Of a stretch of 64,000 nt of DNA, positions 1 to 64,000 are shown piece after piece. The DNA is taken from positions 1 through 64,000 of the forward strand of contig SCNI01000007.1 in NCBI GenBank assembly GCA_005502775.1, given 5' to 3'. How positions within the stretch are numbered: the first letter of the stretch is position 1; each line of letters begins with the position of its first letter. The stretch comes from Microbacteriaceae bacterium 3FA27C10 (GTDB lineage: Bacteria; Actinomycetota; Actinomycetes; Actinomycetales; Microbacteriaceae). The notes below the pieces were generated by a model. The model was not told the origin of the DNA. It saw nothing but the letters and a program-made list of their open reading frames with translations, and made no database searches. Both the position numbers and the translations under genes were made by a program.

Positions 1-14
1 GGGCGAGCGCCGTC

Positions 15-63
15 GGTAGCGTTCGGGGGGTCAGTAGCGCTCGGGGGGTCAGTAGCGCTCGGG
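15..63. repeat. 18-bp tandem repeat, about 2.7 copies
   Basis: The unit agtagcgctcggggggtc occurs at 15-32 (two changes), 33-50 and, shortened, 51-63. The last two copies contain the stop codon and the final codons of the minus-strand gene ending at 49. It looks like slippage at the gene's 3' end. No function is evident. Confidence 0.8.
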
Positions 64-471
64 CTCGGGTCCGCGCTGGAAGGCCCGGCCGGTGAGCGTC
101 GTCGGCCGGATGCGCACCCACCGGTACTTGAGAGTGGGCAGGAAGGGCACGAGAGGCAGGGAGTCGGCGAGGTCGATCTCGTCCTGGCTCTGGAGCTCCT
201 CGGCGGAGCCCTTCAGCACGACGCTGTAGGCCGAGGTGTCGTCGACGTGGTCGATCTCGAAGACGACGTCAGGATGGATGGTCAGCTCGAGCAGCTTCGT
301 GCCGGGGGCCGTGCGCAGGTAGAGCGTGCCCTCGGTGACGACGTAGTTCACGGGGAAGACGTCGATCTCTCCGGCCGCATGGAGCACGAGCCGGCCGAAC
401 GCGTTCTCGCCAAGCAGCTGCCAGCACTCCTCGTCGCTCAGCGTGTGCGCGATGCCGATGGTGTCGTCCAT
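49..471 (-). CDS. PNPOx-fold (pyridoxamine 5'-phosphate oxidase family) flavin-binding protein
   Basis: A 140-aa protein of the small split-beta-barrel PNPOx-like family, which binds FMN, F420 or haem. The N-terminal part carries the family's opening pattern (LSDEECWQLL, then GRLV), a 'FPVNYVV' strand, and 'LRTAPGTKLLEL' where the cofactor phosphate is normally held. The C-terminal 'YRWVRIRPTTLTGRAF' is the usual closing strand. Length fits single-domain members. The substrate cannot be read from sequence. Such proteins are often members of DosR-type stress regulons, which agrees with the universal stress proteins and DosRS-like pair nearby. It lies 42 bp downstream of the flavodoxin gene on the same strand and may be the last gene of that transcript. 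Confidence 0.85.
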   Translation of the reverse strand: MDDTIGIAHTLSDEECWQLLGENAFGRLVLHAAGEIDVFPVNYVVTEGTLYLRTAPGTKLLELTIHPDVVFEIDHVDDTSAYSVVLKGSAEELQSQDEIDLADSLPLVPFLPTLKYRWVRIRPTTLTGRAFQRGPEPERY

Positions 472-513
472 GACAGTTCCCTTCTTCGTCGCATCCGGCT
501 TCGTCGCATCCAG

Positions 514-1122
514 TCAACCGCCGTCGACGGCGGCACCGGTGGTCTTTGGTCCCATGCCGTGACGACCGTGCCGGCCCCAGGCTCGCGCCAGCTCGGCACC
601 CCACGCGGCCGCCTCGGCCAGCTGGCCGTCCACGAGGCGATGCGTGGCGTCGACCAGGAAGTCGCGCGGCGCGGCGAGCTGCCGGTAGCCGGTCGCGCGC
701 AGCTCCCGGTCGATGCGGCGGGCCGCCGAGCCGGTGAACATCCGAGGACCCTTGCTGCTCCGGGTGGAGAAGGCGGCGAAGGAGGACGGGGTCGCCGGGT
801 GGGGCAGCTCGTGAAGCAGGTCACGGAGGCCGAGGCTCACCTCGGCCCACTCGAAGACGAGGCCGGAGTCGCTGTGCTCGGCGATCTTGCGCGCCTCCTC
901 CCGGGTGGTCGCGGAGCTCAGGCCGAAGACGTGCGTCGGCCCTCCGGCCACGACGAGGTCGGCACCGGCCAGCTCGTCCGGCCCGGCGCCGGCGCTGTTC
1001 ACGACGACGACATCGGCGAACGGCCGCAGCTGCGCGCCGATGGCCTCCGCGATCTGCCGAGTGGCGCCGAACATCGACTCGTAGAGCACCACGACCCGCT
1101 CGGGAACGGTCGGGCCGCTCAT
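514..1122 (-). CDS. Flavodoxin-like protein
   Basis: A 202-aa protein with a flavodoxin fold. The N-terminal strand plus 'YESMFGATRQIAEAIG' (from about residue 11) is the FMN phosphate-binding loop (consensus T/S-x-T/S-G-N/A-T), and 'VVAGGPTHVFG' is the second flavin loop. It probably carries electrons or acts as an NAD(P)H:quinone oxidoreductase-like redox protein in the cytoplasm. The C-terminal 60 residues, with 'SKGPRMFTGSAARRID', are typical of actinobacterial long-chain flavodoxins. The ATG at 1122 overlaps the stop of the upstream gene (ATGA, 1119-1122), so translation is probably coupled. A longer reading of this frame upstream is an artefact of GC-rich sequence. Confidence 0.85.
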   Translation of the reverse strand: MSGPTVPERVVVLYESMFGATRQIAEAIGAQLRPFADVVVVNSAGAGPDELAGADLVVAGGPTHVFGLSSATTREEARKIAEHSDSGLVFEWAEVSLGLRDLLHELPHPATPSSFAAFSTRSSKGPRMFTGSAARRIDRELRATGYRQLAAPRDFLVDATHRLVDGQLAEAAAWGAELARAWGRHGRHGMGPKTTGAAVDGG

Positions 1123-1709
1123 GCGCCGGCCGGCTCCCGCGTCGCGGCCGCGGCGTCGAACCAGACCAGAGCACGGCGCATCGCCTGCCCGACGTCGTCC
1201 CAGCTCAGCGGCGCATCGAGGGTCGGCGTGCACTCGAGAACGCTCGAGGCGGCGAGTTGCACGTCGGTCTCGCTCGCGCTGACGACACCCGGCAGTGCGC
1301 AGGTGGCGATGGCGTCGACCTCGTTCCCGTCGGCGGCCGGAATGACCACGGGAGCGGCCTCCCCGATCGCGAAGACGAACAGGCGGGTGCGGCAACGCCG
1401 GTGGCTGTCCTCGAGCACCGCCGAGAGCCGGTGCAGCAGACGCGCCGGCAGCTCCTCCGCCCGCACCGTCGTCTCCTCGGGTGTGAGCAGATCGACCGAG
1501 AGCGTGCTGTAGCCGTGGTGATGGGCGATGGCGCACAGACCCTCGTCGGGCCGGCCGAACCGCGAATAGGCGGTGGGGTACGCGAGGACGACGAGCCCCC
1601 TCGCCTCGGGCTCGGTGTGCAGGCGCCCTTCGATGGCGCCATCGGTCTCGGGGTAGACGAGGTCGACTCCCGCGGCCGGCATCCGCGTCGTGCGCGTGTT
1701 CGGGGCCAT
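1119..1709 (-). CDS. Alpha/beta-hydrolase-like (dienelactone hydrolase-type) protein
   Basis: A 196-aa protein that looks like a degenerate dienelactone-hydrolase-type alpha/beta hydrolase: 'ARGLVVLAYPTAYSRFGRPDEGLCAIAHHHGYSTLSVDLLT' follows the strand-loop-helix pattern of that fold. The expected G-x-S/C-x-G nucleophile elbow is not intact ('FVFAIGEAAPVV'), so catalysis is doubtful. The ATG at 1709 shares its A with the TGA of the BON gene; a GTG at 1712 is the alternative start. It sits between BON and flavodoxin genes in one tightly packed operon behind two DosR-like boxes. The fold is a moderate inference and the function is unknown. Confidence 0.6.
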   Translation of the reverse strand: MAPNTRTTRMPAAGVDLVYPETDGAIEGRLHTEPEARGLVVLAYPTAYSRFGRPDEGLCAIAHHHGYSTLSVDLLTPEETTVRAEELPARLLHRLSAVLEDSHRRCRTRLFVFAIGEAAPVVIPAADGNEVDAIATCALPGVVSASETDVQLAASSVLECTPTLDAPLSWDDVGQAMRRALVWFDAAAATREPAGA

Positions 1710-2410
1710 CACCGGGCCGCGCCTTCGACGAGGATCTGGCCTTCGACCGTGATCCGGTTGTCGACGTGCTGCACGTGGGGCGAGTTCCAGGCCGCGCGCT
1801 CGGCTTCGCGCCGCTCCTCGAAGGAGCGCACCACGCCGGTGAGGCGCACCGTCGTGTCGCTGACGGCGACGGTGATGTTGTGGGCGTCGATGAGCGCATC
1901 CCGGCGGAGCGCGTTGCGGATGCGCTCACCGGCATCCCGGGCCGACACGCGGCGGGTGAGTTCGATGCGGTTGTCGACCAGGCGCACGAACTGCACGCCT
2001 TGCACCGCCTTGCGGGCCGTGCGGCGCTGGTAGTCCCAGTCGACCGTCCCGGTGAGGATGACGGCGCCGTCGTGCACCGACGCCGTCACCGCGCCGGCCG
2101 GCAGCGCGGTCGTCCAGGCCAGCACCTCGTTGACGTGGCGAGCGATCTCCTCGTCGCTCGCGGAGGCCTCGACCGTGCCGTGCACGGTGAGTTCATTCGC
2201 CACGGTGCGTACGCCCTCGACCCTGAGCGCGGCCCTCTCAGCCGCGATCCTCTCGGGAAGGGAAGCCACCTCGCCGGCGAGGGTGACGACGCCGCCGATC
2301 ACGGCGACGCCGATCGTCGCCGGATGCACGCCGGGAGTCCAGTCGAGCTCGTCGATGACGGACTGCTGCAGCCCGCGGTCGGTCGGGGTGAGGACAGATG
2401 AAGTAGTCAT
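1709..2410 (-). CDS. Triple BON-domain protein
   Basis: A 233-aa protein with three consecutive BON domains (about residues 8-72, 82-146 and 156-225). Each shows the 'V.V.VIGGVVTLAGEV' / 'V.DGAVILTGTVDW' / 'V.DTTVRLTGVV' strand motif followed by an 'RRxAExAA..V.GV..V.N.I' helix-strand. There is no signal peptide or membrane segment, so it is a cytoplasmic BON protein as in stress regulons, unlike the periplasmic OsmY type. The ATG at 2410 is preferred because everything upstream in frame is basic and non-conserved. It is the first gene of a minus-strand operon whose promoter region (2411-2558) holds two DosR-like boxes. Confidence 0.85.
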   Translation of the reverse strand: MTTSSVLTPTDRGLQQSVIDELDWTPGVHPATIGVAVIGGVVTLAGEVASLPERIAAERAALRVEGVRTVANELTVHGTVEASASDEEIARHVNEVLAWTTALPAGAVTASVHDGAVILTGTVDWDYQRRTARKAVQGVQFVRLVDNRIELTRRVSARDAGERIRNALRRDALIDAHNITVAVSDTTVRLTGVVRSFEERREAERAAWNSPHVQHVDNRITVEGQILVEGAAR

Positions 2411-2444
2411 GGTCCGATCGTGCGACGGCGCCCGCGAGCGGAGA

Positions 2445-2457
2445 GTGACCAAGGTCC
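2445..2457. promoter_or_regulatory. DosR-box-like site A (divergent promoter)
   Basis: On the minus strand this reads GGACCTTGGTCAC, a partly degenerate match to the core of the mycobacterial DosR site (GGGACTTNNGTCCC pattern, about 11 of 14 positions including the flanking base). It lies 35 bp upstream of the BON operon start. Recognition is inferred from a remembered motif and the DosRS-like genes in the same cluster. Confidence 0.45.
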
Positions 2458-2486
2458 ATCGAGGCGGTCGTGGTGGGCAACGTCGT

Positions 2487-2499
2487 GGGACTTTCGTCC
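2487..2499. promoter_or_regulatory. DosR-box-like site B (divergent promoter)
   Basis: GGGACTTTCGTCC, a near-perfect match to the core DosR palindrome. It lies 60 bp upstream of the plus-strand gene at 2559 and 77 bp upstream of the minus-strand BON gene. With site A, about 42 bp centre to centre, it could serve both divergent promoters. Confidence 0.6.
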
Positions 2500-2558
2500 G
2501 TCGCCCGTCGGCCATGGGGCAGGACGCTGTGAGGACGGACACGATCGGAAGGACCACG

Positions 2559-3131
2559 ATGGCCTCCTCAGCACTGCTCGCCCTCGCCCTCGCCCTCGAC
2601 GACGCCCGGATAGCCGAGTCGTTCCGCAGCATCGCCGCGGCGATGCCCGGCGCCGACGCCGGAATCGTCTCCTACGTGCCCGGTGGCGCGATGATCGAAG
2701 CCCAGGCCCCCCTGGGCACCATCGCGATGATGTGTGCCCCGGATGCGCCGGCGGAGGACGTCGCCGAGAACATCGCCGCGGCGCTGGCGGCCGGCAACCG
2801 TGTCGCCGTCGGACTGATCGACGCGCCCGGGCGTGTGCTCACCGACGTTCTCGGCACCTTGACGGGCGCCCTCGCCCTCGACGAATTCTGGATCCTGGGC
2901 GACGACCGGCACGGCTGGCAGGAGCTCGGAGACGACCACGTGGTCGTCGCGATCTCCAGTTCGGGTGTGCGCATCGGCGACCAGCCACGGCTGACTCATC
3001 GCCCCGAGATACCTCTGGACCTCATTCATCGCTACACACGGGTGCACCGTTTCGACGTCGCCATCGACACCTGCGTCGTCGCCCGAACACGGCCCGCAGA
3101 CCCGGACTCCACGAAAGGGAGCCTCTCATGA
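2559..3131 (+). CDS. Conserved hypothetical protein upstream of a universal stress gene
   Basis: A 190-aa cytoplasmic protein not recognised with confidence. No membrane segment or signal peptide is seen. It has an alanine-rich amphipathic N-terminus, then alternating strands ('GIVSYVPGGAMIEAQAPLGTI', 'RVAVGLIDAPGRVLTDVLGTL', 'EFWILGDDRHGWQELGDDHVVVAIS'), suggesting an alpha/beta fold. The ATG at 2559 has a good ribosome site (cggaagga). Its TGA overlaps the ATG of the tandem USP gene (ATGA, 3128-3131), so the two are probably translated together under the DosR-like box at 2487. Possibly a stress-regulon protein; function unknown. Confidence 0.7.
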   Translation: MASSALLALALALDDARIAESFRSIAAAMPGADAGIVSYVPGGAMIEAQAPLGTIAMMCAPDAPAEDVAENIAAALAAGNRVAVGLIDAPGRVLTDVLGTLTGALALDEFWILGDDRHGWQELGDDHVVVAISSSGVRIGDQPRLTHRPEIPLDLIHRYTRVHRFDVAIDTCVVARTRPADPDSTKGSLS

Positions 3132-4024
3132 CCAGTCGCACGATCGTCGCCGTCGACCAGGGACGAACGAGCGAAGCCGCTCTCGACTGGACCCTTCGCC
3201 GCGCCCACTGGGTCAAAGGCCCGGTGGTCCTGGTGCACGTCGTCGAGGCGACGACGCTCGTGCCCGGCAGGGTGCTCGACCCGGCGCGGTTCGAGCGCGC
3301 CCAGGCGCTCCTCGAGGCCGCTGCGGGGAAGACCCGAGATGCCGTTCCCGGCATCGAGGTGACGACCGAGGTGATCGCGGGCGACGTCGTACCATCACTG
3401 ACCGCGTTGACCGGCCCCGAGGTACTCCTCGTCGTCGGGGAGAAGACGAACGGCTCGCTCCGCACCTCGGCCGGCTGGCCGGCCGGAGTGCGGGTGGCCG
3501 CCCACGCGCACGGTCCCGTGGCGGTCATCCCCGCCGAACGCGGAGAGAGCCGCCGCGGGGTGGTCGTCGGCGTCGACGACACCCCGGAGTGCCTGCGCGT
3601 CGCCGAGGTCGCCGCCCTCGAAGCCCTCCAGACCGGACAGGCCCTGCACGTCGTGCACGCCTGGATGGCGCCGAACCTCTGGCTCGACTCGGCCCCGCTC
3701 GACGACGACTTCGTGGAAGACCTCGCGCGGCCGCATCAGCAGCTTCTCGACGACGTCGTCGCCGTGCTCCGCGGTGAGCATCCTTCGCTCGACGTCACCG
3801 CGCAGCTCGTGCGCGGCATCCCCGCGCAGTGCCTGCTCGACGCCGACCCGCTGCCGGAGCTGGTGGTCGTGGGCACGCGGGGAAGATCGGCCTTCCAGCG
3901 GCTGTTCCTCGGCTCGGTCAGCCGCGACCTGCTGCTCAATCTCGACGTGCCCGCCATCGTGGTGCCGACGTCCGCGGTGGCCGTTCGATCGGTGCCGGGG
4001 AGAGATTCCGCGTCCGCGAGCTGA
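3128..4024 (+). CDS. Tandem universal stress protein (two UspA domains)
   Basis: A 298-aa protein with two UspA domains (about residues 3-140 and 145-290). The second keeps the ATP-binding signature 'VVVGTRGRSAFQRLFLGSVS' (G-x2-G-x9-G-S type) and the opening 'VVVGVDDTPECLR'. The first opens with 'TIVAVDQGRTSEAALDW' but has a degenerate 'LLVVGEKTNGSL' loop, so only the second half is likely to bind ATP. Two-domain USPs of this length are typical DosR-regulon members in mycobacteria. The start overlaps the stop of the upstream gene by 4 bp. It runs convergently toward the response-regulator gene, 38 bp away. Confidence 0.92.
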   Translation: MTSRTIVAVDQGRTSEAALDWTLRRAHWVKGPVVLVHVVEATTLVPGRVLDPARFERAQALLEAAAGKTRDAVPGIEVTTEVIAGDVVPSLTALTGPEVLLVVGEKTNGSLRTSAGWPAGVRVAAHAHGPVAVIPAERGESRRGVVVGVDDTPECLRVAEVAALEALQTGQALHVVHAWMAPNLWLDSAPLDDDFVEDLARPHQQLLDDVVAVLRGEHPSLDVTAQLVRGIPAQCLLDADPLPELVVVGTRGRSAFQRLFLGSVSRDLLLNLDVPAIVVPTSAVAVRSVPGRDSASAS

Positions 4025-4062
4025 CGCCGAGGAGCACGATCGCTCCGGCGCGGCCACGACCC

Positions 4063-4698
4063 TCAGAGTTCGCTCCGGTGCTCCGAACCCAGCACCGCGG
4101 CCTGCGTACGGCGCTCGAGCCCGAGCTTGCGGAGCATGTTCGAGGCGTAGTTCTTGACGGTCTTCTCCTTCAGCCCGAGGTGCTCGCCGATCTGCCGGTT
4201 CGTGAGCCCGTCGGCGATGAGCGCGAGGATCTGCCGTTCCCGGATGTTGAGCGAGCCGAACCGCGGGTCGTCGCGCGACTGGGAGCGCACGCGCTCCGAC
4301 ACCTTGCGGGAGGCGCTCGGATGCAGCAGCGAGCGGCCGGCCGCGACGGCCGTGATCGCGTCGACGAGGCTCGGCCCGCGCACGTCCTTCAGCAGGTATC
4401 CCGACGCGCCCGCGACGACCGCCGCGACGAGCGCGTCGTCGTCGTCGTAGGCCGTGAGGATGACGCAGCGGATGCCGTCGAGCTGAGAGCGGAGCTCGCG
4501 GCACAGGTCGATGCCGTTGCCGTCGGGCAGACGCACGTCGAGCAGCGCGACATCCGGCCGGGTCGCCAGGATTCGCGACAAGCCCTGAGCGATGGTACCT
4601 GCCTCGGCCACGACCTCGATCCCGGCGTCGGCAGCCAGCAGGTCGGCGATCCCGCGCCGCACGATCTCATGGTCGTCGACCAGTGCCACCCGGATCAC
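4063..4698 (-). CDS. DosR/DevR-like NarL-family response regulator
   Basis: A 211-aa two-component response regulator with a receiver domain (residues 1-120) and a LuxR/NarL-type helix-turn-helix (about 148-205). Acidic pocket Asp8/Asp9, phospho-acceptor Asp54, Thr82 and Lys104 are all present. The recognition helix region 'LTNRQIGEHLGLKEKTVKNYASNML' closely resembles DosR/DevR ('T.V.KTVKNYVS.LL.KLG'). It is expected to be phosphorylated by the kinase encoded immediately upstream (4-bp overlap, 4695-4698) and to bind palindromic sites such as those at 2445, 2487 and 8136. The DosR assignment rests on the linker/HTH resemblance and the neighbouring stress genes. Confidence 0.9.
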   Translation of the reverse strand: MIRVALVDDHEIVRRGIADLLAADAGIEVVAEAGTIAQGLSRILATRPDVALLDVRLPDGNGIDLCRELRSQLDGIRCVILTAYDDDDALVAAVVAGASGYLLKDVRGPSLVDAITAVAAGRSLLHPSASRKVSERVRSQSRDDPRFGSLNIRERQILALIADGLTNRQIGEHLGLKEKTVKNYASNMLRKLGLERRTQAAVLGSEHRSEL

Positions 4699-6416
4699 TC
4701 GTGCTCGCCTCCCCCGTCGTCGGGAATGGGGATCCGCCAGCCTACCCGTGTGCCGTTCGCCGAGGAAGTCACGTCCATCGTGCCGCCGAGCGCGGCCGCG
4801 CGTGCGGTGAGGTTCGACAGCCCGCTCCGATGCACGTCGGCGGGGATGCCGATCCCGTCGTCGGTGACGTCGACGCGGATGTCGGCGTCGTCGACCGTGA
4901 TCGTCACCGCCGCATCCGCTGCGCCGGAGTGCTTGATCACGTTGCTGAGCAGTTCGCGCACCACGGCGGTCACGTCGTCGGCGAGCTCGCCGTTGACGAA
5001 GAGGTCGACCGGGCCGGAGAAGGCCACGTCGACCGGATGGGGAAGCGCCTTGGAGGCGTCCGCGGCGATGTCGAGCACTCGATGCCGCGCCGACGCCGAG
5101 CTGTCGCTGGCGGGAGGGGTCAGGGCGAAGACGATCTTGCGGATCTGCGCGATCACGTCGTCGAGGCGGTGCACCGCGTCATCGAGTCGGCGACGGTCCT
5201 TCGCGGGGGCCGTCGAGGCGAGGCTCTGCAGTTCCAGCCCGGTGCCGAAGAGGTCCTGGATGACGTGGTCGTGCAGGTCTCGCGCGATGCGTCCGCGGTC
5301 CTCGAGCATGAGAACCCGCTGCTGGTCCTCGCGGGCGCGGGCGAGGGCCAGCGCGACGCTGATCCGCTCCCCCAGGTCGATGCCGACCTCGAGATCGGTC
5401 GGGGTGAAGCTCGGGCCACCCGGTTCCCGGGCCGCGACCAGCACGCCCCAGACCACCCGGCCGTCGGTCAAGGCGATGTAGATGGCCGGACCGGTCGCCC
5501 CGCCCTGGGTGAGGGAGAACGGATCGGCCTCGCGCTCGGCACCTGCGGGCACGGGGGCTGCGATCATCGACGTGCCCGAGTCGAGCACGTCGACCGCGAG
5601 AGTGGTGGCCGCGCGCACGTCGATGCCGTCCAGCCGCGCCGAGCCCTCGCCCCGGGCGGCGGCGACGTGGATCGTGCCGGGCGCGCTGCCCGGGATCAGG
5701 ATCGACAGGAGCTGCGCATCCGATCGGCTGATCAGTTCGTCGGCGAGCGTGCCGTACGCGCGTTCGGCGTCGGTGTCGGCCAGGGCCACGGCGATCTCGG
5801 CCGACGAGGTCGTCCACCGTTCCCTCGTGCGCGCCTCGACCAGGATGCGGGCGTGATCGATGGCGTAGGCCGCGCTCGTGGCGAGCGCCTGCACGAGCTG
5901 TTCGTCCTCTTCCGTGAAGTGGCCGCGCCGAGGATTGGTGAGGTAGAGGTTTCCGAAGACCGCTCCGCGCACCCGCACGGGCACCCCCAGGAAGCCGTCC
6001 ATCTGGGGGTGGCCGGCCGGAAACCCGGCCGAGCGGGAGTCCTCGGCGATGCGCTCGAGCCGGATCGGGTCGGCGATCACGGCGCCGAGCAGCCCGTGCC
6101 CCTCGGGCAGGTGACCGATGCGGTCGACGGCGCCCGGGCCCATCCCGACGTGGATGAACGCCTCGAGACCGTGACCGTCGGGGGCGATGACGCCCAGCGC
6201 TCCGTACTCGGCGTCCACCAGTTCCACGGCGGCCTCGGCGATGCGGCGCAGCACCACGCCGAGGTCGATCTCCTCGACCACCGCCTGGGTCGCGCGGAGG
6301 AGGGCGCGCAGCCGGCCCTGGGACTGCTTCACCTCGTTCGCGCGGGCGATCAGCTCTTCGATGGTGCGGTCGAGTTCGGACCGCGGCAGGTCGGGGAAGG
6401 AGATGGCGTCCGTCAT
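4695..6416 (-). CDS. DosS/DosT-like GAF sensor histidine kinase
   Basis: A 573-aa soluble sensor kinase: GAF-A (about 50-195), GAF-B (about 215-360), a HisKA_3 dimerisation helix with phospho-acceptor His382 in 'IARDLHDHVIQDLFGTGLEL', and an HATPase_c domain (about 475-565; N-box 'VRELLSNVIKHS', G-box 'DDGIGIP'). GAF-A contains 'GFPAGHPQMDGFLGVPVRV', matching the segment of mycobacterial DosS that carries the proximal haem histidine; His136 here is the likely ligand. It may therefore sense oxygen, NO or CO through haem. The ATG at 6416 has a strong AGGAGG site; the longer in-frame extension is rejected. It is operonic with the response regulator. Confidence 0.92.
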   Translation of the reverse strand: MTDAISFPDLPRSELDRTIEELIARANEVKQSQGRLRALLRATQAVVEEIDLGVVLRRIAEAAVELVDAEYGALGVIAPDGHGLEAFIHVGMGPGAVDRIGHLPEGHGLLGAVIADPIRLERIAEDSRSAGFPAGHPQMDGFLGVPVRVRGAVFGNLYLTNPRRGHFTEEDEQLVQALATSAAYAIDHARILVEARTRERWTTSSAEIAVALADTDAERAYGTLADELISRSDAQLLSILIPGSAPGTIHVAAARGEGSARLDGIDVRAATTLAVDVLDSGTSMIAAPVPAGAEREADPFSLTQGGATGPAIYIALTDGRVVWGVLVAAREPGGPSFTPTDLEVGIDLGERISVALALARAREDQQRVLMLEDRGRIARDLHDHVIQDLFGTGLELQSLASTAPAKDRRRLDDAVHRLDDVIAQIRKIVFALTPPASDSSASARHRVLDIAADASKALPHPVDVAFSGPVDLFVNGELADDVTAVVRELLSNVIKHSGAADAAVTITVDDADIRVDVTDDGIGIPADVHRSGLSNLTARAAALGGTMDVTSSANGTRVGWRIPIPDDGGGEHE

Positions 6417-6535
6417 CGCGCCTCCTGCCGGCTCAGCGCGAAAGTACCACGTCGGCGTGGCAGTCACCAGAGCCGGGCGTGCCGGGCCGTCCGGCGTCGA
6501 CGCCGCCGCGTCCTCCCGCGGACGGGTCGCGGGGG

Positions 6536-7570
6536 TCACGGAACGACGACGGCGCGGCCCCGGATGTCTCCCTCGTGCAGCCGCCGATAGGCTTCCGGCG
6601 CCTCGTCGAGGCTGAAGCGCTCGACGTGCACCCGCACCGAACCCGAGCGGGCGAGGTCGAGCACCTCCTCCAGCTCCGAGCGGCTCCCCCAGTAGGGCGC
6701 TCGCACCGACGCGCCGAAGGGCGTCGAGAAGAAGCCCGTGGGCAGGGTGGCGCCCCCGATGCCCACGATCTGCACTGCGCCGTCGATCGCCACCACCTCG
6801 CGAGCGAGCTGCACGGTGCCGGCGGCGCCCACGAAGTCGAACACCGCCTCGGCGCCGACTCCCCCGGTCAGCTCCCGGATGCGGGAGGCCGCATCCGGAT
6901 CCGAGCGCACGGTGCGGTGGGCCCCGACCTCGGTCGCCAGGGCGAGCTTGTCGTCATCGACGTCGACCGCGATGATCGTGGCCGAGGTGATCGCCCGCAG
7001 GATCTGCACGGCGACGTGCCCGAGACCGCCGACGCCGATGACGACCGCGGTCGATCCGGGCCAGAGCTTGCTCAGACTCGAGCTGATCGCGTGATACGGG
7101 GTCAGCCCGGCATCCGTCAGCGAGACGCACTCGACGGGGTCGAGGCCACCGAGCGGAACGAGGTGCCGCACGTCGTCGACGATCAGGTACTCGGCCATGG
7201 CGCCGGGGGCGCCGAGCCCGGGCGGCGCGATGCCGAGTGCGGCGGCGTTCACGCAGTAGTTCTCGCGCCCCTGCCGGCAGGCGTGGCAGTGCCCGCACCC
7301 CCACGGTCCGTAGACGGCCACCGCATCGCCGACGGCGACCCCGGATGCGCCGGGCCCGAGCTTGTCGACGATTCCGGCGGCCTCGTGGCCGAGGGTGAGG
7401 GGCAGCCCGTAGACGTACTGCTCGGCGGGGAGGCCCATCAGGAACCAGTCCGAATGGCACAGCCCCGCGGCCGTCACCTTCAGGCGCACCTCGCCCGGCC
7501 CCGGCTCCGGCGTCTCGATCTCCACCAGCTCCGGCGCGGCCCCGATCGCGCGGTACTGCAGGGCCCTCAT
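6536..7570 (-). CDS. Zinc-dependent alcohol dehydrogenase, NAD(P)-dependent
   Basis: A 344-aa medium-chain dehydrogenase/reductase. The catalytic-zinc pattern is seen as Cys38 and His39 in 'GLCHSD' and His62-Glu63 in 'GHEAAG'. The structural zinc site is Cys92/95/98/106 ('GCGHCHACRQGRENYC'). The Rossmann motif is 'VIGVGGLGHVAVQ', followed by 'IIAVDVDDDKLALA', where the Asp after the second strand favours NAD+. It is a NAD-dependent alcohol or aldehyde dehydrogenase of unknown physiological substrate. The ATG at 7570 overlaps the stop of the universal stress gene upstream (7567-7570), so the two form an operon behind the DosR-like box at 8136. This suggests a role in fermentative redox balance under hypoxia. 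Confidence 0.92.
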   Translation of the reverse strand: MRALQYRAIGAAPELVEIETPEPGPGEVRLKVTAAGLCHSDWFLMGLPAEQYVYGLPLTLGHEAAGIVDKLGPGASGVAVGDAVAVYGPWGCGHCHACRQGRENYCVNAAALGIAPPGLGAPGAMAEYLIVDDVRHLVPLGGLDPVECVSLTDAGLTPYHAISSSLSKLWPGSTAVVIGVGGLGHVAVQILRAITSATIIAVDVDDDKLALATEVGAHRTVRSDPDAASRIRELTGGVGAEAVFDFVGAAGTVQLAREVVAIDGAVQIVGIGGATLPTGFFSTPFGASVRAPYWGSRSELEEVLDLARSGSVRVHVERFSLDEAPEAYRRLHEGDIRGRAVVVP

Positions 7571-8100
7571 CGGGCGGCCCCGCCGCCCTGTTCCTCGTGC
7601 AGCGCGCGGCTCCCGGTCTTGGTCTCGGGGCGCGGATGCACGATCAGCACGGGCGAGTGAGCGTGCGCGGCGATCTCCGAGCTCACCGAGCCGAGCAGCA
7701 GTCCCGAGAAGCCTCCGTGGCCGCGGCTGCCGGTCACGACCAGATCGGCCGTGTCGCTCTCTGTGATCAGCACCCGGGCCGGCGCGCCCTCCCTGATCGA
7801 GGTGTGCACCCACTCGGGCCTCGTCTCCCCGAAGACCGTGTCGGCGACGTCATGGACGGTGCGGGCGGCATCCCGATCGGGGTACCAGTCGGGCGGCACC
7901 ATCCCGTAGTTCGAGATCGGATACGACCACGCGCACACCACGTCGAGGCGGCTCCCGAAGGCTTCGGCGAGTCTCTCCGCCTCACGCAGTGCGTCGATCG
8001 ACGAGGCGGAGCCGTCGACGCCGACCACGATCCGGGAGAACTCCCCCAGCGGGTGTTGCACGGACTCCGGATGCGGAACAGTGGTTGTCGAATCGCTCAT
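7567..8100 (-). CDS. Universal stress protein (single UspA domain)
   Basis: A 177-aa UspA-family protein: 'RIVVGVDGSASSIDALREAERLAEAFG' opens the fold and 'DLVVTGSRGHGGFSGLLLGSVSSEIAAHAHSPVLIV' is the full ATP-binding signature (G-x2-G-x9-G-S), so it is an ATP-binding USP. The first 27 and last 15 residues are flexible extensions. The ATG at 8100 is used; the in-frame region above it carries the DosR-like box and is not coding. The first gene of a two-gene operon with the zinc alcohol dehydrogenase (ATGA overlap). Confidence 0.92.
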   Translation of the reverse strand: MSDSTTTVPHPESVQHPLGEFSRIVVGVDGSASSIDALREAERLAEAFGSRLDVVCAWSYPISNYGMVPPDWYPDRDAARTVHDVADTVFGETRPEWVHTSIREGAPARVLITESDTADLVVTGSRGHGGFSGLLLGSVSSEIAAHAHSPVLIVHPRPETKTGSRALHEEQGGGAAR

Positions 8101-8135
8101 GCACCCAGGTTCGCCACCACGACGAGGAGCAGCGA

Positions 8136-8148
8136 GGACCAAAGTCCC
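8136..8148 (-). promoter_or_regulatory. DosR-box-like site C upstream of USP-ADH operon
   Basis: On the minus strand the site reads GGGACTTTGGTCC, an essentially exact match to the DosR core palindrome, 36 bp upstream of the USP start codon. A GC-rich run follows it upstream. It is the best of the three sites seen and supports placing the USP-ADH operon under the DosR-like regulator. Confidence 0.65.
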
Positions 8149-8187
8149 CCGGGGGCGAACGCACTGCCCCAGCCGCATCCGGAGTCT

Positions 8188-8868
8188 TCAGAGCCGGCGC
8201 TCGTGACGCACCGGCTTGAGCCGCGATGGCGCGTCGGCAGCCGGTGGGAACTCGCAGGTGAACCAGCCCTCATAGCCGAAGAGGAACCCCATCACCCGGT
8301 TGCGCACCTCGAGCTCGATGTGGAAGGCACCGCGCTGCTCGTCCCAGTGCTCGTGCAACTCGGCGGTGCCGGAGAAGATCATGGGGAATCGGAAGCCCAC
8401 CCGGCCTTCGTAGAACCGTTGCGTGGTGGAGCGCAGAACGAGTCCGCCCTGCTCGTCGACGTCGAGATGCAGGTCCACTGCGAGGTGCTGATGTGTGCCC
8501 AGGTAGTCGACGATCGTGCCGCGGCGCGCATCCAGCACCATGGTGGCGTCGAACCGAGCCGGTTTCCGGCGCACCCGGTACTCCCGCACGAAGGTGACGG
8601 TCTCGCGCCCGAAGGGGTCGCGGTAGGGATAGTTCTCGATGGTGAAGGGCACGTCCACACCTGTGTCGGCCACGAGGATGTGCCGCAGGCGCCCGATGAG
8701 CAGGAAGGGGACGGTCCACCACGGACCGCGCCGGATGCGGACCATCGTGCCGCGCCCCACGCAGGCGTAGCCGGCCTCCAGCGAGACGCCGAAGCGACGC
8801 TGGAGCATCGGGTGCAGTCGGGCGAATCGTTCCTCGCCGAGCGCCGTGCGGAACATCGACCCGGTCAC
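8188..8868 (-). CDS. DUF4166-domain protein
   Basis: A 226-aa protein resembling the DUF4166 family: 'MFRTALGEERFARLHPMLQRRFG' at the N-terminus, 'GYACVGRGTMVRIRRGPWWTVPFL', and a repeated beta pattern with 'GRETVTFVREYRV' and 'GRVGFRFPMIFSGTAELHEHWD'. No enzymatic residue is assigned. The GTG at 8868 forms a 4-bp GTGA overlap with the stop of the upstream SRPBCC gene; the ATG at 8856 is a possible alternative. Fusion or adjacency of DUF4166 with SRPBCC or epimerase domains is common in actinobacteria, which suggests that the pair handles a hydrophobic ligand, but the function is not known. Confidence 0.8.
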   Translation of the reverse strand: MTGSMFRTALGEERFARLHPMLQRRFGVSLEAGYACVGRGTMVRIRRGPWWTVPFLLIGRLRHILVADTGVDVPFTIENYPYRDPFGRETVTFVREYRVRRKPARFDATMVLDARRGTIVDYLGTHQHLAVDLHLDVDEQGGLVLRSTTQRFYEGRVGFRFPMIFSGTAELHEHWDEQRGAFHIELEVRNRVMGFLFGYEGWFTCEFPPAADAPSRLKPVRHERRL

Positions 8869-9485
8869 GGCCGGCCGCCCGGTTGCAGTTCGTCCAACGT
8901 CGCCGGCGCACCCGCCATCGCCCCGCCGCGCGGCGATCGGGTGCGGCAGCGAGCGGCGCGGGGGCGTTCCGGCCGCCACCACGCGAACACGGTGCGCAAG
9001 CCCCACCGCTCCGGAGGCACCCCCGTCTCGGCCCAGATCCGCAGCCGATCGAAGCTCCACGCGGTCATCCAGCGCACGATCGGGCGCAGCAGCGCGTCCG
9101 GCAGGCGGCCGAACCCGGGCACGTAGTCGTAACCGGTGATGAAGCGCACCCCGCCGGCAGTCGGTTCGTAACGCCAATAACCGCGGCCGCTGCGGAGCGG
9201 CGAGAGCCGGTCGTCGGTCGTGAAGGCCAAGGCGGAGGTGCGAGTGCCGTCGGGGCGCGCGCGCTCACCGAGCGAGACGCCGGTGCCGTCGATTCGATGA
9301 AAGGGCAGCGTGCGCTCGTACCGGAACCGGATGCGGCCGCGCGCATCCGTCTCGAGCGGCACGATCGCGCTGAACCGCAGATCCCACCGCGGATGCGCGA
9401 CGGGATCCTGGGTCAGCGCCCACACCGTCTCGATGTCGGCGCGAATCACCGTCTCGACGTAGAGCGCACGCGATCGCGCCCTCAT
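8865..9485 (-). CDS. SRPBCC (START/polyketide-cyclase-like) protein
   Basis: A 206-aa protein whose first 150 residues fit the SRPBCC ligand-binding fold: 'YVETVIRADIETVWALTQDPVAHPRWDLRFSAI' is the characteristic opening, and 'GVRFITGYDYVPGFGRLPDALLRPIVRWMTAW' the long C-terminal helix. The last 50 residues are basic and proline-rich. It is coupled by a 4-bp overlap to the DUF4166 gene. It is the last gene before base composition falls and the toxin island begins at about 9.6 kb. Ligand unknown. Confidence 0.8.
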   Translation of the reverse strand: MRARSRALYVETVIRADIETVWALTQDPVAHPRWDLRFSAIVPLETDARGRIRFRYERTLPFHRIDGTGVSLGERARPDGTRTSALAFTTDDRLSPLRSGRGYWRYEPTAGGVRFITGYDYVPGFGRLPDALLRPIVRWMTAWSFDRLRIWAETGVPPERWGLRTVFAWWRPERPRAARCRTRSPRGGAMAGAPATLDELQPGGRP

Positions 9486-9615
9486 GTCATCCCCACGCCC
9501 CCATTATCTATCGCGGAGCCACGCTCGCCGGCCGTAACGGAGCGAGCGAAGGGGCGTCGGCAGCGCGAGGAGCGACCTGCGATACAGCTGTGAGCACTCG
9601 CGCATCTGGTGGCTG

Positions 9616-10131
9616 CTACTTGGCGAGCGTTGTACTCACCTCAACAACGTTGATGACATCTGAGTCCCAGCCCGCAACCCCTGCTCCTACGATTTCCTCT
9701 GGTTCGTCGAAATCTGGCTGTAGGTCGGGTAAGCCACTGACATCAGCAAGAAGCAGCCGGCAGTTGGCACCCGTAACAATGAGGGACTCGGTCGCCCGTA
9801 GGAAGTCGAGTGTCAGCTTTGCCTCGCCGTGCCGGCTCGCGAATCGTGATTCCATCACCACCCAAGCACGAGGGCCGTCCGGTTCACTTTGGCCGTTCCA
9901 GCTGAAGGTCCTGACACCGTCAAAGACCAGTATCGCTGTATTGGCGCGAATCGCCAGATCGGCCGAAGCCCGCGCATCAAGCAATACTCCAAGGCGACCG
10001 TGCAGCGCGTCGAACTCCAGCCCAATCATCGTCGTCTCGTATAACGAATCGACGAGGCTCAGGGGGAACGGATCATCGTTCCTTGGAACGTCGAAATCGA
10101 CGTTGGATGTCAGAACCGACCGTAATTCCAT
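9616..10131 (-). CDS. Putative immunity protein, unnamed family
   Basis: A 171-aa acidic protein without signal peptide or membrane segment. The pattern 'Y.TTMIGLEFDALHGRLGVLLDAR' followed by 'ILVFDGVRTFSWNG' and a short acidic C-terminus is one I associate with small actinobacterial proteins found beside polymorphic toxins, but I cannot name the family. GC is lower than in the gene at 8865. It is the outermost gene of a run of immunity-like genes (9616-11885) with no attached toxin. Immunity function is inferred from context only. Confidence 0.6.
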   Translation of the reverse strand: MELRSVLTSNVDFDVPRNDDPFPLSLVDSLYETTMIGLEFDALHGRLGVLLDARASADLAIRANTAILVFDGVRTFSWNGQSEPDGPRAWVVMESRFASRHGEAKLTLDFLRATESLIVTGANCRLLLADVSGLPDLQPDFDEPEEIVGAGVAGWDSDVINVVEVSTTLAK

Positions 10132-10202
10132 ATTGTCACCCTCCTAAGGGAACGTGCGCGTAGGGATCATCCGGTCGCCCGCGCTCGCTCGGGAGCTGCG
10201 AA

Positions 10203-10589
10203 TCACTCAACACCAGCGAGGGCGAGGCCAGCTGCCCGCAGGACGCTCTCCCATCGGTCATCAGCGAGGTATCGCTCATCCGACGAATCTCCCAACTCAT
10301 CGATTATGGGTGCGAGCAAGGCGTTTAGGTCGACAAGCCTATCGATTTCGCCTCCGGCGATGAGCACGGAGCCAACCCGCACTGAGGGAATCGGCAAGAC
10401 CATGCAATCGTCGCAGAGAGTATGGATGTTGGTTGACAGGTCGTCGTAGAAGCCCTCGCTGAGATCGTGCTTAGCCAGCCAGATTGCCTCCTGATATTCC
10501 CGATCGCTTAGGGCAGCAATCACTTCACGTCGCATCTCGGGAAATCGAGGCCGAATCAAGGGGCGCACCAATTTGTCCATCCCTTCCAT
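10203..10589 (-). CDS. SCO4402-family protein (putative immunity)
   Basis: A 128-aa protein matching the layout I remember for the SCO4402 family: 'MRREVIAALSDREYQEAIWL', 'GFYDDLSTNIHTLCDDCMVLPIPSVRVGSVL', and 'YLADDRWESVLRAAGLAL' at the C-terminus. These are small cytoplasmic proteins often coded next to RHS or WXG-type toxins and commonly taken as immunity proteins. The start is ATG at 10589 (or the in-frame ATG at 10580). It lies 40 bp downstream of the Tdi1-like gene on the same strand. Role inferred from context. Confidence 0.7.
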   Translation of the reverse strand: MEGMDKLVRPLIRPRFPEMRREVIAALSDREYQEAIWLAKHDLSEGFYDDLSTNIHTLCDDCMVLPIPSVRVGSVLIAGGEIDRLVDLNALLAPIIDELGDSSDERYLADDRWESVLRAAGLALAGVE

Positions 10590-10629
10590 TCATCAAGGAT
10601 GAATACGATCCGGCCCGCCTTGTCCGGAA

Positions 10630-11229
10630 CTAATCGAGTGAAACCGGCCCAACGGCAGAGCCACCGGGAACGTCACGCAGAGCTAGGCGAAGCTGCCCTG
10701 TGAGGCTCCAGTACACCTCTAGGTCGCTCAGTTCGAGGTTGTCGTCCGCGCCACCCATGAATAGCGGTACGCGGTAGCCGACGCATTGATCAAATCGGAG
10801 AGCGTCGGGATTGCTGTCTTTCCAAGACTCGAAATAGGAAGTCGCAAGAGCAGCCTCACCGAAATCAACTAACTCCTCATCGAGGAAGGAGGCCAAAGAC
10901 AAGGGGATTTCCAGCACTTGGCCTGTGCCGGGTTCGAAAAGCAGGACGCGAGAGCTCGCTTGTGCTCGCGAGCCTTTGTCGAGCGCAAACTGCCGGCCGA
11001 GCCAATCGAATCCGAACAGGTCAGGATTGCGAGCGGCGAACTCAGGGAAGGCCTCAACTAGCATCGCCTTTGCGCTACTAGCTGACTGCACCGAGTGGAT
11101 TCTGTAAAGACCCCCTCCCACAGACAGCCCGCCCCAAGCGGATTGCAGTTCCGGAACTGAGATGTTTCCGTCACGCCCCTGCGGATTCGGCAGCTCCACG
11201 CCGAATGCCGAACGAAATCGCTCCAGCAT
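10630..11229 (-). CDS. Tdi1/DUF1851-type immunity protein
   Basis: A 199-aa protein with the hallmark of the T6SS-immunity Tdi1 C-terminal (DUF1851) family: 'GLYRIHS' (about 63-69), 'FGFDWLGRQFALD', 'LLFEPGTGQVLEIP', then 'CVGYRVPLFMGGADDNLELSDLEVYW'. Tdi1 neutralises a DNA-damaging (GAD/Tde-type) effector in Agrobacterium; here no cognate toxin is seen, so it looks like a retained orphan immunity gene. The ATG at 11229 is chosen because it has a strong GGGGGAG site and clears the upstream gene. An in-frame start at 11355 would overlap Imm35 by 56 bp and adds a non-conserved N-terminus. Confidence 0.82.
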   Translation of the reverse strand: MLERFRSAFGVELPNPQGRDGNISVPELQSAWGGLSVGGGLYRIHSVQSASSAKAMLVEAFPEFAARNPDLFGFDWLGRQFALDKGSRAQASSRVLLFEPGTGQVLEIPLSLASFLDEELVDFGEAALATSYFESWKDSNPDALRFDQCVGYRVPLFMGGADDNLELSDLEVYWSLTGQLRLALRDVPGGSAVGPVSLD

Positions 11230-11299
11230 GTCTCCCCCTATCGAATCGAGAACGGGCCAAAGACCGTGCCCGGGCTGTTGCACGAGATCGGCTTCGCCT

Positions 11300-11566
11300 T
11301 CAGTCCACCTGATCTTCAATCGGTCTGGAATAGGATCCAATACGAATCGAGCCACTCTCTCTATCGACTATCAGCGGCCCGCCACCTGCTAGCGCGAGAC
11401 CAACATCACCCGTATCCATCCAAGTTTGCGAATCATAAGAGACCACCCAGCACTTCCGGAATTCCTGAACCCTGGTCACGACCACGTCACCGGGTGGCGA
11501 CCGCACCATGATGCGGTCCAATTCGCGCTGGGCTATCTCTCGCGCATCGTTCTCATTCATTGCCAT
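11300..11566 (-). CDS. Imm35-family immunity protein
   Basis: An 88-aa protein resembling Pfam Imm35: 'AREIAQRELD' helix, 'CWVVSYDSQTWMDTGD', then 'LALAGGGPLIVDRESGSIRIGS..RPIEDQ', which is the diagnostic 'AG.GP.iVdr.tG' core. Imm35 proteins protect against various polymorphic toxins. The ATG at 11566 is chosen from the domain limits; starts at 11560 or a GTG at 11611 are possible. No toxin gene is attached. It overlaps the end of the next upstream gene by 14 bp. Confidence 0.78.
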   Translation of the reverse strand: MAMNENDAREIAQRELDRIMVRSPPGDVVVTRVQEFRKCWVVSYDSQTWMDTGDVGLALAGGGPLIVDRESGSIRIGSYSRPIEDQVD

Positions 11567-11885
11567 CAGTTTGTCCAACGATTGCTTCTCGAGCAATGGC
11601 AGCGGCTGCACTGTTAGTGACCGGCGACTCGATCGTCGTCCTCATGCCGAGCAGGCGAAGCGTGTCACTCATTGATAACCGTAGCTCCAGATAGCGGCCC
11701 TCACACGAGTACCTCGAGCTCGTAATACAAGTCAGGAGACGTGATTGATCGATCGGTGACGCCGCTCCGCGAGATTGGAGCAGAGCTCCGTTAGGAACGC
11801 TGACCTCGACACCGCCGATCGTCGAAACTACTGGAAAGGTTGGGCTGTGAGTATTCGAGCAGACCCAATAGTGCGCGTATACCAA
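11553..11885 (-). CDS. Small hypothetical protein, possible immunity gene
   Basis: A 110-aa reading frame with coding-like composition ('PVVSTIGGVEVSVPNGALLQSRG'), starting at TTG 11885 behind a GGAG and overlapping the 107-aa gene by 58 bp. No family recognised. If the TTG is wrong, a shorter version from ATG 11670 ('MSDTLRLLG') is possible. Its position between the ART-like cassette's immunity gene and Imm35 suggests an immunity protein or a fragment of one. Low certainty that it is expressed. Confidence 0.45.
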   Translation of the reverse strand: MVYAHYWVCSNTHSPTFPVVSTIGGVEVSVPNGALLQSRGAASPIDQSRLLTCITSSRYSCEGRYLELRLSMSDTLRLLGMRTTIESPVTNSAAAAIAREAIVGQTDGNE

Positions 11886-12151
11886 ATCGAAAACTCCGCA
11901 CCAGGTCGAACATAGGTCACCGCGTCCTGTTGCCAGAATCGCAACTCGACGACGGCGTCTCGGGCCGCTGCAGGCACTGGCTTCTCGTCCGGGGTGACGA
12001 GAATTGCTCCCAGCGAATAGACCTTGCCCGGGTCGCCTAGGAGGGAATACTGGAAGAGCAAGGATCGGCTTTGAGACGCTCTTACTCCAATGAACTCCGA
12101 TTCAGCAATTCCCTTGAAACTCAAAGCCGCCGAGGCGATAGTCCAGCTCAT
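11828..12151 (-). CDS. Cognate immunity protein of the ART-like orphan toxin (inferred)
   Basis: A 107-aa protein beginning 'MSWTIASAALSFKGIAES' and made mostly of predicted strands. No family recognised and no signal peptide. The ATG overlaps the stop of the toxin cassette upstream (ATGA, 12148-12151), the arrangement seen for every toxin-immunity pair in this island, so it is taken as the partner of the ADP-ribosyltransferase-like domain. GC is visibly below the chromosome average. Confidence 0.65.
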   Translation of the reverse strand: MSWTIASAALSFKGIAESEFIGVRASQSRSLLFQYSLLGDPGKVYSLGAILVTPDEKPVPAAARDAVVELRFWQQDAVTYVRPGAEFSIWYTRTIGSARILTAQPFQ

Positions 12152-12885
12152 GGGATGAGCCAGTGATTGGGCACACGGAATATCTGATCGATACCGTCAC
12201 GAACAAAGATTCCACTGGTGCCCTCGACGGTGGAGAGATTCAGAAAGTAACTGTTGTCCACAACCGTCTTGGGAGCCAATCCGGAAGTCAAATAATTCGG
12301 ACTTCCGTAGCCTGGCGTGCGACTCATAAGCTGCCCGTACCCTTCCGCGTCTGAGCGCTGTAGGAAAAAGTACTTTCCTTCAGCGGCATCTCCAACTCTG
12401 TATGCTCCAGTTGCCGCGATATCGTCAGCTTCTGCTTGACTTACTGCACGCCAAATTTGCACGCTCGCCCCATCAATAGCAGATGTAGCTAGCACCCCAT
12501 CGGCGGCGACTGTCGCCGTAGCTGCCGCGCCTGCGCCCTCCGCGGCTGCGGCAGCCCCGATACCGGCAGCGCCGAAGCCTGCGCAGATGCCAACCGTTGC
12601 AACAACACAGGCAATCACGGCGATCGCTGCCACAGCGATGAGCGCTCCGATTCCGACAGCGCCCCAGTCGATGTTCCCAAGCTTTCCTGTGCTGGTATTC
12701 AGCGCTTGCTGTTTGCCGTACTTTGAGATGCTCGTGCCCGATGATCCAGTCGCGTGGCCACCACGAGCCGTCGAAGGTTCCACACCGCCCGAGACATGAG
12801 GTGCTCCACCGCCCGCTGCCGCTGGACTTGATGTAGACACGCCCGGAATAGCGTCTGGTCTTGTGCCATCAGAGCAGTTCGTCAC
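12148..12885 (-). CDS. Orphan RHS C-terminal cassette with ART-like toxin domain
   Basis: A 245-aa displaced RHS C-terminus. Residues 1-45 match the linker after the RHS core of the full-length protein, about 45-125 repeat its hinge nearly residue for residue ('SKYGKQQALNT', 'GNIDWGAVGIGALIAVAAIA', 'CVVATVGICAGFGAAG'), and 135-245 are a different toxin domain. That domain has 'VQIWRAVSQAEADDIAATGAYRV', 'GKYFFLQRSDAEGYGQL' and a C-terminal 'IDQIFRVPNHW', a layout I associate with ADP-ribosyltransferase-type RHS toxins; catalytic residues cannot be assigned safely. It begins at a fortuitous GTG with no signal peptide, so it is probably silent until recombined onto the full-length gene. Confidence 0.7.
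   Translation of the reverse strand: MTNCSDGTRPDAIPGVSTSSPAAAGGGAPHVSGGVEPSTARGGHATGSSGTSISKYGKQQALNTSTGKLGNIDWGAVGIGALIAVAAIAVIACVVATVGICAGFGAAGIGAAAAAEGAGAAATATVAADGVLATSAIDGASVQIWRAVSQAEADDIAATGAYRVGDAAEGKYFFLQRSDAEGYGQLMSRTPGYGSPNYLTSGLAPKTVVDNSYFLNLSTVEGTSGIFVRDGIDQIFRVPNHWLIP
12535..12790 (-). repeat. RHS hinge copy in the ART-like cassette
   Basis: This block repeats the hinge DNA of the full-length RHS gene (16496-16750) in the same orientation. The upstream half (from the palindrome-free 'gatgttccc' stretch through 'gatgctcg') is almost identical, while the hydrophobic-segment half has many synonymous changes. The identity is therefore mosaic, consistent with gene conversion. Confidence 0.85.
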
Positions 12886-12923
12886 GGTTGAGAAGTGACC
12901 CGCAGAATAGACGTCACCTGCAT

Positions 12924-12963
12924 GGAGCCGTCGTAGCTATTGGACGAGTCGAGCTGCCCCTTC
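12924..12963 (-). repeat. RHS-core remnant
   Basis: About 39 bp that match the full-length RHS gene at 18294-18332 with roughly five differences, translating on the minus strand to GQLDSSNSYDGS. It lies just upstream of the orphan cassette, far closer than the equivalent segment in the intact gene. It is the scar of an older, internally deleted rhs copy. Confidence 0.7.
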
Positions 12964-13016
12964 CTCATACCCAACATGCCAAGCATGCCACTCAATCGAT
13001 CACCGCCAGTATCAGC

Positions 13017-13319
13017 TCAAGTCAGGATGCGCAGGACCCGATGATAGGCAGCTTCAAGATCGTCTTTTCCAGAAATGACCCAGTGCTCCTCTATCTCCAC
13101 ACCGGGTTGGTCGAACCTGACGCCTTGAACCGCCGCATCGCCGTCCGACCAAACCACGAGGCGACTTGACCCTCGATCGGACTCCCAGTCCACCCACATT
13201 GCATTGGGATTGTTACCCACCGGTCCGCGCGCGACTTTCCAGCTGATGTTGGTATCCCCCTGATGGCCTCCCACTTCGCTGAGATATTGAATAACAAGTT
13301 CAAACAAGAGATCCGTCAT
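13017..13319 (-). CDS. TriTu-like immunity protein
   Basis: A 100-aa protein: 'LLFELVIQYLSEVGG' helix, then 'VARGPVGNNPNAMWVDWESDRGSSRLVVWSDGDAAVQ' and a closing helix 'SGKDDLEAAYHRVLRIL'. This matches the general pattern of the TriTu immunity family, the partners of TreTu toxins. The ATG at 13319 overlaps the TGA of the toxin frame by 4 bp (a longer start at 13334 is possible). The pairing with an upstream TreTu-like domain is strong mutual support. Expected to bind and block the toxin in the cytoplasm. Confidence 0.75.
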   Translation of the reverse strand: MTDLLFELVIQYLSEVGGHQGDTNISWKVARGPVGNNPNAMWVDWESDRGSSRLVVWSDGDAAVQGVRFDQPGVEIEEHWVISGKDDLEAAYHRVLRILT

Positions 13320-13912
13320 TTCGTCCTCAACCACTGAATGTTCTGCGCCGGAGGCATTTCAGTTACGCCCAATCCGTTCCGACCCCAGAAAGAGCTCGGT
13401 CCCCTAATCGCCGCGTGAGCAATGTTTCCCGCTTGTTGAAGAGTGTCCGAAGGAACGTCGAATTCCACGTACCGTGCACCTGGAGCCGCTTGCTTCATCC
13501 ACGTTGCTGGATCTGCGGGTCGTGCAACGTATGTCATTCCTGAACCTCCTTCCTGCACTGTTCTTGTCTCTATCATTGCTTCGTACTCGGATTGCCCCAT
13601 CCAACGTCCGACAGTGGTCCATTCGCCCGAACCAGCAAGGAGATCCCCAGCAGACTCCGATGCGGCAGTCACTACGCCTGCGGCGGCCACGCCCTCGGCT
13701 ATTGCAGCTGCACCCTCGGCAGCGGCCGCAGCCCCAAGGCCCGCTGCGCCGAAGCCCGCACAAATTCCCACTGTCGCGACGACACAGGCGATCACGGCGA
13801 TCGCTGCCATGGCGATGCGCGCTCCCATCGGTCGCGACCTCCCCGGCCACACCGCTGCGGGTTGGCCGCTGAGATAGCGGCGCAGGATGATCTGGTGCGT
13901 GCGGAATGCCAC
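13316..13912 (-). CDS. Orphan RHS C-terminal cassette with TreTu-like toxin
   Basis: A 198-aa frame. Residues about 28-66 are the RHS hinge ('IAVIACVVATVGICAGFGAAGLGAAAAAEG') and about 95-198 a toxin domain reading 'VGRWMGQSEYEAMIETRTVQEGG', 'TYVARPADPATW', 'ARYVEFDVPSDTL' and 'EMPPAQNIQWL'. This is the pattern of TreTu, an ADP-ribosyltransferase that modifies elongation factor Tu. The first 27 residues come from unrelated DNA joined to the hinge, so the ATG at 13912 is probably not a natural start and the cassette lacks secretion signals. An immunity gene follows with ATGA overlap. Likely a reserve toxin module rather than an independent effector. Confidence 0.75.
   Translation of the reverse strand: MAFRTHQIILRRYLSGQPAAVWPGRSRPMGARIAMAAIAVIACVVATVGICAGFGAAGLGAAAAAEGAAAIAEGVAAAGVVTAASESAGDLLAGSGEWTTVGRWMGQSEYEAMIETRTVQEGGSGMTYVARPADPATWMKQAAPGARYVEFDVPSDTLQQAGNIAHAAIRGPSSFWGRNGLGVTEMPPAQNIQWLRTK
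13713..13830 (-). repeat. RHS hinge copy in the TreTu-like cassette
   Basis: This segment matches 16496-16613 of the full-length RHS gene with no visible difference over its first 95 bp or so and only two or three near its outer edge. Both copies code for the hydrophobic hinge directly before the toxin domain. Homology ends abruptly at about 13830. Confidence 0.9.
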
Positions 13913-14125
13913 CGCACGCGCACCATGGTGTACCCGGCCTCACGGAGCTCTTGGGCGGTGCCCCGAGCGAGCCGTTGGCCAGGGCCTTCGGGGTGGCTGC
14001 CAGCCGCCAGCGCCTCGGTCGACAGACACGATCCGGGTGGGGCGTTCCTTGGTACAACCGAGACCTTTCCCAGTCGGTCGCCCAACCGGAAGAGCCTGTT
14101 GAACCCCGAGTCTCGGCCTTCATCA
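13831..14125. other. Unassigned GC-rich block between two RHS cassettes
   Basis: About 295 bp with higher GC than the flanking cassettes and no homology to the hinge or to either toxin. All three minus-strand frames are open over part of it, but none has a recognisable domain, and no terminal inverted repeats are visible. It may be the remains of a mobile element or of another toxin gene. Nothing firm can be said. Confidence 0.5.
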
Positions 14126-14485
14126 CTATCGCATCAGTTGCCCGTTCGGGTCCTTGAGAATAGTTTTGGCGTCAATTGAGTCGGCAGTCTCCAGCAGGCC
14201 GGCCTCTCTTGGAGAGAGGAGAACGCCTCCGTCATCGCCCGCCACCGTAGTACCAGCAGCCATCTTGCCGCGGGCAGTCAGTCCGGCCCCGGCTCCTACT
14301 GCTGCAGTATCGACCGCCGCGGCAGTCCTCAGACCCCCTGCCCCAACACCAGCGCAAATGCCAACGGTCGCGACGACACAGGCAACAACGGCAATCGCAG
14401 CGGCGGCGATGAATGATCCGATTCCGGCAGCTGGGTCGTTGACCGCAGACCCGATGCTAGTCTCAATGAGACAAGAATGTGCATG
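14126..14485 (-). pseudogene. Decayed RHS C-terminal cassette (hinge plus truncated tail)
   Basis: A 119-codon open stretch without a start codon at its head. It encodes a diverged hinge ('GIGSFIAAAAIAVVACVVATVGICAGVGAGGL') followed by about 60 residues ('KMAAGTTVAGDDGGVLLSPREAGLLETADSIDAK', ending 'DPNGQLMR') and a stop at 14126. The tail is too short for a toxin and has no immunity gene behind it. The hinge is the most diverged of the four, so this is probably the oldest cassette. Listed as a remnant. Confidence 0.75.
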
Positions 14486-14582
14486 TCATGCTCGATCAAA
14501 GTAGCTCCCCGTCGCATGAAGGAAATCGGGGAGGCTATTGGATCACCTCTCCATAAAGTCTTCCGAAAAGCGAGGAGGGTCG

Positions 14583-15488
14583 ATGGGCCTCTTTAGGCGT
14601 CGAGACCCTGCCCCTCAACCGTCAGATCGTATTGCGTGGATTACCTTCATGGCCAGGCAAGCTCTTGCTGAACGCGGAATAGAGACCACAGTCGAGCACG
14701 GGCAGAGTTTCGAAGACGTCACGCTCAGAGCAAGTGGTCAAGAGCGCTTCCCTTTATACAACGTGATTGCAAAGACGGCAGGTGCATCGGCCGCCGACGC
14801 GACCCGAGTCATCGGGGCCCACTTCGACAGCCTTATGTCCAGGGTGAGCGCTTCCGAGATTGAAAAGCTCACGGCAGACCAGCTCAGGCAGCGCGTCAGA
14901 ACTCGTCTCTTGAACGCTAGCGATGTTGAGCACGACCAATCCACGCTGCGATACGCTCGCGAGTTCTCTAGCGATCTCGTCCTGTCCCTTTGTCTGGATT
15001 TCCCGGATACGGTAGTGATACTCAGCGATGAGAACGTTCGTGGTCTGGCTTTGGACGTTGATGAGCTCTTCGTCTTCGGTCAACACAACACTGACCGCGA
15101 ACCGGTTACCGAGCGATTCCAGCCCGCGCCTGGGCTTAACGTCGTCGTGGGAGATTCGCTCTTCACAGCGTCGAAGGCCGCAAATCTCCCTGCACTTCTC
15201 GGCGCGGCTCGCTTTGGCACGTTGTTTACTGTGCCTCAGCGCCATCTATTGATCGCCTTGCCCATTACCGGCGCGGACGCCAGCATGGCGTTGGAACAAA
15301 TGATTGGCGCGACGACGAATATGCTTAGCGCGGGGCCGGTTCCTGGTGGGATACTGTCACCGAATGTGCACTTTTCTAGGGGCGGCCACGTTGATTGCGT
15401 TTCGTCAATCGACGAGGGCGGGCGCATCTCACTGCTCATGAGCGAAGGGCTACAGAAAGCCCTAGATGATTCAGCCCGTCGCTTGTAG
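14583..15488 (+). CDS. Hypothetical protein (DUF1444-like?), opposite strand within the toxin array
   Basis: A 301-aa cytoplasmic protein on the plus strand while all surrounding island genes are on the minus strand. The start ATG has a strong GAGGAGGG site. The pattern 'IAWITFMARQALAERG', 'LVLSLCLDFPDTVVILSDENVRGLALDVDELFVFGQHNT' and 'GTLFTVPQRHLLIALPI' recalls proteins of the DUF1444 type, but the match is weak. It separates the intact RHS toxin-immunity pair from the orphan cassettes. It could be an immunity protein or unrelated cargo; function unknown. Confidence 0.65.
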   Translation: MGLFRRRDPAPQPSDRIAWITFMARQALAERGIETTVEHGQSFEDVTLRASGQERFPLYNVIAKTAGASAADATRVIGAHFDSLMSRVSASEIEKLTADQLRQRVRTRLLNASDVEHDQSTLRYAREFSSDLVLSLCLDFPDTVVILSDENVRGLALDVDELFVFGQHNTDREPVTERFQPAPGLNVVVGDSLFTASKAANLPALLGAARFGTLFTVPQRHLLIALPITGADASMALEQMIGATTNMLSAGPVPGGILSPNVHFSRGGHVDCVSSIDEGGRISLLMSEGLQKALDDSARRL

Positions 15489-15560
15489 CCCAAGTCAATA
15501 CACGATGCGAAAACTGGCGCAGAGGCTAAGCCATGCACTGCGTACGTGATCGGAGGATGC

Positions 15561-16094
15561 TCATGCCCATCCCTCATGGAGGCGGACGGTGTCAACGATC
15601 AACGTGAGGTTTACTCGCTCCTTCCTTATGCATCGATGCCCATAGCCCACCAATATGGCGTCAAAATCGACATTGAATTTCTTGTTTGCTGTCTTGGAGA
15701 AGCCCATGACCACCGGGCGCTGATACGCGACATCTTTCCTCCCCCCGGTAAACATGCGCCATTCCAATCCGGCATGTCTCATTACTAGCAAGTCGCCGAG
15801 GTACAGACCGAGATCATTCGCAAACGAGTACCACTCAGGCAGCATACGATCCGGCATCGTCGCACTGGGTTCCACTTGAAGGCGATACCAGTCGTTTATC
15901 TGCTGAAGTTGCGCATCACTGGAACCGAGCGTGAGCCCATTGCATTTCAGAAGATCGCCAAGAAACTCAATTCTACTTTCCTTCGTAGCTATGGTTCGTT
16001 CAAAAGCCGCCTGGGCTTGGGTGCGACTCGCATACTGAAGCACTCCCGCGGGCCCCGGGTCGTAGACTGCGTATGCGCCCCACTCAACCGTCAC
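15561..16094 (-). CDS. Cognate immunity protein of the RHS nuclease toxin (inferred)
   Basis: A 177-aa protein whose ATG overlaps the stop of the RHS gene by 4 bp (16091-16094), so it is translated directly after the toxin domain. Visible parts: a short beta N-terminus ('MTVEWGAYAVYDPGPAG'), a helical middle, and 'EWYSFANDLGLYLGDLLVMRHAGLEWRMFTGG', a pattern I have seen in unnamed immunity-like families but cannot name safely. Cytoplasmic, no signal peptide. Expected to neutralise the PD-(D/E)XK-like domain. Low GC for the genome. Confidence 0.75.
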   Translation of the reverse strand: MTVEWGAYAVYDPGPAGVLQYASRTQAQAAFERTIATKESRIEFLGDLLKCNGLTLGSSDAQLQQINDWYRLQVEPSATMPDRMLPEWYSFANDLGLYLGDLLVMRHAGLEWRMFTGGRKDVAYQRPVVMGFSKTANKKFNVDFDAILVGYGHRCIRKERVNLTLIVDTVRLHEGWA

Positions 16095-19000
16095 TCTACG
16101 ATCCTGATCGAGTTAGATTCCAATTCGTTTCTCAATGGCCCGGTGGGACCGACCTTGCCCGTCACGTTGCTTCGAAAAAACTCCCAAACCGATTCGCTGA
16201 CCTTACCAGTTGCCCTCAACTCGACATCTTTTGCAATCTGTAGCCTAACGGACGAGGTCAGCGAAGTGAGGCCGACCTTCGCTTCAGTGGACACAAGGTC
16301 AGAACTTAGGACATCAAGGCGTCTGACACCAAGGGTTGTTTGCATCGTGACTTCCGTAAGCGAATCGGGAGCCCTGCTGGCTATGGCATCGCGCGCTGCA
16401 TTACCAGCCACTTGATTTGCAGCCAAGCGAGACGCGGACGCGACGGACGCGTCTGCGAGCTCAACTGCTTCAGCTGTTGCCGCCCCCGCGGCCGTACCCT
16501 CGGCAGCGGCCGCAGCCCCAAGGCCCGCTGCGCCGAAGCCCGCACAAATTCCCACTGTCGCGACGACACAGGCGATCACGGCGATCGCTGCCACGGCGAT
16601 GAGCGCTCCGATTCCGACAGCGCCCCAGTCGATGTTCCCGAGCTTTCCTGTGCCGGTATTCAGCGCTTGCTGTTTGCCGTACTTTGAGATGCTCGTACCC
16701 GATGACCCAGTCGGGTGGCCGCCGCGAGCGGTGGAGGGTCCGCCACCACCCGCAACATGTGATGTGCCGCCCCCAGCTGCGGGCGGTGTGCCAGCGACCG
16801 CGGATGGATCTGCGCTTGTGACGACGCCTAGTCCGTTCCCCGGCGTGCCGTCCTTGCAGGCTGGGTTAGCCATGATTCCAGTCGGGCAAAGTCCAGAAGG
16901 ATCTGACATGGTCACGGGATTGTTCGAGCTGTAGGTGTATCCGTTGTTTTGCTGCGGATTGCTCGGCGACAGGACCGGGTCCACTGACAGGAATTTTCCG
17001 ATCGATGTGTCGTAGGCGCGCGCTCCGAGCTGGGTGAGTCCGGACAGCGTCGAGGTTGGGGCGTTGAGGTAGCCGTGGGGGCTGCTCCACACCGGTGGCG
17101 ATGCTGTTCTGCTCATGCCATACGGGTCGACATAACGGCGGACAACCGTGCCGTTGTCGGTGGTGACGCGGAGATCAGACGTGCCGTTGAGGTTGGTCGT
17201 GATCCAACTCATCGTTGATCCGGCGCGTTCGGAGACGGGCGTACCGTTCGCCATGTAGGTGCGAATGCCGGTTGCCGAGGCGGCTGCACCACCGTTGGCG
17301 ACATTCAGTTCGGTGTCACCGAGGTACAGTGTCGTTCCGCCGCCGTTGCTGTTTGAGCGGATGAGTAGGGCGCCGGAGGCGTCGTACACGCTGCTTTCGG
17401 TCGCGGTCCCGGCAGTGACTTTTGAGAGCTTGCCGGTGTCAGCCCACGCGATGGTCTGACCGGGGCGCGTTGTCGTCATTCCTGCACCGTTGTAGCCGTA
17501 GGAATTCGTGATCGTTGTCGCGCCGGTGACTCGTGTAACGGTAGAGACGGCGTGCGGCCGTGCGGTCGCTGCTGCAGGGTAGCTGTAGGTCTCGGTGGTG
17601 GATGCTGCCGAGCCGACCCCGTGAAGGGTGGCGCTGGTGCGGTTGCCGGTTGCCGGGTCCACGACGTAGCTGTTCCAGTACGGCGCGGGTCCTGCGAGGG
17701 CCGTTGCTGTCGGCGCAGTGGAGCAGCTGTTGCTCGATGGCGTCCACGCCTCGGTGAGATCTCGGAGTGAGTCGTACTTGAAGCATTGGGTGTCCGTCGT
17801 GGTGTTACCCGTGGTCTTTGCCGAGGTGACATTGCCGGCGGCGTCGTGGGTGTACGTCCGGTCCGCGACCGTGGTGAAGGTGGACCCAACAACGGTCGTC
17901 TCCATGATCCGCGACGTCGCCGCGGTGGCGAGGTCATACTCGTAGGTCGAGATGTCCTGCACGTTTCCGTTGCTGCGCGTGTACTGGGCTACCTGCCCGA
18001 TCGAGGTGTAGACCGTGCCGCTGAGCATTTGGCCGAGCCCATTGCGAATGGTGTTGAGCAGCCCAGTCGCCCCGTACGAGTAGCGCACCGTTTCTGCTGG
18101 GAGATTTCCTTCTGCGGGGTAGACCGCCGTTTGGAGATCGCCCGCCGCGGTGTACGTGTAGGACGTGGTGAAGCTGCTTCCAGCGAACGCCGGGGCACCT
18201 GCCGGAATCGCGACCGTGGTGCTGGTGGGTCGGTAGCCATCGTCGTACCCGACGACGGTCTGACTGTACTTCTTTCCCGGCATCCCAGCGGTAGAGCCAT
18301 CGTAACTATTGGAGGAGTCGAGTTGCCCCTTCGCTGCGGTGTCGTATGTCCAGTCGGCGAGCAGGCTCCCCGTCGCACTCGACCCGGAATACTGCGCGGT
18401 CTTGCGGTTCAGCAGGTCATACGTGTAGAAGGTCTGAACGTTGCGGCCGTCCGTGCTCGTGATGAGGTTACCTAGCACGTCGTAGCTGTTGGTTGTCGTG
18501 CCCGCGTCCGGGTCGATGGCTTGGGTTTGGTGGCCGAGGACGTCGAAGGACCATTGCCAGGTGTTGCCGGCGGGGTCGACCATCTTGGTCATCTTGCCTT
18601 GAACGTTGTAGCTGTATGCCGTGGTTTTCTGTGTGGCCGTGGGGCTGGGGGTGCTTGCGAGGTACTGAGTCAGCTTCGTTTGTTGCCCGAGGGAGTTCGT
18701 GTAGCTGGTGCTCGGGGTTCCCCCGGCGGGAGGGGTGGTGTCGACGCGGTCGGCGCCGCTGTAGCTGATGCTGGTGCGCGAGACCTCGTTGAGGAACGAC
18801 TGCAGGATTGTCGCAGTCGTGCGCCCGGCACCATCGAACGTGGTTCGCACCGACGACGAGATGTTCTGTTGCGAACCTGGCACGAACAGTTGCGCTGACG
18901 GGGTGGCACCCGAGGCCCAGTAGGGATTGTTGGTGAAGTTCACTCTGCCGGCGGTGTCGTAGCCGGTGTCAGTGACGGCTGTTCCACTTCCCGGCGCCGG

Positions 19001-22000
19001 GGTCTGGGTCTGTACTTGCCGTCCGAGTCCGTCGTAGAGGACGTAGGAGGTGACTACCGTCGATCCGACGAGATTCGTCGTGGCGATCGTGCTCGGTGCG
19101 CTCTGCGACAACGTGTAGGCATAGCCGATTGAGGGACTGCTCGGATTGCTGGCCTGCGCCCGGCCGGGAAGCCAGGCCGCCGTTCGCCGCCCAAGCGCGT
19201 CGTACGTCGCGGTCGTTGTCTTCCCGTTCTCGTCGATCGACTGCGTCTCGACGCCCCACGCGGGGTTGAAGTCCGTGGTGCGTGTCCAGCTCTTCGGATT
19301 AGTGGTCACTGTGCGGGTGAGTGGCCCACCCGTGGCGGGCGTGTAGGCGGTCGTCGTGACGTGCCCGAGGGCATCGGTCACCGAGGTCGGGCGTCCAATG
19401 GAGTCGTAGGCGGTTTGGGTGGTGGTGGCATAGTGCGCCGTGGAAGCGGTCGTGCCGGAGTACGAATCGGCAGTCTCCGTTTTCGTGACGCTGCCGACGG
19501 TGGGCATGGCACCCCACGTTCCCCCGTCGTAGGTGATCTTCGAGTCCGTGATCGCTGCGGCCGGATAGACCGCCGACGCCAACGATCCGCACGCCACTCC
19601 GATCTGCTGGGTCTGTTTCGGCAGGCCGATCAGCCACGCAGATGTATTCGCCGGCGCATAGTCGGTCTTTGTGCAGGTAGTTCCGGCGTCACTGTTCACA
19701 CGATTCACGGTTGTCGGGTACCCGTAGCTCGGGTCGTGATCGGTGTGCGTTTGAACGGTTCGGTTGCCGCCGGTGGAAACCGGCTGATTCACGGTGACGT
19801 CGCCATCGCCGGTCATCCGTGCTGTCCTGGAGCCGTCGTTGGCGGACACCGCGGATGCCCAGGGGGTGTTGATGGTGTCGCTTATGACGGCCCCGCCGAC
19901 CCCGTTGAGCACTTTGGCCTCTTTGGTTCGACCCGCGAGCCACCGCGAGTCGGGCTCGCCAGCGAATCCGGTGACGCTCACGCTACGGTGGGCACCGGCG
20001 GTGTTGGATTGGTCGCCGTCCATGCCCTGGTAGAACACGTATTGGGTGGTCTGCTGCGCGGAGGGTGTGGCGGGATCACCGACGTGGATCTCGACCTTGT
20101 CGTAGCCGGCATAGTCGGACCAGGTGCGTCGACCATCCGGGGTGAGCGGATTGATGTCATACCGCCACGCAGGATGCCCCATGTATTGATAGTCGGTCTC
20201 AGTGAATGTGTCGTTGCCGCCACCCGTATGTGGGTCTGCCAGAACCGATGAGACGACGTACTTGTGGAACAAGTCCAGGCGCGGAGCCGTCGGGTAGGCG
20301 ATTTGCGGGGTCCACCACTGAGGGAAGCAACGCGAGGTGTTCGTTTCTGGTGTTGCCAGAATCGCGGCCGCGTTGTCCTTCGTGCATTCCTGAGGAAGGT
20401 AGTTGACACTGATGATGGCGCCGGTCGAGGTGGTGATGGAGCGGATCCGCCACTTGTCCAGAGGTGCAAGCCCGTCGATGACCCAGACCCGGTTCTGCAT
20501 CGGAGTCCCCGCGAAAGTGGTGTCAGGCTCGCTGATACTCGAGCCGCCCGAGGTGCCGGTGTGACCGATCTTGGCGAGCCAGAGCGCGGGGCTGGTTGCG
20601 TCGCCGGGATCGGGGAAGGTGTGACTCAGCGTCCAGGTGTCAACGTTCGAGTAGCCGCCGCCGATGAATGCGCTCGTCGTGATCGTGTTCAGCATGCCCG
20701 TGGTCCAGAACGTCGGCGAGATCAGCCCTGTGCATGTGGCGGTGCACAGCTGGTCGAAGGGCACGTCCGGGTACGCGGTCGGATGCGCCGGCGCGGTCGC
20801 CGGGCTGGTGATCGTCTCAGTTGTGCAGTTGGCGTGACTCGTGTCGTTGCACCGCCCAAAGGCGTCATATCCGAAGCTGACCCGATCGGTCGCGGCGTTG
20901 CTGCCATAAACCGTGGAGGCCGTCAGACCGTAATCGATGTGATCGAGCTGCCCACCGCGGATGTACGAGGTGACCGTGGTGCCGGCAGCGAGATACTTGT
21001 TGATTTCGGTCGTGTAGTAGAACGCTTCCGCATTGTTGTGGGTGTCGACGACGTAGTCGAGGTTCCACCGCCACGCCTGCATGCAGCTCGACGAAGCGAA
21101 ACTCCCCGTGTTGCACGGCTCGCCCCCGTCATTGCCGAAGACCGGGACCGTCCAGGTTGAGCCGGTCGATGCTTTGCTGCTGTCCCACCCGGGAAGGTGA
21201 TTGAGGCCGAAGTAGTACTGCGTGCCGTCGGTGGTAGTCAATCGCCAGCAGTCGGTGTCGTACGTGCCGTTGGACTGGCATCCCTGGCCGGTTCCGATGA
21301 GGTGCTCGATACGAGAGCCGTCGTCGCTTTGCAGCTTCCAGGCTCCGGTCGTGGAGTCTCGGATGAGTTGACCGGAATGGCCGCCGAAGGAAATCGTTGC
21401 GTTGTCCGTCTTCCAGCACAGGTCCCCAGAGCTCTGGACGGCGCCCCCGTGCTCGGTGTCCGTGGCGCAGCTGGTGTAGGAGCGCTCGATGAATCCGCCG
21501 CCCGTCAGCGACCAGCCCTCTCCGATGGCGGAGGGCTGGTTGTTCGTCGATGCCGTTTCGCCATCGACGGATTGCGAGTTGTAACTGAGGGCGAGGCTCG
21601 GCGCGGGCCCACCGGGCGCTGGCGGCGTGCGGAGGGGGAAATCCCAGGCGAAGGCGCCGGTTTGCGCGGACACGTCCCACCCGGTCGCGGCAGAGAGCGG
21701 TGTCGCTGCAAACGATCCCGTGCCGGTCGACGAAACAGGAGCTCCACTCGCCACCAAGAGGGTTGAGGCGCTGGACACCATCGGTGTCACCACAGTCGCT
21801 GACTGCGTATTCGCCGTCGCCAAGGGTGCAGCCGTGCTGGCGTCCTTCTTGGCGTTTCTGGTGTCTGACTGCTGCACCCACTGCACGCGCTCAGCGAACC
21901 CCGCACCATACAGGCTTGTGAGCAATGAGTCGTCGATCGAGACAGCAAGCGGAGCCGTATTCGTGTCACCATCCGTGCGCGTGAGTCGGATCGCCAGTCC

Positions 22001-22732
22001 CTTGACGCCCTCCTTCTGCTGCTCGCCCGCATCGAGGATTTGCGCCGACACGGTCGACACCGCCGGCGGGTCGGTGGGCGATGCGGTGGGGCCCGGTGTG
22101 GCGCTATCTGTCGGGCTGGGAGTGGGTGTGTCCGGGAGGGTTAAGGGACTTGGGGTGCTGTCCGTCGGGACCGGCGTTGGAGTCGTGGCTGCATCGGTAG
22201 GGAGAGGAGTAGACGGTGGCGTCGTTGACTCGAAAAGCGAACGCGCTGCCCTTGGGGCCGGCGCGATTCCGTCATTTGGGGACGTTGCTGGGCTTGCGCT
22301 TCCGGCCGATTCGGTGACGGCCGCGATCGAGATAGGTGTATCGGCGACGGGCACCCATTCCCCCGTGACCTGGACGTCGCCGGCGGCGCTCTTCGCTACC
22401 GGGCCAGCCTGCACTGGCTGCGTGGGAACATCAACGGTCTGCGGGTCTGATGGAAGCGCTACGTCGGTCGGAAGTGTCGCAGTGGCGTCAGAGGAGCTGT
22501 CGCCGGGGGCGGCGACATCCGACGCAAGCGTGCCGTCGACCGGGACGCCGAGAAAAGGGACGGGAGCCGCACCCCCCTGCGCGAACGCGGGCGCGCCCGG
22601 CAAAATTGCGACCGTCAGGACGACCGACGCGACCACCGCGACCGACTGAATGACCGTCCTCGAGGACTTCAGGACACGATGACGCTTCACAATTGCTCCA
22701 ACGATTGAGATGACGGCTCGGGTGCTGTTCAC
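16091..22732 (-). CDS. Secreted RHS-repeat polymorphic toxin with PD-(D/E)XK-like nuclease C-terminus
   Basis: A 2213-aa protein with a Sec signal peptide (hydrophobic 'VAVVASVVLTVAI', cleavage after 'APAFA', about residue 51), a Pro/Thr/Ser-rich stretch (about 165-225), long RHS/YD-repeat regions (about 360-1860), an RHS core signature ('LGARAYDTSIGKFLSVDPV', about 1905-1925), a Ser/Gly linker, a hydrophobic hinge (about 2040-2080) and a toxin domain (about 2090-2213). The toxin domain has 'RRLDVL' (Asp2140) and 'STEAKVG' (Glu2150, Lys2152), fitting the D-x(n)-E-x-K active site of restriction-like nucleases, plus 'QIAKDVEL' and a 'GK.GPTGPL' tail. ATGA overlap with the upstream gene. No T6SS genes are seen; export is probably by Sec. 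Confidence 0.9.
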   Translation of the reverse strand: MNSTRAVISIVGAIVKRHRVLKSSRTVIQSVAVVASVVLTVAILPGAPAFAQGGAAPVPFLGVPVDGTLASDVAAPGDSSSDATATLPTDVALPSDPQTVDVPTQPVQAGPVAKSAAGDVQVTGEWVPVADTPISIAAVTESAGSASPATSPNDGIAPAPRAARSLFESTTPPSTPLPTDAATTPTPVPTDSTPSPLTLPDTPTPSPTDSATPGPTASPTDPPAVSTVSAQILDAGEQQKEGVKGLAIRLTRTDGDTNTAPLAVSIDDSLLTSLYGAGFAERVQWVQQSDTRNAKKDASTAAPLATANTQSATVVTPMVSSASTLLVASGAPVSSTGTGSFAATPLSAATGWDVSAQTGAFAWDFPLRTPPAPGGPAPSLALSYNSQSVDGETASTNNQPSAIGEGWSLTGGGFIERSYTSCATDTEHGGAVQSSGDLCWKTDNATISFGGHSGQLIRDSTTGAWKLQSDDGSRIEHLIGTGQGCQSNGTYDTDCWRLTTTDGTQYYFGLNHLPGWDSSKASTGSTWTVPVFGNDGGEPCNTGSFASSSCMQAWRWNLDYVVDTHNNAEAFYYTTEINKYLAAGTTVTSYIRGGQLDHIDYGLTASTVYGSNAATDRVSFGYDAFGRCNDTSHANCTTETITSPATAPAHPTAYPDVPFDQLCTATCTGLISPTFWTTGMLNTITTSAFIGGGYSNVDTWTLSHTFPDPGDATSPALWLAKIGHTGTSGGSSISEPDTTFAGTPMQNRVWVIDGLAPLDKWRIRSITTSTGAIISVNYLPQECTKDNAAAILATPETNTSRCFPQWWTPQIAYPTAPRLDLFHKYVVSSVLADPHTGGGNDTFTETDYQYMGHPAWRYDINPLTPDGRRTWSDYAGYDKVEIHVGDPATPSAQQTTQYVFYQGMDGDQSNTAGAHRSVSVTGFAGEPDSRWLAGRTKEAKVLNGVGGAVISDTINTPWASAVSANDGSRTARMTGDGDVTVNQPVSTGGNRTVQTHTDHDPSYGYPTTVNRVNSDAGTTCTKTDYAPANTSAWLIGLPKQTQQIGVACGSLASAVYPAAAITDSKITYDGGTWGAMPTVGSVTKTETADSYSGTTASTAHYATTTQTAYDSIGRPTSVTDALGHVTTTAYTPATGGPLTRTVTTNPKSWTRTTDFNPAWGVETQSIDENGKTTTATYDALGRRTAAWLPGRAQASNPSSPSIGYAYTLSQSAPSTIATTNLVGSTVVTSYVLYDGLGRQVQTQTPAPGSGTAVTDTGYDTAGRVNFTNNPYWASGATPSAQLFVPGSQQNISSSVRTTFDGAGRTTATILQSFLNEVSRTSISYSGADRVDTTPPAGGTPSTSYTNSLGQQTKLTQYLASTPSPTATQKTTAYSYNVQGKMTKMVDPAGNTWQWSFDVLGHQTQAIDPDAGTTTNSYDVLGNLITSTDGRNVQTFYTYDLLNRKTAQYSGSSATGSLLADWTYDTAAKGQLDSSNSYDGSTAGMPGKKYSQTVVGYDDGYRPTSTTVAIPAGAPAFAGSSFTTSYTYTAAGDLQTAVYPAEGNLPAETVRYSYGATGLLNTIRNGLGQMLSGTVYTSIGQVAQYTRSNGNVQDISTYEYDLATAATSRIMETTVVGSTFTTVADRTYTHDAAGNVTSAKTTGNTTTDTQCFKYDSLRDLTEAWTPSSNSCSTAPTATALAGPAPYWNSYVVDPATGNRTSATLHGVGSAASTTETYSYPAAATARPHAVSTVTRVTGATTITNSYGYNGAGMTTTRPGQTIAWADTGKLSKVTAGTATESSVYDASGALLIRSNSNGGGTTLYLGDTELNVANGGAAASATGIRTYMANGTPVSERAGSTMSWITTNLNGTSDLRVTTDNGTVVRRYVDPYGMSRTASPPVWSSPHGYLNAPTSTLSGLTQLGARAYDTSIGKFLSVDPVLSPSNPQQNNGYTYSSNNPVTMSDPSGLCPTGIMANPACKDGTPGNGLGVVTSADPSAVAGTPPAAGGGTSHVAGGGGPSTARGGHPTGSSGTSISKYGKQQALNTGTGKLGNIDWGAVGIGALIAVAAIAVIACVVATVGICAGFGAAGLGAAAAAEGTAAGAATAEAVELADASVASASRLAANQVAGNAARDAIASRAPDSLTEVTMQTTLGVRRLDVLSSDLVSTEAKVGLTSLTSSVRLQIAKDVELRATGKVSESVWEFFRSNVTGKVGPTGPLRNELESNSIRIVE
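16496..16750 (-). repeat. RHS hinge, resident copy
   Basis: DNA coding for the Gly/Ser linker and hydrophobic segment that precede the toxin domain of the full-length RHS protein. Three further copies lie downstream at 12535-12790, 13713-13830 and about 14330-14440, each joined to a different C-terminal sequence. They are natural homology arms for swapping toxin modules. Confidence 0.88.
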
Positions 22733-25700
22733 GGGGTGGAGTGGTTCTTCAAGTTGTCGAGCTGTCCCGTGTTAACGACGCCCGGGAAGATCGTCACATC
22801 CGAGATCAGACCGTCCCACATGTTCGTCCTGCACCCGTTCGTGACAGACGAGCCGATCGAGAGTGTCCCGTTGGCACTTGTCTCTCCCGAAGGAGTCGAG
22901 TGCCTGTGGACTGCTGCAGGATTGATGTCACCGTTGAGCAGAAGTCGAGCCTGATGGTTCACGGAATCCCAGATGCCCGTGACGAACTTCCAGTCCCCGT
23001 TCACAACGTTCGCCGGCGATTCCGCACAATCCGTAGCGAGCGTCGCTTGCGAGCGGACACAGAATCGGTACTGCCCGGACGGTGTCGTCTGCAAGTAGAA
23101 GCCAGCCGACGTCGAGCCGCCTTGAGAGGCGATGGTGTGATACATGCCAGTGGCCGTGGTGTTCGGTTTCACCCACGCTGAGACGGTGTAGCTTTTCGTG
23201 GTATCAACCGCTGGTCCGTTGAACGAGTGTCCCTGGGGATCCACGAAGGTGTCGTTGGTTTGCACGGCCTGAATATCGGCCGCATATCCGAGGATGTAGT
23301 CGTAGTGCTGGCCTTCGCAGTTCGCCAAATTGCTGTCGAAATGGTCACCGCTCGCTGTGACCGAACATCGGTAGATCGTCTTATGCTGTGCCGGTGCCGC
23401 CGCCTCGGTGTTCCACAGCCACCCGAGCATCACCGAGGTCCCGCTGACGCCCTCGCACGGCCCGTATCGGGTGGTGAATTCGTCGCCGCCCGTCTGAATA
23501 CACGAGAAGATCTTGTGCATGTTCGCCGGAGCTGCACCCGGGTAGTCGGCCAGGATGTGGCCGACCATCGACTCCACGTGGAAACCCGCCGGCATCGTGC
23601 CTTCCAGCACCGCCATATGTTGGCTACCGACAACTCGGTCAAGCGCCGCGTAGCCCGGGAAGGTCACCGCTTGGACGCTATCGACTTCCTGGCCCAGCCC
23701 GGTGACTGTTGGAGTTCCGACGTACCCCGAACCCGGGATCTCAGCCAATTTCTTCGTATACATGCTGGTCGAGGAGCTCGAATTCCGGTCAGGAAGAGAG
23801 GACGGCACGGTCATGGTGCTCGAGAAGTCCGGTCCCATCCAACCGTGGCCCTTGGTGTAAGTCATGTCCCCATCTGGCCCGCTGTAGACGGAAACAGGGC
23901 TGCTAGCGACAGTCTGGTCCGCGTTCAGTGAGGTATTTCCCGCCGCGTCGATCGTCGCGACATGCAACGTGGAGGTTTGATCGACCGGGGCTGTACTGAG
24001 GGTGAAGTGGTTGGTGCCATCGGGGCAAGCGAACTGAACGATTCCCGCGGTGCTCCCGCACGCCGGAAGGACATCTGTGAAGGCAACGACAGGCACCTCA
24101 GTCGTCGACGTCGGCGCACTGGCCGGGAGCGTCCACCAATATTCCAGCCGGGCAACATGATCGACCGGGTTGGTGGTGACCGGCACTGACAAGGCGTGAC
24201 CGACTGTCCCATTCAATGTCCCCGTCGGGACCGTCGGCAATCCGGGTGCCGTCCAGTCAGCCACGAAGTAACAGATCAAGTCACCCGACGTGGCACCGGC
24301 ACCATCCTGTGTCGTCACCACCATCGCAAAGAACCCCTCTTGGTTCAACACGATATCGCTGGGGTTCTGGACGACTCCCTGTGCGATCGGGCCCACAGTG
24401 ATGGGGGTGATGACGTTGATGGACCCATTGCTGGCTTGCACGATCCGGAACTTCGCGTAGATGTTATCGGGGTCTGGGTCCGTGAAGGTCGCGTACATTC
24501 GCAGGGAAGCCCGAGGGTTGATGTAGGTTGGCGAGCTGCTGCTTGTGCTGCATCCACGCGGAGGCGCCGAGAAGCCCGCATTGGTGGGCGTATTCGGCCG
24601 GCTGTTGAACTTGATCTGCAAGGTCGCGCCGAGGTTGAAGCGCTTCCACGAGTACGTGTCGTCTTCGTGCTGGGCGCGAAGCGCCAGCACAATCTCCGGT
24701 TGGCCAGCCTGCGCAATGGCCGCCACGCCCGCGGTCGCATTGAAACCGAGCGGCCCCGACCCGCCGCAGTAATCGGCCTTGGCCGCATATTGCGTGTCCA
24801 GTGGATTGTTCGGCCAATCAGAGCTCGAGTTACTCGCCCCAAAATACTGAACACCCCCCGACTGATTCCAGGTCGATCCCGCTCCTGGATTGGTCGTCCG
24901 ATAGAGCTGAACACCGGTCGCGTTGCAACTGGCGCTCCAACTCTCGTAGGTATTGAAATGCGCCTCGATAATCTGCTTATTTGCGACGGCAGCAGTACTC
25001 ATCTGCCAGAACGAGATACCCAGCTGCGCAAGGCCATCACCCGAGTGCGGCGCTGTCCATCCAGGCTGGAGGTATCCGACGACCTGGTTGCCGCGGCCGT
25101 CACTGTCCTCAGGCACGTTCAAATAGCTCGTATTGGGATACGTCTTGTTGATACTCCACGCGTTGAGGTTCCCCGCCGTCCAGTCGGGGTCGATATACAG
25201 CGGGTATTTGACCGAGGAGTCCTTCGCGACAGAGGCCACATCCACGGCGACGGTGTCGCCACTCGTGATCATGGAATCAACTGGCTGCGCCACACCATTT
25301 CCGCCCGGGCCATCCGGACTGGCGTCAGCGAGCGTCGAGTCCCACACGTGCGGTTGACTCGAACGGAGCATCGTTTCCGCATCGACAGCGGTGACCGCGG
25401 GCGTTCCTGTTCGCGCCGATGGTCGAGCAAAGCCCTTTGAGGCGGTGGTAGCCGCTGCGACCGTCCCGCCATTGGGGCCTGCGGCAATCGCCGCCCCGGA
25501 GATCTTGAGGTCGAGAGTGGCGAGCCGCGGGTCAGCGATTGCGTCTGGGGATTTCACGATCACCACTTCGGCCATGCCGGTTGAAGTCGCGGTCAGCCGA
25601 AGATCGACATCGGGGATGACCTCCGAGTATGTAGCGGAAGCCCCATCCACTGCTGGCGTCGGGAGGGAACCCAGATCCCAGCTTTCGCTGAACCATTCGC

Positions 25701-26388
25701 CCGTCGGAAGTTGAATCTGGGCGATGGGTCCCGTGCCGCCATCCGAGAAACGAACCGGAACGACGGTCGCGGCGGGAGCGATGAAGCCGGCGTCAGCGGA
25801 ACCGAGATTGGTGTCTACGTTGACCCAACCGGTGTCCTGTTGGACGCGGACCGGGATGGAGGAGGAAGTGAGCTGGAACGTTCCGTCGGGAAGGGCTTCG
25901 ACCAGGGTGGTTTCGGTTGTTTGGCTGTCGACGACTACGTTGTGGCCGTTTGCCTGGGCGATCTGCGAAGCATCCGATTGGGTGGATGCACTTGGCGCGT
26001 CAGGCTTGGGCGGTGGAGCTTGTTGATCTTGCGGAGTCGGTGTTGGAGCTACCGGCTCGGGAGCCGTCGGGTCCGCAATCTGAAATGGCGGCGCAGTGGC
26101 AGCGTTATCCTGGGCGATTGCATCCGGCGACTCCGGCTGATCCGTCGCCGTTGGCGCGTCAGTCGGCGTCTGACCTTGCGTGTCACCGACAGAGCCGGCT
26201 GGCGTCGCGTTCGGATCGCTGGCGGACGCTGATGGCTGCGCCGTCTCGGCAGGTCCATCCGCAGCCGCGGAAGTAGTCGGACTGGGGGTTGGCGTCAACG
26301 CCCATGACCCAGAGACACCAAGTGACAACGCAAGCGTAGTCAAAATGACAATAGTGACCGCAACAAACCCACGGCGACGTGAAGACAC
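22729..26388 (-). CDS. Secreted DNRLRE/LamG-type protein, partner of the RHS toxin
   Basis: A 1219-aa exported protein: signal peptide ('VAVTIVILTTLALSLGVSGSWA', about residues 9-30), a Pro/Thr/Ser-rich region (30-150), a beta-rich domain of the kind found before RHS proteins in actinobacteria ('YPLYIDPDW', then 'DSDGRGNQVVGYLQPGW' and 'EAHFNTYESWSASC', DNRLRE-like, about 395-560), Ig-like segments, and a C-terminal LamG jellyroll (about 1045-1215; 'SYTVSAWVKP', 'DWKFVTGIWDS', 'ARLLLNGD', 'GLISDVTIF'). GTG start with AGGAG site. Its stop overlaps the RHS ATG. It probably accompanies the RHS shell at the cell surface; a carbohydrate- or cell-binding role is inferred from LamG. Confidence 0.85.
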   Translation of the reverse strand: MSSRRRGFVAVTIVILTTLALSLGVSGSWALTPTPSPTTSAAADGPAETAQPSASASDPNATPAGSVGDTQGQTPTDAPTATDQPESPDAIAQDNAATAPPFQIADPTAPEPVAPTPTPQDQQAPPPKPDAPSASTQSDASQIAQANGHNVVVDSQTTETTLVEALPDGTFQLTSSSIPVRVQQDTGWVNVDTNLGSADAGFIAPAATVVPVRFSDGGTGPIAQIQLPTGEWFSESWDLGSLPTPAVDGASATYSEVIPDVDLRLTATSTGMAEVVIVKSPDAIADPRLATLDLKISGAAIAAGPNGGTVAAATTASKGFARPSARTGTPAVTAVDAETMLRSSQPHVWDSTLADASPDGPGGNGVAQPVDSMITSGDTVAVDVASVAKDSSVKYPLYIDPDWTAGNLNAWSINKTYPNTSYLNVPEDSDGRGNQVVGYLQPGWTAPHSGDGLAQLGISFWQMSTAAVANKQIIEAHFNTYESWSASCNATGVQLYRTTNPGAGSTWNQSGGVQYFGASNSSSDWPNNPLDTQYAAKADYCGGSGPLGFNATAGVAAIAQAGQPEIVLALRAQHEDDTYSWKRFNLGATLQIKFNSRPNTPTNAGFSAPPRGCSTSSSSPTYINPRASLRMYATFTDPDPDNIYAKFRIVQASNGSINVITPITVGPIAQGVVQNPSDIVLNQEGFFAMVVTTQDGAGATSGDLICYFVADWTAPGLPTVPTGTLNGTVGHALSVPVTTNPVDHVARLEYWWTLPASAPTSTTEVPVVAFTDVLPACGSTAGIVQFACPDGTNHFTLSTAPVDQTSTLHVATIDAAGNTSLNADQTVASSPVSVYSGPDGDMTYTKGHGWMGPDFSSTMTVPSSLPDRNSSSSTSMYTKKLAEIPGSGYVGTPTVTGLGQEVDSVQAVTFPGYAALDRVVGSQHMAVLEGTMPAGFHVESMVGHILADYPGAAPANMHKIFSCIQTGGDEFTTRYGPCEGVSGTSVMLGWLWNTEAAAPAQHKTIYRCSVTASGDHFDSNLANCEGQHYDYILGYAADIQAVQTNDTFVDPQGHSFNGPAVDTTKSYTVSAWVKPNTTATGMYHTIASQGGSTSAGFYLQTTPSGQYRFCVRSQATLATDCAESPANVVNGDWKFVTGIWDSVNHQARLLLNGDINPAAVHRHSTPSGETSANGTLSIGSSVTNGCRTNMWDGLISDVTIFPGVVNTGQLDNLKNHSTP

Positions 26389-26701
26389 CCAGTTACTCCT
26401 GCATTACGGGTGTGGTCCCGTTTCCCCCTGTCCCTCCCCCGAGCGACATACCTGGACGGTAACTTCATAGACGCAACTGGGGCAAATCGAAACCGCTTCT
26501 TTTCATCATTTGTTAACAAAGCGAGATTGAGACTCAAAGTCCCAATCCTCGATTCACCGTCGATCTGATTCCTTCCGCAAGCGACTCCAGAGTTGCTCGC
26601 TCGCAAGCCGCCCTCGCGAAGACTCTGATCAAACTCCTTCAAGATATGAGGCTGTCAGAGATGTCAATTTCGGAGCTCTGCCGAACGGCGGAGATACATC
26701 A
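26389..26701. promoter_or_regulatory. Upstream region of the RHS operon
   Basis: 313 bp without a credible gene. It holds the AGGAG ribosome site for the GTG at 26388, an AT-rich stretch, and a 12-bp perfect palindrome TTTGTTAACAAA at 26509-26520, the only such AT-rich palindrome noticed here, which may be an operator. The promoter of the two-gene RHS operon should lie here; no clear -35/-10 pair can be fixed. Confidence 0.4.
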
Positions 26702-26818
26702 GACGACGTTGTGCGGCGCATCATCGGCGCCACCACTGGGCAGCTCCTCCGCGAACTCACCCTCGACCCCACCAAGAACTACCAACCCCTAGCAACACGA
26801 AAACCCCCGAACCAATAG
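26702..26818 (+). pseudogene. C-terminal remnant of an IS481-type transposase
   Basis: 38 codons in the plus strand read as the tail of an integrase-type transposase: 'GATTGQLLRELTLDPTKNYQP' matches the 'ATGELLRELTLDP..DYQP' end typical of actinobacterial IS481-family transposases. The rest of the gene is missing and there is no start. It sits between the toxin island and tRNA-fMet, a sign of past insertion at this border. Confidence 0.75.
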
Positions 26819-26830
26819 GTTCAGGGGTTT
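26801..26830 (-). terminator. Rho-independent terminator downstream of tRNA-fMet
   Basis: Inverted repeat with a 13-base arm at 26801-26813 and its complement at 26818-26830 (one mismatch), a 4-base loop, and a short T run on the minus strand. It is 21 bp past the 3' end of the tRNA gene and overlaps the end of the transposase remnant. Confidence 0.75.
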
Positions 26831-26850
26831 CCTCTGTCCCGAGAGGACAT

Positions 26851-26927
26851 TGGTTGCGGGGACAGGATTTGAACCTGCGACCTCTGGGTTATGAGCCCAG
26901 CGAGCTACCGAACTGCTCCACCCCGCG
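26851..26927 (-). tRNA. tRNA-fMet (CAT), CCA encoded
   Basis: 77-nt gene with anticodon CAT, cloverleaf arms intact, T-loop GGTTCAAATCC. The unpaired C1 opposite A72 and the three G-C pairs at the base of the anticodon stem mark an initiator tRNA. The 3' CCA is encoded, unlike in the second copy at 37289. Confidence 0.95.
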
Positions 26928-27061
26928 ACGCTGACCGCGCGCGGCCACTCAACTATCTTACCTCACGACGAGGGTCTGCTCGACTCGCCTGCACGGCGCC
27001 CGAGACGCGGAAGGCGCACCCGGGATACCCGGATGCGCCTTCCCGTCAGCGAGGCCGCCAA

Positions 27062-27898
27062 CTACTCCTGGATGAAGGCGAGCAGGTCGGGGTTGATGAC
27101 GTCGGCGTGCGTCGTGAGCATGCCGTGCGGGTAGCCCTCGTAGATCTTGAGGGTCGAGTTGCTGAGGAGCTCGTGCTGCTTCAGCGACGCATCCTTGTAG
27201 GGCACGACCTGGTCGTCGTCGCCCTGGGTGACGAGCACCGGCACGGAGATGGCCTTGAGGTCCTCGGTCTGGTCGGTCTCCGAGAACGCCTTGATGCCCT
27301 CGTAGTGCGCCAGCGCGCTGCCCATCATGCCCTGACGCCACCAGTTGGCCACGACGGGCTCGGAGACGGTGACGCCGTCACGGTTGAAGCCGTAGAAGGG
27401 TCCGGCCGCCACGGCCTGGTAGAACTCGGCGCGGTTGGCGGCCAGCGCGCTGCGGAAGCCGTCGAACACCGCGATGGGCGTCCCCTCCGGGTTCGCGTCG
27501 GTCTGCACCATCAGCGGCGGCACGGAGGAGACGAGAACGGCCTTCGCCACGCGGCCCTGGGGCTCGCCGTACTGGGCGACGTAGCGCGCGACCTGACCGC
27601 CACCGGTGGAGTGGCCGATGTGGATCGCGTTGCGCAGGTCGAGGTGCTCGACCACGGCGTTCGCGTCGGCGGCGTAGTGGTCCATGTCGTGACCGGTGCC
27701 GACCTGCGAGGAGCGGCCGTGACCGCGACGGTCGCTCGCGATGACCCGGTAGCCCTTCGAGAGGAAGAAGAGCATCTGCGCGTCCCAGTCGTCGGCCGAC
27801 AGGGGCCAGCCGTGGTGGAACATGATGGGCTGGGCGTCGGGGTTGCCCCAGTCCTTGTAGTAGATCTCTACGCCATCCTCTGTGGTGACGAACGCCAT
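27062..27898 (-). CDS. Alpha/beta hydrolase (non-haem haloperoxidase/arylesterase type)
   Basis: A 278-aa single-domain alpha/beta hydrolase. Oxyanion loop 'FHHGWPLSADDWD', nucleophile elbow 'IGHSTGGG' with Ser97, acid 'TQGDDDQVVP', and C-terminal histidine in 'YPHGML'. It is close to the cofactor-free chloroperoxidase/arylesterase branch ('DRRGHGRSS', 'YAADANAVVEHLDL'). It hydrolyses esters or perhydrolyses acids; the true substrate is unknown. The ATG at 27898 has a GGAGG site six bases upstream. Cytoplasmic, apparently a single-gene unit. It is the first gene between the two tRNA-fMet copies. Confidence 0.92.
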   Translation of the reverse strand: MAFVTTEDGVEIYYKDWGNPDAQPIMFHHGWPLSADDWDAQMLFFLSKGYRVIASDRRGHGRSSQVGTGHDMDHYAADANAVVEHLDLRNAIHIGHSTGGGQVARYVAQYGEPQGRVAKAVLVSSVPPLMVQTDANPEGTPIAVFDGFRSALAANRAEFYQAVAAGPFYGFNRDGVTVSEPVVANWWRQGMMGSALAHYEGIKAFSETDQTEDLKAISVPVLVTQGDDDQVVPYKDASLKQHELLSNSTLKIYEGYPHGMLTTHADVINPDLLAFIQE

Positions 27899-28041
27899 GA
27901 TCAAACCTCCGTGTCAATGTCGGCCAGGGTCTGCCCGGACGACGATCGGGTAATCGTGCTCCTCGGTGAGGCGAGGAATACCTCCACGCTAATCCCGGCC
28001 CCCGAACGACGGTTCAGACATCTGCCGAGAATCGGAGGGCT

Positions 28042-28305
28042 CTAGCCTTCGGATCCGAGCCGCGGATCCTCGTCCCGCAGATCGGCGGGCGCCTTCTCCC
28101 CGAAGGGCCGCGAGCCCTCGGAGCCGGACGCGGTCGGCGAATAGGCGTCCCAGTCCGGCTCGCCCTCGCGCGGCGCGCCGCCCGTGGGCCCGTCGTCGCC
28201 CTCGCCTTCGCCGGCGAAGACCGTCTCGCCGGCCACCGCGTCGTTCGTCGCGATCTGATCGCCGAGCGACAGGTCGTCGAGCCGGTCTCGCCTCTCGTGC
28301 GACAT
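28042..28305 (-). CDS. Small acidic hypothetical protein
   Basis: An 87-aa, strongly acidic, Gly/Glu-rich and probably disordered protein ('MSHERRDRLDDLSLGDQIATND', 'PDWDAYSPTASGSEG'). No family recognised. It starts 3 bp after the stop of the 93-aa gene, so the two are co-transcribed. Small, disordered acidic proteins of this kind are common in Microbacteriaceae; no function can be read. Confidence 0.6.
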   Translation of the reverse strand: MSHERRDRLDDLSLGDQIATNDAVAGETVFAGEGEGDDGPTGGAPREGEPDWDAYSPTASGSEGSRPFGEKAPADLRDEDPRLGSEG

Positions 28306-28307
28306 GG

Positions 28308-28589
28308 TCAGTCCTTGCCCTGCAGGTAGTCCGCGTGGGTGAACAGCCGTCGGAGGTCGAGCACGGTCTGCTCGTCGACGTCCTTGTGTCGCGGCTTCGT
28401 GAGCACGATCCGGTCGTCGCCGAGCTTCACCACGAACTTGCCGTCGTGCTCTTCGCGCACCTCGGCGACCTCTTCGAGGAGCGAGATCACATCGTGCCAC
28501 TCCAGGTTGTGCGTCGTGGGATGCCGGGCGATGTGCTCGAGGGTCGTGCGGTGGTGGTGCGAGAGCTGCCCGTGAATCGACTCGTCCAT
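28308..28589 (-). CDS. Conserved small hypothetical protein (HicA-like fold?)
   Basis: A 93-aa protein: 'EHIARHPTTHNLEWHDVISLLEEVAEVREEHDGKFVVKLGDDRIVL' followed by 'PRHKDVDEQTVLDLRRLF'. The order helix, strand-strand-strand, 'P.HK', helix resembles the double-stranded-RNA-binding fold of HicA-type proteins, but there is no HicB neighbour. The ATG at 28589 has a good AAGGAA site. Probably the first gene of a two-gene unit with the 87-aa protein. Function unknown. Confidence 0.7.
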   Translation of the reverse strand: MDESIHGQLSHHHRTTLEHIARHPTTHNLEWHDVISLLEEVAEVREEHDGKFVVKLGDDRIVLTKPRHKDVDEQTVLDLRRLFTHADYLQGKD

Positions 28590-28609
28590 GGCGGTGTTCC
28601 TTTCGTTTG

Positions 28610-28689
28610 GTGCTCAGTGTCTTGCGTGCTCAGTGTCTTGCGTGCTCAGTGTCTTGCGTGCTCAGCGTCTTTCGCGCTCAGTGTCGTCC
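28610..28689. repeat. 16-bp tandem repeat, five copies
   Basis: Five direct copies of gtgctcagtgtcttgc; the first three are identical and the last two carry one to four changes. The array fills the gap between the oxalate decarboxylase stop and the promoter of the 93-aa gene. There are no spacers, so it is not a CRISPR array. Copy number is likely to vary between strains. Confidence 0.92.
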
Positions 28690-28693
28690 GCGG

Positions 28694-29905
28694 TCAGCGG
28701 AGCGGGGTGATGCCCTGCGTTCCGCGCGGGAACGTGGCGAGCACCTCTTCGGGGATGTTGAGGTGCGCCGACACCAGCGACGGCGGCACGTGGCCCAGCC
28801 AGTTGGCGAGGGAGACCTCTTCGTACTTGTCGGCCTTGAATACCTCGAGGAACTGCAGCACGTCGTCGCCCGTGTTCTCGATGTAGTGGCCGTAGTTCTT
28901 CTTCACCACGCCCACGTCGCCGGCGCGGAAGTCGGTGGTGTTGGCGTGCGGCCCGGTGTTGAACACCGTCATCCGCGCGGAGCCGCGCAGGTAGTACTGC
29001 CACTCGTCGGCGTTCGGATGCCAGTGCAGCTCGCGCATCGAACCGGGCTCGACGGTCACGAGCGCGGCCGCGACGGTGTTCGAGAGCGGGAAGTTGGTGC
29101 TGTCGGCGATGCGGATGCTGCCGCCGCTGTTCTGGTGCAGCGGCTCGGAACGCGAGAGTCGGAAGATGATCGGCTCGGCGGCACCCCAGGTGACGCCGGC
29201 GTCGCTCTGGTCCTTCTCGAGCTCGCCGGGCACCTCGCCCGGGAAGATCCAGAGGTTGTGCAGCGGGATGTCGGTGAAGGTCTCCTGCGCGACCCCGAAG
29301 TTCTTCGCCAGCACCTCGGGCGGGGTGTGGGCGAACCAGTCGGTGAGCAGCAGGGTGTTGCTCTCGGACTGCTCCCCGTCGTCGAAGGCGAGCACGAACT
29401 CGGCGCCGTCGGGGCCGAGGCCCTGCAGCGAGTGCGGGGTGCCGGCCGGGAAGAACCAGAGGTCGCCCTCCTCCACGTCCTCGACGCTCGGCAGCCCCGC
29501 CCGGCTGAGCGTGGTGACACGGCAACGGCCCCGGGTCATCACCGCCCACTCGGCGGTCTGGTGCCAGTGCAGTTCCCGGATGCCGCCGGCCTCGAGATAC
29601 ATGTTCACGCCGGCGATCTCGTCGGAGATCGCGAAGTCGGAACTGGTGAGCTCCCGCGCCCACCCGCCGCGCTGCACGCGCCTCGGCGAGATGTTGAACG
29701 ACGACCAGAAGAACGCCTGGGTGCTGATGTCGGTCGGCGGGGCGTCGATCTGGTTCGGGAACTGGCTCGCGATGACGGGGTTCTGCGGGCCGGTCATCAC
29801 GGTGGCCGCCGGGTCGTCGACCGTGTTGACCTCGCCCTCCTGGGGCAGATCCGGGTTCCCGAGTGTGGGGGTCTCGTGGTGCGGTGCGGTCTCGTTGGAT
29901 TCCAT
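28694..29905 (-). CDS. oxdC: Bicupin oxalate decarboxylase
   Basis: A 403-aa two-cupin protein. The N-terminal cupin has 'IRELHWHQTAEWA' and 'PAGTPHSLQG'; the C-terminal cupin 'MRELHWHPNADEWQYYLRG' and 'GHYIENTG'. Each supplies three His and one Glu for Mn(II). The lid loop reads 'SESNTLLLTDWFAHTP', near-identical to the SENST lid of OxdC that carries the catalytic glutamate, so decarboxylase activity (oxalate to formate and CO2) is favoured over oxalate oxidase. The ATG at 29905 is preceded by GAGGAG. There is no Sec signal, so it is cytoplasmic. It lies downstream of the encapsulin gene; no cargo-loading tail is visible on it. Confidence 0.92.
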   Translation of the reverse strand: MESNETAPHHETPTLGNPDLPQEGEVNTVDDPAATVMTGPQNPVIASQFPNQIDAPPTDISTQAFFWSSFNISPRRVQRGGWARELTSSDFAISDEIAGVNMYLEAGGIRELHWHQTAEWAVMTRGRCRVTTLSRAGLPSVEDVEEGDLWFFPAGTPHSLQGLGPDGAEFVLAFDDGEQSESNTLLLTDWFAHTPPEVLAKNFGVAQETFTDIPLHNLWIFPGEVPGELEKDQSDAGVTWGAAEPIIFRLSRSEPLHQNSGGSIRIADSTNFPLSNTVAAALVTVEPGSMRELHWHPNADEWQYYLRGSARMTVFNTGPHANTTDFRAGDVGVVKKNYGHYIENTGDDVLQFLEVFKADKYEEVSLANWLGHVPPSLVSAHLNIPEEVLATFPRGTQGITPLR

Positions 29906-29998
29906 GGCGTCTCCTCGGAACAGGGTGTCCTTCGATGACATCGCATCGGCCGATTCAGCACAACGACATTTGTCTGAGACTCTGCCCGTCGTCGATGC

Positions 29999-30036
29999 GA
30001 TCCGATCGGATCCGATCGGATCCGATCCGATCCGAT
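29999..30036. repeat. 10-bp tandem repeat (gatccgatcg), about four copies
   Basis: Consecutive units gatccgatcg at 29999 and 30009, then gatccgatcc and gatccgatgg, ending just before the encapsulin stop codon. The array is rich in GATC and forms a long imperfect palindrome, so it could fold as a hairpin behind the encapsulin gene. Confidence 0.88.
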
Positions 30037-30040
30037 GGCG

Positions 30041-30841
30041 CTAGCGGATGACGGCCGCGGCCTCCGGGGTGGCCACGCGGAAGCTGAGGGTCTCCTCGAG
30101 ATAGAGCGTGACCGATTCGCTCGAGTGCGAGGCGTATCCGAGGGAGATGTCCTGCCCGCATTCCAGAACGAAGTCGCCCCCTCGGAGGCTGACGACGACG
30201 GCGCCCTCGATCCCGGGCACCCACTCCACCGGGCCCTCGAGGATCTTCCGGAGATGGGTCAGCAAGGGACTCCCCCCGGCGTCGTTCCCTCCCACGGTGT
30301 TGATCCAGGTGTCCGAGTCCAGCGCGATGCCGTAGGGTCCTTCGATGCCGGCACGCTTGAGCTGCTCCGTGGCCGCGGCCACCTGCTGCGCGAAGCGGTG
30401 CACGTCGCTGTCGCGCGGCGTCGCCGCGTTCGGGGTGGCAGGGATGATGCCGGTGAAGCCGGCCGCCTCCCAGCCGTTGAAGACGGCGGAGTTCTCGGTC
30501 GTGGCCAGGCGCGCGGCGGCCTCGTCGAGGGGACTGAGGTCGACGTCGATCGCACCGCGTGCGGCCGCGTCGAGCTCGGAGCGGGCGAGGGTGAACTCGG
30601 CGCGCACCTCGACCAGCGGAAGCACCGCCCGCGTGCGCGCGATGACGGCCTCGGCCGGCGTGGAGACGACGCCACCGACCCGCCCCAGCGCCGTGGCGGA
30701 GTGCTCCCAGCCAAGGGGGCCGGTGAAGTCGACGAGCTTCCGCGCCCCGAGCATGGGCACGAGTCGGGTGCGTGCTTCGTCGTCCAGCATGGCCCAGGTG
30801 TCGGTGGTGACCGGGGCCAGTTCCCGGAAGAGGTGGTTCAT
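30041..30841 (-). CDS. Encapsulin shell protein (type 1, linocin-like)
   Basis: A 266-aa HK97-fold shell protein. The N-terminal 'MNHLFRELAPVTTDTWAMLDDEARTRL' is the classic encapsulin start; 'LVDFTGPLGWEHSATALGR', 'GVVSTPAEAVIARTRAVLPLVEVRAEFTLARSEL' and 'DFVLECGQDISLGYASHSSESVTLYLEE' follow the family throughout. It self-assembles into a nanocompartment, expected T=1 for this length, that encloses the DyP peroxidase encoded immediately upstream. The ATG overlaps the DyP stop by 4 bp, so shell and cargo are translationally coupled. Confidence 0.96.
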   Translation of the reverse strand: MNHLFRELAPVTTDTWAMLDDEARTRLVPMLGARKLVDFTGPLGWEHSATALGRVGGVVSTPAEAVIARTRAVLPLVEVRAEFTLARSELDAAARGAIDVDLSPLDEAAARLATTENSAVFNGWEAAGFTGIIPATPNAATPRDSDVHRFAQQVAAATEQLKRAGIEGPYGIALDSDTWINTVGGNDAGGSPLLTHLRKILEGPVEWVPGIEGAVVVSLRGGDFVLECGQDISLGYASHSSESVTLYLEETLSFRVATPEAAAVIR

Positions 30842-31944
30842 CGTTCGTCTCCGCTCTGTTGAGGTGTGGTGCGCGTGCCGCGCAGGCCGCCGAGGCCGAG
30901 GCCGAGGGACCCGGTGCCGGCTCCGGCGGGGCCGGTCTCGTCGACCGGTGCCGGGGTGCCGGTACCGGTCGGCGCCGGTGAACCCAGGTTCGCGAGCGCC
31001 TCGGCCGACGGGGCGAAGAACACCGATCCGGTGACGGCCTCGCTGAAGTCGAGGAGCCGGTCGTGAAGGCCGGGCGGATCGCCGATGAACATGCGTTCCA
31101 GCATCCGCTCGACCACCCAGAGCTCTCGGGAATAGCCGATGAAGTACGTTCCGAAGGTCGCCGTGCCCGGACTCCCGAACGGCATGTTGTCGCGCAGGAT
31201 GTCGTGCTCGACCCCGGCGTCGTCGACGATGGTCGCGAGGGTCTTGTGCGCCTTCTGTCCGGATTCCGCGTCGTCGAGCTCGACGTTGTCGGCCTTCCGG
31301 CGCCCGATGATGGCTTCCTGCTGCTCTGTCGTGAGGGCGTGCCAGGAGGCCAGCGGATGCAGGTACTTCTGTACGACGACATAGCTGCCGCCCGCCGCAG
31401 CGGGGTCCTCCTCCCCGACGAGCGTCGACTCCGGGAGGTGGTGCCCGACGGGGTTCGCGGTGCCGTCCACGAAGCCGAGGAGGTCGCGGGTGTCGAGGTA
31501 GCGGAAGCCGATCGTCTCGTCCGCCACGGCCACGGCGTCGCCCAGCGCCTCCAGCAGCAGGCGCTCGAACTCGTAGCAGAGATCCTGACGGTCGGAGCGG
31601 ATGTGGAACAGCAGGTCACCGGGGGTCGACGGCGCGGTGTGCCGGGCCCCCGTGATGGTCGTGAACTCGTGGAGCTCCCGCGGGAGCGGCAGTCCGGTGA
31701 GGCCGGGCCAGATCGCGGCGCCGATACCGACCGTGCACGTGAACGATGCTCCGAGGTCCCGGAAGCCGACCGTCTTGACCAGGCCGTCCACGTCACTGAG
31801 CACCGAACGCACCGCGTCGAGCGGATCGGAGCCGGGCGCCACCGTCAGCACGAGGAAGACGGCGTGACGGGTCAGCGGGGCATCGATCGTCTGCGGCTCG
31901 ATCGGCACCCGGCCGTCGCCGCTCCTGTTGCCCGGGTCAGCCAT
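30838..31944 (-). CDS. DyP-type haem peroxidase, encapsulin cargo
   Basis: A 368-aa dye-decolourising peroxidase of the bacterial B type: haem motif 'GFVDGTANP' (distal Asp), proximal-His region 'YLHPLASWHAL', 'RKADNVELDD', and 'DNMPFGSPG...TYFIGYSREL'. A Pro/Gly/Thr-rich linker (about 320-350) leads to the C-terminal cargo-loading peptide 'GSLGLGLGGLRG', matching the SLGIGSLKG-type tag that docks to the inside of encapsulin shells. It reduces H2O2 with organic electron donors inside the compartment. The ATG at 31944 has GGGAGG. It overlaps the upstream MmyB-domain gene by 8 bp and the encapsulin gene by 4 bp, forming a three-gene operon. Confidence 0.95.
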   Translation of the reverse strand: MADPGNRSGDGRVPIEPQTIDAPLTRHAVFLVLTVAPGSDPLDAVRSVLSDVDGLVKTVGFRDLGASFTCTVGIGAAIWPGLTGLPLPRELHEFTTITGARHTAPSTPGDLLFHIRSDRQDLCYEFERLLLEALGDAVAVADETIGFRYLDTRDLLGFVDGTANPVGHHLPESTLVGEEDPAAAGGSYVVVQKYLHPLASWHALTTEQQEAIIGRRKADNVELDDAESGQKAHKTLATIVDDAGVEHDILRDNMPFGSPGTATFGTYFIGYSRELWVVERMLERMFIGDPPGLHDRLLDFSEAVTGSVFFAPSAEALANLGSPAPTGTGTPAPVDETGPAGAGTGSLGLGLGGLRGTRTTPQQSGDER

Positions 31945-32545
31945 GGGTCCTCCCTTTCGGAGCGTGGGGTTCGCCCCAGGGGGCGACCGTAACGTGGGGT
32001 TCGCCCCAAGGGGCGACCGTGGAGATCTCCGCCAGGCGCGCGAGCGCGCCACGAGCGTGTTCGTCGGCGGCCCGCCACACGACGAGCGTCTGATCGAATC
32101 GGCGAGGAATGGCCAGCTGCTGATAGCTCAGCCTGAGCGGCCCGACTGCCGTGTCGGAGAAGAGGAAAGTTCCCGGCCCGCCGAGCTCGACGACATCCTC
32201 GGCCCAGAGGGCGGCGAAGGTCGCGCTCCGCTCGGATGCGTCGACGACGAGCTCCTCGAAATCCGAGTCGGATTCATGACGGTCGAGGGACTCCCGGAAG
32301 GCGGTCATGACATGGCCGGCGATCGCCTCCGCGTGGGGGCTCGTCCGCAGGACGTCGGAATCGATGAAGGTCCGCCGCACCAGATTGACTCCTTCGCCGA
32401 ACGATCGGGACACCGCACGGGCCAGCGGGTTGGCCGAGAGAACGGTCAGATGCTTGTCCCGCACGAAGGCCGGGATCTCCGTCCAGGAGTCGATCAGCCG
32501 ACGCACGTCGGCGGGGACGGCTTCATCGCGGACGTCGACCACCAT
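31937..32545 (-). CDS. Stand-alone MmyB-type ligand-binding domain (no HTH)
   Basis: A 202-aa protein matching the C-terminal ligand-binding domain of MmyB/XRE regulators: 'LIDSWTEIPAFVRDKHLTVLSANPLARAV' (compare 'LLEQWSTTPTYVTDRNQNVLAVN' in the full regulator at 33734), 'GVNLVRRTF', 'FEELVVDASERSATFAALWAEDVV' and 'LRLSYQQLAIPRRFDQTLVVW'. The N-terminal DNA-binding domain is absent. The ATG at 32545 has only a weak GGCGGC site. The C-terminus holds a duplicated 'TVAPWGEPH'. It heads the DyP-encapsulin operon and overlaps dyp by 8 bp. It may be a fatty-acid or small-molecule sensor acting by protein contact; this is inference. Confidence 0.75.
   Translation of the reverse strand: MVVDVRDEAVPADVRRLIDSWTEIPAFVRDKHLTVLSANPLARAVSRSFGEGVNLVRRTFIDSDVLRTSPHAEAIAGHVMTAFRESLDRHESDSDFEELVVDASERSATFAALWAEDVVELGGPGTFLFSDTAVGPLRLSYQQLAIPRRFDQTLVVWRAADEHARGALARLAEISTVAPWGEPHVTVAPWGEPHAPKGRTHG
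31963..32020. repeat. 28-bp direct repeat, period 30, inside the MmyB-domain gene
   Basis: Two copies (31963-31990 and 31993-32020) differing at one base. They code for 'TVAPWGEPH' twice at the C-terminus of the domain protein and each contains a ggggttcgcccc palindrome. Confidence 0.88.
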
Positions 32546-32757
32546 GCCGCCACGATAACCAACCACGCACGCCCCTGCGTAGCCCTGCCACGGCCAGCCA
32601 GCCGCTCCTGGGCGCGGCCGCACGGGCGCGGGAGAGCCGGATCACCGGCGGCAGCCGGGACGTCTCGGCGGAAGGAGGGTGGCGCGGGGCCAGGCAACTG
32701 GAGGCCTCCGTCCACAATGATGCAGAGCATGAACAGTCATCAGGAAGCGACCCTCCC

Positions 32758-33600
32758 GTGACGCTCCAGGACGTCGTCGATCCTTTCACCGGCCGCCGGG
32801 GCACCGGGTTCGCCGGCGAGACGATCGAGGCCTCCACCTACGAGTCGATCATGTGCGAGCTGCTGGCCGACGATGCGCACACGCGAAAGCACGCGCTGCT
32901 GGAAGCGCTCTCCCGCCACTGGATCGACCGCGGTCGCGGCGCGCTGATCCGCGCTGTCATCGTCGAGCCGGGGTCGAGCCGCCTCGAGCGGCTCGCCTTC
33001 GGCCGCTTGGTGGGCAGCCTGAAGACCGCCGATCATCGCTTCGTCAAGGAACGCGACGGCATCCTGTACTTCATCGGCCGCCCGGCATTCCACGGCTCGG
33101 CCGCCGACACCGTGCCCGAGGCGATCGTGTCGGCGGCCAGACAGCGCGCCGTCGGGATACGCGCCCAGGGCACCGCGCACTGGGACCGGCGCGGCGACGA
33201 CCTGTCGATCGTCGCCGAGAACGCCCGGCGCGCCGCCGAGATCGCCGGGCGGCTGCCGGATTTCGGTGCCAGCGCCGACATCAGCGAGCTCGGCGCCTGG
33301 ACGCTCCTCGATTCCCTCGCCGCCGAGGGAGGCCAGGTCGGGCTGTTCTCGCCGGCCGCGGTCCGTCTGTGGAACGACAAGAACCGGCTGCAGCTGGAGA
33401 CGGTGGAGGCGTACCTCGACACCTGCGGCCGCGTGCGGGATGCGTGCGAGAGGCTCCACATCCATCGCACGACGCTGTACTACCGCCTGGACAATCTTCC
33501 GATCGAGGTGAAGGAGGCCTTGGACGACGGGCTCAGCCGATCGGCCCTCCATCTCTGCCTCAAACTCCTCCGGTATGGGGAGGCCTCCGGGCTCGCCTGA
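32758..33600 (+). CDS. PucR-type helix-turn-helix regulator
   Basis: A 280-aa regulator. The C-terminal 60 residues ('TVEAYLDTCGRVRDACERLHIHRTTLYYRLDNL') are the PucR C-terminal HTH; the N-terminal 200 residues form a GGDEF-like sensory region typical of CdaR/PucR regulators, without catalytic motifs. GTG start at 32758 with an AGGAAG site; the in-frame alternative upstream is closed by stops. It is divergent from the MmyB-domain/DyP/encapsulin operon (212 bp between starts), so it is a candidate regulator of that operon. Confidence 0.88.
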   Translation: MTLQDVVDPFTGRRGTGFAGETIEASTYESIMCELLADDAHTRKHALLEALSRHWIDRGRGALIRAVIVEPGSSRLERLAFGRLVGSLKTADHRFVKERDGILYFIGRPAFHGSAADTVPEAIVSAARQRAVGIRAQGTAHWDRRGDDLSIVAENARRAAEIAGRLPDFGASADISELGAWTLLDSLAAEGGQVGLFSPAAVRLWNDKNRLQLETVEAYLDTCGRVRDACERLHIHRTTLYYRLDNLPIEVKEALDDGLSRSALHLCLKLLRYGEASGLA

Positions 33601-33733
33601 TTCCGGGCATCGCTCGGACGGCCCGATGTCCGAAACATCACCATGTCTGTCCTCTGAGGGGCTCATGCGAGAGAGCGCTCACACGCAAGACTGGGTCCTA
33701 TCCTCATCCACCGGCTGACGAGGGGACAGACTG

Positions 33734-34684
33734 TTGAGCAGCGTCAGGAGCACGACCCCACTCGGGGAGTTCCTGCGCGCGCGTCGTGAGATCCTGCAAC
33801 CCGAGCAGGCCGGCATCCCCCGGCTGCCCGGTCGCCGCGTGCCCGGCCTCCGGCGCGAGGAGGTGGCGGAGCTGGCGGGCATGAGCCCGGACTACTACCT
33901 GCGCATCGAGCAGGGCCGTGACAAGCGGCCGTCGGAGCAGGTGCTGCTCGCCCTCTCGCGCGCACTCCAGCTGGATGCGGATGGCCGCCAATACCTGCTG
34001 CGGCTCGGGCGCGCACGCCCGTACGTCCGCAACGTCACCGACGGCCGCCCGACCGTAGGCCCCGGGGTCCGGATGCTCCTCGAGCAGTGGTCGACGACCC
34101 CCACTTATGTGACCGACCGCAACCAGAACGTCTTGGCGGTCAATTCCTTGATCGCCCCCTTCGCGCCGAGCCTGAGCGTTCCGGGAACGAACCTCCTCAC
34201 CGGCTCCTTCAACACCTGGGAGGAGATCCGCTCCGGTCTGACCGATTCGGACGAGACCGGCCGCATCGCGGCCGCCTGGGAGACGGCGCTCCGGGAGATG
34301 ACGGAGTCGCTGCGCTACTACGGCGATCCGGAGGACCCGGAACTGCAGGAACTCGTGGGCTCGCTGTCCGCCCGGCACGCCCTGTTCCGCACGATCTGGG
34401 CCGAGTACAACCCGAAGCCGCAGATGTCGGGCGTGAAGAAGGTGCACATCGATCCGCTGGGCTGGATCGACTTCCGCTGGCAGACTCTCGAGGTCCCCCG
34501 CTCCGGCGGGCAGTTCCTGACGACGTTCTTCGGGGACGCCGGGTCACCGGCGGCAGCCGCCATCGCGTATCTCGCCGCGCGGGCGAGCGGTCCCGCGGTC
34601 AGGGTGGTCCCCAGTACCGATCAGGCCTCCGGCACCACCGGCACGGCCGCCCTGAGCGCGGCCAGCGCAGTCCGCGAGGCCTGA
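33734..34684 (+). CDS. XRE-family regulator with MmyB-type ligand-binding domain
   Basis: A 316-aa protein: XRE HTH (about residues 10-85; 'LRREEVAELAGMSPDYYLRIEQGRDKRPSEQVLLALSRAL') and an MmyB-like domain (about 105-280; 'LLEQWSTTPTYVTDRNQNVLAVNSL', 'HIDPLGWIDFRWQTLEVP', 'FLTTFFGDAGSPAAAAIAYL'), which in this family is thought to bind fatty-acid-like ligands. TTG start with GAGGGGA upstream. Its last 64 bp overlap the 3' end of a convergent gene that codes for a second MmyB-type domain. Probably regulates an adjacent oxidoreductase or detoxification gene in response to a hydrophobic ligand. Confidence 0.9.
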   Translation: MSSVRSTTPLGEFLRARREILQPEQAGIPRLPGRRVPGLRREEVAELAGMSPDYYLRIEQGRDKRPSEQVLLALSRALQLDADGRQYLLRLGRARPYVRNVTDGRPTVGPGVRMLLEQWSTTPTYVTDRNQNVLAVNSLIAPFAPSLSVPGTNLLTGSFNTWEEIRSGLTDSDETGRIAAAWETALREMTESLRYYGDPEDPELQELVGSLSARHALFRTIWAEYNPKPQMSGVKKVHIDPLGWIDFRWQTLEVPRSGGQFLTTFFGDAGSPAAAAIAYLAARASGPAVRVVPSTDQASGTTGTAALSAASAVREA

Positions 34685-35166
34685 TCGACCGGTGCGAACG
34701 CGATCAGGAGGTCGTCGGCGTCGCCCGGGAGATGGAGCAGTGTGAAGCTCAGGCCGATCGCGCCCGCGGCCGTCTCGTCGAAGCGGATCGACCCGGTCAC
34801 CCGGCCCTCCAGCTCGGTGCTCGCCCACACTTCGGCGAACTCCCGAGATCTCGTGGAGAGCTCGCCGATGATCAGCTCCACGCCTCGATCGTGGTCGTGC
34901 TCGTCGATCGACTCCCGGAGCATCCCGGCGGTGACCGTGGCCATCTCCGCCCAGCGAGGGTGTTCGCGCTGCTCCGCCGGCCCGAGGAAGGCGAAGCGCG
35001 CGAGGTTCGTGCCGGGAGCGAACCCCGGTGACAGCGACACGGCGAGGGCGGTCGACGCGAGCACGTCCAGCCGTCGGTTGCACAGCACGACCGGAGCCGA
35101 AGCCCATCCCTCGAGGAACTCCTCGGCCCGCGTCTGCAGCCTGGCCCGATCGTCGTGAGCGGTCAT
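34621..35166 (-). CDS. Second stand-alone MmyB-type ligand-binding domain (no HTH)
   Basis: A 181-aa protein aligned end to end with an MmyB ligand domain: 'FLEGWASAPVVLCNRRLDVLASTALAVSLSPGFAPGTNLARFAFLGP', 'LIIGELSTRSREFAEVWASTELEG', 'SIRFDETAAGAIGLSFTLLHLPGD'. There is no HTH and no room upstream for one. The ATG is at 35166. It converges on and overlaps (64 bp) the XRE-MmyB gene, an arrangement where each transcript is antisense to the other's 3' end. It could compete for ligand with the full regulator or form heterodimers; that is speculation. Confidence 0.75.
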   Translation of the reverse strand: MTAHDDRARLQTRAEEFLEGWASAPVVLCNRRLDVLASTALAVSLSPGFAPGTNLARFAFLGPAEQREHPRWAEMATVTAGMLRESIDEHDHDRGVELIIGELSTRSREFAEVWASTELEGRVTGSIRFDETAAGAIGLSFTLLHLPGDADDLLIAFAPVDQASRTALAALRAAVPVVPEA

Positions 35167-35228
35167 GGTTCAACCGTACGGTCGGCCGCGGCGGCGAAGG
35201 TGGTCCCGCTACTCCCAGTCTCGAGGGC

Positions 35229-36275
35229 CTAGGGCGACACCGTCGCCCGACTCGTCTGGAACCGGCGCTGGTATTCCGAGGGGGTGATCCCGAAGCGGCC
35301 GACGAAGGCCCGGCGGAGGGACACCGGGGAGACGTATCCGGTCGCCGACGCCGTCTCCGCCACGGATGCTCCGGCCTCGAGTCGCGCGACGGCCAGATCG
35401 AGCCTGATCGTCGAGACGTATTCGGCCGGGGAGAGTCCGAGCTCATCACGCATCACCCGGGCGAGGTGGCGCGGACTGACGCCCGCATAGTGTGCCAGCT
35501 CGTCCACGGTGTACGCCCGGGTCGGATCGTCATGGATGCGATCGGTCACCGTCTTCGCGACGCTCGAGCGCGGCGGCTTGCCGCGAAGCGACGCGGAGAA
35601 CTGCGACTGACTGCCCGAACGCTTCATGTAGACCAGGAGCAGCTGCGCGACGCTGCGGGCGGCGTCTGCCCCGTAGTCGTCTTCCAGCAGGGCGAGAGCG
35701 AGATCGATTCCGGCCGCCACGCCGGCGGAGCTGTGGTATTTGCCGTCGTGGACGAAGATGGCATCGGCCTTCACCGTCACGGAGGGGAAGGTCGCCGCGA
35801 GCGTGGGGGCGAATTTCCAGTGCGTCGTCGTCGTGCGGCCGTCGAGCAGCCCGACGGCCGCCAGCGCGAATGCCGCCGTGCAGATCGACGCGACGCGGCG
35901 CGACCGGGCGGCGAGCTCCGAGACCGCCGCGAGCAGCCCTTCGTCGAGGAACACCTCGGGAGCCTGCTCGGTTCCCGGAATGATGAGGGTGTCGAGGGCG
36001 TCGATGTCCGCTGCCGCCGCCTGCACGCCGACCGTGATGCCCATCGATGACACGACATCCTTGCCGTCGACGGAGATCGGCACGATCTCGTAGCCGGCGG
36101 TGCGTTGCGACGCCTCGTGGAAGACCTCCGCGGGCCCGACGAAGTCGAGCATCTTGACGCCGTCGAAGAGCAGCACCCCGATGCGGGGTGGCTTCGTCTC
36201 CCGCCTCTGAAGCTCAGCTGAGGAAGCCATGGAGCCGTCTCCGTCCGCGATCACACCGAATTCTGGAATTGCCAC
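35229..36275 (-). CDS. GlxA-type transcriptional regulator (DJ-1/PfpI + AraC)
   Basis: A 348-aa regulator: a DJ-1/PfpI amidotransferase-like domain (about 30-200; 'RIGVLLFDGVKMLDFVGPAEVF', nucleophile-elbow cysteine in 'ASICTAAFALAAVGLLDGR') and a C-terminal AraC double HTH (about 235-340; 'AHYAGVSPRHLARVMRDELGLSPAEYV', 'ATGYVSPVSLRRAFVGRFGITPSEY'). GTG start at 36275 with AGGGAG; an in-frame ATG at 36230 is also possible. GlxA-type regulators control quaternary-amine or aldehyde metabolism in other bacteria; the target here is unknown. It is part of a run of five regulator-type genes. Confidence 0.92.
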   Translation of the reverse strand: MAIPEFGVIADGDGSMASSAELQRRETKPPRIGVLLFDGVKMLDFVGPAEVFHEASQRTAGYEIVPISVDGKDVVSSMGITVGVQAAAADIDALDTLIIPGTEQAPEVFLDEGLLAAVSELAARSRRVASICTAAFALAAVGLLDGRTTTTHWKFAPTLAATFPSVTVKADAIFVHDGKYHSSAGVAAGIDLALALLEDDYGADAARSVAQLLLVYMKRSGSQSQFSASLRGKPPRSSVAKTVTDRIHDDPTRAYTVDELAHYAGVSPRHLARVMRDELGLSPAEYVSTIRLDLAVARLEAGASVAETASATGYVSPVSLRRAFVGRFGITPSEYQRRFQTSRATVSP

Positions 36276-36351
36276 TCCATTAAACTCCCTCGCGCGGCCA
36301 CTGTCGACGGTTTCCGGCTCCGAGCGCCCAAGTGTCCCCGAGAGGGTCAGC

Positions 36352-37161
36352 CTAGGGGCGCTGCGCGGCGAGGTACGCGAGCACCGCGACTCCCACGGTG
36401 TCCGGCTCGGCGAACATCGTGGTGAGGATGTACCCCGGGTAGCCGGGGATGGTGAGGTTCTGGAAGCGCAAGGGGAAGGAACCGAAACCCTCCTGGAAGT
36501 GCTGCGCGACTCCGTCCGACAACGGGCGGGCGTCGTGACGACGCCACACCGTCTCGAACTCGGGATCGGCGGCGGTCAGCTGACTCACGATCTCCGCCAG
36601 TCTCGGGCTGGCCGGGTCGCTGTTGAACCGGAGTGCGGCCGCGAGCTGAGCGGCGGAATCCTCCCAGTCGTCGGCGATCGCCCGGGTGTGAGCATCGAAG
36701 AAGGCGACGACGTTGTTGCCGCCCACGTCGAGGAATCCGTGACCGATCCGGTGCGCGAGGTAGTTGGAGGCGACGATGTCGTGATTGCCGTCGGTGATGT
36801 ACGCGGGGGTGTCCGCCCAGTGCTCCAGCAAGGCGAGAAGATCCTCACCGGGCGCGGCGGAGCGCGGAGGCTCATCCACGTCCGGACCGTAGGCCAGGCG
36901 GAACATGTACTCCATCGCGTGCACGTCGAGCTGGAGGGCCCGCCCGATCGCCGTCAGCACCTGTTCCGACGGCCGCTGATCCCGGCCCTGCTCCAGGCGC
37001 AGATAGTAGTCGGCGCTCACACCGGCGAGCTCCGCGACCTCCCGGCGGCGAAGGCCGGAGACCCGTCGGCCGGGCTCAGGGGCGATGCCTGCATCCGCCG
37101 GCTGCACGAGCCCGCGCCTCGCCCGGAGGTACTCGCCGAGCGCGGATGCACCGATCGCCAC
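36352..37161 (-). CDS. XRE-family regulator with MmyB-type ligand-binding domain
   Basis: A 269-aa protein: XRE HTH (about 8-80; 'RRREVAELAGVSADYYLRLEQGRDQRPSEQVLTAIG') and an MmyB-like ligand domain (about 100-265; 'LLEHWADTPAYITDGNHDIVASN', 'FPLRFQNLTIPGYPGYILTTMFAEPDTVGVAVLAYL'). GTG start at 37161 with GGAGG six bases upstream. It shares domain order with the gene at 33734 but the sequences are clearly different, so they are older paralogues. It lies just downstream of the second tRNA-fMet on the same strand. Confidence 0.9.
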   Translation of the reverse strand: MAIGASALGEYLRARRGLVQPADAGIAPEPGRRVSGLRRREVAELAGVSADYYLRLEQGRDQRPSEQVLTAIGRALQLDVHAMEYMFRLAYGPDVDEPPRSAAPGEDLLALLEHWADTPAYITDGNHDIVASNYLAHRIGHGFLDVGGNNVVAFFDAHTRAIADDWEDSAAQLAAALRFNSDPASPRLAEIVSQLTAADPEFETVWRRHDARPLSDGVAQHFQEGFGSFPLRFQNLTIPGYPGYILTTMFAEPDTVGVAVLAYLAAQRP

Positions 37162-37288
37162 GTGAACCTCCGCACTCGTCGGGAGACGAAAAAATCCGGC
37201 GCAGCTCGGGGCTGCGCCGGATCTTCGCCGAACCGGTCGATCTCCGTTCCCTGGCGGGAACCAACACCGATCTGACCTGGACTTTTCG

Positions 37289-37362
37289 TTGCGGGGACAG
37301 GATTTGAACCTGCGACCTCTGGGTTATGAGCCCAGCGAGCTACCGAACTGCTCCACCCCGCG
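37289..37362 (-). tRNA. tRNA-fMet (CAT), no encoded CCA
   Basis: 74-nt initiator tRNA gene identical to the copy at 26851 through position 73, with the same C1:A72 mismatch. The sequence after A73 is CG and not CCA, so CCA must be added after transcription. Flanks differ completely from those of the other copy. Confidence 0.95.
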
Positions 37363-37403
37363 GCACAAGAATTTACTCTATCACGGGATTCGGATGCTCG
37401 AGG

Positions 37404-38699
37404 TCACACGCCAGGAAAGGTCGCCTCGATGCGCGCCGAGTCGGCGGCCGTGATGCCGGCCTCGTCGGCGAAACCACGCCATCCGGCGATCGCATCGACG
37501 ACCTGGGAGATCACCTCGCCCCGGTCGGGGACCTGGAAGCGATCGGCCACCACGAGCAGATCGTCGCGAGTGATCCGCCCGAACTCGCCGTTCACCGACA
37601 TGAGGTGCTGGTAGGTCCACTGCCCCTGCGGATTGAAGGCGTAGGTGACGTCATAGGCCGGCGCGAGCCGCCACGCGCCCCCGGCCTCGGGAGGATCGAG
37701 CAGGAACGAGAAGTTCTTCGTGTGGTCGTCGCAGTTGCGTGCCAGAACGTTGAACACCATCCGCCGGAACGCCTCCGTGCGCGCCTCGTCGCCGAGCCCG
37801 AGGGCCTGCACGACCTGGAAGTACTGGGCGTAGTCGTGCGTGCCCCGCTGCTTGTAGTCGAGTTCCCCCATCGCGCAGAGGGTCTGCAGGTGCACCTTCT
37901 CCCCCGCGTCTCCCGCGCGGTCGAAGCGCTTCGTCATGAAGTGCGCCCGGCCGCCCTCCTCGAGCAGCCGCGACGGCGACATCGTGATGCCCGCAGCCGT
38001 CGCCATCCGGTAGTAGGCGTATTCGATGCGGCCGTAGCCGGAGCTGCTGCCGAGCTCGGTGTCGGCGCCCACCCCGTCGAGCTTGATCATCCAGTGCTCG
38101 AAGCCCTCCTGCGTGGGCAGCTGCCCCGAGCGCACCTCTCCCGTCGACGGGTTCCACGCGATGATCGCCTTCGCCCGTGCGCCGCCGGCCGAGGTGCCCA
38201 CCTGGATGAGCGTGGAGAGCGCTGCGGCGGCCTCCTGATCGCCCTCGATGCGGCCCGAGAGCGCACTGCGCGCGCCGACCACGAGCTCGGAGAGCTCGAG
38301 CGCCGTGGGCTTGCGCCGCTGCGGGCCACGCGTGGGGCGGAACTCGAGCGCACCCATCCCGCGCCCGCCCAGGTAGGCCAGGCGGTCGAGCGCAGTGATC
38401 GAGCGCCGGTCCACGCCCTGGGAGGCGAGGTACGCCGTCACCAGCGCGTTGCCGAAGTCGTCGGGCAGCGCATCCGCGATGAACGGCGGGAGCCGGTGAT
38501 AGGTGGCCTCGGGGAGCCCCGGGTAGACGCGCACCCGCGGCGACAGCGGCGTGCTGAGGGGGGCGAGCTCCACCCCGGAATCGATCCACGACGGGTCGTA
38601 CTCGAAGGCGAAGGACCCGGAGCGGGCATCGGGGGCGAGCGCACCGACCAGGCGGTCCCAGGCCCGCACCTCGATCACGCCGACGGGTGTGTAGGCCAT
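37404..38699 (-). CDS. hipA: HipA-type serine/threonine kinase toxin
   Basis: A 431-aa HipA-like kinase: N-terminal 'GVIEVRAWDRLVGALA..FAFEYDPSWI' couple-HipA domain, G-loop region 'GTSAGGARAKAIIAWN', 'HWMIKLDG', catalytic 'NCDDHTKNFSFL' (Asp and Asn of the N-x-DDH-x-KN motif) and 'APAYDVTYAF'. In E. coli HipA inactivates glutamyl-tRNA synthetase by phosphorylation; the target here is not known. The ATG at 38699 shares a base with the HipB stop (TGATG); a GTG at 38702 is possible. The protein ends 42 bp before the tRNA-fMet gene on the same strand. Confidence 0.92.
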   Translation of the reverse strand: MAYTPVGVIEVRAWDRLVGALAPDARSGSFAFEYDPSWIDSGVELAPLSTPLSPRVRVYPGLPEATYHRLPPFIADALPDDFGNALVTAYLASQGVDRRSITALDRLAYLGGRGMGALEFRPTRGPQRRKPTALELSELVVGARSALSGRIEGDQEAAAALSTLIQVGTSAGGARAKAIIAWNPSTGEVRSGQLPTQEGFEHWMIKLDGVGADTELGSSSGYGRIEYAYYRMATAAGITMSPSRLLEEGGRAHFMTKRFDRAGDAGEKVHLQTLCAMGELDYKQRGTHDYAQYFQVVQALGLGDEARTEAFRRMVFNVLARNCDDHTKNFSFLLDPPEAGGAWRLAPAYDVTYAFNPQGQWTYQHLMSVNGEFGRITRDDLLVVADRFQVPDRGEVISQVVDAIAGWRGFADEAGITAADSARIEATFPGV

Positions 38700-39106
38700 C
38701 ACTCGGCCTCCGCCGCTCGGACCGTGGCCGGGTCGGCCGCGGTGCCCGCGCTGTCCGCGGCATCCGCGGCAGAGGCGCGCCGTCGCGGCTTCGAGGCCCG
38801 CTGCGGCGCCGCCGAGCGCCGCTCCTGCGCGAGCATCCGCAGTGGGCTCACCGCCACCTCCGGCTGCAGCTCGCCCAGCCAGTCCGTCCGCCCGAGCGCC
38901 CGCACCACCCGCACCAGCGTGGCCACGCTCGAGCCCCGCCCCGCCTCGAGGTTCTTCACCGTGCGCACGCTGACCCCTGCCCGCGCCGCCACCGTGGCCT
39001 GGTCGAGATTCTGCGAGAGCCGCAGCGAACGGATGCCCGCTCCCAGTCGCTCCTCGGACTCCTCGCTCGTGAGCGCGGGCTCACTAGTGAATTTACTCAA
39101 TTCCAT
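38699..39106 (-). CDS. hipB: HipB-type XRE antitoxin
   Basis: A 135-aa protein with an XRE HTH (about 20-75; 'GIRSLRLSQNLDQATVAARAGVSVRTVKNLEAGRG') and a basic, Ala-rich, probably disordered tail (90-135) that is longer than in classic HipB. It binds its own promoter and neutralises the kinase encoded downstream. The ATG at 39106 lies at the edge of an inverted-repeat operator, and the likely -10 (gATAAT) is seven bases upstream, so the mRNA is probably leaderless. Confidence 0.88.
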   Translation of the reverse strand: MELSKFTSEPALTSEESEERLGAGIRSLRLSQNLDQATVAARAGVSVRTVKNLEAGRGSSVATLVRVVRALGRTDWLGELQPEVAVSPLRMLAQERRSAAPQRASKPRRRASAADAADSAGTAADPATVRAAEAE

Positions 39107-39127
39107 AAGGGCATTATCTTGCCTTTA
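39106..39127 (-). promoter_or_regulatory. Proximal HipB operator-like inverted repeat
   Basis: On the minus strand: TAAAGG, ten bases, then CCCTTA, nearly perfect inverted half-sites. The block covers the putative -10 element (gATAAT) and reaches the start codon of hipB, so bound HipB would block transcription. A related site lies at 39146-39168. Confidence 0.6.
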
Positions 39128-39145
39128 GTGAAGCAATACCAGCCT

Positions 39146-39168
39146 TACGGGCACTATTTTTCCCTTTA
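39146..39168 (-). promoter_or_regulatory. Distal HipB operator-like inverted repeat
   Basis: A second copy of the operator (TAAAGG, eleven bases, CCCGTA on the minus strand), 40 bp upstream of the first and differing by one inserted base and a few substitutions. Two spaced operators are usual for HipB autoregulation. Confidence 0.55.
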
Positions 39169-39183
39169 TGACGTAGTAAAAGA

Positions 39184-42126
39184 TCAGCCGTTCGCCGCCG
39201 TGATCGCCGCGGCGACCGCATCCTTGAGGCGCTTGTCCGCCTCGCCGTAGGCCGTCCAGTCGCCGGCCGCCATGGCCGCGTCCCGATCGGTGAGTGCCTG
39301 CTGTGCCGCGGCGAGGGCGGCCGCCACCGCGGGGTTGCCGGACGTGGTCGTCCCGCCGCCGGTGGACCCCGTGCCTCCGGTTCCGCCGGTTCCTCCGGTT
39401 CCGCCGGTTCCTCCCGTATTCGGCGTCGTGGGAGTCACACTGCCGTCACCGGCCTGCGCTCCCGAATCACCCCCGAAGAGGGAGTCGAGCGCGCCGTTGA
39501 GCGTGCTCTCGAACGCGATCTTGTTGCCGAACGACACGAGCACCTTCTGCAGCAGCGGGAAGCTCGTCTCGCCGCGCGACTGCACGTAGACCGGTTGCAC
39601 GTAGAGCAGTCCCCCGCCCACCGGCAGAGTCAGCAGGTTTCCGCTGATCACCTGGCTCTCCCCCTGTCTCAGCAGGTTGAGGGCAGAGCTCACCCCCGGG
39701 TCTGAGGAGAAGCTGTTCTGAACCTGTCCGGGTCCGGGTATCGTGTCGTCCTTCGGCAGCGTGAGCAATCGGAGGGTGCCGTAGTCGTCCGACTTCGTGC
39801 CCGCGGTACTGCCGGCGTTCGCGTCCACCGCCAGATAGCCGGTCAGCACGCTGCGGGAGGCCTCTCCTTGCTGCGAGAGCGGGATGAACGTCGAGTACAG
39901 CGAATACGACGGCGAGGTCTGCGTGGGCATCTGCAGCGTGAGGTAGTAGGGCGGCTGCAACGTCGGGTTCGTCGAGGGCGAGGTCGGGTCGTTCGGCGTC
40001 GTCCACGCGTCTTCCTGCGAGTAGAAGGCGCCGGCATCCGTCACGTGGTACTGGCCGAGGATCGAGCGCTGCACCTTGAACAGATCGGCGGGATAGCGCA
40101 CGTGGCTCATCAGAGCACCGCTCATCTCGCTGATCGGCTTGACGGTGGAGGGGTAGATCTTCTGCCAGGTCTGCAGCATCGGGTCGTTCTCGTCCCAGGC
40201 GTAGAGCGTGACCTTGCCGTCGTAGGCGTCGACCGTCGCCTTCACCGAGTTGCGGATGTAGTTGATGTCGTCGACGGGGTAGGCCGGGGAGGGCGTGTAG
40301 GTGTCGGCGATGGTCTGGCTGAGCGACTGCACCTTCGAGTAGGGGTAGTTCGCCGAGGTGGTGTAGCCGTCGACGATCCAGACGATGTGTCCGTCGACCA
40401 CCGAGGCGTACGGCGCCGAGTCGATCGTGAGGTAGGGGGCCACCTTCGAGACGCGCTGTGCGGGGTCGCGGTCGTAGAGGATCTGCGAGTCGTTGTTGAC
40501 CGCATCCGACAGCACGATCTGCTCCGACTGGAACTTCAGCGCGTAGACCAGGCGCTTGAAGATGTTGTCGAGCTTCGGGCCGCCGTCGCCCTGGAACGTC
40601 GTGTAGGTCTGCGAGGCGCCGTCGGTGCCGGAAGGGTAGTCGAGCTCGACCTGCGAGCCGCCCTCGGGGCCGCCGACGATGGAGTAGGGCGGGGAGTTCT
40701 CGCCGAAGTACACGCGCGGCTCGAAGGTGCCGAGCTCGCCCACCGAGGGGATGCCCGACTCCATGAACACGGGCTGGCCGTCTGCCGAGCGCTGGTTGCC
40801 GTAGGCGGCGACCACGCCGTAGCCGTGGGTGTAGACGACCGTCTGGTTGTACCAGGTGGCCGAGGAGCCCAGGGCGTTGATGTTGATGTCGCGAACCGTC
40901 GTGACCGCATCCTGGACCTGGCCGTTGATCGTGTAGCGGTCGACGCTCAGGTGGTCGGGGAACTGGTAGTACTGCCGGAACTGCTGCAGCTGCTGGAACG
41001 ACTTGGTGACGAGCGCCGGGTCGAGGATGCGGATGTTCGCCGTGGTGGCGGCGTCGTTGCGCAACGCACCCGCCGCGGCCGTGGTGGTGGCGGCGTAGGA
41101 GGTCTCCTCCACGTTGGACACCCCGTAGGCGTTGCGCGTCTCGTCGATGTTGCGCTGGATGTACTCCTGCTCGAGCGTGCGCTCGCTCGGGTCGACCTGG
41201 AAGCGCTGCACCACCCAAGGGGCGAGGGAGCCCAGGATGAGCGCGCTCACGATGAGCAGCGCCGTTCCGATGATGGGCAGGCGCCAGCGCCCGATGACGG
41301 CGGCCACGAGGAAGAGCACGGCGACGATGGCGGCGATGCCGGCGAGGATCTGGAGCCCCGGGATGGTGGCGTTCACGGCGGCGTAGGACGCGCCCGTGAT
41401 GAGCCCCGAACTGTTGGAGAGCGTGGCGAACTGGTCGAGCCAGATGCTGACGGCCTGGAGCGCCAGGTAGACGGCCGCCGTGATGGCCATCTGGATGCGC
41501 GCCGTCTTCGAGATGCGCACCTCTCGCTGACTGAAGCGGATGGCGCCGTAGAGGTAGCTCGTGGCGATGCCGGCGAGTCCCGCCACGATCACCACGGCGG
41601 AGGCGAAGCCCACGACCCCGCGCCAGAACGGCAGGTCGTAGATGTAGAACGAGATGTCCATGCCGAACTGCGGATCGGTCTGGCCGAAGGCGGTGCGGTT
41701 GAGGTACTGCAGGGTGAGCTGCCAGCGGGAGGCGGTGGCCACGCCGGCGAAGAGGCCCAGGACCGCCGGAACGCCGAAGGTCGCCACCCGGCGCAGCGGC
41801 TCGACGACCTGCTGGTAGCGGTCGAGCTGGGAGTTGAGCTTGGCGTAGACCGGCCGCCAGCGGAACGCGATCTCGATCGACGCCCAGACCGGGATGGCCA
41901 TCGCCAGGAACCCCACGAAGAACATCACGGCGCCCGCGACCCACTGCGTGGTGAGCACGCTGAGGAAGCCGAGCTGGTCGTACCAGAGCACCTCGGTGTA
42001 GAGCGTGGAGAACACGAAGAAGAGGATGGCGAGCACCACGACGATCGCGATCGCGATCGCGAGGGTGACTCTCGAACGCCGGGCGGGCGTCTGCGCCGAC
42101 GGGGAAGCTGCTGCTGGGGAAGTCAC
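39184..42126 (-). CDS. UPF0182-family membrane protein
   Basis: A 980-aa protein with seven N-terminal transmembrane segments (within about residues 20-310, from 'VTLAIAIAIVVVLAILFFVF' to 'IIGTALLIVSALILGSLAPW') and a large extracytoplasmic domain ('YIQRNIDETRNAYGV', 'FVYALKFQ'-like blocks, 'SGALMSHVRYPADLFKVQRSILGQYHV'), followed by a Gly/Thr-rich tail and a coiled helix. UPF0182 proteins are conserved across actinobacteria next to a YlbL-type protease, as here; function unknown. Start ATG; upstream neighbour 138 bp away. The tail (about 905-935) is a Thr-Gly-Gly repeat. Confidence 0.93.
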   Translation of the reverse strand: MTSPAAASPSAQTPARRSRVTLAIAIAIVVVLAILFFVFSTLYTEVLWYDQLGFLSVLTTQWVAGAVMFFVGFLAMAIPVWASIEIAFRWRPVYAKLNSQLDRYQQVVEPLRRVATFGVPAVLGLFAGVATASRWQLTLQYLNRTAFGQTDPQFGMDISFYIYDLPFWRGVVGFASAVVIVAGLAGIATSYLYGAIRFSQREVRISKTARIQMAITAAVYLALQAVSIWLDQFATLSNSSGLITGASYAAVNATIPGLQILAGIAAIVAVLFLVAAVIGRWRLPIIGTALLIVSALILGSLAPWVVQRFQVDPSERTLEQEYIQRNIDETRNAYGVSNVEETSYAATTTAAAGALRNDAATTANIRILDPALVTKSFQQLQQFRQYYQFPDHLSVDRYTINGQVQDAVTTVRDININALGSSATWYNQTVVYTHGYGVVAAYGNQRSADGQPVFMESGIPSVGELGTFEPRVYFGENSPPYSIVGGPEGGSQVELDYPSGTDGASQTYTTFQGDGGPKLDNIFKRLVYALKFQSEQIVLSDAVNNDSQILYDRDPAQRVSKVAPYLTIDSAPYASVVDGHIVWIVDGYTTSANYPYSKVQSLSQTIADTYTPSPAYPVDDINYIRNSVKATVDAYDGKVTLYAWDENDPMLQTWQKIYPSTVKPISEMSGALMSHVRYPADLFKVQRSILGQYHVTDAGAFYSQEDAWTTPNDPTSPSTNPTLQPPYYLTLQMPTQTSPSYSLYSTFIPLSQQGEASRSVLTGYLAVDANAGSTAGTKSDDYGTLRLLTLPKDDTIPGPGQVQNSFSSDPGVSSALNLLRQGESQVISGNLLTLPVGGGLLYVQPVYVQSRGETSFPLLQKVLVSFGNKIAFESTLNGALDSLFGGDSGAQAGDGSVTPTTPNTGGTGGTGGTGGTGGTGSTGGGTTTSGNPAVAAALAAAQQALTDRDAAMAAGDWTAYGEADKRLKDAVAAAITAANG

Positions 42127-42263
42127 GGGGCCTCTGTGCTCGTTCCTGTGATGCGCTGGCGCTGCAGGGTGAGCGCTGTGCGTTGTCCGTCAATCCTAGA
42201 CATCAGAAGCTTAGGCAAGGCTGGCTGAGAGCATCCTGCCCTTCGTCAGGGAGTCGACCGGGC

Positions 42264-43382
42264 TCAGGGAGTCGACTGCACCGTGTCGCAGGTGGGCAGC
42301 GCCGAGGTGTCGCCGCCGGAGGAGATGGCCTTCAGGGCGTTCATCGAGTCGGTGAGGGTCGACACCGCGAACACGGTGATCCCCGAGGGCACGTTGCCCA
42401 CCACGTCGTCGCAGTTCGACGCCGGCGCGAGGAACCAGGTGGCCCCCGCATCCCGGGCTCCGTACATCTTCTGCCGGATGCCGCCGATGGCGCCCACGTC
42501 GCCGGCCGCGTCGATGGTGCCGGTGCCGGCCACGTTCTGGCCGCCGTTGAGCTCGCCCGGGGTCAGCTGGTCGATGATGCCGAGGGCGAACATCATGCCG
42601 GCGCTCGGGCCGCCCACGTTGTCGAGCTGGATGTCGACCTGGAAGGGGAAGGTGTACTTGTAGCTCGCGGCGATGCCGAGCGCGGGCGCATCCGTCGCCG
42701 CCGACACGGTCGGGGTGATCTGCACCGTGGCCTGCGTGCCGTCGGAGTGCTGCACGAGGATGCTCGCCGGCGCGGTCGTGCCGTTCGCGGCGAGGGCCGA
42801 GCGCAGGGCGGCGACATCCGGAACCGCGGTGCCGTTCACCTCGACGATGACGTCGCCGGTGTCGAGCACGCCATTCGAGGCTCCGCTCGGGTCGACGGCC
42901 GCGACCGCCACCTGCGTCGTGTACGCGATGCCGAGCTGGGTGAGCGCCGCCGCGATGGCCTCCTGCTGACTGTCGACCATCATCGCGGCGTTCTGCTGGT
43001 TGCGCTCGTCGGTCGTGACGTTCGGCGGGTAGATGCTGTCGATCGGCACCACGGCCTTGCTCGAGTCGAACCAGGAGGAGAAGAGCTCGGCCCAGGACGG
43101 GCGCTGCTCGCGCGTTCCGAGCACCGAGACGGTGAGCATGTCGAGGCTGCCCGAGGTGGGGTAGGTCTCGGTGCCGCTGATGGTGATGAGCGGCACCTCC
43201 TTGCCGCCCTGGTCCTGCGAACCGAGGGTGTTGTAGACCGGTCCGGGCTGCTCGATGACATAGGGGGCGGGCACGAAGCTCATCACGAGGGCGAGCACCA
43301 GGCCGATGAGGAGCACGGTCCACCCGGCGCGGCTGCGGCGCGAGGCACGCGGCTGCGGCCCGCCGGTGTCGAACAGACTCAC
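42264..43382 (-). CDS. PDZ-domain Lon-like serine protease (YlbL/Rv3194c type)
   Basis: A 372-aa membrane-anchored protease: one N-terminal transmembrane helix ('GWTVLLIGLVLALVMSFV', about 20-38), a PDZ domain (about 130-215; 'SNGVLDTGDVIVEVNGTAVPDV') and an S16 Lon-type catalytic domain with Ser in 'VGGPSAGMMFALGIID' and Lys in 'IGGIRQKMYGA'. The active site faces outside. GTG start at 43382 with GAGAGGA. It is located beside UPF0182 as in other actinobacteria, suggesting processing or quality control of envelope proteins. Confidence 0.93.
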   Translation of the reverse strand: MSLFDTGGPQPRASRRSRAGWTVLLIGLVLALVMSFVPAPYVIEQPGPVYNTLGSQDQGGKEVPLITISGTETYPTSGSLDMLTVSVLGTREQRPSWAELFSSWFDSSKAVVPIDSIYPPNVTTDERNQQNAAMMVDSQQEAIAAALTQLGIAYTTQVAVAAVDPSGASNGVLDTGDVIVEVNGTAVPDVAALRSALAANGTTAPASILVQHSDGTQATVQITPTVSAATDAPALGIAASYKYTFPFQVDIQLDNVGGPSAGMMFALGIIDQLTPGELNGGQNVAGTGTIDAAGDVGAIGGIRQKMYGARDAGATWFLAPASNCDDVVGNVPSGITVFAVSTLTDSMNALKAISSGGDTSALPTCDTVQSTP

Positions 43383-43629
43383 AAAATCCTCTCGGGGCGC
43401 TCCGGGACCGCCCGGCGGGCGATCTCGACGCTGCCGGCGGTCGCACCCGGCGGGGTGTTCGCCACGGGCGCACGGCTCGGCGGTCAAGCTTATGCGAAAA
43501 CCCAGCCTGGGCGGCGGGCCACGAGTTAGCGTAGAAGCACTATCTGACAGCCCGCACAAAGGTTCTGATGAACGCGGAACCGCCGCGAATCCGGCACGGG
43601 CGGGCCTGTCGGCCGAGGAAGGACACATC

Positions 43630-44970
43630 GTGAGCGACGAGCCCCGCGACGAACCCGAGGACGAGTTCCGCGACATGCTGCGCGCGTTCCTCTCGGGCAA
43701 TTCCGACATCGACCCCTCGAAGCTGGCGAGCGCCGCCGGGCTGCCGAGCGACCCCGCCGCGGTCTCGCAGCTCATGGCGCAGCTGCAGAACGCCATGCAG
43801 TCCTCGAGCGACGGCGTGAACTGGGATGCCGCCCGCACCCAGGCGGAGGAGATCGCCGGCAAGGCGAGCCTCTCCATCACCGACCAGAGCCGGGGCCAGC
43901 TCGACCAGGCGCTGCACGTGGCCTCGCTCTGGCTCGACGAGGTCACCGCGCTCTCCGACTCGGCGGTCGCCCCGCGGTTGATGACCCGCAAGGAGTGGGC
44001 CACCGCGACCGTGCCGGTGTGGACGCAGCTGGCCGAGCCGGTGGCCGTGAGCATCTCCGATGCGCTCACCGAGGTTCTGCGCGACCAGGCGCCCGAGGAG
44101 ATGGCGAGCATGATCGCCGGCGCGAGCCAGATGATGCGCAACCTCGGCGGCACGCTCTTCGCGATGCAGCTCGGGCAGATCGTCGGCCAGCTCTCGCAGG
44201 AGGTGGTCTCGGGCGGAGACGTCGGCATCCCGCTGCTCGAGGAGGGTCAGGCGGTGCTCGTGCCGCAGAACGTGGCCGAGTTCGGCGACGGCCTCGACAT
44301 CCCGATCGAGGAGGTGCAGCTCTACCTCGCGATCCGGGAGCTCGCGCACGCGCGGCTGTTCCGGCACGCGCGCTGGCTGCGGCTGCACGTCATCTCGTCG
44401 ATCACCGAGTTCGCCAAGGGCATCGCCATCGACACCAGCCGGCTCGAGGAGCTCGCCGGCAGCTTCGACCCCTCGAACCCGGAGGAGCTGCAGAGCGCCA
44501 TGGCGAGCGGAGCGCTCATCCCGCCGAAGACCGAGCAGCAGGAGCACGCGCTCGCGCGCCTCGAGACGACGCTCGCCCTCATCGAGGGCTGGGTCGACGT
44601 GGTGACGGCGCAGGCCTCGTCGCGGCTGCCGCGCTGGAACGCGATCGCCGAGACGGTGCGCCGCCGCCGGGCGACAGGCGGCCCGGCCGAGTCGGCGTTC
44701 GGGGCCCTGATCGGGCTCGAGCTCCGGCCGCGCCGGCTTCGCGACGCCGCGGCGATGTGGCAGGCGGTGACGGATGCGGTGGGCCAGGAGCAGCGCGACG
44801 CCCTGTGGTCGCACCCCGACCTCGTGCCCACCTCGGACGACCTCGACGACCCGGCCGCCCTCGTGGCGCGGCTGCTCGCGGGGGCACCGGAGCCCGACGA
44901 GATGGATCAGGCGCTCGAAGACCTGTTGCGCTCGGAGGAGTCGAAGGGCGACGACCAGCCGCCGGTGTGA
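43630..44970 (+). CDS. Zinc-dependent metalloprotease-like protein (DUF2342, Rv3195 type)
   Basis: A 446-aa protein of the DUF2342/coenzyme-F420-associated zincin-like family: 'DWDAARTQAEEIA'-like start, 'MTRKEWATATVPVWTQLAEPVA', 'NLGGTLFAMQLGQIVGQLSQEVVSGGDVGIPL', the zincin-type helix 'AIRELAHARLFRHARWLR', and 'EGWVDVVTAQAS'. The usual HExxH glutamate-histidine pair is not in canonical form, so proteolysis is uncertain. GTG start at 43630 with GAGGAAGGA. It is divergent from the YlbL-type protease gene. The region 43383-43629 holds the two promoters and no gene. Confidence 0.9.
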   Translation: MSDEPRDEPEDEFRDMLRAFLSGNSDIDPSKLASAAGLPSDPAAVSQLMAQLQNAMQSSSDGVNWDAARTQAEEIAGKASLSITDQSRGQLDQALHVASLWLDEVTALSDSAVAPRLMTRKEWATATVPVWTQLAEPVAVSISDALTEVLRDQAPEEMASMIAGASQMMRNLGGTLFAMQLGQIVGQLSQEVVSGGDVGIPLLEEGQAVLVPQNVAEFGDGLDIPIEEVQLYLAIRELAHARLFRHARWLRLHVISSITEFAKGIAIDTSRLEELAGSFDPSNPEELQSAMASGALIPPKTEQQEHALARLETTLALIEGWVDVVTAQASSRLPRWNAIAETVRRRRATGGPAESAFGALIGLELRPRRLRDAAAMWQAVTDAVGQEQRDALWSHPDLVPTSDDLDDPAALVARLLAGAPEPDEMDQALEDLLRSEESKGDDQPPV

Positions 44971-45010
44971 GGCGGGCGGGTTCTGCCGGGGTGGTGCAGT
45001 CGCGGTTCGC

Positions 45011-45040
45011 TGTGAGCTGTGAGCTGTGAGCTGTGAGCTG
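45011..45040. repeat. 7-bp tandem repeat (tgtgagc), four copies
   Basis: Four perfect copies of tgtgagc followed by tg, in the space between the DUF2342 gene and the cyclodehydratase-like gene. No function is evident. Confidence 0.92.
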
Positions 45041-45133
45041 AACTTCTCCTGCCCGCCCTGGGGGTGAGGGCCACTTCGACCCCGACCTGTGGACAACCCG
45101 TTTCCCGTGTCCCCCGTGGTGCAGGATTCCTGC

Positions 45134-46273
45134 ATGGTTCTCCGACTCGACCCCGATCATCCGATGGTGTGGCGCACGCCCGACTCCGTGCAGTTCGGGA
45201 TCGAGGCGCCGAGCGTGGTGCTCGACGGCGTCGCCGCGCCCGTCGAGCGGTTCCTGGGCGCGCTCGCGCTCGGAGTGGCGGCGCCAGCGCTCAGTGCGGT
45301 GGCGGCCGAGAGCGGCCTCGCCGAGGCAGAGCTCGACCGCCTGCTGATCGAGCTCGCGCCGGTGCTCGACGAGGGGCCGGCTCCGCCGTCGCTGGCGGGC
45401 CGGCGAGTGGCGGTCGATGGGCGCGGAGCGGCGGCGGAGGCGATCGCCCGGCTCGTGCGCGGGCTGGGGGCAACGCTCGCGGAGGCGCCGGAGATCACTG
45501 GGGCGACCGGCGCCGGGCGCGCCGCGGGCCCGGCGCGACCGGCGAGCTCGGCCAGATTGGCGGGCTCGGCGGGTTCAGTGGGCTCGGCGTCCTCCGCGGG
45601 CTCGGCGGGCTCGGCGACGAATGCCGCGGCGGCAGCGACGGCCGATGCGGGATCACGATCCCAGGTGGACGTCGCCGTGGTGATCAGCCACTATGCAACA
45701 TCGCCGCGACGGGCGGCGGCGTGGTTGCGTGACGACGTTCCGCATCTGCTGGTGGAGTTCGGTGACCGGTCGATCCGGGTCGGGCCACTGGTGTCACCAG
45801 GCCGCGGTCCCTGCGCCGAGTGCCTCGAGCTCGCGCGCGCCGAGGCCGACCCCGCCTGGCCGGCCATCGCCGCTCAGGCGATCTTCCGCCAAGCGCCGTC
45901 GGCCGACGCGCTCGGCGTGGCCGCGGCGACCGCCGTCGTCGGCCGGATTCTGGTGGAGCACCGCGAGGGTGCCGGCTGGGCGGAGACGGCGGTGCGCCTG
46001 CCGCGACGAGGCTTCGGCAGCACGGGTGCGGCCGACAGCGCGGACAGCGCCGGCGCAGCCGGCAGCGCGGACAGCCCGGGCGCGGCCGGCAGGGCGGACG
46101 ACGCCGGCAGCGCCGGCACGGGGCCCGGTGCGGCTCTCAGCGTCGAGCGGCACCGGGCGCATCCGCGCTGCGGATGCCGGTCTCCGGCAGGAAACGAGAG
46201 GGAGCACGTTCTCCGCTGCGGCGTGATCCGATCGCCGCCCACGAGAGCGCGAGCCGCTCCCGGGCTCGCGTGA
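45134..46273 (+). CDS. TOMM cyclodehydratase/ThiF-like protein
   Basis: A 379-aa protein resembling the ocin_ThiF-like (leader-binding, E1-like) component of azole-forming cyclodehydratases: an N-terminal winged-helix-like leader-peptide region (about 1-85), a Rossmann-type start 'LAGRRVAVDGRGAAAEAIARLVRGLG', 'PHLLVEFGDRSIRVGPLVSPGRGPCAECLELARAEADPAWP' and a final 'HRAHPRCGC' with zinc-type cysteines. Two Ala/Ser/Gly-rich insertions (about 135-180 and 297-330) interrupt the domain. No YcaO, dehydrogenase or precursor peptide is nearby, so a different role is likely. The last 137 bp overlap the convergent UvrD2 gene. Confidence 0.75.
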   Translation: MVLRLDPDHPMVWRTPDSVQFGIEAPSVVLDGVAAPVERFLGALALGVAAPALSAVAAESGLAEAELDRLLIELAPVLDEGPAPPSLAGRRVAVDGRGAAAEAIARLVRGLGATLAEAPEITGATGAGRAAGPARPASSARLAGSAGSVGSASSAGSAGSATNAAAAATADAGSRSQVDVAVVISHYATSPRRAAAWLRDDVPHLLVEFGDRSIRVGPLVSPGRGPCAECLELARAEADPAWPAIAAQAIFRQAPSADALGVAAATAVVGRILVEHREGAGWAETAVRLPRRGFGSTGAADSADSAGAAGSADSPGAAGRADDAGSAGTGPGAALSVERHRAHPRCGCRSPAGNEREHVLRCGVIRSPPTRARAAPGLA

Positions 46274-48017
46274 TGCCCACGTAGAGCAGGCGGCGCTCCT
46301 CGTCGATGCCCTCGAAACCGGTGGCGTAGCTGATCGGCAGCAGGCCCTCGGCCACGCCCACGATGAACACCGCGGGCCACTCCAGCCCCTTGGCCGAGTG
46401 CAGGGTGGCGAGCGTCACCGCACGCACGGTGGGCTCGTGCTGCGACGACTGCCGCTCCATCAGCTCGTCGGTGAACTGACGGAAGGTGGTGCCGGGCGGC
46501 ATCGACTCGGCGAGGCCCATCAGCGCGTTCAGGGCCTCCCAGCGGTCACGCAGGGCGCCGACGGCCTCGGGAGCCTCCTGCGCCCAGCCACGGGAGCGGA
46601 GCACGTCGCTCACCGACTTGAAGAGCGGCTCCTCGCCGATCGACACCGAGGCCGCGCGCAGTTCCATCACGGCGCGCTTCACGTCGGGCTGGTCGAAGAA
46701 GCGCGTGGCTCCGCGGAGCTGGTAGGCGACCCCGGCCGCGGCGAGCGCCTGCTCCAGCACGGCCGACTGGGCGTTCACGCGGTAGAGCACGGCGATGTCC
46801 TGCGGCGGGGTTCCGGCGCCCACGAGCGCGGCGATCTCACGGGCCACGCCTTCGGCTTCGGCGAGGTCGTGGCTGTAGGCGGTGACTCGCGGCTCGGCGG
46901 CGAGTTGCACTGCGGCGGTGCCCGGAGAGGTCTCGGCGGCGAGCGTCTGCGCCGGCGGCGATCCGGGTGCCTCCGCGGCACTCGCCGCTGAGGCACCCGC
47001 AGGTGAGGCGCCCGGCTCCGGGCCGACGGATTCAGGCCCGGGCGCCGCCCCGGACTCCGACCCCGGCTCGGGCGGCAGGGCGGCGTGCAGCGTGAGCGCA
47101 CCGGGACGGCCGCGCATGAGGCGATTCGCGACGGTGATGATCTCGGGGGTGGAGCGGTAGTTCTGCTCGAGCGTCACCACCGTGGCGTTCGGGTGGCGAC
47201 GGCCGAAGTCGAGCAGGAACTCGGCGCTCGCGCCGGCGAAGGAGTAGATGGTCTGGCTGGCGTCGCCGACCACGCAGAGGTCGCGCCGGTCGCCGAGCCA
47301 CTGCTGCAGCAGGTGGTGCTGCAGCGGCGAGACGTCCTGGTACTCGTCCACCACGAAGAAGCGGTACTGCTCGCGCACCTGGATCGCCACCGAGCGCTCG
47401 AGCTCGATCATGCCGGCGGTCACGAGCAGCACGTCTTCGAAGTCGAGCTGTCGCCGCTCGTCCTTGAGCTGCTCGTAACGCTCGTGCAGGGCGATCATCT
47501 GCTCCACCGACACGCTCGCCGGCATGGTGCGCACGGTGCGCGCCTTCAGTTCGTAGTCGGCCACGCTCAGGTTCGACACCTTGCGCCACTCGATCTCGGC
47601 GGCGATGTCGCGCAGGGTCGCGGTGTCGACGCGCAGCCGGAGCAGCTCGGCGGCCTGGGCGATGGCCCTGGCCTTGTTGTCGATGATGCGCGGGGCCTCT
47701 CCCCCGATCACCTGGGGCCAGAAGTAGTTGAGCTGGGCGAGTGCCGCGGAGTGGAAGGTGCGCGCCGCCACCGAGCCGGCGCCGAGCGGGCGCAGCCGGG
47801 TGCGCAGCTCGGCGGCCGCCCGCGCGGTGAAGGTGAGGGCCATCACCCGGTTGGGCGAGTACACGCCCGTCGCCACCCCGTAGGCGATGCGATGCGTGAT
47901 GGCCCGGGTCTTGCCCGTGCCGGCGCCGGCGAGGATGCAGACGGGTCCGAGCAGGGAGCGCGCCGCCACCCGCTGCTGCGGATCGAGGGCGTCGAGCAGG
48001 GCGTCGGAATCGGTCAC
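46137..48017 (-). CDS. UvrD2-like superfamily 1 DNA helicase
   Basis: A 626-aa 3'-5' helicase: Walker A 'LAGAGTGKTRAI', 'ALTFTARAA' (Ia), 'VVDEYQDVSPLQ' (II), 'GDASQTIYSFAGA' (III), 'LEQNYRSTPEI' (IV), 'LATLHSAKGLEWPAVF' (V) and 'RRLLYVGITRARERLALSW' (VI). The 626-aa length with no HRDC or Cys-rich tail distinguishes it from longer mycobacterial UvrD2. A Pro/Ala/Glu-rich insertion (about 320-370) lies between motif IV and domain 2B. GTG start at 48017, GTGA overlap with the NudC stop. Likely DNA repair; the position beside nudC and adnAB is conserved. Confidence 0.9.
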   Translation of the reverse strand: MTDSDALLDALDPQQRVAARSLLGPVCILAGAGTGKTRAITHRIAYGVATGVYSPNRVMALTFTARAAAELRTRLRPLGAGSVAARTFHSAALAQLNYFWPQVIGGEAPRIIDNKARAIAQAAELLRLRVDTATLRDIAAEIEWRKVSNLSVADYELKARTVRTMPASVSVEQMIALHERYEQLKDERRQLDFEDVLLVTAGMIELERSVAIQVREQYRFFVVDEYQDVSPLQHHLLQQWLGDRRDLCVVGDASQTIYSFAGASAEFLLDFGRRHPNATVVTLEQNYRSTPEIITVANRLMRGRPGALTLHAALPPEPGSESGAAPGPESVGPEPGASPAGASAASAAEAPGSPPAQTLAAETSPGTAAVQLAAEPRVTAYSHDLAEAEGVAREIAALVGAGTPPQDIAVLYRVNAQSAVLEQALAAAGVAYQLRGATRFFDQPDVKRAVMELRAASVSIGEEPLFKSVSDVLRSRGWAQEAPEAVGALRDRWEALNALMGLAESMPPGTTFRQFTDELMERQSSQHEPTVRAVTLATLHSAKGLEWPAVFIVGVAEGLLPISYATGFEGIDEERRLLYVGITRARERLALSWAAIGSRRSGERAPSRFLPETGIRSADAPGAARR

Positions 48018-49045
48018 GCGCGCGCTTCGGCCGGCATCGGCTCGGGCAGGGGGCCGCCGAACCAGCGCTCGATGATCGCCCGGGCGATCGACGCCGAGCC
48101 CGGCAGCAGCACGCCGCTCGCGGGATCGGCGATCTGTTCGCGCGTGAACCACCGCAGTTCCAGGATCTCGTCGCCGTCGGGCCGGAGCACCGGCGGATGC
48201 TCGGCCGACACGCGGGCCATGAACCCCACCATGAGCGAGGCCGGGAACGGCCACGGCTGCGAACCCACGTACTCCGGGTCGTCGATCACGACACCCGACT
48301 CCTCCGCGACCTCGCGTACGGCGGCGGCTTCGAGCGATTCACCGGGTTCCACGAACCCGGCGAGCAAGGAGAAGCGGTTGTTCTCCCACAGGGCGTTCGA
48401 GCCGAGAAGCAGGCGGTCGGCGGCGTCGACGATCCCCACGATCACGGCCGGATCGGTGCGCGGGAACAACTCGATGTCCTGCACCGGGCAGCGCCGCACC
48501 CAGCCGCCGCTCTCCACGGTGGTGGCCGCGCCGCAGCGCGGGCAGTGCGTGTGCGTGGCATGCCAGTTGAACGTCGCCAGGGCCTCAGTGAAGAAGCCGG
48601 CCGCCGCGTCGTCGAGGTCGGCGGCCACCATGCGCAGATTGAGCCAGCTCGAGGTGGGCGATTCCAGGGCGGCGGCCGCCGCATCCGTCACCGAGATCGC
48701 GAACAGAGGCGCGCCCGCTGCGACGCCGTCGTCGCCATCGAGAGAGCGCCCGAGATAGAGCCGCACCCCGCCCTGCGCCAGCTCCTCGGTCACGAGCGCC
48801 GGCAGCGACGCCGTCGGGCGCAGGTCGAGAACCGGATGCGCCACCGGCGCCACGCGCGGACCGAAGCCGTCGTGGTCGCCGTTCGAGCCGCTGAGCGCGA
48901 GCGCCTGACCGCGGTGGAGCACGAGCACACGCGCCTCCGGGCCGCGCCACCGCTCGTCGAGCGCAGCGGTGTCGGCACGCGACTCATGGTCGCGATCGAT
49001 CCGGTGACGCGAGAGAGGCAGCGTTGACGAGAAAGCGCGTGACAT
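48014..49045 (-). CDS. nudC: NAD+ diphosphatase / NAD-cap decapping enzyme
   Basis: A 343-aa Nudix enzyme: N-terminal domain, zinc ribbon ('HCPRCGAATTVESGGWVRRCP', about residues 177-197), Nudix box 'GFVEPGESLEAAAVREVAEESGVVI' with all catalytic Glu, and the NudC signature 'SQPWPFPASLM'. It hydrolyses NAD(H) to NMN and AMP and removes NAD caps from RNA. The ATG at 49045 is used; the N-terminal extension in frame is not conserved. It is coupled to uvrD2 and divergent from the phosphotransferase gene, 61 bp away. Confidence 0.95.
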   Translation of the reverse strand: MSRAFSSTLPLSRHRIDRDHESRADTAALDERWRGPEARVLVLHRGQALALSGSNGDHDGFGPRVAPVAHPVLDLRPTASLPALVTEELAQGGVRLYLGRSLDGDDGVAAGAPLFAISVTDAAAAALESPTSSWLNLRMVAADLDDAAAGFFTEALATFNWHATHTHCPRCGAATTVESGGWVRRCPVQDIELFPRTDPAVIVGIVDAADRLLLGSNALWENNRFSLLAGFVEPGESLEAAAVREVAEESGVVIDDPEYVGSQPWPFPASLMVGFMARVSAEHPPVLRPDGDEILELRWFTREQIADPASGVLLPGSASIARAIIERWFGGPLPEPMPAEARA

Positions 49046-49106
49046 GGTTGACCAATCGTGCGTGGCGAAAGCCTCGGCCGGACGAAGCCGCCCTACCCTT
49101 GAGGCT

Positions 49107-50162
49107 ATGGCGAGATCCCACCTCACTTTAGCCGCGCTCGCGACCTCCGCCGTGCCCGGAGCCGACATCGTCGCGACCCGTGCGCTCACGAGCGGGAGCG
49201 CCGGCCGCTTCGATTCGGCCGTCGTCACGCTGCGCGGAGGCGACGAGTACGTGGTGCGGGTGCCGACCGATTCCGACGCCGAGGCGGAGCAGTCTCGCGA
49301 TCTCGTCGCCCTCAACGCGCTCACCTCCGGCATGCGCTCGCGGCTCCCGTTCCACATCCCCTCGGTGCAGGGTCAGGCTCCGGTCGGCGAGACCCGAGCG
49401 GTGGTCTACGACTACATCCCGGGGCACCCCGGCTCGCTCGACGACATCGGCGGAGAGCAGAGCGCATCCGGCTCCATCGGGCGGGCGATCGCCGCCATCC
49501 ACTCGCTCCCCACCTCGGTGGTCTCGGATGCGGGGCTGACCGCCCACACGGCCGCCCAGGTGGCCGCGACCTCGCGCAAGCTCGCCGACCGGGCAGCCGC
49601 CACCGGCAAAGTGCCGAAGGAGCTGCTCACCCGCTGGTCGATCGCGCTGGAAGACAGCGCACTCTGGCAGTTCCAGCCCACGGTCGTGAACGGAGCCCTC
49701 GCGCCGGAGTCGTTCCTGCTCGCCTCCGACACGGTCACCGGGGTGCTCGGCTGGCAGAGCCTGCGGGTGGGCGACCCGGCGCTCGACCTGTACTGGCTGA
49801 ACTCGGCGTCGAGCGCGGAGAGCGCCGACCGGGTGTACGCGGGCTATGAGCACGCACTCTCGAAGCCCGCCGACCGCCAGCTGCGCAAGCGCGCCCGGCT
49901 CTACGCCGAACTCGAGATCGCACGCTGGCTGCTCCACGGCATCGACACGCGAGACCAGTCGGTCGTGAGCGATGCCGAAGCCATGCTCGGTGGCCTGAGC
50001 GCCACCGTGCAGAACGATCTGCTCAACCCGCTCTCCACCGACACCGGCCAGATCATGGCCGTCGAGGACGTCGAGGCGATGCTCGACCGCACCCCGCTGC
50101 CGGGCGTCGCGGCCGGAGCCACCGGAGCCACCGAGCACGCGAACCGCATCTCCGAGGACTAG
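49107..50162 (+). CDS. APH-fold phosphotransferase family protein
   Basis: A 351-aa protein with the aminoglycoside/macrolide phosphotransferase kinase-like fold: 'YVVRVPTDSDAEAEQSRDLVALNALT' N-lobe, 'VVYDYIPGHPGSLDDI' hinge, and a C-lobe in which the usual H-x-D catalytic loop is altered ('TVVNGALAPESFLLAS' replaces H-G-D) while 'GVLGWQSLRVGDPALDLYWL' keeps the DFG-equivalent region as 'LGWQ'. The loss of the catalytic Asp suggests a non-catalytic or divergent member. It overlaps the adnB stop by 4 bp (convergent). Conserved in this position in Microbacteriaceae as far as I recall. Confidence 0.85.
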   Translation: MARSHLTLAALATSAVPGADIVATRALTSGSAGRFDSAVVTLRGGDEYVVRVPTDSDAEAEQSRDLVALNALTSGMRSRLPFHIPSVQGQAPVGETRAVVYDYIPGHPGSLDDIGGEQSASGSIGRAIAAIHSLPTSVVSDAGLTAHTAAQVAATSRKLADRAAATGKVPKELLTRWSIALEDSALWQFQPTVVNGALAPESFLLASDTVTGVLGWQSLRVGDPALDLYWLNSASSAESADRVYAGYEHALSKPADRQLRKRARLYAELEIARWLLHGIDTRDQSVVSDAEAMLGGLSATVQNDLLNPLSTDTGQIMAVEDVEAMLDRTPLPGVAAGATGATEHANRISED

Positions 50163-53100
50163 AGCAGGGACTCCCGCACGAGCGTCTCGAGCTCGGCCTC
50201 GGAGTGCAGGCGCTCGGGCCGAACCACGGTGTCGTCGCTGACGAAGTAGAAGGACGCGCCCACCCGCTCGACCTCGATGCCCTTCCAGCGCGCATAGGCC
50301 AGCCGGTACAGCGCGAGCTGCAGTTGCTTGAGCTCGAGATCGGCGGCGTCGCTCGGTGCCTTGCCGGTCTTCCAGTCCACCACCTCGAACGAGTCGCCCG
50401 CCTCGTCGGCGAAGATCGCGTCGATCTTGCACACCACGATGCGGCCGGCGAGCACGAGGTGGATCTCCACCTCGACCTCCACGGGCTGGCGGTCGGCGAA
50501 CGGTGATCGCTCGAAGGTGTCGACGAGCCGCTGGAAGAGCGCGTCGTCGTCGAGCGCGGCTGCCACGTCCGGGCTGGAGGCCGCGGACGCCGTGGCGGCG
50601 AGCTCCTCCAGCTCCTCGTCGAGCGGCTCGAGCTCGCCGTCGATCGCGTCGAGGGTGTCACCGGAGAGTCGGCCCACCTCGGCCAGCGCGAGGAGCTCTG
50701 CTCCCCCGCCGCGGCGGAACCGCTCCTCCACCCAGCTGTGGAAGCGCGTGCCGAGCCGGGTCTGACGGAACGGCTGCTCCGGCATCGGCCGCTGCAGCGC
50801 CCGCACCACCTTCTGCGGGTCGGAGACGTAGTCCTTGAAACGCGAGGCCGGGATGCGCACGGGCACGTCGAGCATCCGTTCGCCGTGCCGGGCGGCCCGT
50901 TCGGCGAGCAGCAACTCGATCTCGTGATCCCACGGCGTCGCCAGGCCGGGATCGGCGTCGGCGACGGCCGAGGCCGCTGCGGCGACCCGGGCCCGGCGGG
51001 CGCCGAGGGGGTCGCGCGGCCACACCACCCAACTCTCCGATTCGGCGAGCGGGTTCTCCTCGTTCTCGGCCGTCTCGGGCAGTGAGCCGGCCGGGATGAC
51101 CCCGGCCGCCTCGAGCTCACGCAGATAAGACCCGGGCCCGCGCACCTTCTTCACCCCCGTGGTCCAGAACGAGCCGGAGACGAGCAGGCTCTCCTTCGCG
51201 CGCGTGACGGCGACGTAGATCAACCGCCGCTGCTCCGCCGCGTAGTGCTCGGCGTTCTCGCGTTTGAAGGCGTCGATCGCGGCCTTCACCTCGATCTGCT
51301 GGGCGGCACCGCGCCAGGCCAGGCTCGGCAACTCGGCCGCGTCGCCGAGGAAGTCGAAAGGCAGCTCACCGAAGGCCAGCCAGCCGAGAGAGGAACGCGG
51401 GTCTCCCGGCAGCTCGCTCTCGACCATGCGGGGGATGGCCACGACATCCCATTCCAGCCCCTTCGACCCGTGGATGGTGAGGATCTGCACCGTTCCCGGT
51501 TCGGCCTCCTCGGTGCGGGGCTCGAGGCGGTCGCGTTTCTCCGCCTCTTCGAGCCAGCCGAGGAACTCGCCGAGCCCGGCCGCCGGATCGAGCGCGAGGA
51601 ACGAGGTGAGCTGCTCCGAGAAGGCGTCGAGGCTCGCGCGCCCGGCCGTGGCATGGGGGCTCGCGAGTACCTCGACGTCGAGCAGCAGCTCCTGCTGCAC
51701 GAGGTCGACGTAGTCGACGAGCCCGAGGCCGGCGCGCGTGCGCAGGGCGGCGAACTGCCCGGCGGCCCGCCGCAGCCGCTCGAGCCCGATCTCCGAGAAG
51801 CCCTCGAGCGCCCCGTGGCCCTCGGGCGCCGTGGCGATGAAGTCGAGCGCGTCGATGATGGAGCGGTCTTCGTCGGCCACGATCGAGCCGCGCAGCTGGC
51901 CGGCCACCGTGTCGTCGAGCCTCTGGAAGCGATGGTCGCGCTGCGCGATCCACGACGCGACCGCTCGCAGCGCCACGAGGTCGCGCGTGCCGATGCGCCA
52001 CCGCGCGCCCGCGAGCACCCGCACGAGGTCGGCGCCGGCCGTGGGGTGGTAGAGCACGCGCAAGGTGGAGACCAGGTCGGCCACGGCCGGCTCGCCGAGC
52101 AGTCCGCCGATGCCGAGCACGCGATACGGGATGCCGCGCTCGTCGAGGGCGGCGGTGAACGGCTCGATCTTCTTCACCGAGCGACAGAGCAGGGCGGCCG
52201 AGCGGCGGCCTCCGTCGGGGCCGCGCTCCGCGAGCTGCTTCGCGAACCAGCCGGCCACCGCCCGGGCCTCGTCTTTCACGGTCTCGGAGAACGAGACGTC
52301 GAGGCGGCCCTCGGCCACGCCCGGGCGCGGGCCGAGCTGCTCGACGGGCACGCGCGAGGCGGCCGAGAGGGGCTGCACGAGTGCGTTGGCGGCGTCGAGC
52401 ACGAGCCGCGGATTGCGCCAGCTGGTGGAGAGCGCGAACGGCGCCTGCGCATCCGCGCCGAAGTCCTCGGGAAAACGGGCCAGGTTCGCCGCGCTGGCCC
52501 CGCGCCAGCCGTAGATGGACTGGTGGGGATCCCCCACCGCCATGACCGCCTGGCCGTGGAAGAGCGCCGAGAGCAGACGGGTCTGCACCACGCTCGTGTC
52601 CTGGTATTCGTCGAGCAGCACCACGCGGTAGCGCTCCCGGTAGTCGGCGACCACCCGGGGCGTGCTCTCCACGATGGCGAGCGCGAGCGCGATCTGGTCG
52701 GAGTACTCCACGTAGCCGCGGCGCACCTTCTCGGCCGCATAGGCATCCGCGAGGTCGAGCAGCAGCGGCAAGTTCGACACCGCGGCCACGGCCCGCGCGA
52801 GATCGGCCTGCACGGCCGAGCGGATGCGCGCCGAGCCGGTGGGCAGCTCGGCCAGCCGGACGAACCGCTCCGCGTAGGCGGCCACCTCGCCCGAGCCCAC
52901 CACGTTCTCGGCGAGGGCCCGACTGAGCGCGAGCACCGCGGAGGTGACCACGTCGACGGACTTGTCCACCCGCAGCAGCCGCTCGTCGGCGCTGCCCACC
53001 ACGACCTTGCGGGCGAGCTGCCACGCCGAGGCCTCGCTCAGCACCGCCGCCTCGCCCTCCCGGCCGATCACCACCGCGTTCTCCCGGAAGATACTGTTCG

Positions 53101-53530
53101 CGAAGGCGTTGTAGGTGGCGATCGAGGGCGCGTCGAAGGGGTCGAACTCCACCTCGGCGATGCCGGAGCGCACGAGCTGCTGAAGGCGGTCGCGGATGCG
53201 CACCGCGAGCTCGCCGGCCGCCTTGCGCGTGAAGGTGAGGCCGAGCACCTCCGGCACGCCGACGAGCCCGTTGGCGACCAGCCAGACCACCCGATTGGCC
53301 ATCGTCTCCGTCTTGCCGCTGCCGGCGCCCGCCACCACGATGCGGGGGTCGAGGGGGGCCTCGATCACCGCGCGCTGCTGCGGAGTGGGGCTCGGCAGCC
53401 CCAGTCGTTCGGCGATCTCGGCCGCCGGGATGAGGCGACGGGGCTCCGGCACCGGCACGCGCGGCCGGCCTGCCGGGGCGAAGGCGCCCGGGTCGTCGAG
53501 ATCGGAGAGGTCGAAGAGCGCGTCGGTCAT
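50159..53530 (-). CDS. adnB: AdnB-like helicase-nuclease subunit
   Basis: A 1123-aa UvrD-type helicase fused to a C-terminal RecB-like nuclease. Motifs: 'VVAGAGSGKTETMANRVVWL' (Walker A), 'GLTFTRKAAGELA', 'VLLDEYQDTSVVQ' (II), 'GDPHQSIYGWRGA' (III), 'SLSTSWRN'-type IV, 'ILTIHGSKGLEWDVVAIP' (V), 'RRLIYVAVTRAKESL' (VI), and nuclease 'CKIDAIFADEAGDSFEVVDWKTGK' (Asp and Lys of the GIID/QYK-type site). With AdnA it forms the actinobacterial end-resection motor for double-strand-break repair. Coupled to adnA by a 4-bp overlap (53527-53530). Confidence 0.93.
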   Translation of the reverse strand: MTDALFDLSDLDDPGAFAPAGRPRVPVPEPRRLIPAAEIAERLGLPSPTPQQRAVIEAPLDPRIVVAGAGSGKTETMANRVVWLVANGLVGVPEVLGLTFTRKAAGELAVRIRDRLQQLVRSGIAEVEFDPFDAPSIATYNAFANSIFRENAVVIGREGEAAVLSEASAWQLARKVVVGSADERLLRVDKSVDVVTSAVLALSRALAENVVGSGEVAAYAERFVRLAELPTGSARIRSAVQADLARAVAAVSNLPLLLDLADAYAAEKVRRGYVEYSDQIALALAIVESTPRVVADYRERYRVVLLDEYQDTSVVQTRLLSALFHGQAVMAVGDPHQSIYGWRGASAANLARFPEDFGADAQAPFALSTSWRNPRLVLDAANALVQPLSAASRVPVEQLGPRPGVAEGRLDVSFSETVKDEARAVAGWFAKQLAERGPDGGRRSAALLCRSVKKIEPFTAALDERGIPYRVLGIGGLLGEPAVADLVSTLRVLYHPTAGADLVRVLAGARWRIGTRDLVALRAVASWIAQRDHRFQRLDDTVAGQLRGSIVADEDRSIIDALDFIATAPEGHGALEGFSEIGLERLRRAAGQFAALRTRAGLGLVDYVDLVQQELLLDVEVLASPHATAGRASLDAFSEQLTSFLALDPAAGLGEFLGWLEEAEKRDRLEPRTEEAEPGTVQILTIHGSKGLEWDVVAIPRMVESELPGDPRSSLGWLAFGELPFDFLGDAAELPSLAWRGAAQQIEVKAAIDAFKRENAEHYAAEQRRLIYVAVTRAKESLLVSGSFWTTGVKKVRGPGSYLRELEAAGVIPAGSLPETAENEENPLAESESWVVWPRDPLGARRARVAAAASAVADADPGLATPWDHEIELLLAERAARHGERMLDVPVRIPASRFKDYVSDPQKVVRALQRPMPEQPFRQTRLGTRFHSWVEERFRRGGGAELLALAEVGRLSGDTLDAIDGELEPLDEELEELAATASAASSPDVAAALDDDALFQRLVDTFERSPFADRQPVEVEVEIHLVLAGRIVVCKIDAIFADEAGDSFEVVDWKTGKAPSDAADLELKQLQLALYRLAYARWKGIEVERVGASFYFVSDDTVVRPERLHSEAELETLVRESLL

Positions 53531-56500
53531 TCGCTCACCGCCTTGATGAGCTGGATGCGGTACTCGTAACGGTTCTGGATGTCGCGTTCCTCCACCTCGG
53601 CGAGCCCCGCGAAGGTCGCCGCCGCCATGCCGTCGGCGACGGTCTCGATGCGCTCGGCGATCTCGGCGAGCGCCGCCTCGTCGAGCGGATCCTGCGAGCG
53701 CAGAGTGAATCGCACCTCCCGGTCACCCTTGGCCACGTAGAGCAGGGCCGCACCGCCGTGCGCCGACTCGGCCGTCTCCTCGAAGCCTTCCACCGCGCCG
53801 GAGCGCAACGCCAGCTGGTAGCTCGCGAGCTGCGCGTGGCGCGGGATGTCGCCCGCCGATACGGGGTACTTGCCGGTCTTGAGGTCGATGACCACCACCG
53901 AGCCGTCGGAGCGCCGTTCGACGCGGTCGATCGACCCGTTCACCTCGGCGCGCCCCTGCCGCAGCCGGAACGGCGCTTCGGCGCCCACGAGCGTGTGCCC
54001 GTCGCCGGCGAAGCGGCGCAGGTAGTCGGAGAGCCCGTCGAGCTTCGTGTGCAGGGCGCGCCGCTCGCGCTCCTCGATCCACGGCGCCTCGAACCGCAGC
54101 TCGCCCCAGCGCTCCTCGGCGGCCTGCTGCAGTTCCTCGCTCGTGAGGGCGGCCTCGGGGTCGGCCGAGACGCGTTCCATCACCGAGTGCACGATCGTGC
54201 CGATGCCGGCCGCGAGGCTCTTCGAGCCCCCGGCCACCTGGTCGACGAACCAGACGAGCGGCGACTGCTCGAAGGCCTCGATGCGCGACGGCGAGACGCG
54301 CACCACGGCCTCGGCGTCGTCGGGGTCGACCACCGGGTGCTCGGTGGAGGCCTCGAGCAGGCCGTACCAGTCGGCGGGAGCCGCGCCCGGCACCCCCGCG
54401 GCGGCGAGCCGGGCCAGTGCGGCGGCCGCCTGGGCTGCCACCCGGCGGTCGCCCTCCTCGGTCACCCGGCGCCGCAGGGATCCGGTGAGCCCGCGCAGCG
54501 AGAGCGGATGCCGCGCCGGCGGCACGGGGTCGGCATCCGGGGCGAGGCCGAAGAACGGCGAGGGCTGCTCGTCGTCGTTGGCGACGCAGCTGAGCACGGT
54601 GAGTTCGCGCGAGCGGGAGACGGCGAGCGCGAACATCCGCAGCTCGTCGGAGAGCACGTCGGCGCGGGTGTCGTCGGTCGCGGCCGCCGAGGAGCCTGCG
54701 ACCGGGGCGGCGCCCTCTCCGGCCACGGCGCTCAGGCGCTGGGCGTGCAGCAGCGAGCCGCGCAGCCGCAGGTTCGGCCACACCGACTCCTGCAGACCCG
54801 CGACCACCACCACGTCGACGTCGGTCCCCACGGCGCCGGTGGGCGTCGTGACGAGCACCGAGTCGGCGAGGGAGCGGGGCGAGAGCGTGTCCTCGGGCAC
54901 TTCGACTCCGAAGAACTCGTCGATGAAGAGCTCGGCGGGGCGCTCGGGTTCGCGCTCGACGGCCCGGCGGGCGGCGGTGAACAGCGCCACGGCACCGTCG
55001 AGGTTGCGGTTGGCCTCGTCGGCCACGATGCCGGAGCCGGCCGCGAGCTCACCCCAGCGCTTCGCGAGGCCCGAACGCTGCCAGAGCTGCCAGAGCAACT
55101 CCTCGACGGTCGCGCCGGCGCGGAAGCTCTCGCCGAGCTGGAGCAGAGTGGTTCCGAGGTGGGCCACCCGCCGGGCTGGCGAGGAGTCGATCGAGGCGAG
55201 CACCCCGGGCACGGCCACGGCTTCGCGCAACAGCTCGTCGGAGTGCCGCCCTCCCCCGTGCGCGAGCTCCTCGTGCCGCAGCGCGAGCCGCAGGCGGCGC
55301 AGCCCCACGGCGTCGACCCCGCAGAGCGGCCCGAGGATCACCGAGCTGAGCACCTCCGGCGTCGGATCGAGCTTGCCCATCGCGAGCGCGAGCCCCTCGG
55401 CGAGGTGGCGGGCCGCGTAGTCGTCGCGCAGGGCCTGCACCGCCGAGAGCGTGCGGGTGGGCACCTCGGCGAGCGCGAGGCCACGGGCCAGCGCGGGTAC
55501 CAGCGCGCCCGAGCGCACCACCACGGCCATGCGCGACCAGTCGGTGCCGTGCAGCAGGAAGCGCTCGCGCAGCAGCCGCGCGATCGTGGCGATCTCGGCG
55601 GTGCGCGAATCGGCCTGGATGCTGAGCACCCGGCCTCCGGGTGCGCGGGTGGCGGGCGCGCTGGGCGCATCCGGCGCGTCGACGGTGCGGCGCTGCGCGC
55701 CCGCCGCGGCCGTGCCGATGCGCTCCGTCACACGCTGGGTCAACTCCCGCAGCACCCCGCGCTGCCGGTAGGAGACCTCGAGCACGACGGGCGCAGCCGT
55801 CTCCACGCCGAGCGTGCGGGCGAGCTGCCCGAGCGCCCGGGTGTCGGAGCCGCGGAATCCGGCGGTCGAGGCATCCGGATCTCCGAACGCCACGACGGGC
55901 GTGCCCCTCCGTGCGATCTCGCGCACCAGGTTGAGCGCCCCCACCGCGAGGTCGTGGGTGTCGTCGATCACCACGAGGCGCAGGTGACCCAGCGCACCGG
56001 AGTCGCGCACGAGGCGGCGGGCCTCCGCGAGCAGCTCGGCCGAGTCGAGCTGGGCCGTGCCGTAGCCCTCGATGGTCGTGGCGTACTCCCGCAGGAAGGC
56101 GGCGGCCGCCACCCACTCCGGCAGCTCCAGCCGCTCGCCGAGCGCCGCCAGCCGTGCCGGCCCGACACCGTTCTCGGTGGCGCGCATCATCAGCTCGCGG
56201 AGCTCCGTGCGGAACGCGCGCAGCCTCCGCACCTCGGGCGGCAGCGCCGAGGGCCAGGGGATGCCCGGCTTCCCCTCGGCCGCGTCGTCGATGTCGCCCT
56301 GCAGCAGTTCGGCCACGATGCGGTCTTGCTCGGCCCCCGTGAGCAGCGTCACCGGCCTCCCGGTCGATGCGCCCGCCGCCCGCACGACCTCGAACGCCGC
56401 CGAGCTCGCCGTGCGCGCGAGCGGCCCGTTGCTCGGGATGCCGAGCCGCAGCGCCACCCGGTCGCGCAGCGCGGTGGCGCTCTTGCGGGTCGGCGCGAGC

Positions 56501-56676
56501 ACGAGCACGCTCTCGGGCGTGAGCCCGCATCGCTGCACGCGGTCGGCCACCAGCTCGACCAAGGTGAGCGTCTTGCCCGTTCCGGGGGCGCCGAGCACCG
56601 AGAAAGTGGAGTCGGCGGGCCGCTCGAGAACGGCCCGCTGACGATCGTCGAGCTCGAGCGGTGCGGGGGAAGTCAC
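53527..56676 (-). CDS. adnA: AdnA-like helicase-nuclease subunit
   Basis: A 1049-aa protein: Walker A 'VLGAPGTGKTLTLVELVADR', 'LVLAPTRKSATALRDRV' (Ia), 'VVIDDTHDLAV' in place of the DExxD of motif II, a weakly conserved helicase core, and a C-terminal nuclease 'EVNGSIDRVERRSDGSVVVIDLKTGK'. The Asp-Asp-Thr-His replacement suggests a weaker ATPase than AdnB, in line with AdnB being the lead motor in mycobacteria. GTG at 56676 gives the family's usual length; GTG 56682 is possible. A TAGCGT about seven bases upstream may make the mRNA leaderless. Confidence 0.92.
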   Translation of the reverse strand: MTSPAPLELDDRQRAVLERPADSTFSVLGAPGTGKTLTLVELVADRVQRCGLTPESVLVLAPTRKSATALRDRVALRLGIPSNGPLARTASSAAFEVVRAAGASTGRPVTLLTGAEQDRIVAELLQGDIDDAAEGKPGIPWPSALPPEVRRLRAFRTELRELMMRATENGVGPARLAALGERLELPEWVAAAAFLREYATTIEGYGTAQLDSAELLAEARRLVRDSGALGHLRLVVIDDTHDLAVGALNLVREIARRGTPVVAFGDPDASTAGFRGSDTRALGQLARTLGVETAAPVVLEVSYRQRGVLRELTQRVTERIGTAAAGAQRRTVDAPDAPSAPATRAPGGRVLSIQADSRTAEIATIARLLRERFLLHGTDWSRMAVVVRSGALVPALARGLALAEVPTRTLSAVQALRDDYAARHLAEGLALAMGKLDPTPEVLSSVILGPLCGVDAVGLRRLRLALRHEELAHGGGRHSDELLREAVAVPGVLASIDSSPARRVAHLGTTLLQLGESFRAGATVEELLWQLWQRSGLAKRWGELAAGSGIVADEANRNLDGAVALFTAARRAVEREPERPAELFIDEFFGVEVPEDTLSPRSLADSVLVTTPTGAVGTDVDVVVVAGLQESVWPNLRLRGSLLHAQRLSAVAGEGAAPVAGSSAAATDDTRADVLSDELRMFALAVSRSRELTVLSCVANDDEQPSPFFGLAPDADPVPPARHPLSLRGLTGSLRRRVTEEGDRRVAAQAAAALARLAAAGVPGAAPADWYGLLEASTEHPVVDPDDAEAVVRVSPSRIEAFEQSPLVWFVDQVAGGSKSLAAGIGTIVHSVMERVSADPEAALTSEELQQAAEERWGELRFEAPWIEERERRALHTKLDGLSDYLRRFAGDGHTLVGAEAPFRLRQGRAEVNGSIDRVERRSDGSVVVIDLKTGKYPVSAGDIPRHAQLASYQLALRSGAVEGFEETAESAHGGAALLYVAKGDREVRFTLRSQDPLDEAALAEIAERIETVADGMAAATFAGLAEVEERDIQNRYEYRIQLIKAVSE

Positions 56677-56846
56677 GGCCACAACGCTAGCCGCCGCATC
56701 CGACACCGGGAGCCCCCTTGCCGGAGCCGGGGTGTTCGCTGTGGGCTGGTGCCCCGGGGCGCCCGCACGGGCATCCGGGCCCACGCCGTGCCGTAACCTG
56801 GGCACGTGGTCGTCAATCCGATCACGTGACGTGAAAGGCACATCTG

Positions 56847-57071
56847 ATGGACATCCGTATCGGCATCGCCAACTCGCCCCGTGAGCTCAACTTCGAGTCG
56901 AGCCAGACCCCCGCCGAGATCGAGAAGACCGTGGCCGAGGCCCTCTCAGGCACCGGCACGCACCTCACCCTCTCCGACAACAAGGGCAAGCTCTACGTCG
57001 TCCCGGTCGCCTCGCTCGCCTACGTCGAGATCGGCAGCGAAGAGTCCCGCCGCGTCGGCTTCGTCGGCTAG
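56847..57071 (+). CDS. DUF3107 protein (TB9.4/Rv3208A type)
   Basis: A 74-aa protein matching DUF3107 from end to end: 'MDIRIGIANSPRELNFES.QTPAEIEKTVAEAL' and 'YVEIGSEESRRVGFVG' at the C-terminus. Universally small, cytoplasmic and conserved beside AdnAB and the DEAD-box gene in actinobacteria. Function unknown. ATG with GAAAGG upstream; divergent from adnA. Confidence 0.95.
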   Translation: MDIRIGIANSPRELNFESSQTPAEIEKTVAEALSGTGTHLTLSDNKGKLYVVPVASLAYVEIGSEESRRVGFVG

Positions 57072-57080
57072 CATCCCCTC

Positions 57081-57383
57081 ATGGAACTGCTGTTCATCAC
57101 CCTCGGCGGAATCATCCTCGGGCTCTTCGCCCGCTACTTCCTGCCGAACCGCGACCGCCACGGCGCGGTGCTGATCCCCGCCATCGGAGCCGCCGTGTCG
57201 TCCGTGGTGTGGGTGGCGCTCACCTGGGCCGGCTGGGCGTGGGACGGCGGATGGATCTGGGTCGTCAGCCTCGTCGTGACCGCTCTCGTGGTGGCCGCCG
57301 CAGACATCCTGATCGGCCGCAGCCGCAAGACCCATGACGAGCAGCGCCTGCAGCTCCTGCTCTCGGGCCGCGCCACGGCCTGA
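57081..57383 (+). CDS. Small integral membrane protein
   Basis: A 100-aa protein with three predicted membrane helices ('LLFITLGGIILGLFARYFL', 'AVLIPAIGAAVSSVVWVAL', 'WVVSLVVTALVVAAADILI') separated by a Trp/Gly-rich loop, and a basic cytoplasmic tail. No family name is certain. It starts 9 bp after the DUF3107 stop and is probably co-transcribed with it. Confidence 0.8.
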   Translation: MELLFITLGGIILGLFARYFLPNRDRHGAVLIPAIGAAVSSVVWVALTWAGWAWDGGWIWVVSLVVTALVVAAADILIGRSRKTHDEQRLQLLLSGRATA

Positions 57384-57405
57384 CCGCGCCGCGCGACCCG
57401 CGCGT

Positions 57406-57477
57406 CGAACGATCGAGCCGTCGAAAAGACGTCTACAAGGCACACTTTGGGCGTCTTTTCGACGGGTCGATCGTTCG
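57406..57477. terminator. Large bidirectional terminator-like inverted repeat
   Basis: 26-base arms at 57406-57431 and 57452-57477 (two mismatches) with a 20-base loop, between two convergent genes. Each arm ends in a T/A-rich gtcttttcg stretch at the loop side, so the shape differs from a plain hairpin plus U run. It probably ends transcription from both sides. Confidence 0.7.
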
Positions 57478-57505
57478 GCGGGCGGATGCCGGCCCCGCGC
57501 ACTGA

Positions 57506-58231
57506 TCAGGCCGTGAGGCCGAGGCGGTCCATGCGGCGGGTGTGTGCCGCGATCATCTCGGTGAAGACCGGCTCGATGCGCTGCTCGTCGGACTCGGGAT
57601 TGCCCGTGAGATGGATCGCTGAGCGCGCGACGAGCAAGGTGTCGCCCACGACGCGGCGCCCCCACATCGCGAGCCGCGAGCCGAGCACCGGATCACCGGT
57701 GATGGCCTCCGAGAGGATGCGGTCGATGGCGTCGCGGCCGGTCTCGGCGTCGAGGATGGCCACGCAGCGCGGGCCGATGTCGCCCGGCAGGCCCGCGGCG
57801 AGCAGGGTGAAGAAGTCGTCGAGGATGCCCGAGGTCAGATAGACGCTCGCGAGCTGCTCGTACCAGTCGGCGCCCTTCACGAGCGCACGGTAGCGGTCGA
57901 TGCCCGGAGTGAACGGCGCGATGATCTCCGACGGGGTGTCCACCCGGCGCCGGATCTCGGCCACGAAGCGCTCGTGCTTGTCGAGCGCCTGGCCCGCGGC
58001 GGGCGCGAGCGCCTGCTTGGCGGCGACCGTGGGGGCCCGGCCGATCGCATCCGACAGCTCCTCGAAGATCGCGAGCTGCACGTAGGCGACCTGCCCGAGA
58101 TAGGGCAGCACCTCGGGAGTCAGCTCCGCCAGGTTCACCTTGGGGTAGCTCGAGGTGTCGATCCGGGGCTTCAGCCGCGGAATGTCGATGCGCACCTTCG
58201 GGCGGCGGAGGAATCCGAACACGACGGCCAT
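57506..58231 (-). CDS. Ferritin-like fold protein (MiaE-like)
   Basis: A 241-aa helical protein of the actinobacterial ferritin-like family related to tRNA hydroxylase MiaE: 'YLGQVAYVQLAIFEELSDAIGRAP', 'DKHERFVAEIRRR', 'DWYEQLASVYLTSGILDDFF', 'PRCVAILDAETGRDAIDRILSEAI', 'HTRRMDRLGLTA'. Several Glu, Asp and His occur at helix spacings suitable for a di-iron centre, though exact ligands are not assigned. Divergent from the DEAD-box gene. Role unknown; it is conserved in this neighbourhood. Confidence 0.85.
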   Translation of the reverse strand: MAVVFGFLRRPKVRIDIPRLKPRIDTSSYPKVNLAELTPEVLPYLGQVAYVQLAIFEELSDAIGRAPTVAAKQALAPAAGQALDKHERFVAEIRRRVDTPSEIIAPFTPGIDRYRALVKGADWYEQLASVYLTSGILDDFFTLLAAGLPGDIGPRCVAILDAETGRDAIDRILSEAITGDPVLGSRLAMWGRRVVGDTLLVARSAIHLTGNPESDEQRIEPVFTEMIAAHTRRMDRLGLTA

Positions 58232-58432
58232 CCTATCGGCCCGCCCGAGCGCTCTTCGCGCGTCACGGAGCGCCGCACGACGTCGAGAAGACCTCAGTCG
58301 ACTAAACTCGACCCGGGCCCTGACGAAACTCGGGGCAATCGCCGCCGCCCGGCGCCATCGCCGGTCATCGCTCCGCTGCCATCGCAGCACCGTTCTCACC
58401 ACGGCGGCCTCGCACTCACGACAGGTATCCCA

Positions 58433-60052
58433 GTGACCAATAACATCGAGACCTTTTCCGATCTCAACATCGACCAGGACATGGTCGACGCCCTCGCAGC
58501 CAAGGGCATCCTCGAACCGTTCCCCATCCAGGAGCAGACCATCCCGCTCGCGCTCGACGGGCAGGACATCATCGGCCAGGCCAAGACCGGCACCGGCAAG
58601 ACCTTCGGATTCGGCCTGCCGCTGATCCAGCGTCTGGGTCTCGACCCCGAGCCCGGCGTCAAGGCCCTCGTCGTCGTGCCCACCCGCGAACTCTGCGTGC
58701 AGGTCACCGAAGACCTCGAGATCGCGGCGGGCAACCGCCCCACCAAGATCGTGTCGATCTACGGCGGCAAGGCCTACGAGGGTCAGATCGAGCAGATCAA
58801 GGCCGGCGCGCAGATCGTCGTCGGCACCCCGGGACGCCTCCTCGACCTTGCCGGGCAGCGTCTGCTGAACCTCGGCAAGGTACAGGAGATGGTGCTCGAC
58901 GAGGCCGACAAGATGCTCGACCTCGGCTTCCTCGCCGACATCGAGAAGCTCTTCGCGCAGACCCCGCCCGAGCGCCACACCATGCTCTTCTCGGCCACGA
59001 TGCCCGGCCCGATCGTGGCCCTCGCGCGCCGCTTCATGAACCGGCCCATCCACATCCGCGCCACCGACCCGGATGAGGGTCTCACGCAGGCCAACATCAA
59101 GCACCTCATCTACCGCGCGCACAACATGGACAAGGACGAGGTCATCTCGCGCATCCTGCAGGCGGAGGGCCGCGGCAAGACCGTCATCTTCACCCGCACC
59201 AAGCGCGCCGCCGCCAAGCTCGTCGAAGAGCTCAACGACCGCGGCTTCAACGCCGCCGCCGTGCACGGCGACCTCAACCAGGAGCAGCGCGAGCGCGCCA
59301 TGGCCGCGTTCAAGGCCGGCAAGAAGGACATCCTGATCGCCACGGATGTCGCCGCCCGCGGCATCGACGTCGACGACGTCACGCACGTGATCAACCACAC
59401 CATCCCGGATGACGACAAGACCTACCTGCACCGTGCCGGCCGAACCGGCCGCGCCGGCAAGACCGGTATCGCGGTCACCTTCGTCGACTGGGACGACCTG
59501 CACAAGTGGGCGCTGATCAACCGGGCGCTCGAGTTCGGCCAGCCCGAGCCCACCGAGACCTACTCCTCCTCGCCGCACCTGTTCACCGACCTCGACATCC
59601 CGGAGGGCACCCGCGGGCGCCTGAGGGCGTCGACGCGCTCGGCCGAGGTCGGCACGGGGTCGGGTGCGGCCGGCGGCTCCCGCTCAGGCGGCGACCGCGG
59701 CGGCTCGCGGGGCGGCTCCCGCTCGGGCGACGGGCGCTCCGGCGACGGGCGCTCGCGTTCAGGCGGCTCCTCCGAAGGCCGGTCCTCCGAAGGCCGCTCC
59801 TCCGAGGGCCGTCCTCCGCGCAACCGCAACCGCTCGGCCGGCGCCGACGGCGCACCCCGCAGCTTCAACGAGATCTTCCCTGCCGCGGCCTCTGCGTCTG
59901 CCTCAGCCGGCGAGGCCGCCCCCTCGTCCGGATCCGCCGCGTCGACGGAGTCCACCTCCGCCGGAGCCGGCTCCGAGCACCACGACGGCAACAGTGCCCC
60001 GCGCCGCCGCAGCCGCACCCGCCGCCGCGCTCCGCGCCCCGCCGCCGACTAG
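58433..60052 (+). CDS. RhlE-type DEAD-box RNA helicase
   Basis: A 539-aa RNA helicase: Q-motif with 'FPIQEQTIPLAL', 'AKTGTGKT' (I), 'PTRELCVQV' (Ia), 'TPGRLLDL' (Ib), 'VLDEADKMLDLGF' (DEAD, II), 'FSATMP' (III), 'VIFTRTKRAA' (IV), 'DVAARGIDVDDVTHVINH' (V) and 'HRAGRTGRAGKTG' (VI). The C-terminal 120 residues are Arg/Gly/Ser-rich with repeated 'GRSSEGR'-type segments, a disordered RNA-binding tail. GTG start at 58433. Expected to remodel rRNA or mRNA, often cold-induced. Confidence 0.95.
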   Translation: MTNNIETFSDLNIDQDMVDALAAKGILEPFPIQEQTIPLALDGQDIIGQAKTGTGKTFGFGLPLIQRLGLDPEPGVKALVVVPTRELCVQVTEDLEIAAGNRPTKIVSIYGGKAYEGQIEQIKAGAQIVVGTPGRLLDLAGQRLLNLGKVQEMVLDEADKMLDLGFLADIEKLFAQTPPERHTMLFSATMPGPIVALARRFMNRPIHIRATDPDEGLTQANIKHLIYRAHNMDKDEVISRILQAEGRGKTVIFTRTKRAAAKLVEELNDRGFNAAAVHGDLNQEQRERAMAAFKAGKKDILIATDVAARGIDVDDVTHVINHTIPDDDKTYLHRAGRTGRAGKTGIAVTFVDWDDLHKWALINRALEFGQPEPTETYSSSPHLFTDLDIPEGTRGRLRASTRSAEVGTGSGAAGGSRSGGDRGGSRGGSRSGDGRSGDGRSRSGGSSEGRSSEGRSSEGRPPRNRNRSAGADGAPRSFNEIFPAAASASASAGEAAPSSGSAASTESTSAGAGSEHHDGNSAPRRRSRTRRRAPRPAAD

Positions 60053-60096
60053 CACCCCTCGAGCCCCTGCCAAGAGCAAGGCAACCTCCCAAAAAC

Positions 60097-60162
60097 AAGG
60101 AGATCCTCCACGACACGCCGCCGGCACCGAGCCGGCAACGGCGCGTCGCGGAGGATCTCCTT
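60097..60162 (+). terminator. Strong hairpin terminator after the DEAD-box gene
   Basis: 13-base perfect outer arms (60097-60109 and 60150-60162) with further pairing inside (including ccggc/gccgg) and a short cgtttt tail. It lies between convergent genes and could end transcription in both directions. Confidence 0.8.
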
Positions 60163-60233
60163 CGTTTTGGTCGCTCGGAGCTCGGCCGATGGCCGGCGGC
60201 CGGGGGCCGATGGCGCCAGGGCCGTAAGGGCGA

Positions 60234-61106
60234 TCAGGCAGCGTAGACGGGCTGCCAGCCGGTCGCGCGGTCGATGAGGGCGTCGAGAACTTCGGGGCGG
60301 GTGGTGTTCTCGCCGAGGCGGTTGGGCTTGCCCTCGCCGTGGTAGTCGCTCGACCCCGTGAGCTGGAGCCCGTACTCGTCGGCGAGCCGCTGCAGCCGCA
60401 CCTTACCCTCCGGCGTGTTCTCACGGTGGTCGATCTCGAGGCCGAACAGGCCCGCATCCACGAAGTCGCGCATCCGGTGCTCGAGCACCACGTCGGCGCG
60501 GCTCACCGTGGCCGGGTGCGCGATCACGGGCACTCCGCCCGCCGCCACCACGAGTTCGATCGCCGTGAGCGGATCGGGCGCGTAGTGCGGCTGGTAGTAG
60601 CCGGCCCGCCAGTGCAGGATGCCCGCGAAGGCCTCACTGCGTGTGCCCGCGAGCCCGCGGGCCACGAGGGCGTCGGCGATGTGCGGCCGGCCCACCGTCG
60701 CGCCGGGATTGGTCTGGGCGACCACGTCGTCCCAGTTCACGTCGTAGTCGCGCGAGATCCGGGCGACCATCTCCTCGGCCCGGTGCAGCCGCGCCTCCCG
60801 GATGCGCGCGGTCTCGGCCACCAGCTTCGCGTTGTTGGGGTCGAACAGGTACGCGAGCAGGTGCACGCTCGACCAGTCGACGCGGGTGCTGAGCTCCATA
60901 CCCGGAATGAGCGTCACGCCCTCGCGGCGAGCCGCATCCGTGGCCTCGGCCCACCCCGCGGTGGAGTCGTGATCGGTCAGAGCGACCGTGCCGAGGCCGG
61001 CTGCCGCCGCGGCGGCCACCAGGCGCGCCGGCGATTCCGTGCCGTCGGAGACCCTGCTGTGCGTGTGCAGATCGATCGGCCCCCGGAAGCGCCGATCGGA
61101 AGACAT
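60234..61106 (-). CDS. PHP-domain phosphoesterase (TrpH/RNase AM type)
   Basis: A 290-aa PHP-fold enzyme: 'IDLHTHSRVSDGTESPARLV' (HxH plus Asp), 'TVALTDHDSTAGW' (DHD), 'GMELST' Glu, 'IAHPATVSRADVVL' and 'GSSDYHGEGKPNRLGENTT', giving the complete set of His/Asp/Glu metal ligands of a trinuclear site. Members hydrolyse 3',5'-nucleoside bisphosphates or trim RNA 5' ends. The ATG at 61106 is used because the extra N-terminus in frame is not conserved. Divergent from pepP, 84 bp apart. Confidence 0.92.
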   Translation of the reverse strand: MSSDRRFRGPIDLHTHSRVSDGTESPARLVAAAAAAGLGTVALTDHDSTAGWAEATDAARREGVTLIPGMELSTRVDWSSVHLLAYLFDPNNAKLVAETARIREARLHRAEEMVARISRDYDVNWDDVVAQTNPGATVGRPHIADALVARGLAGTRSEAFAGILHWRAGYYQPHYAPDPLTAIELVVAAGGVPVIAHPATVSRADVVLEHRMRDFVDAGLFGLEIDHRENTPEGKVRLQRLADEYGLQLTGSSDYHGEGKPNRLGENTTRPEVLDALIDRATGWQPVYAA

Positions 61107-61190
61107 TCCACAATCGTAACGAGTCGGGCGGTTCTCCACAGACGCCGCGCATCCGCGAGCACTCCGGATGCGCGGGTGGAGAATGGATGC

Positions 61191-62702
61191 ATGGCCAACA
61201 CTTCAGACACCGCCACCGCGTACACGCCCGCCGAGCAGACCGCCGCTGCGCCCGCCGCCGGTCACCCCGTGACCGACGCTCCCGAGCCCCGCGCCACCAG
61301 CAATCGGTCGACGACGCCGAGCTCGGAGCGGTTCCGCGACTACATCGGCTCGAACTGGGCCGAGCGCGACGACGTGCTGCCCCCGGCACGCGAGCAGGCC
61401 CCCTACGCAGCCGCCCGCCGGCAGGCCCTGTCGGCGCTGTTCCCGGGCAAGCGCCTGATCGTTCCGGCGGGTGCGCTGAAGCAGCGCTCGAACGACACCG
61501 ACTACCCGTTCCGTGCGCACTCCGCCTTCTCCTACCTCACGGGCTGGGCCTCCGACGCCGAGCCCGGGTCTTTCCTCGTGCTCGAGCCCTCGGGCGCCGG
61601 CCACGAGGCCACGCTCTACTTCCGCGAGCGCGCGGGCCGCGATTCCGACGAGTTCTACGCGAACCCCGAGATCGGCGAGTTCTGGATCGGGCCGCGTCCC
61701 TCGCTCGCCCAGGTCGCGAGCGACCTCGCGATCGACACCCGCGGCATCGCCGACTTCGACGAGGTGGTGTTCGACGCCGGCACGCTCGTGCTGCGCGAGC
61801 CCGCCCCCGAGCTGCCGGCCGGCGCCGGCGACGAGGCCGACGCCGAACTGGCGCGCGTGCTCTCGGAGCAGCGCCTGGTGAAAGACGCCTACGAGATCGA
61901 GCAGATGCGGCTGGCCATCGCCGCCACCGCACGCGGCTTCGACGACGTGATCGCCGACTTCCCGCGCAGTTCTCAGCACGAACGCGGTGAGCGCCTGGTC
62001 GAGGGCGTGTTCAACACGCGTGCCCGGCTCGACGGCAACACCGTGGGCTACGACACCATCGCCGCCTCGGGCCCGCACGCCTGCATCCTGCACTGGACGC
62101 GCAACGACGGCCCCGTCGTGCCGGGCGACCTCATCCTGATGGACGCCGGGGTCGAGCTCGACAGCCTGTACACGGCCGACATCACGCGCACCATCCCGGT
62201 GTCGGGCCGCTACACCGAGGTGCAGCGCACGATCTACGAGGCGGTGCGCGAGGCGGCCGATGCGGCCTTCGCCATCGTGCGGCCGGGAATCCGCTTCCGG
62301 GAGATCCATCAGACGGCGATGGCGGTCATCGCGAAGCGCACGGCGGAGTGGGGCCTGCTGCCGGTCACGGCCGAGCAGGCGCTCGAGGCCGACAACCAGC
62401 AGCACCGCCGCTACATGGTGCACGGCACGAGCCACCATCTCGGCATCGACGTGCACGACTGCGCGCAGGCGCGGCGCGAGATGTATCTCGACGGCGTGCT
62501 CGAGGCCGGCATGGTGTTCACCATCGAACCGGGTCTCTACTTCCAGCCCGACGACCTCACGGTGCCGGCCGAGATGCGTGGAATCGGCGTGCGCATCGAA
62601 GACGACGTACTGGTGACGGCCGACGGCGCCGAGAACCTCTCCGCCGGCATCCCCCGCACCGCCGACGAGGTCGAGGAGTGGTTCGCCCGCCTGAACGCCT
62701 GA
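61191..62702 (+). CDS. pepP: Xaa-Pro aminopeptidase (aminopeptidase P)
   Basis: A 503-aa M24 metallopeptidase. Creatinase N-domain (about 55-215; 'FRAHSAFSYLTGW'), and a pita-bread domain with metal ligands in 'LMDAGVELDSLYTADITRTIPV' (two Asp), 'HGTSHHLGIDVHD' (His), 'FTIEPGLYF' (Glu) and 'IGVRIEDDVLV' (Glu). It removes N-terminal residues before proline, in the cytoplasm. The first 45 residues are Ala/Thr/Pro-rich and disordered. ATG with GTGGAG upstream. Confidence 0.95.
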   Translation: MANTSDTATAYTPAEQTAAAPAAGHPVTDAPEPRATSNRSTTPSSERFRDYIGSNWAERDDVLPPAREQAPYAAARRQALSALFPGKRLIVPAGALKQRSNDTDYPFRAHSAFSYLTGWASDAEPGSFLVLEPSGAGHEATLYFRERAGRDSDEFYANPEIGEFWIGPRPSLAQVASDLAIDTRGIADFDEVVFDAGTLVLREPAPELPAGAGDEADAELARVLSEQRLVKDAYEIEQMRLAIAATARGFDDVIADFPRSSQHERGERLVEGVFNTRARLDGNTVGYDTIAASGPHACILHWTRNDGPVVPGDLILMDAGVELDSLYTADITRTIPVSGRYTEVQRTIYEAVREAADAAFAIVRPGIRFREIHQTAMAVIAKRTAEWGLLPVTAEQALEADNQQHRRYMVHGTSHHLGIDVHDCAQARREMYLDGVLEAGMVFTIEPGLYFQPDDLTVPAEMRGIGVRIEDDVLVTADGAENLSAGIPRTADEVEEWFARLNA

Positions 62703-62751
62703 CCCTCGCGCGTGCCGGGGGCGCCCAGGACGAAGGTCTAAGTTAGTAGTC

Positions 62752-64000
62752 GTGAGTGCCACCAGAGTCTTCGTCGCCCGATTGGCGGGGTGCACCGTTT
62801 TCGACCCCGCCGGCGACCGTCTCGGCAAGGTGCGCGACGTGCTCGTCGTCTACCGCAAAGACGACCCGCCGCGCGTGGTCGGCCTCATCGTCGAGATCCC
62901 CGGGCGCCGGCGCGTCTTCGTGTCGATCGGACGGGTCACGAGCATCTCGAGCGGCCAGATCATCACCACCGGCCTCATCAACGTGCGCCGCTTCGAGCAG
63001 CGCGGCGGCGAGGTGCGGGTGATCGCCGAGCTTCTCGGCCGCACCGTGGTGTTCGCCGACGGCACGGGCCAGGCCACCATCGAAGATGTCGCCATCGAAG
63101 AGTTCGGCCCCGGCGAGTGGGCAGTGGCCCAGCTCTTCGTGCGCCGCCCCAAGACCAGTTCATCCCCGTTCGCCAAGGGCACGACGGTGTTCGCGAACTG
63201 GTCCGACGTGCACGAGAAGACCGCAGTTGGCCAGGCCCAGTCGGCCGAGCAGCTCATCGCGACCTACAGCGACCTCAAGCCCGCCGACCTCGCGAACACC
63301 CTGCTCGACCTCCCCCAGGCCCGCATGCTCGAGGTCGCCGAAGAACTGCCCGACGACCGGCTCGCCGACGTGCTCGAGGAGATGCCCGAGAGCGAGCAAG
63401 TCGAGATCCTCTCCCAGCTCGACGACGACCGCGCAGCCGACGTGCTCGACCAGATGCAGCCCGACGATGCCGCCGACCTCATCGCCCAGCTCTCCGAGGA
63501 GCGCGGCGAGCACCTGCTCGAGCTCATGCAGCCCGAGGAGGCCGACGACGTGCGCATGCTGCTCGCCTACGCCCCCGACACCGCCGGCGGTCTGATGACC
63601 ACCGAGCCCATCATCGTGAGCGCCGACGCCACCGTGGCCGAGGGCCTCGCCCTCATCCGCCGCCACGAGCTCGCTCCGGCGCTCGGTGCCGCCATCTGCG
63701 TCACCCTCCCGCCCTACGAGCCGCCCACCGGCCGATTCCTCGGCATGGTGCACTTCCAGCGGATGCTGCGCTACCCGCCCCACGAGCGCCTCGGCACGAT
63801 CCTCGACCAGGGGCTCGAACCGGTCACCGCCGACACCAGCGCGGCCGTCGTGTCGCGCATCCTCGCGAGCTACAACCTCGTCTCCGTTCCGGTTGTCGAC
63901 GACAACCACCGACTGGTCGGGGTGGTGACCATTGACGATGTCCTCGACTACCTCCTGCCCGACGACTGGCGAAGTAACGACAGCGATGACGACACCCCTG
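62752..64000 (+). CDS. MgtE-N/CBS-domain protein, incomplete at window end
   Basis: 416 codons visible, no stop before the window ends. N-terminal PRC-barrel-like repeats (about 1-150; 'GCTVFDPAGDRLGKVRDVLVV', 'GRTVVFADGTGQATIEDVAIEEF'), an MgtE intracellular helical-repeat domain (about 165-285; 'EELPDDRLADVLEEMPESEQVEIL', 'LDDDRAADVLDQMQPDDAADLI') and a CBS pair (about 285-400; 'VTADTSAAVVSRILASYNLVSVPVVDD'). No membrane segment is seen so far; actinobacterial proteins of this layout usually end shortly after and lack the MgtE channel. Possibly a magnesium-responsive partner. GTG start with TAAGTT seven bases upstream, so perhaps leaderless. Confidence 0.88.
   Translation, partial: MSATRVFVARLAGCTVFDPAGDRLGKVRDVLVVYRKDDPPRVVGLIVEIPGRRRVFVSIGRVTSISSGQIITTGLINVRRFEQRGGEVRVIAELLGRTVVFADGTGQATIEDVAIEEFGPGEWAVAQLFVRRPKTSSSPFAKGTTVFANWSDVHEKTAVGQAQSAEQLIATYSDLKPADLANTLLDLPQARMLEVAEELPDDRLADVLEEMPESEQVEILSQLDDDRAADVLDQMQPDDAADLIAQLSEERGEHLLELMQPEEADDVRMLLAYAPDTAGGLMTTEPIIVSADATVAEGLALIRRHELAPALGAAICVTLPPYEPPTGRFLGMVHFQRMLRYPPHERLGTILDQGLEPVTADTSAAVVSRILASYNLVSVPVVDDNHRLVGVVTIDDVLDYLLPDDWRSNDSDDDTP

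Follow-up and report, generated by a model that had tools for sequence, protein, structure and literature searches.

We examined a 64,000-nucleotide window (positions 1 to 64,000 of contig SCNI01000007.1, assembly GCA_005502775.1) from Microbacteriaceae bacterium 3FA27C10, a Herbiconiux genome. The genes and features of the locus are listed below in the direction of transcription of the main toxin gene.

26851..26927, minus strand: tRNA-Met (ARAGORN), directly upstream of the operon
22729..26388, minus strand: LamG-domain partner, 1219 aa (Laminin_G_3, E = 1.6e-18)
16091..22732, minus strand: full-length RHS polymorphic toxin, 2213 aa (TIGR03696 Rhs_assc_core, E = 1.7e-13; RHS_repeat PF05593, E = 1.6e-10)
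16474..16780, minus strand: resident hinge, a pretoxin region with a hydrophobic stretch, common to the orphans (blastn to A, B, and C)
16091..16423, minus strand: resident toxin end, a suspected nuclease
15561..16094, minus strand: putative resident immunity gene, overlapping the toxin stop by 4 nt (GTGA)
14538..15488, plus strand: gene without an assigned role
14126..14485, minus strand: orphan cassette C, a remnant (hinge 14431-14310, 76% over 122 nt)
13316..13828, minus strand: orphan cassette B (hinge 13828-13704, 95% over 125 nt, and a TreTu toxin end)
13017..13319, minus strand: TriTu-like putative immunity gene of B, with an ATGA overlap with the toxin stop
12925..12963, minus strand: scrap of RHS core, upstream of cassette A (39 nt, 90% identical to 18332-18294, E = 5.9e-7)
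12148..12885, minus strand: orphan cassette A (hinge 12819-12510, 83% over 310 nt, and toxin end 12465-12148)
11828..12151, minus strand: putative immunity gene of A, with an ATGA overlap with the toxin stop
11300..11563, minus strand: orphan immunity gene, Imm35 (PF15567, E = 5.4e-13)
10630..11355, minus strand: immunity-like gene with a Tdi1-type C terminus (PF08906, E = 3.5e-4, below the cutoff)
10203..10589, minus strand: SCO4402/DUF7945 family gene, possibly an immunity gene (NF047838, E = 1e-29; PF25656, E = 4.1e-10)
9616..10131, minus strand: small open frame with an ATG start, possibly an immunity gene

The RHS toxin, its LamG partner, and the cassettes lie at the positions and on the strand that an earlier sequence-only reading had given them. 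The single-strand layout in that reading holds for the resident gene and the cassettes, but the gene at 14538-15488, between the resident immunity gene and cassette C, runs on the opposite strand; it has matches in 18 of 298 other family genomes, and a Pfam search with it returned nothing above the cutoff. The lower GC content that had been described for the locus was borne out (0.608 across 9600-26850 and 0.580 in the orphan bank, versus 0.714 and 0.706 on either side). Synteny gave no boundary for the island, and the tblastx comparison was drowned by high-GC noise. The flanking hydrolase is kept in 15 of 16 genomes of the genus, and the gene downstream of the locus is present in 5 of 16. Among 13 regions around the hydrolase, none had a tRNA-Met, and one had a tRNA-Ala about 12 kb away.

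Both the RHS/YD repeats and the Rhs-associated core of the main gene scored above their cutoffs. The N terminus has a hydrophobic, signal-like stretch ending in AFA, as judged by eye, which suggests that the protein is probably Sec exported. Among 13 Microbacteriaceae relatives, all but L015 (12 of 13) have tblastn matches to the LamG partner that lie upstream of RHS and reach beyond residue 1000. Pfam and NCBIfam searches with the resident toxin end returned nothing above the cutoffs, and its predicted structure model was of poor quality; a D...EAK motif was seen by eye, and there were matches in three genomes (G076, G212, and G070). The resident pair recurs in G212, another member of the family, as a toxin tail fragment (51% in 41 aa) followed by a gene that is 32.5% identical to the resident immunity gene over 166 aa (E = 1e-23). 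By this comparison, the gene downstream of the resident end, which also has a DUF6278 match below the cutoff, is the probable cognate immunity gene.

All three cassettes have a truncated end and DNA in common with the main gene, and all lie downstream of it on the same strand. The earlier claim of three hinge-sharing cassettes thus stands for the hinge, but only A and B have a recognizable or supported toxin end with an adjacent immunity gene (two of the three cassettes). The end of B matched TreTu_C (PF24691, E = 2e-27) and the Salmonella toxin TreTu (PDB 7zhl, residues 4-98 of 103, E = 5.4e-21); its frame is open, and the toxin domain is full length. The TriTu-like gene that follows matched PF24689 under the cutoff of 27 (23.2 bits, E = 6.4e-5). 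The frame of A is also open, and its toxin end is predicted to have an ADP-ribosyltransferase-like fold. Cassette C is a decayed remnant: a Pfam search with its end gave nothing above the cutoff, and no recognized immunity gene follows it. Toxin and immunity genes overlap by 4 nt (GTGA or ATGA) in the resident, A, and B pairs alike. On the basis of sequence, the resident, A, and B ends would be toxic and the adjacent genes would neutralize them. Farther downstream, at 9616-11563, there are four immunity-like genes and no toxin cassettes; a Pfam search with the last of them (9616..10131) found no match.

The sharing of the hinge among the resident gene and A, B, and C (blastn E = 1.8e-80, 3.3e-42, and 3.9e-21, respectively) is far beyond chance. 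A fifth hinge match in the same genome (C20) is weak (E = 2.4e-4, one internal stop). The resident and B hinges are identical over 98 nt (resident 16593-16496, B 13809-13712). Resident and A differ at 7 positions in 155 nt (16720-16566) versus 40 in the 136 nt outside this tract, a contrast that none of 300 site shuffles and none of 300 codon shuffles reached. Fourfold sites follow the same division, with 5 of 31 differing inside the tract and 25 of 32 outside. Over 97 codons, the A hinge has 33 synonymous and 10 nonsynonymous differences from the resident hinge, as would be expected of divergence inside a working protein. The abrupt A tract and the exact B tract are the DNA pattern expected from past recombination. 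The step between resident and A could instead reflect uneven constraint on the DNA or codons. Resident and C change in the same direction at the same boundary, in a weaker step (2 of 10 fourfold sites differing inside and 11 of 14 outside), so such constraint could account for part of the A tract, but it leaves unexplained the exact 98-nt match with B, which spans that boundary, and we consider it unlikely as an alternative to recombination. The window's hinge was present in none of 397 other family genomes, and hence no donor was found.

To compare resident ends, we used a set of 53 loci (the window, G006, and 51 named loci), from which L021, L025, L053, L054, L058, L061, and L062 were dropped because they had no usable core end; L009 (a duplicate of L042) and L040 and L045 (ends cut or lost) were also left out. 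The 44 resident ends compared formed 39 clusters (last 110 aa, E of 1e-3), with RHS cores 32 to 56% identical to that of the window. The toxin end of cassette A is the resident end of a full-length homologue in Blastococcus (L016; E = 1.6e-9), and the immunity gene of A matches L016 16002-16205 (33% over 72 aa, E = 2e-7), which adjoins the RHS end at 15904. In G307 and G048, too, A-type ends lie at the C termini of large RHS frames, with weak E values (5.3e-4 and 9.1e-4). A third match in the family (G018, L065) was discarded because it sits within YD repeats. According to the sequence-only reading, its model would fail if resident ends never differed and orphan ends matched no resident end in relatives; across species, resident ends differ and an orphan end is resident elsewhere. 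A B-type end on a full-length RHS protein was found only in Salmonella (PDB 7zhl/7zhm and, as far as its available text goes, PMC10469887). None of 305 other genomes of the class yielded TreTu, and the sole match in the family (G294; E = 4.5e-5, one internal stop) is weak and unconfirmed. The end of C was resident on no full-length RHS gene among the loci compared.

Same-strand copies at 75% identity or more were found downstream of the RHS gene in 6 of the 42 loci with at least 1,500 bases of downstream DNA, whereas the upstream control (41 loci with at least 1,500 bases) had none. Among relatives alone, scars occurred in 5 of the 41 loci with enough downstream DNA, and two of these were only 30 and 53 nt long. 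G048 has its own, independent orphan, in which 211 nt of the hinge are repeated at 99%, and Luteimicrobium (L059) has an orphan with 1,285 nt at 83%, together with one opposite-strand copy downstream.

The orphan arrangement itself has been described before, in enterobacteria and in Streptococcus suis. Because the WapA protein of the latter, which is of Sec type, has such orphans (PMC12704120), the idea that they are confined to proteobacteria is outdated. As that account describes it in part, WapA resembles the window's protein in being a Gram-positive RHS protein of Sec type (probably so in the window) followed by truncated duplications and their immunity genes; it belongs to another phylum, and the portion available does not mention a LamG partner. 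In the excerpts available on the rhs-CT/rhsI orphans of Salmonella and other enterobacteria (PMC3967940, PMC3150448), orphan ends likewise occur on full-length genes elsewhere. In contrast to these, the window's protein is actinobacterial, probably Sec exported, and has a LamG partner, and its common DNA lies in the hinge past the DPSGL motif, except for one core scrap. Its tracts (98 nt exact for B, 310 nt at 83% for A) fall short, in length or in identity, of the 522 bp at 95% described for Salmonella (available text of PMC3967940). TreTu, described as a main Rhs effector end in Salmonella in the available part of PMC10469887, is an actinobacterial orphan here. The general scheme of swappable C-terminal ends and several immunity genes is shared with polymorphic toxin loci that have standalone cassettes, and is reported from various phyla, actinobacteria among them; the available text of that account does not describe a LamG-RHS operon like that of the window (PMC3482391).

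We consider it likely that this is an actinobacterial RHS polymorphic-toxin locus, its protein probably Sec exported, with a constant RHS shell, a replaceable end, displaced modules downstream, and possible reuse of those modules. The shell would stay constant while the C-terminal toxin and its overlapping immunity gene are replaced. Incoming toxin/immunity modules from other bacteria would recombine at the hinge, just past the DPSGL motif, and the displaced module would move downstream with a hinge stub and its own immunity gene. Successive rounds may have produced the present set of B (of TreTu type), A (with its predicted ADP-ribosyltransferase-like fold), and the decayed C, along with the immunity-like tail, which may still guard against foreign toxins; we infer this order of events. 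An old end could return to the shell if the resident hinge recombined with an orphan hinge that is still intact. The earlier reservoir interpretation holds in part, in that the orphans appear to be displaced toxin/immunity modules of the RHS gene, resident ends vary, and the A pair is resident in Blastococcus. Displacement of modules at the hinge is well supported, but present use of the bank as a reservoir is unproven. The scarcity of TreTu, the small number of scarred relatives, the opposite-strand copy in L059, the missing donor hinge, the length or divergence of the tracts relative to Salmonella, and the decay of C count against displacement with reuse.

The orphans may instead be displaced ends that are being lost and play no further part, with only the immunity genes kept, for protection. 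This explanation shares the displacement step with the preferred one and differs only in later use, so the probabilities of the two overlap; we consider it plausible, although somewhat short of an even chance. Since the hinge was found in none of the other 397 family genomes searched and C is decayed, it fits the same anatomy. The lack of a recognized immunity gene after C, the four immunity-like genes without toxin ends, and the resemblance to decay of the core scrap at 12963-12925 and of scraps in L013, L015, L022, and HERB6 (G006) all favor it, whereas the open frames of A and B, each with an overlapping immunity gene, and the full-length toxin domain of B do not. The near identity of the orphan and main hinges in G048 also argues against it, and indicates that some modules are young. 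We consider it improbable that the orphans act as toxin-antitoxin pairs inside the producing cell from internal starts, as in Salmonella, where internal promoters drive transcription of both main and orphan ends (according to the available text of PMC7043789). The frame of B may begin at the ATG at 13828, with GGGGAGG before it (by eye), but inspection by eye showed no ribosome-binding site ahead of A, and the promoter-like sites in 11200-16800 numbered 2, both on the plus strand, versus 2.0 expected (sigma-70 consensus only).

Displacement with possible reuse concerns how the locus changes once seated, and one relative bears on how it may travel. In the Herbiconiux daphne copy (L042), an exact 51-nt repeat of the 3' half of a tRNA-Val brackets the operon (4978-5028 and 16182-16232), so that the duplicate lies on its far side; no integrase was seen inside. 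In the window, the best far-side match to the 3' end of the tRNA-Met within 12 kb was 15 of 25 nt, and blastn within the window found no duplicate except a second full tRNA-Met upstream. In a repeat scan across the loci, only the rows for the window, L042, and L020 were used; those of loci whose RHS gene begins close to the end of the locus (HERB6, L046, L028, and possibly others) are invalid. It is possible, though doubtful, that the LamG-RHS-immunity operon of this group is, as a whole, a nonautonomous integrative element with tRNA genes as its insertion sites and then grows by hinge recombination, the window's copy beside tRNA-Met having lost or outgrown its far end. If so, weapon and antidote bank would move and diversify as one unit.

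With these results, banks of orphan toxin modules now include one that belongs to an actinobacterial RHS protein, and the DNA bears signs of exchange at a hinge that directly follows the RHS core. One toxin/immunity pair is the resident in one genus and occurs as an orphan in another. With its flanking tRNA repeats, the H. daphne copy points to a way in which such operons may spread, and the loci of the window, G048, and Luteimicrobium xylanilyticum are suited to examining the reuse of orphan ends.

In the window, which is the start of contig 93 (bases 1 to 64,000) of a 4.0-Mb Herbiconiux genome, the RHS locus occupies the minus strand, and its gene layout from 26388 to 9616 agrees with the sequence-only reading of a full-length RHS gene with a LamG partner and a downstream bank of modules:

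26388-22729, minus strand: LamG-domain protein
22732-16091, minus strand: RHS protein, 2213 aa
16094-15561, minus strand: resident immunity gene
after the resident immunity gene as far as 9616, minus strand: bank of fragments and small genes
in the bank, minus strand: Imm35 gene
in the bank, minus strand: Tdi1-like gene (match below the cut-off)
in the bank, minus strand: SCO4402-family gene, immunity-like
in the bank, minus strand: immunity-like gene without a family assignment
14538-15488, opposite strand: gene with no assigned function that interrupts the orphan bank

The lower base composition described earlier was also recovered, with GC content falling from ∼0.71 outside to 0.61 in the locus and 0.58 in the bank. 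The interrupting gene had matches in 18 of 298 other genomes of the family. Between orphan cassettes C and B, a stretch of raised GC with no recognised gene (13832-14125) could be left over from a further insertion. One copy of a short repeat (44 nt, 77% identity, E = 0.003), at 13005-12962, precedes a scrap of RHS core; the other, at 11681-11639, precedes the Imm35 gene and could represent the tail of yet another toxin end, since lost.

The three orphan cassettes share the hinge of the resident gene to different extents. Orphan B, which carries a TreTu-type toxin end, has 98 identical bases in common with the resident hinge. For orphan A, only 7 of 155 positions differ from the resident inside 16720-16566, versus 40 of 136 outside, a contrast equalled in none of 300 site shuffles and none of 300 codon shuffles; at fourfold sites, 5 of 31 differed within this tract and 25 of 32 beyond it. 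Part of this step may come from uneven constraint, because orphan C, a remnant, shows a weaker step against the resident at the same place (fourfold sites differing, 2 of 10 inside and 11 of 14 outside). Across 97 codons, the hinge of A differs from the resident by 33 synonymous and 10 nonsynonymous changes. Because this pattern fits divergence within a working protein, A is probably an incoming foreign allele and not a recent copy that later decayed.

One scan supplied 51 named loci whose RHS proteins are related; adding the window and a second Herbiconiux genome (G006) brought the total to 53, and of these the core end was usable in 46 and the toxin end in 44. The resident C terminus varies across species: the 44 toxin ends (last 110 aa) fell into 39 clusters at an E value of 1e-3, and the cores of these loci were 32 to 56% identical to that of the window. 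The expectation that orphan ends would be resident in relatives held for A, whose toxin matches, at 40% over 70 aa (E = 1.6e-9), the end of a full-length RHS gene in Blastococcus; the frame directly after that gene is matched by the immunity gene of A at 33% over 72 aa (E = 2e-7). For B, the only known resident case is that of Salmonella, and TreTu was found in 0 of 305 other genomes of the class; no case is known for C. Since resident ends vary and the A pair is resident in Blastococcus, the pattern that the sequence-only reading named as refuting a reservoir, invariant resident ends with unmatched orphan ends, is not what is seen for A at the species level. Two more large RHS frames, in genomes G307 and G048 of the window's family, have A-like ends (weak E values, 5.3e-4 and 9.1e-4) that look like the same toxin type. 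Genome G212 carries the window's resident toxin as a tail (51% in 41 aa) in a 92-aa frame, together with a gene similar to the resident immunity gene (32.5%, E = 1e-23); none of the frames inspected just upstream belongs to an RHS gene. The window's hinge was found in 0 of 397 other genomes of the family.

The most likely history is displacement of old ends downstream, in which an incoming toxin end and its immunity gene would recombine at the hinge and the old end would then be pushed downstream. The displaced ends could be on their way to loss with no later use, which we regard as quite possible; it is rather improbable that the orphan modules are internal toxin-antitoxin pairs of the kind described for Salmonella (PMC7043789). 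In Salmonella, a main gene and an orphan with 522 bp in common at 95% identity recombine (PMC3967940). The window's B tract is shorter and its A tract more diverged, and the window represents one strain only, so that the return of orphans to an RHS shell, as a reservoir requires, is inferred.

Same-strand copies of the resident gene at ≥75% identity were present downstream in 6 of 42 loci (329,652 bases): besides the window, these were the relatives G006, L013, L015, L022, and L059. None of 41 loci (216,521 bases) had such a copy upstream. Opposite-strand copies at that threshold occurred once downstream (L059) and never upstream. Two of these scars are short, that of L015 measuring 30 nt and that of G006 53 nt. 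In Luteimicrobium xylanilyticum (L059), the orphan retains 306 aa of core at 91% (DNA, 1285 nt at 83%); between this orphan and the main gene lies a frame that by eye resembles a transposase. G048, from another genus of the family, carries a different RHS protein; its orphan has a different end and repeats 211 nt of the hinge at 99%, which marks the displacement there as evidently young. Among the loci compared, the window carries the most orphan hinges.

A same-strand tRNA gene lies upstream of the RHS operon in 4 of 46 loci scanned: tRNA-Met in the window and Leifsonia sp. CL147 (L020), tRNA-Val in H. daphne (L042), and tRNA-Lys in Plantactinospora (L026). In H. daphne, the entire 11.2-kb operon of LamG, RHS, and immunity genes lies between the two copies of an exact 51-nt direct repeat (4978-5028 and 16182-16232) made up of the 3' half of tRNA-Val and 8 further nt; the copies resemble the termini of an element targeted to tRNA genes. 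The bracketed interior has no frame of >500 aa besides LamG and RHS, a 53-aa frame follows RHS, and none of the six frames scanned in the bracket and just after it matched an integrase. In Leifsonia, the tRNA-Met tail (5726) recurs downstream near 16825 (18 nt exact, 22 of 25 overall). The window has no such tail repeat (best match, 15 of 25). Its two tRNA-Met copies (26851-26927 and 37288-37362; same strand, 10.4 kb apart) are identical over 75 nt, and this identity ends at the gene ends. Genome G006 has no tRNA within 16 kb spanning the upstream side. In that genome (locus L010), a tyrosine integrase gene (8210-9331; PF00589, E = 7.9e-20) lies beyond the RHS gene and the small genes that follow it, on the downstream side.

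Earlier reports describe a proposed reservoir role for orphan modules in 2011 (PMC3150448), standalone cassettes from different phyla in 2012 (PMC3482391), and a Sec-type Gram-positive RHS protein with orphans in Streptococcus suis in 2025 (PMC12704120); because of these, the window locus belongs to an already known kind of orphan-module locus. Among the papers searched, none dealt with both Herbiconiux and Rhs, and none of the titles listed on RHS with Actinobacteria or Streptomyces and orphan, or among the matches listed for RHS with Microbacteriaceae, described this locus. A match to the LamG partner was present in 12 of 13 relatives, whose named genera we take to be Microbacteriaceae. Within its kind, the window locus has a LamG partner and carries the common DNA in the hinge.
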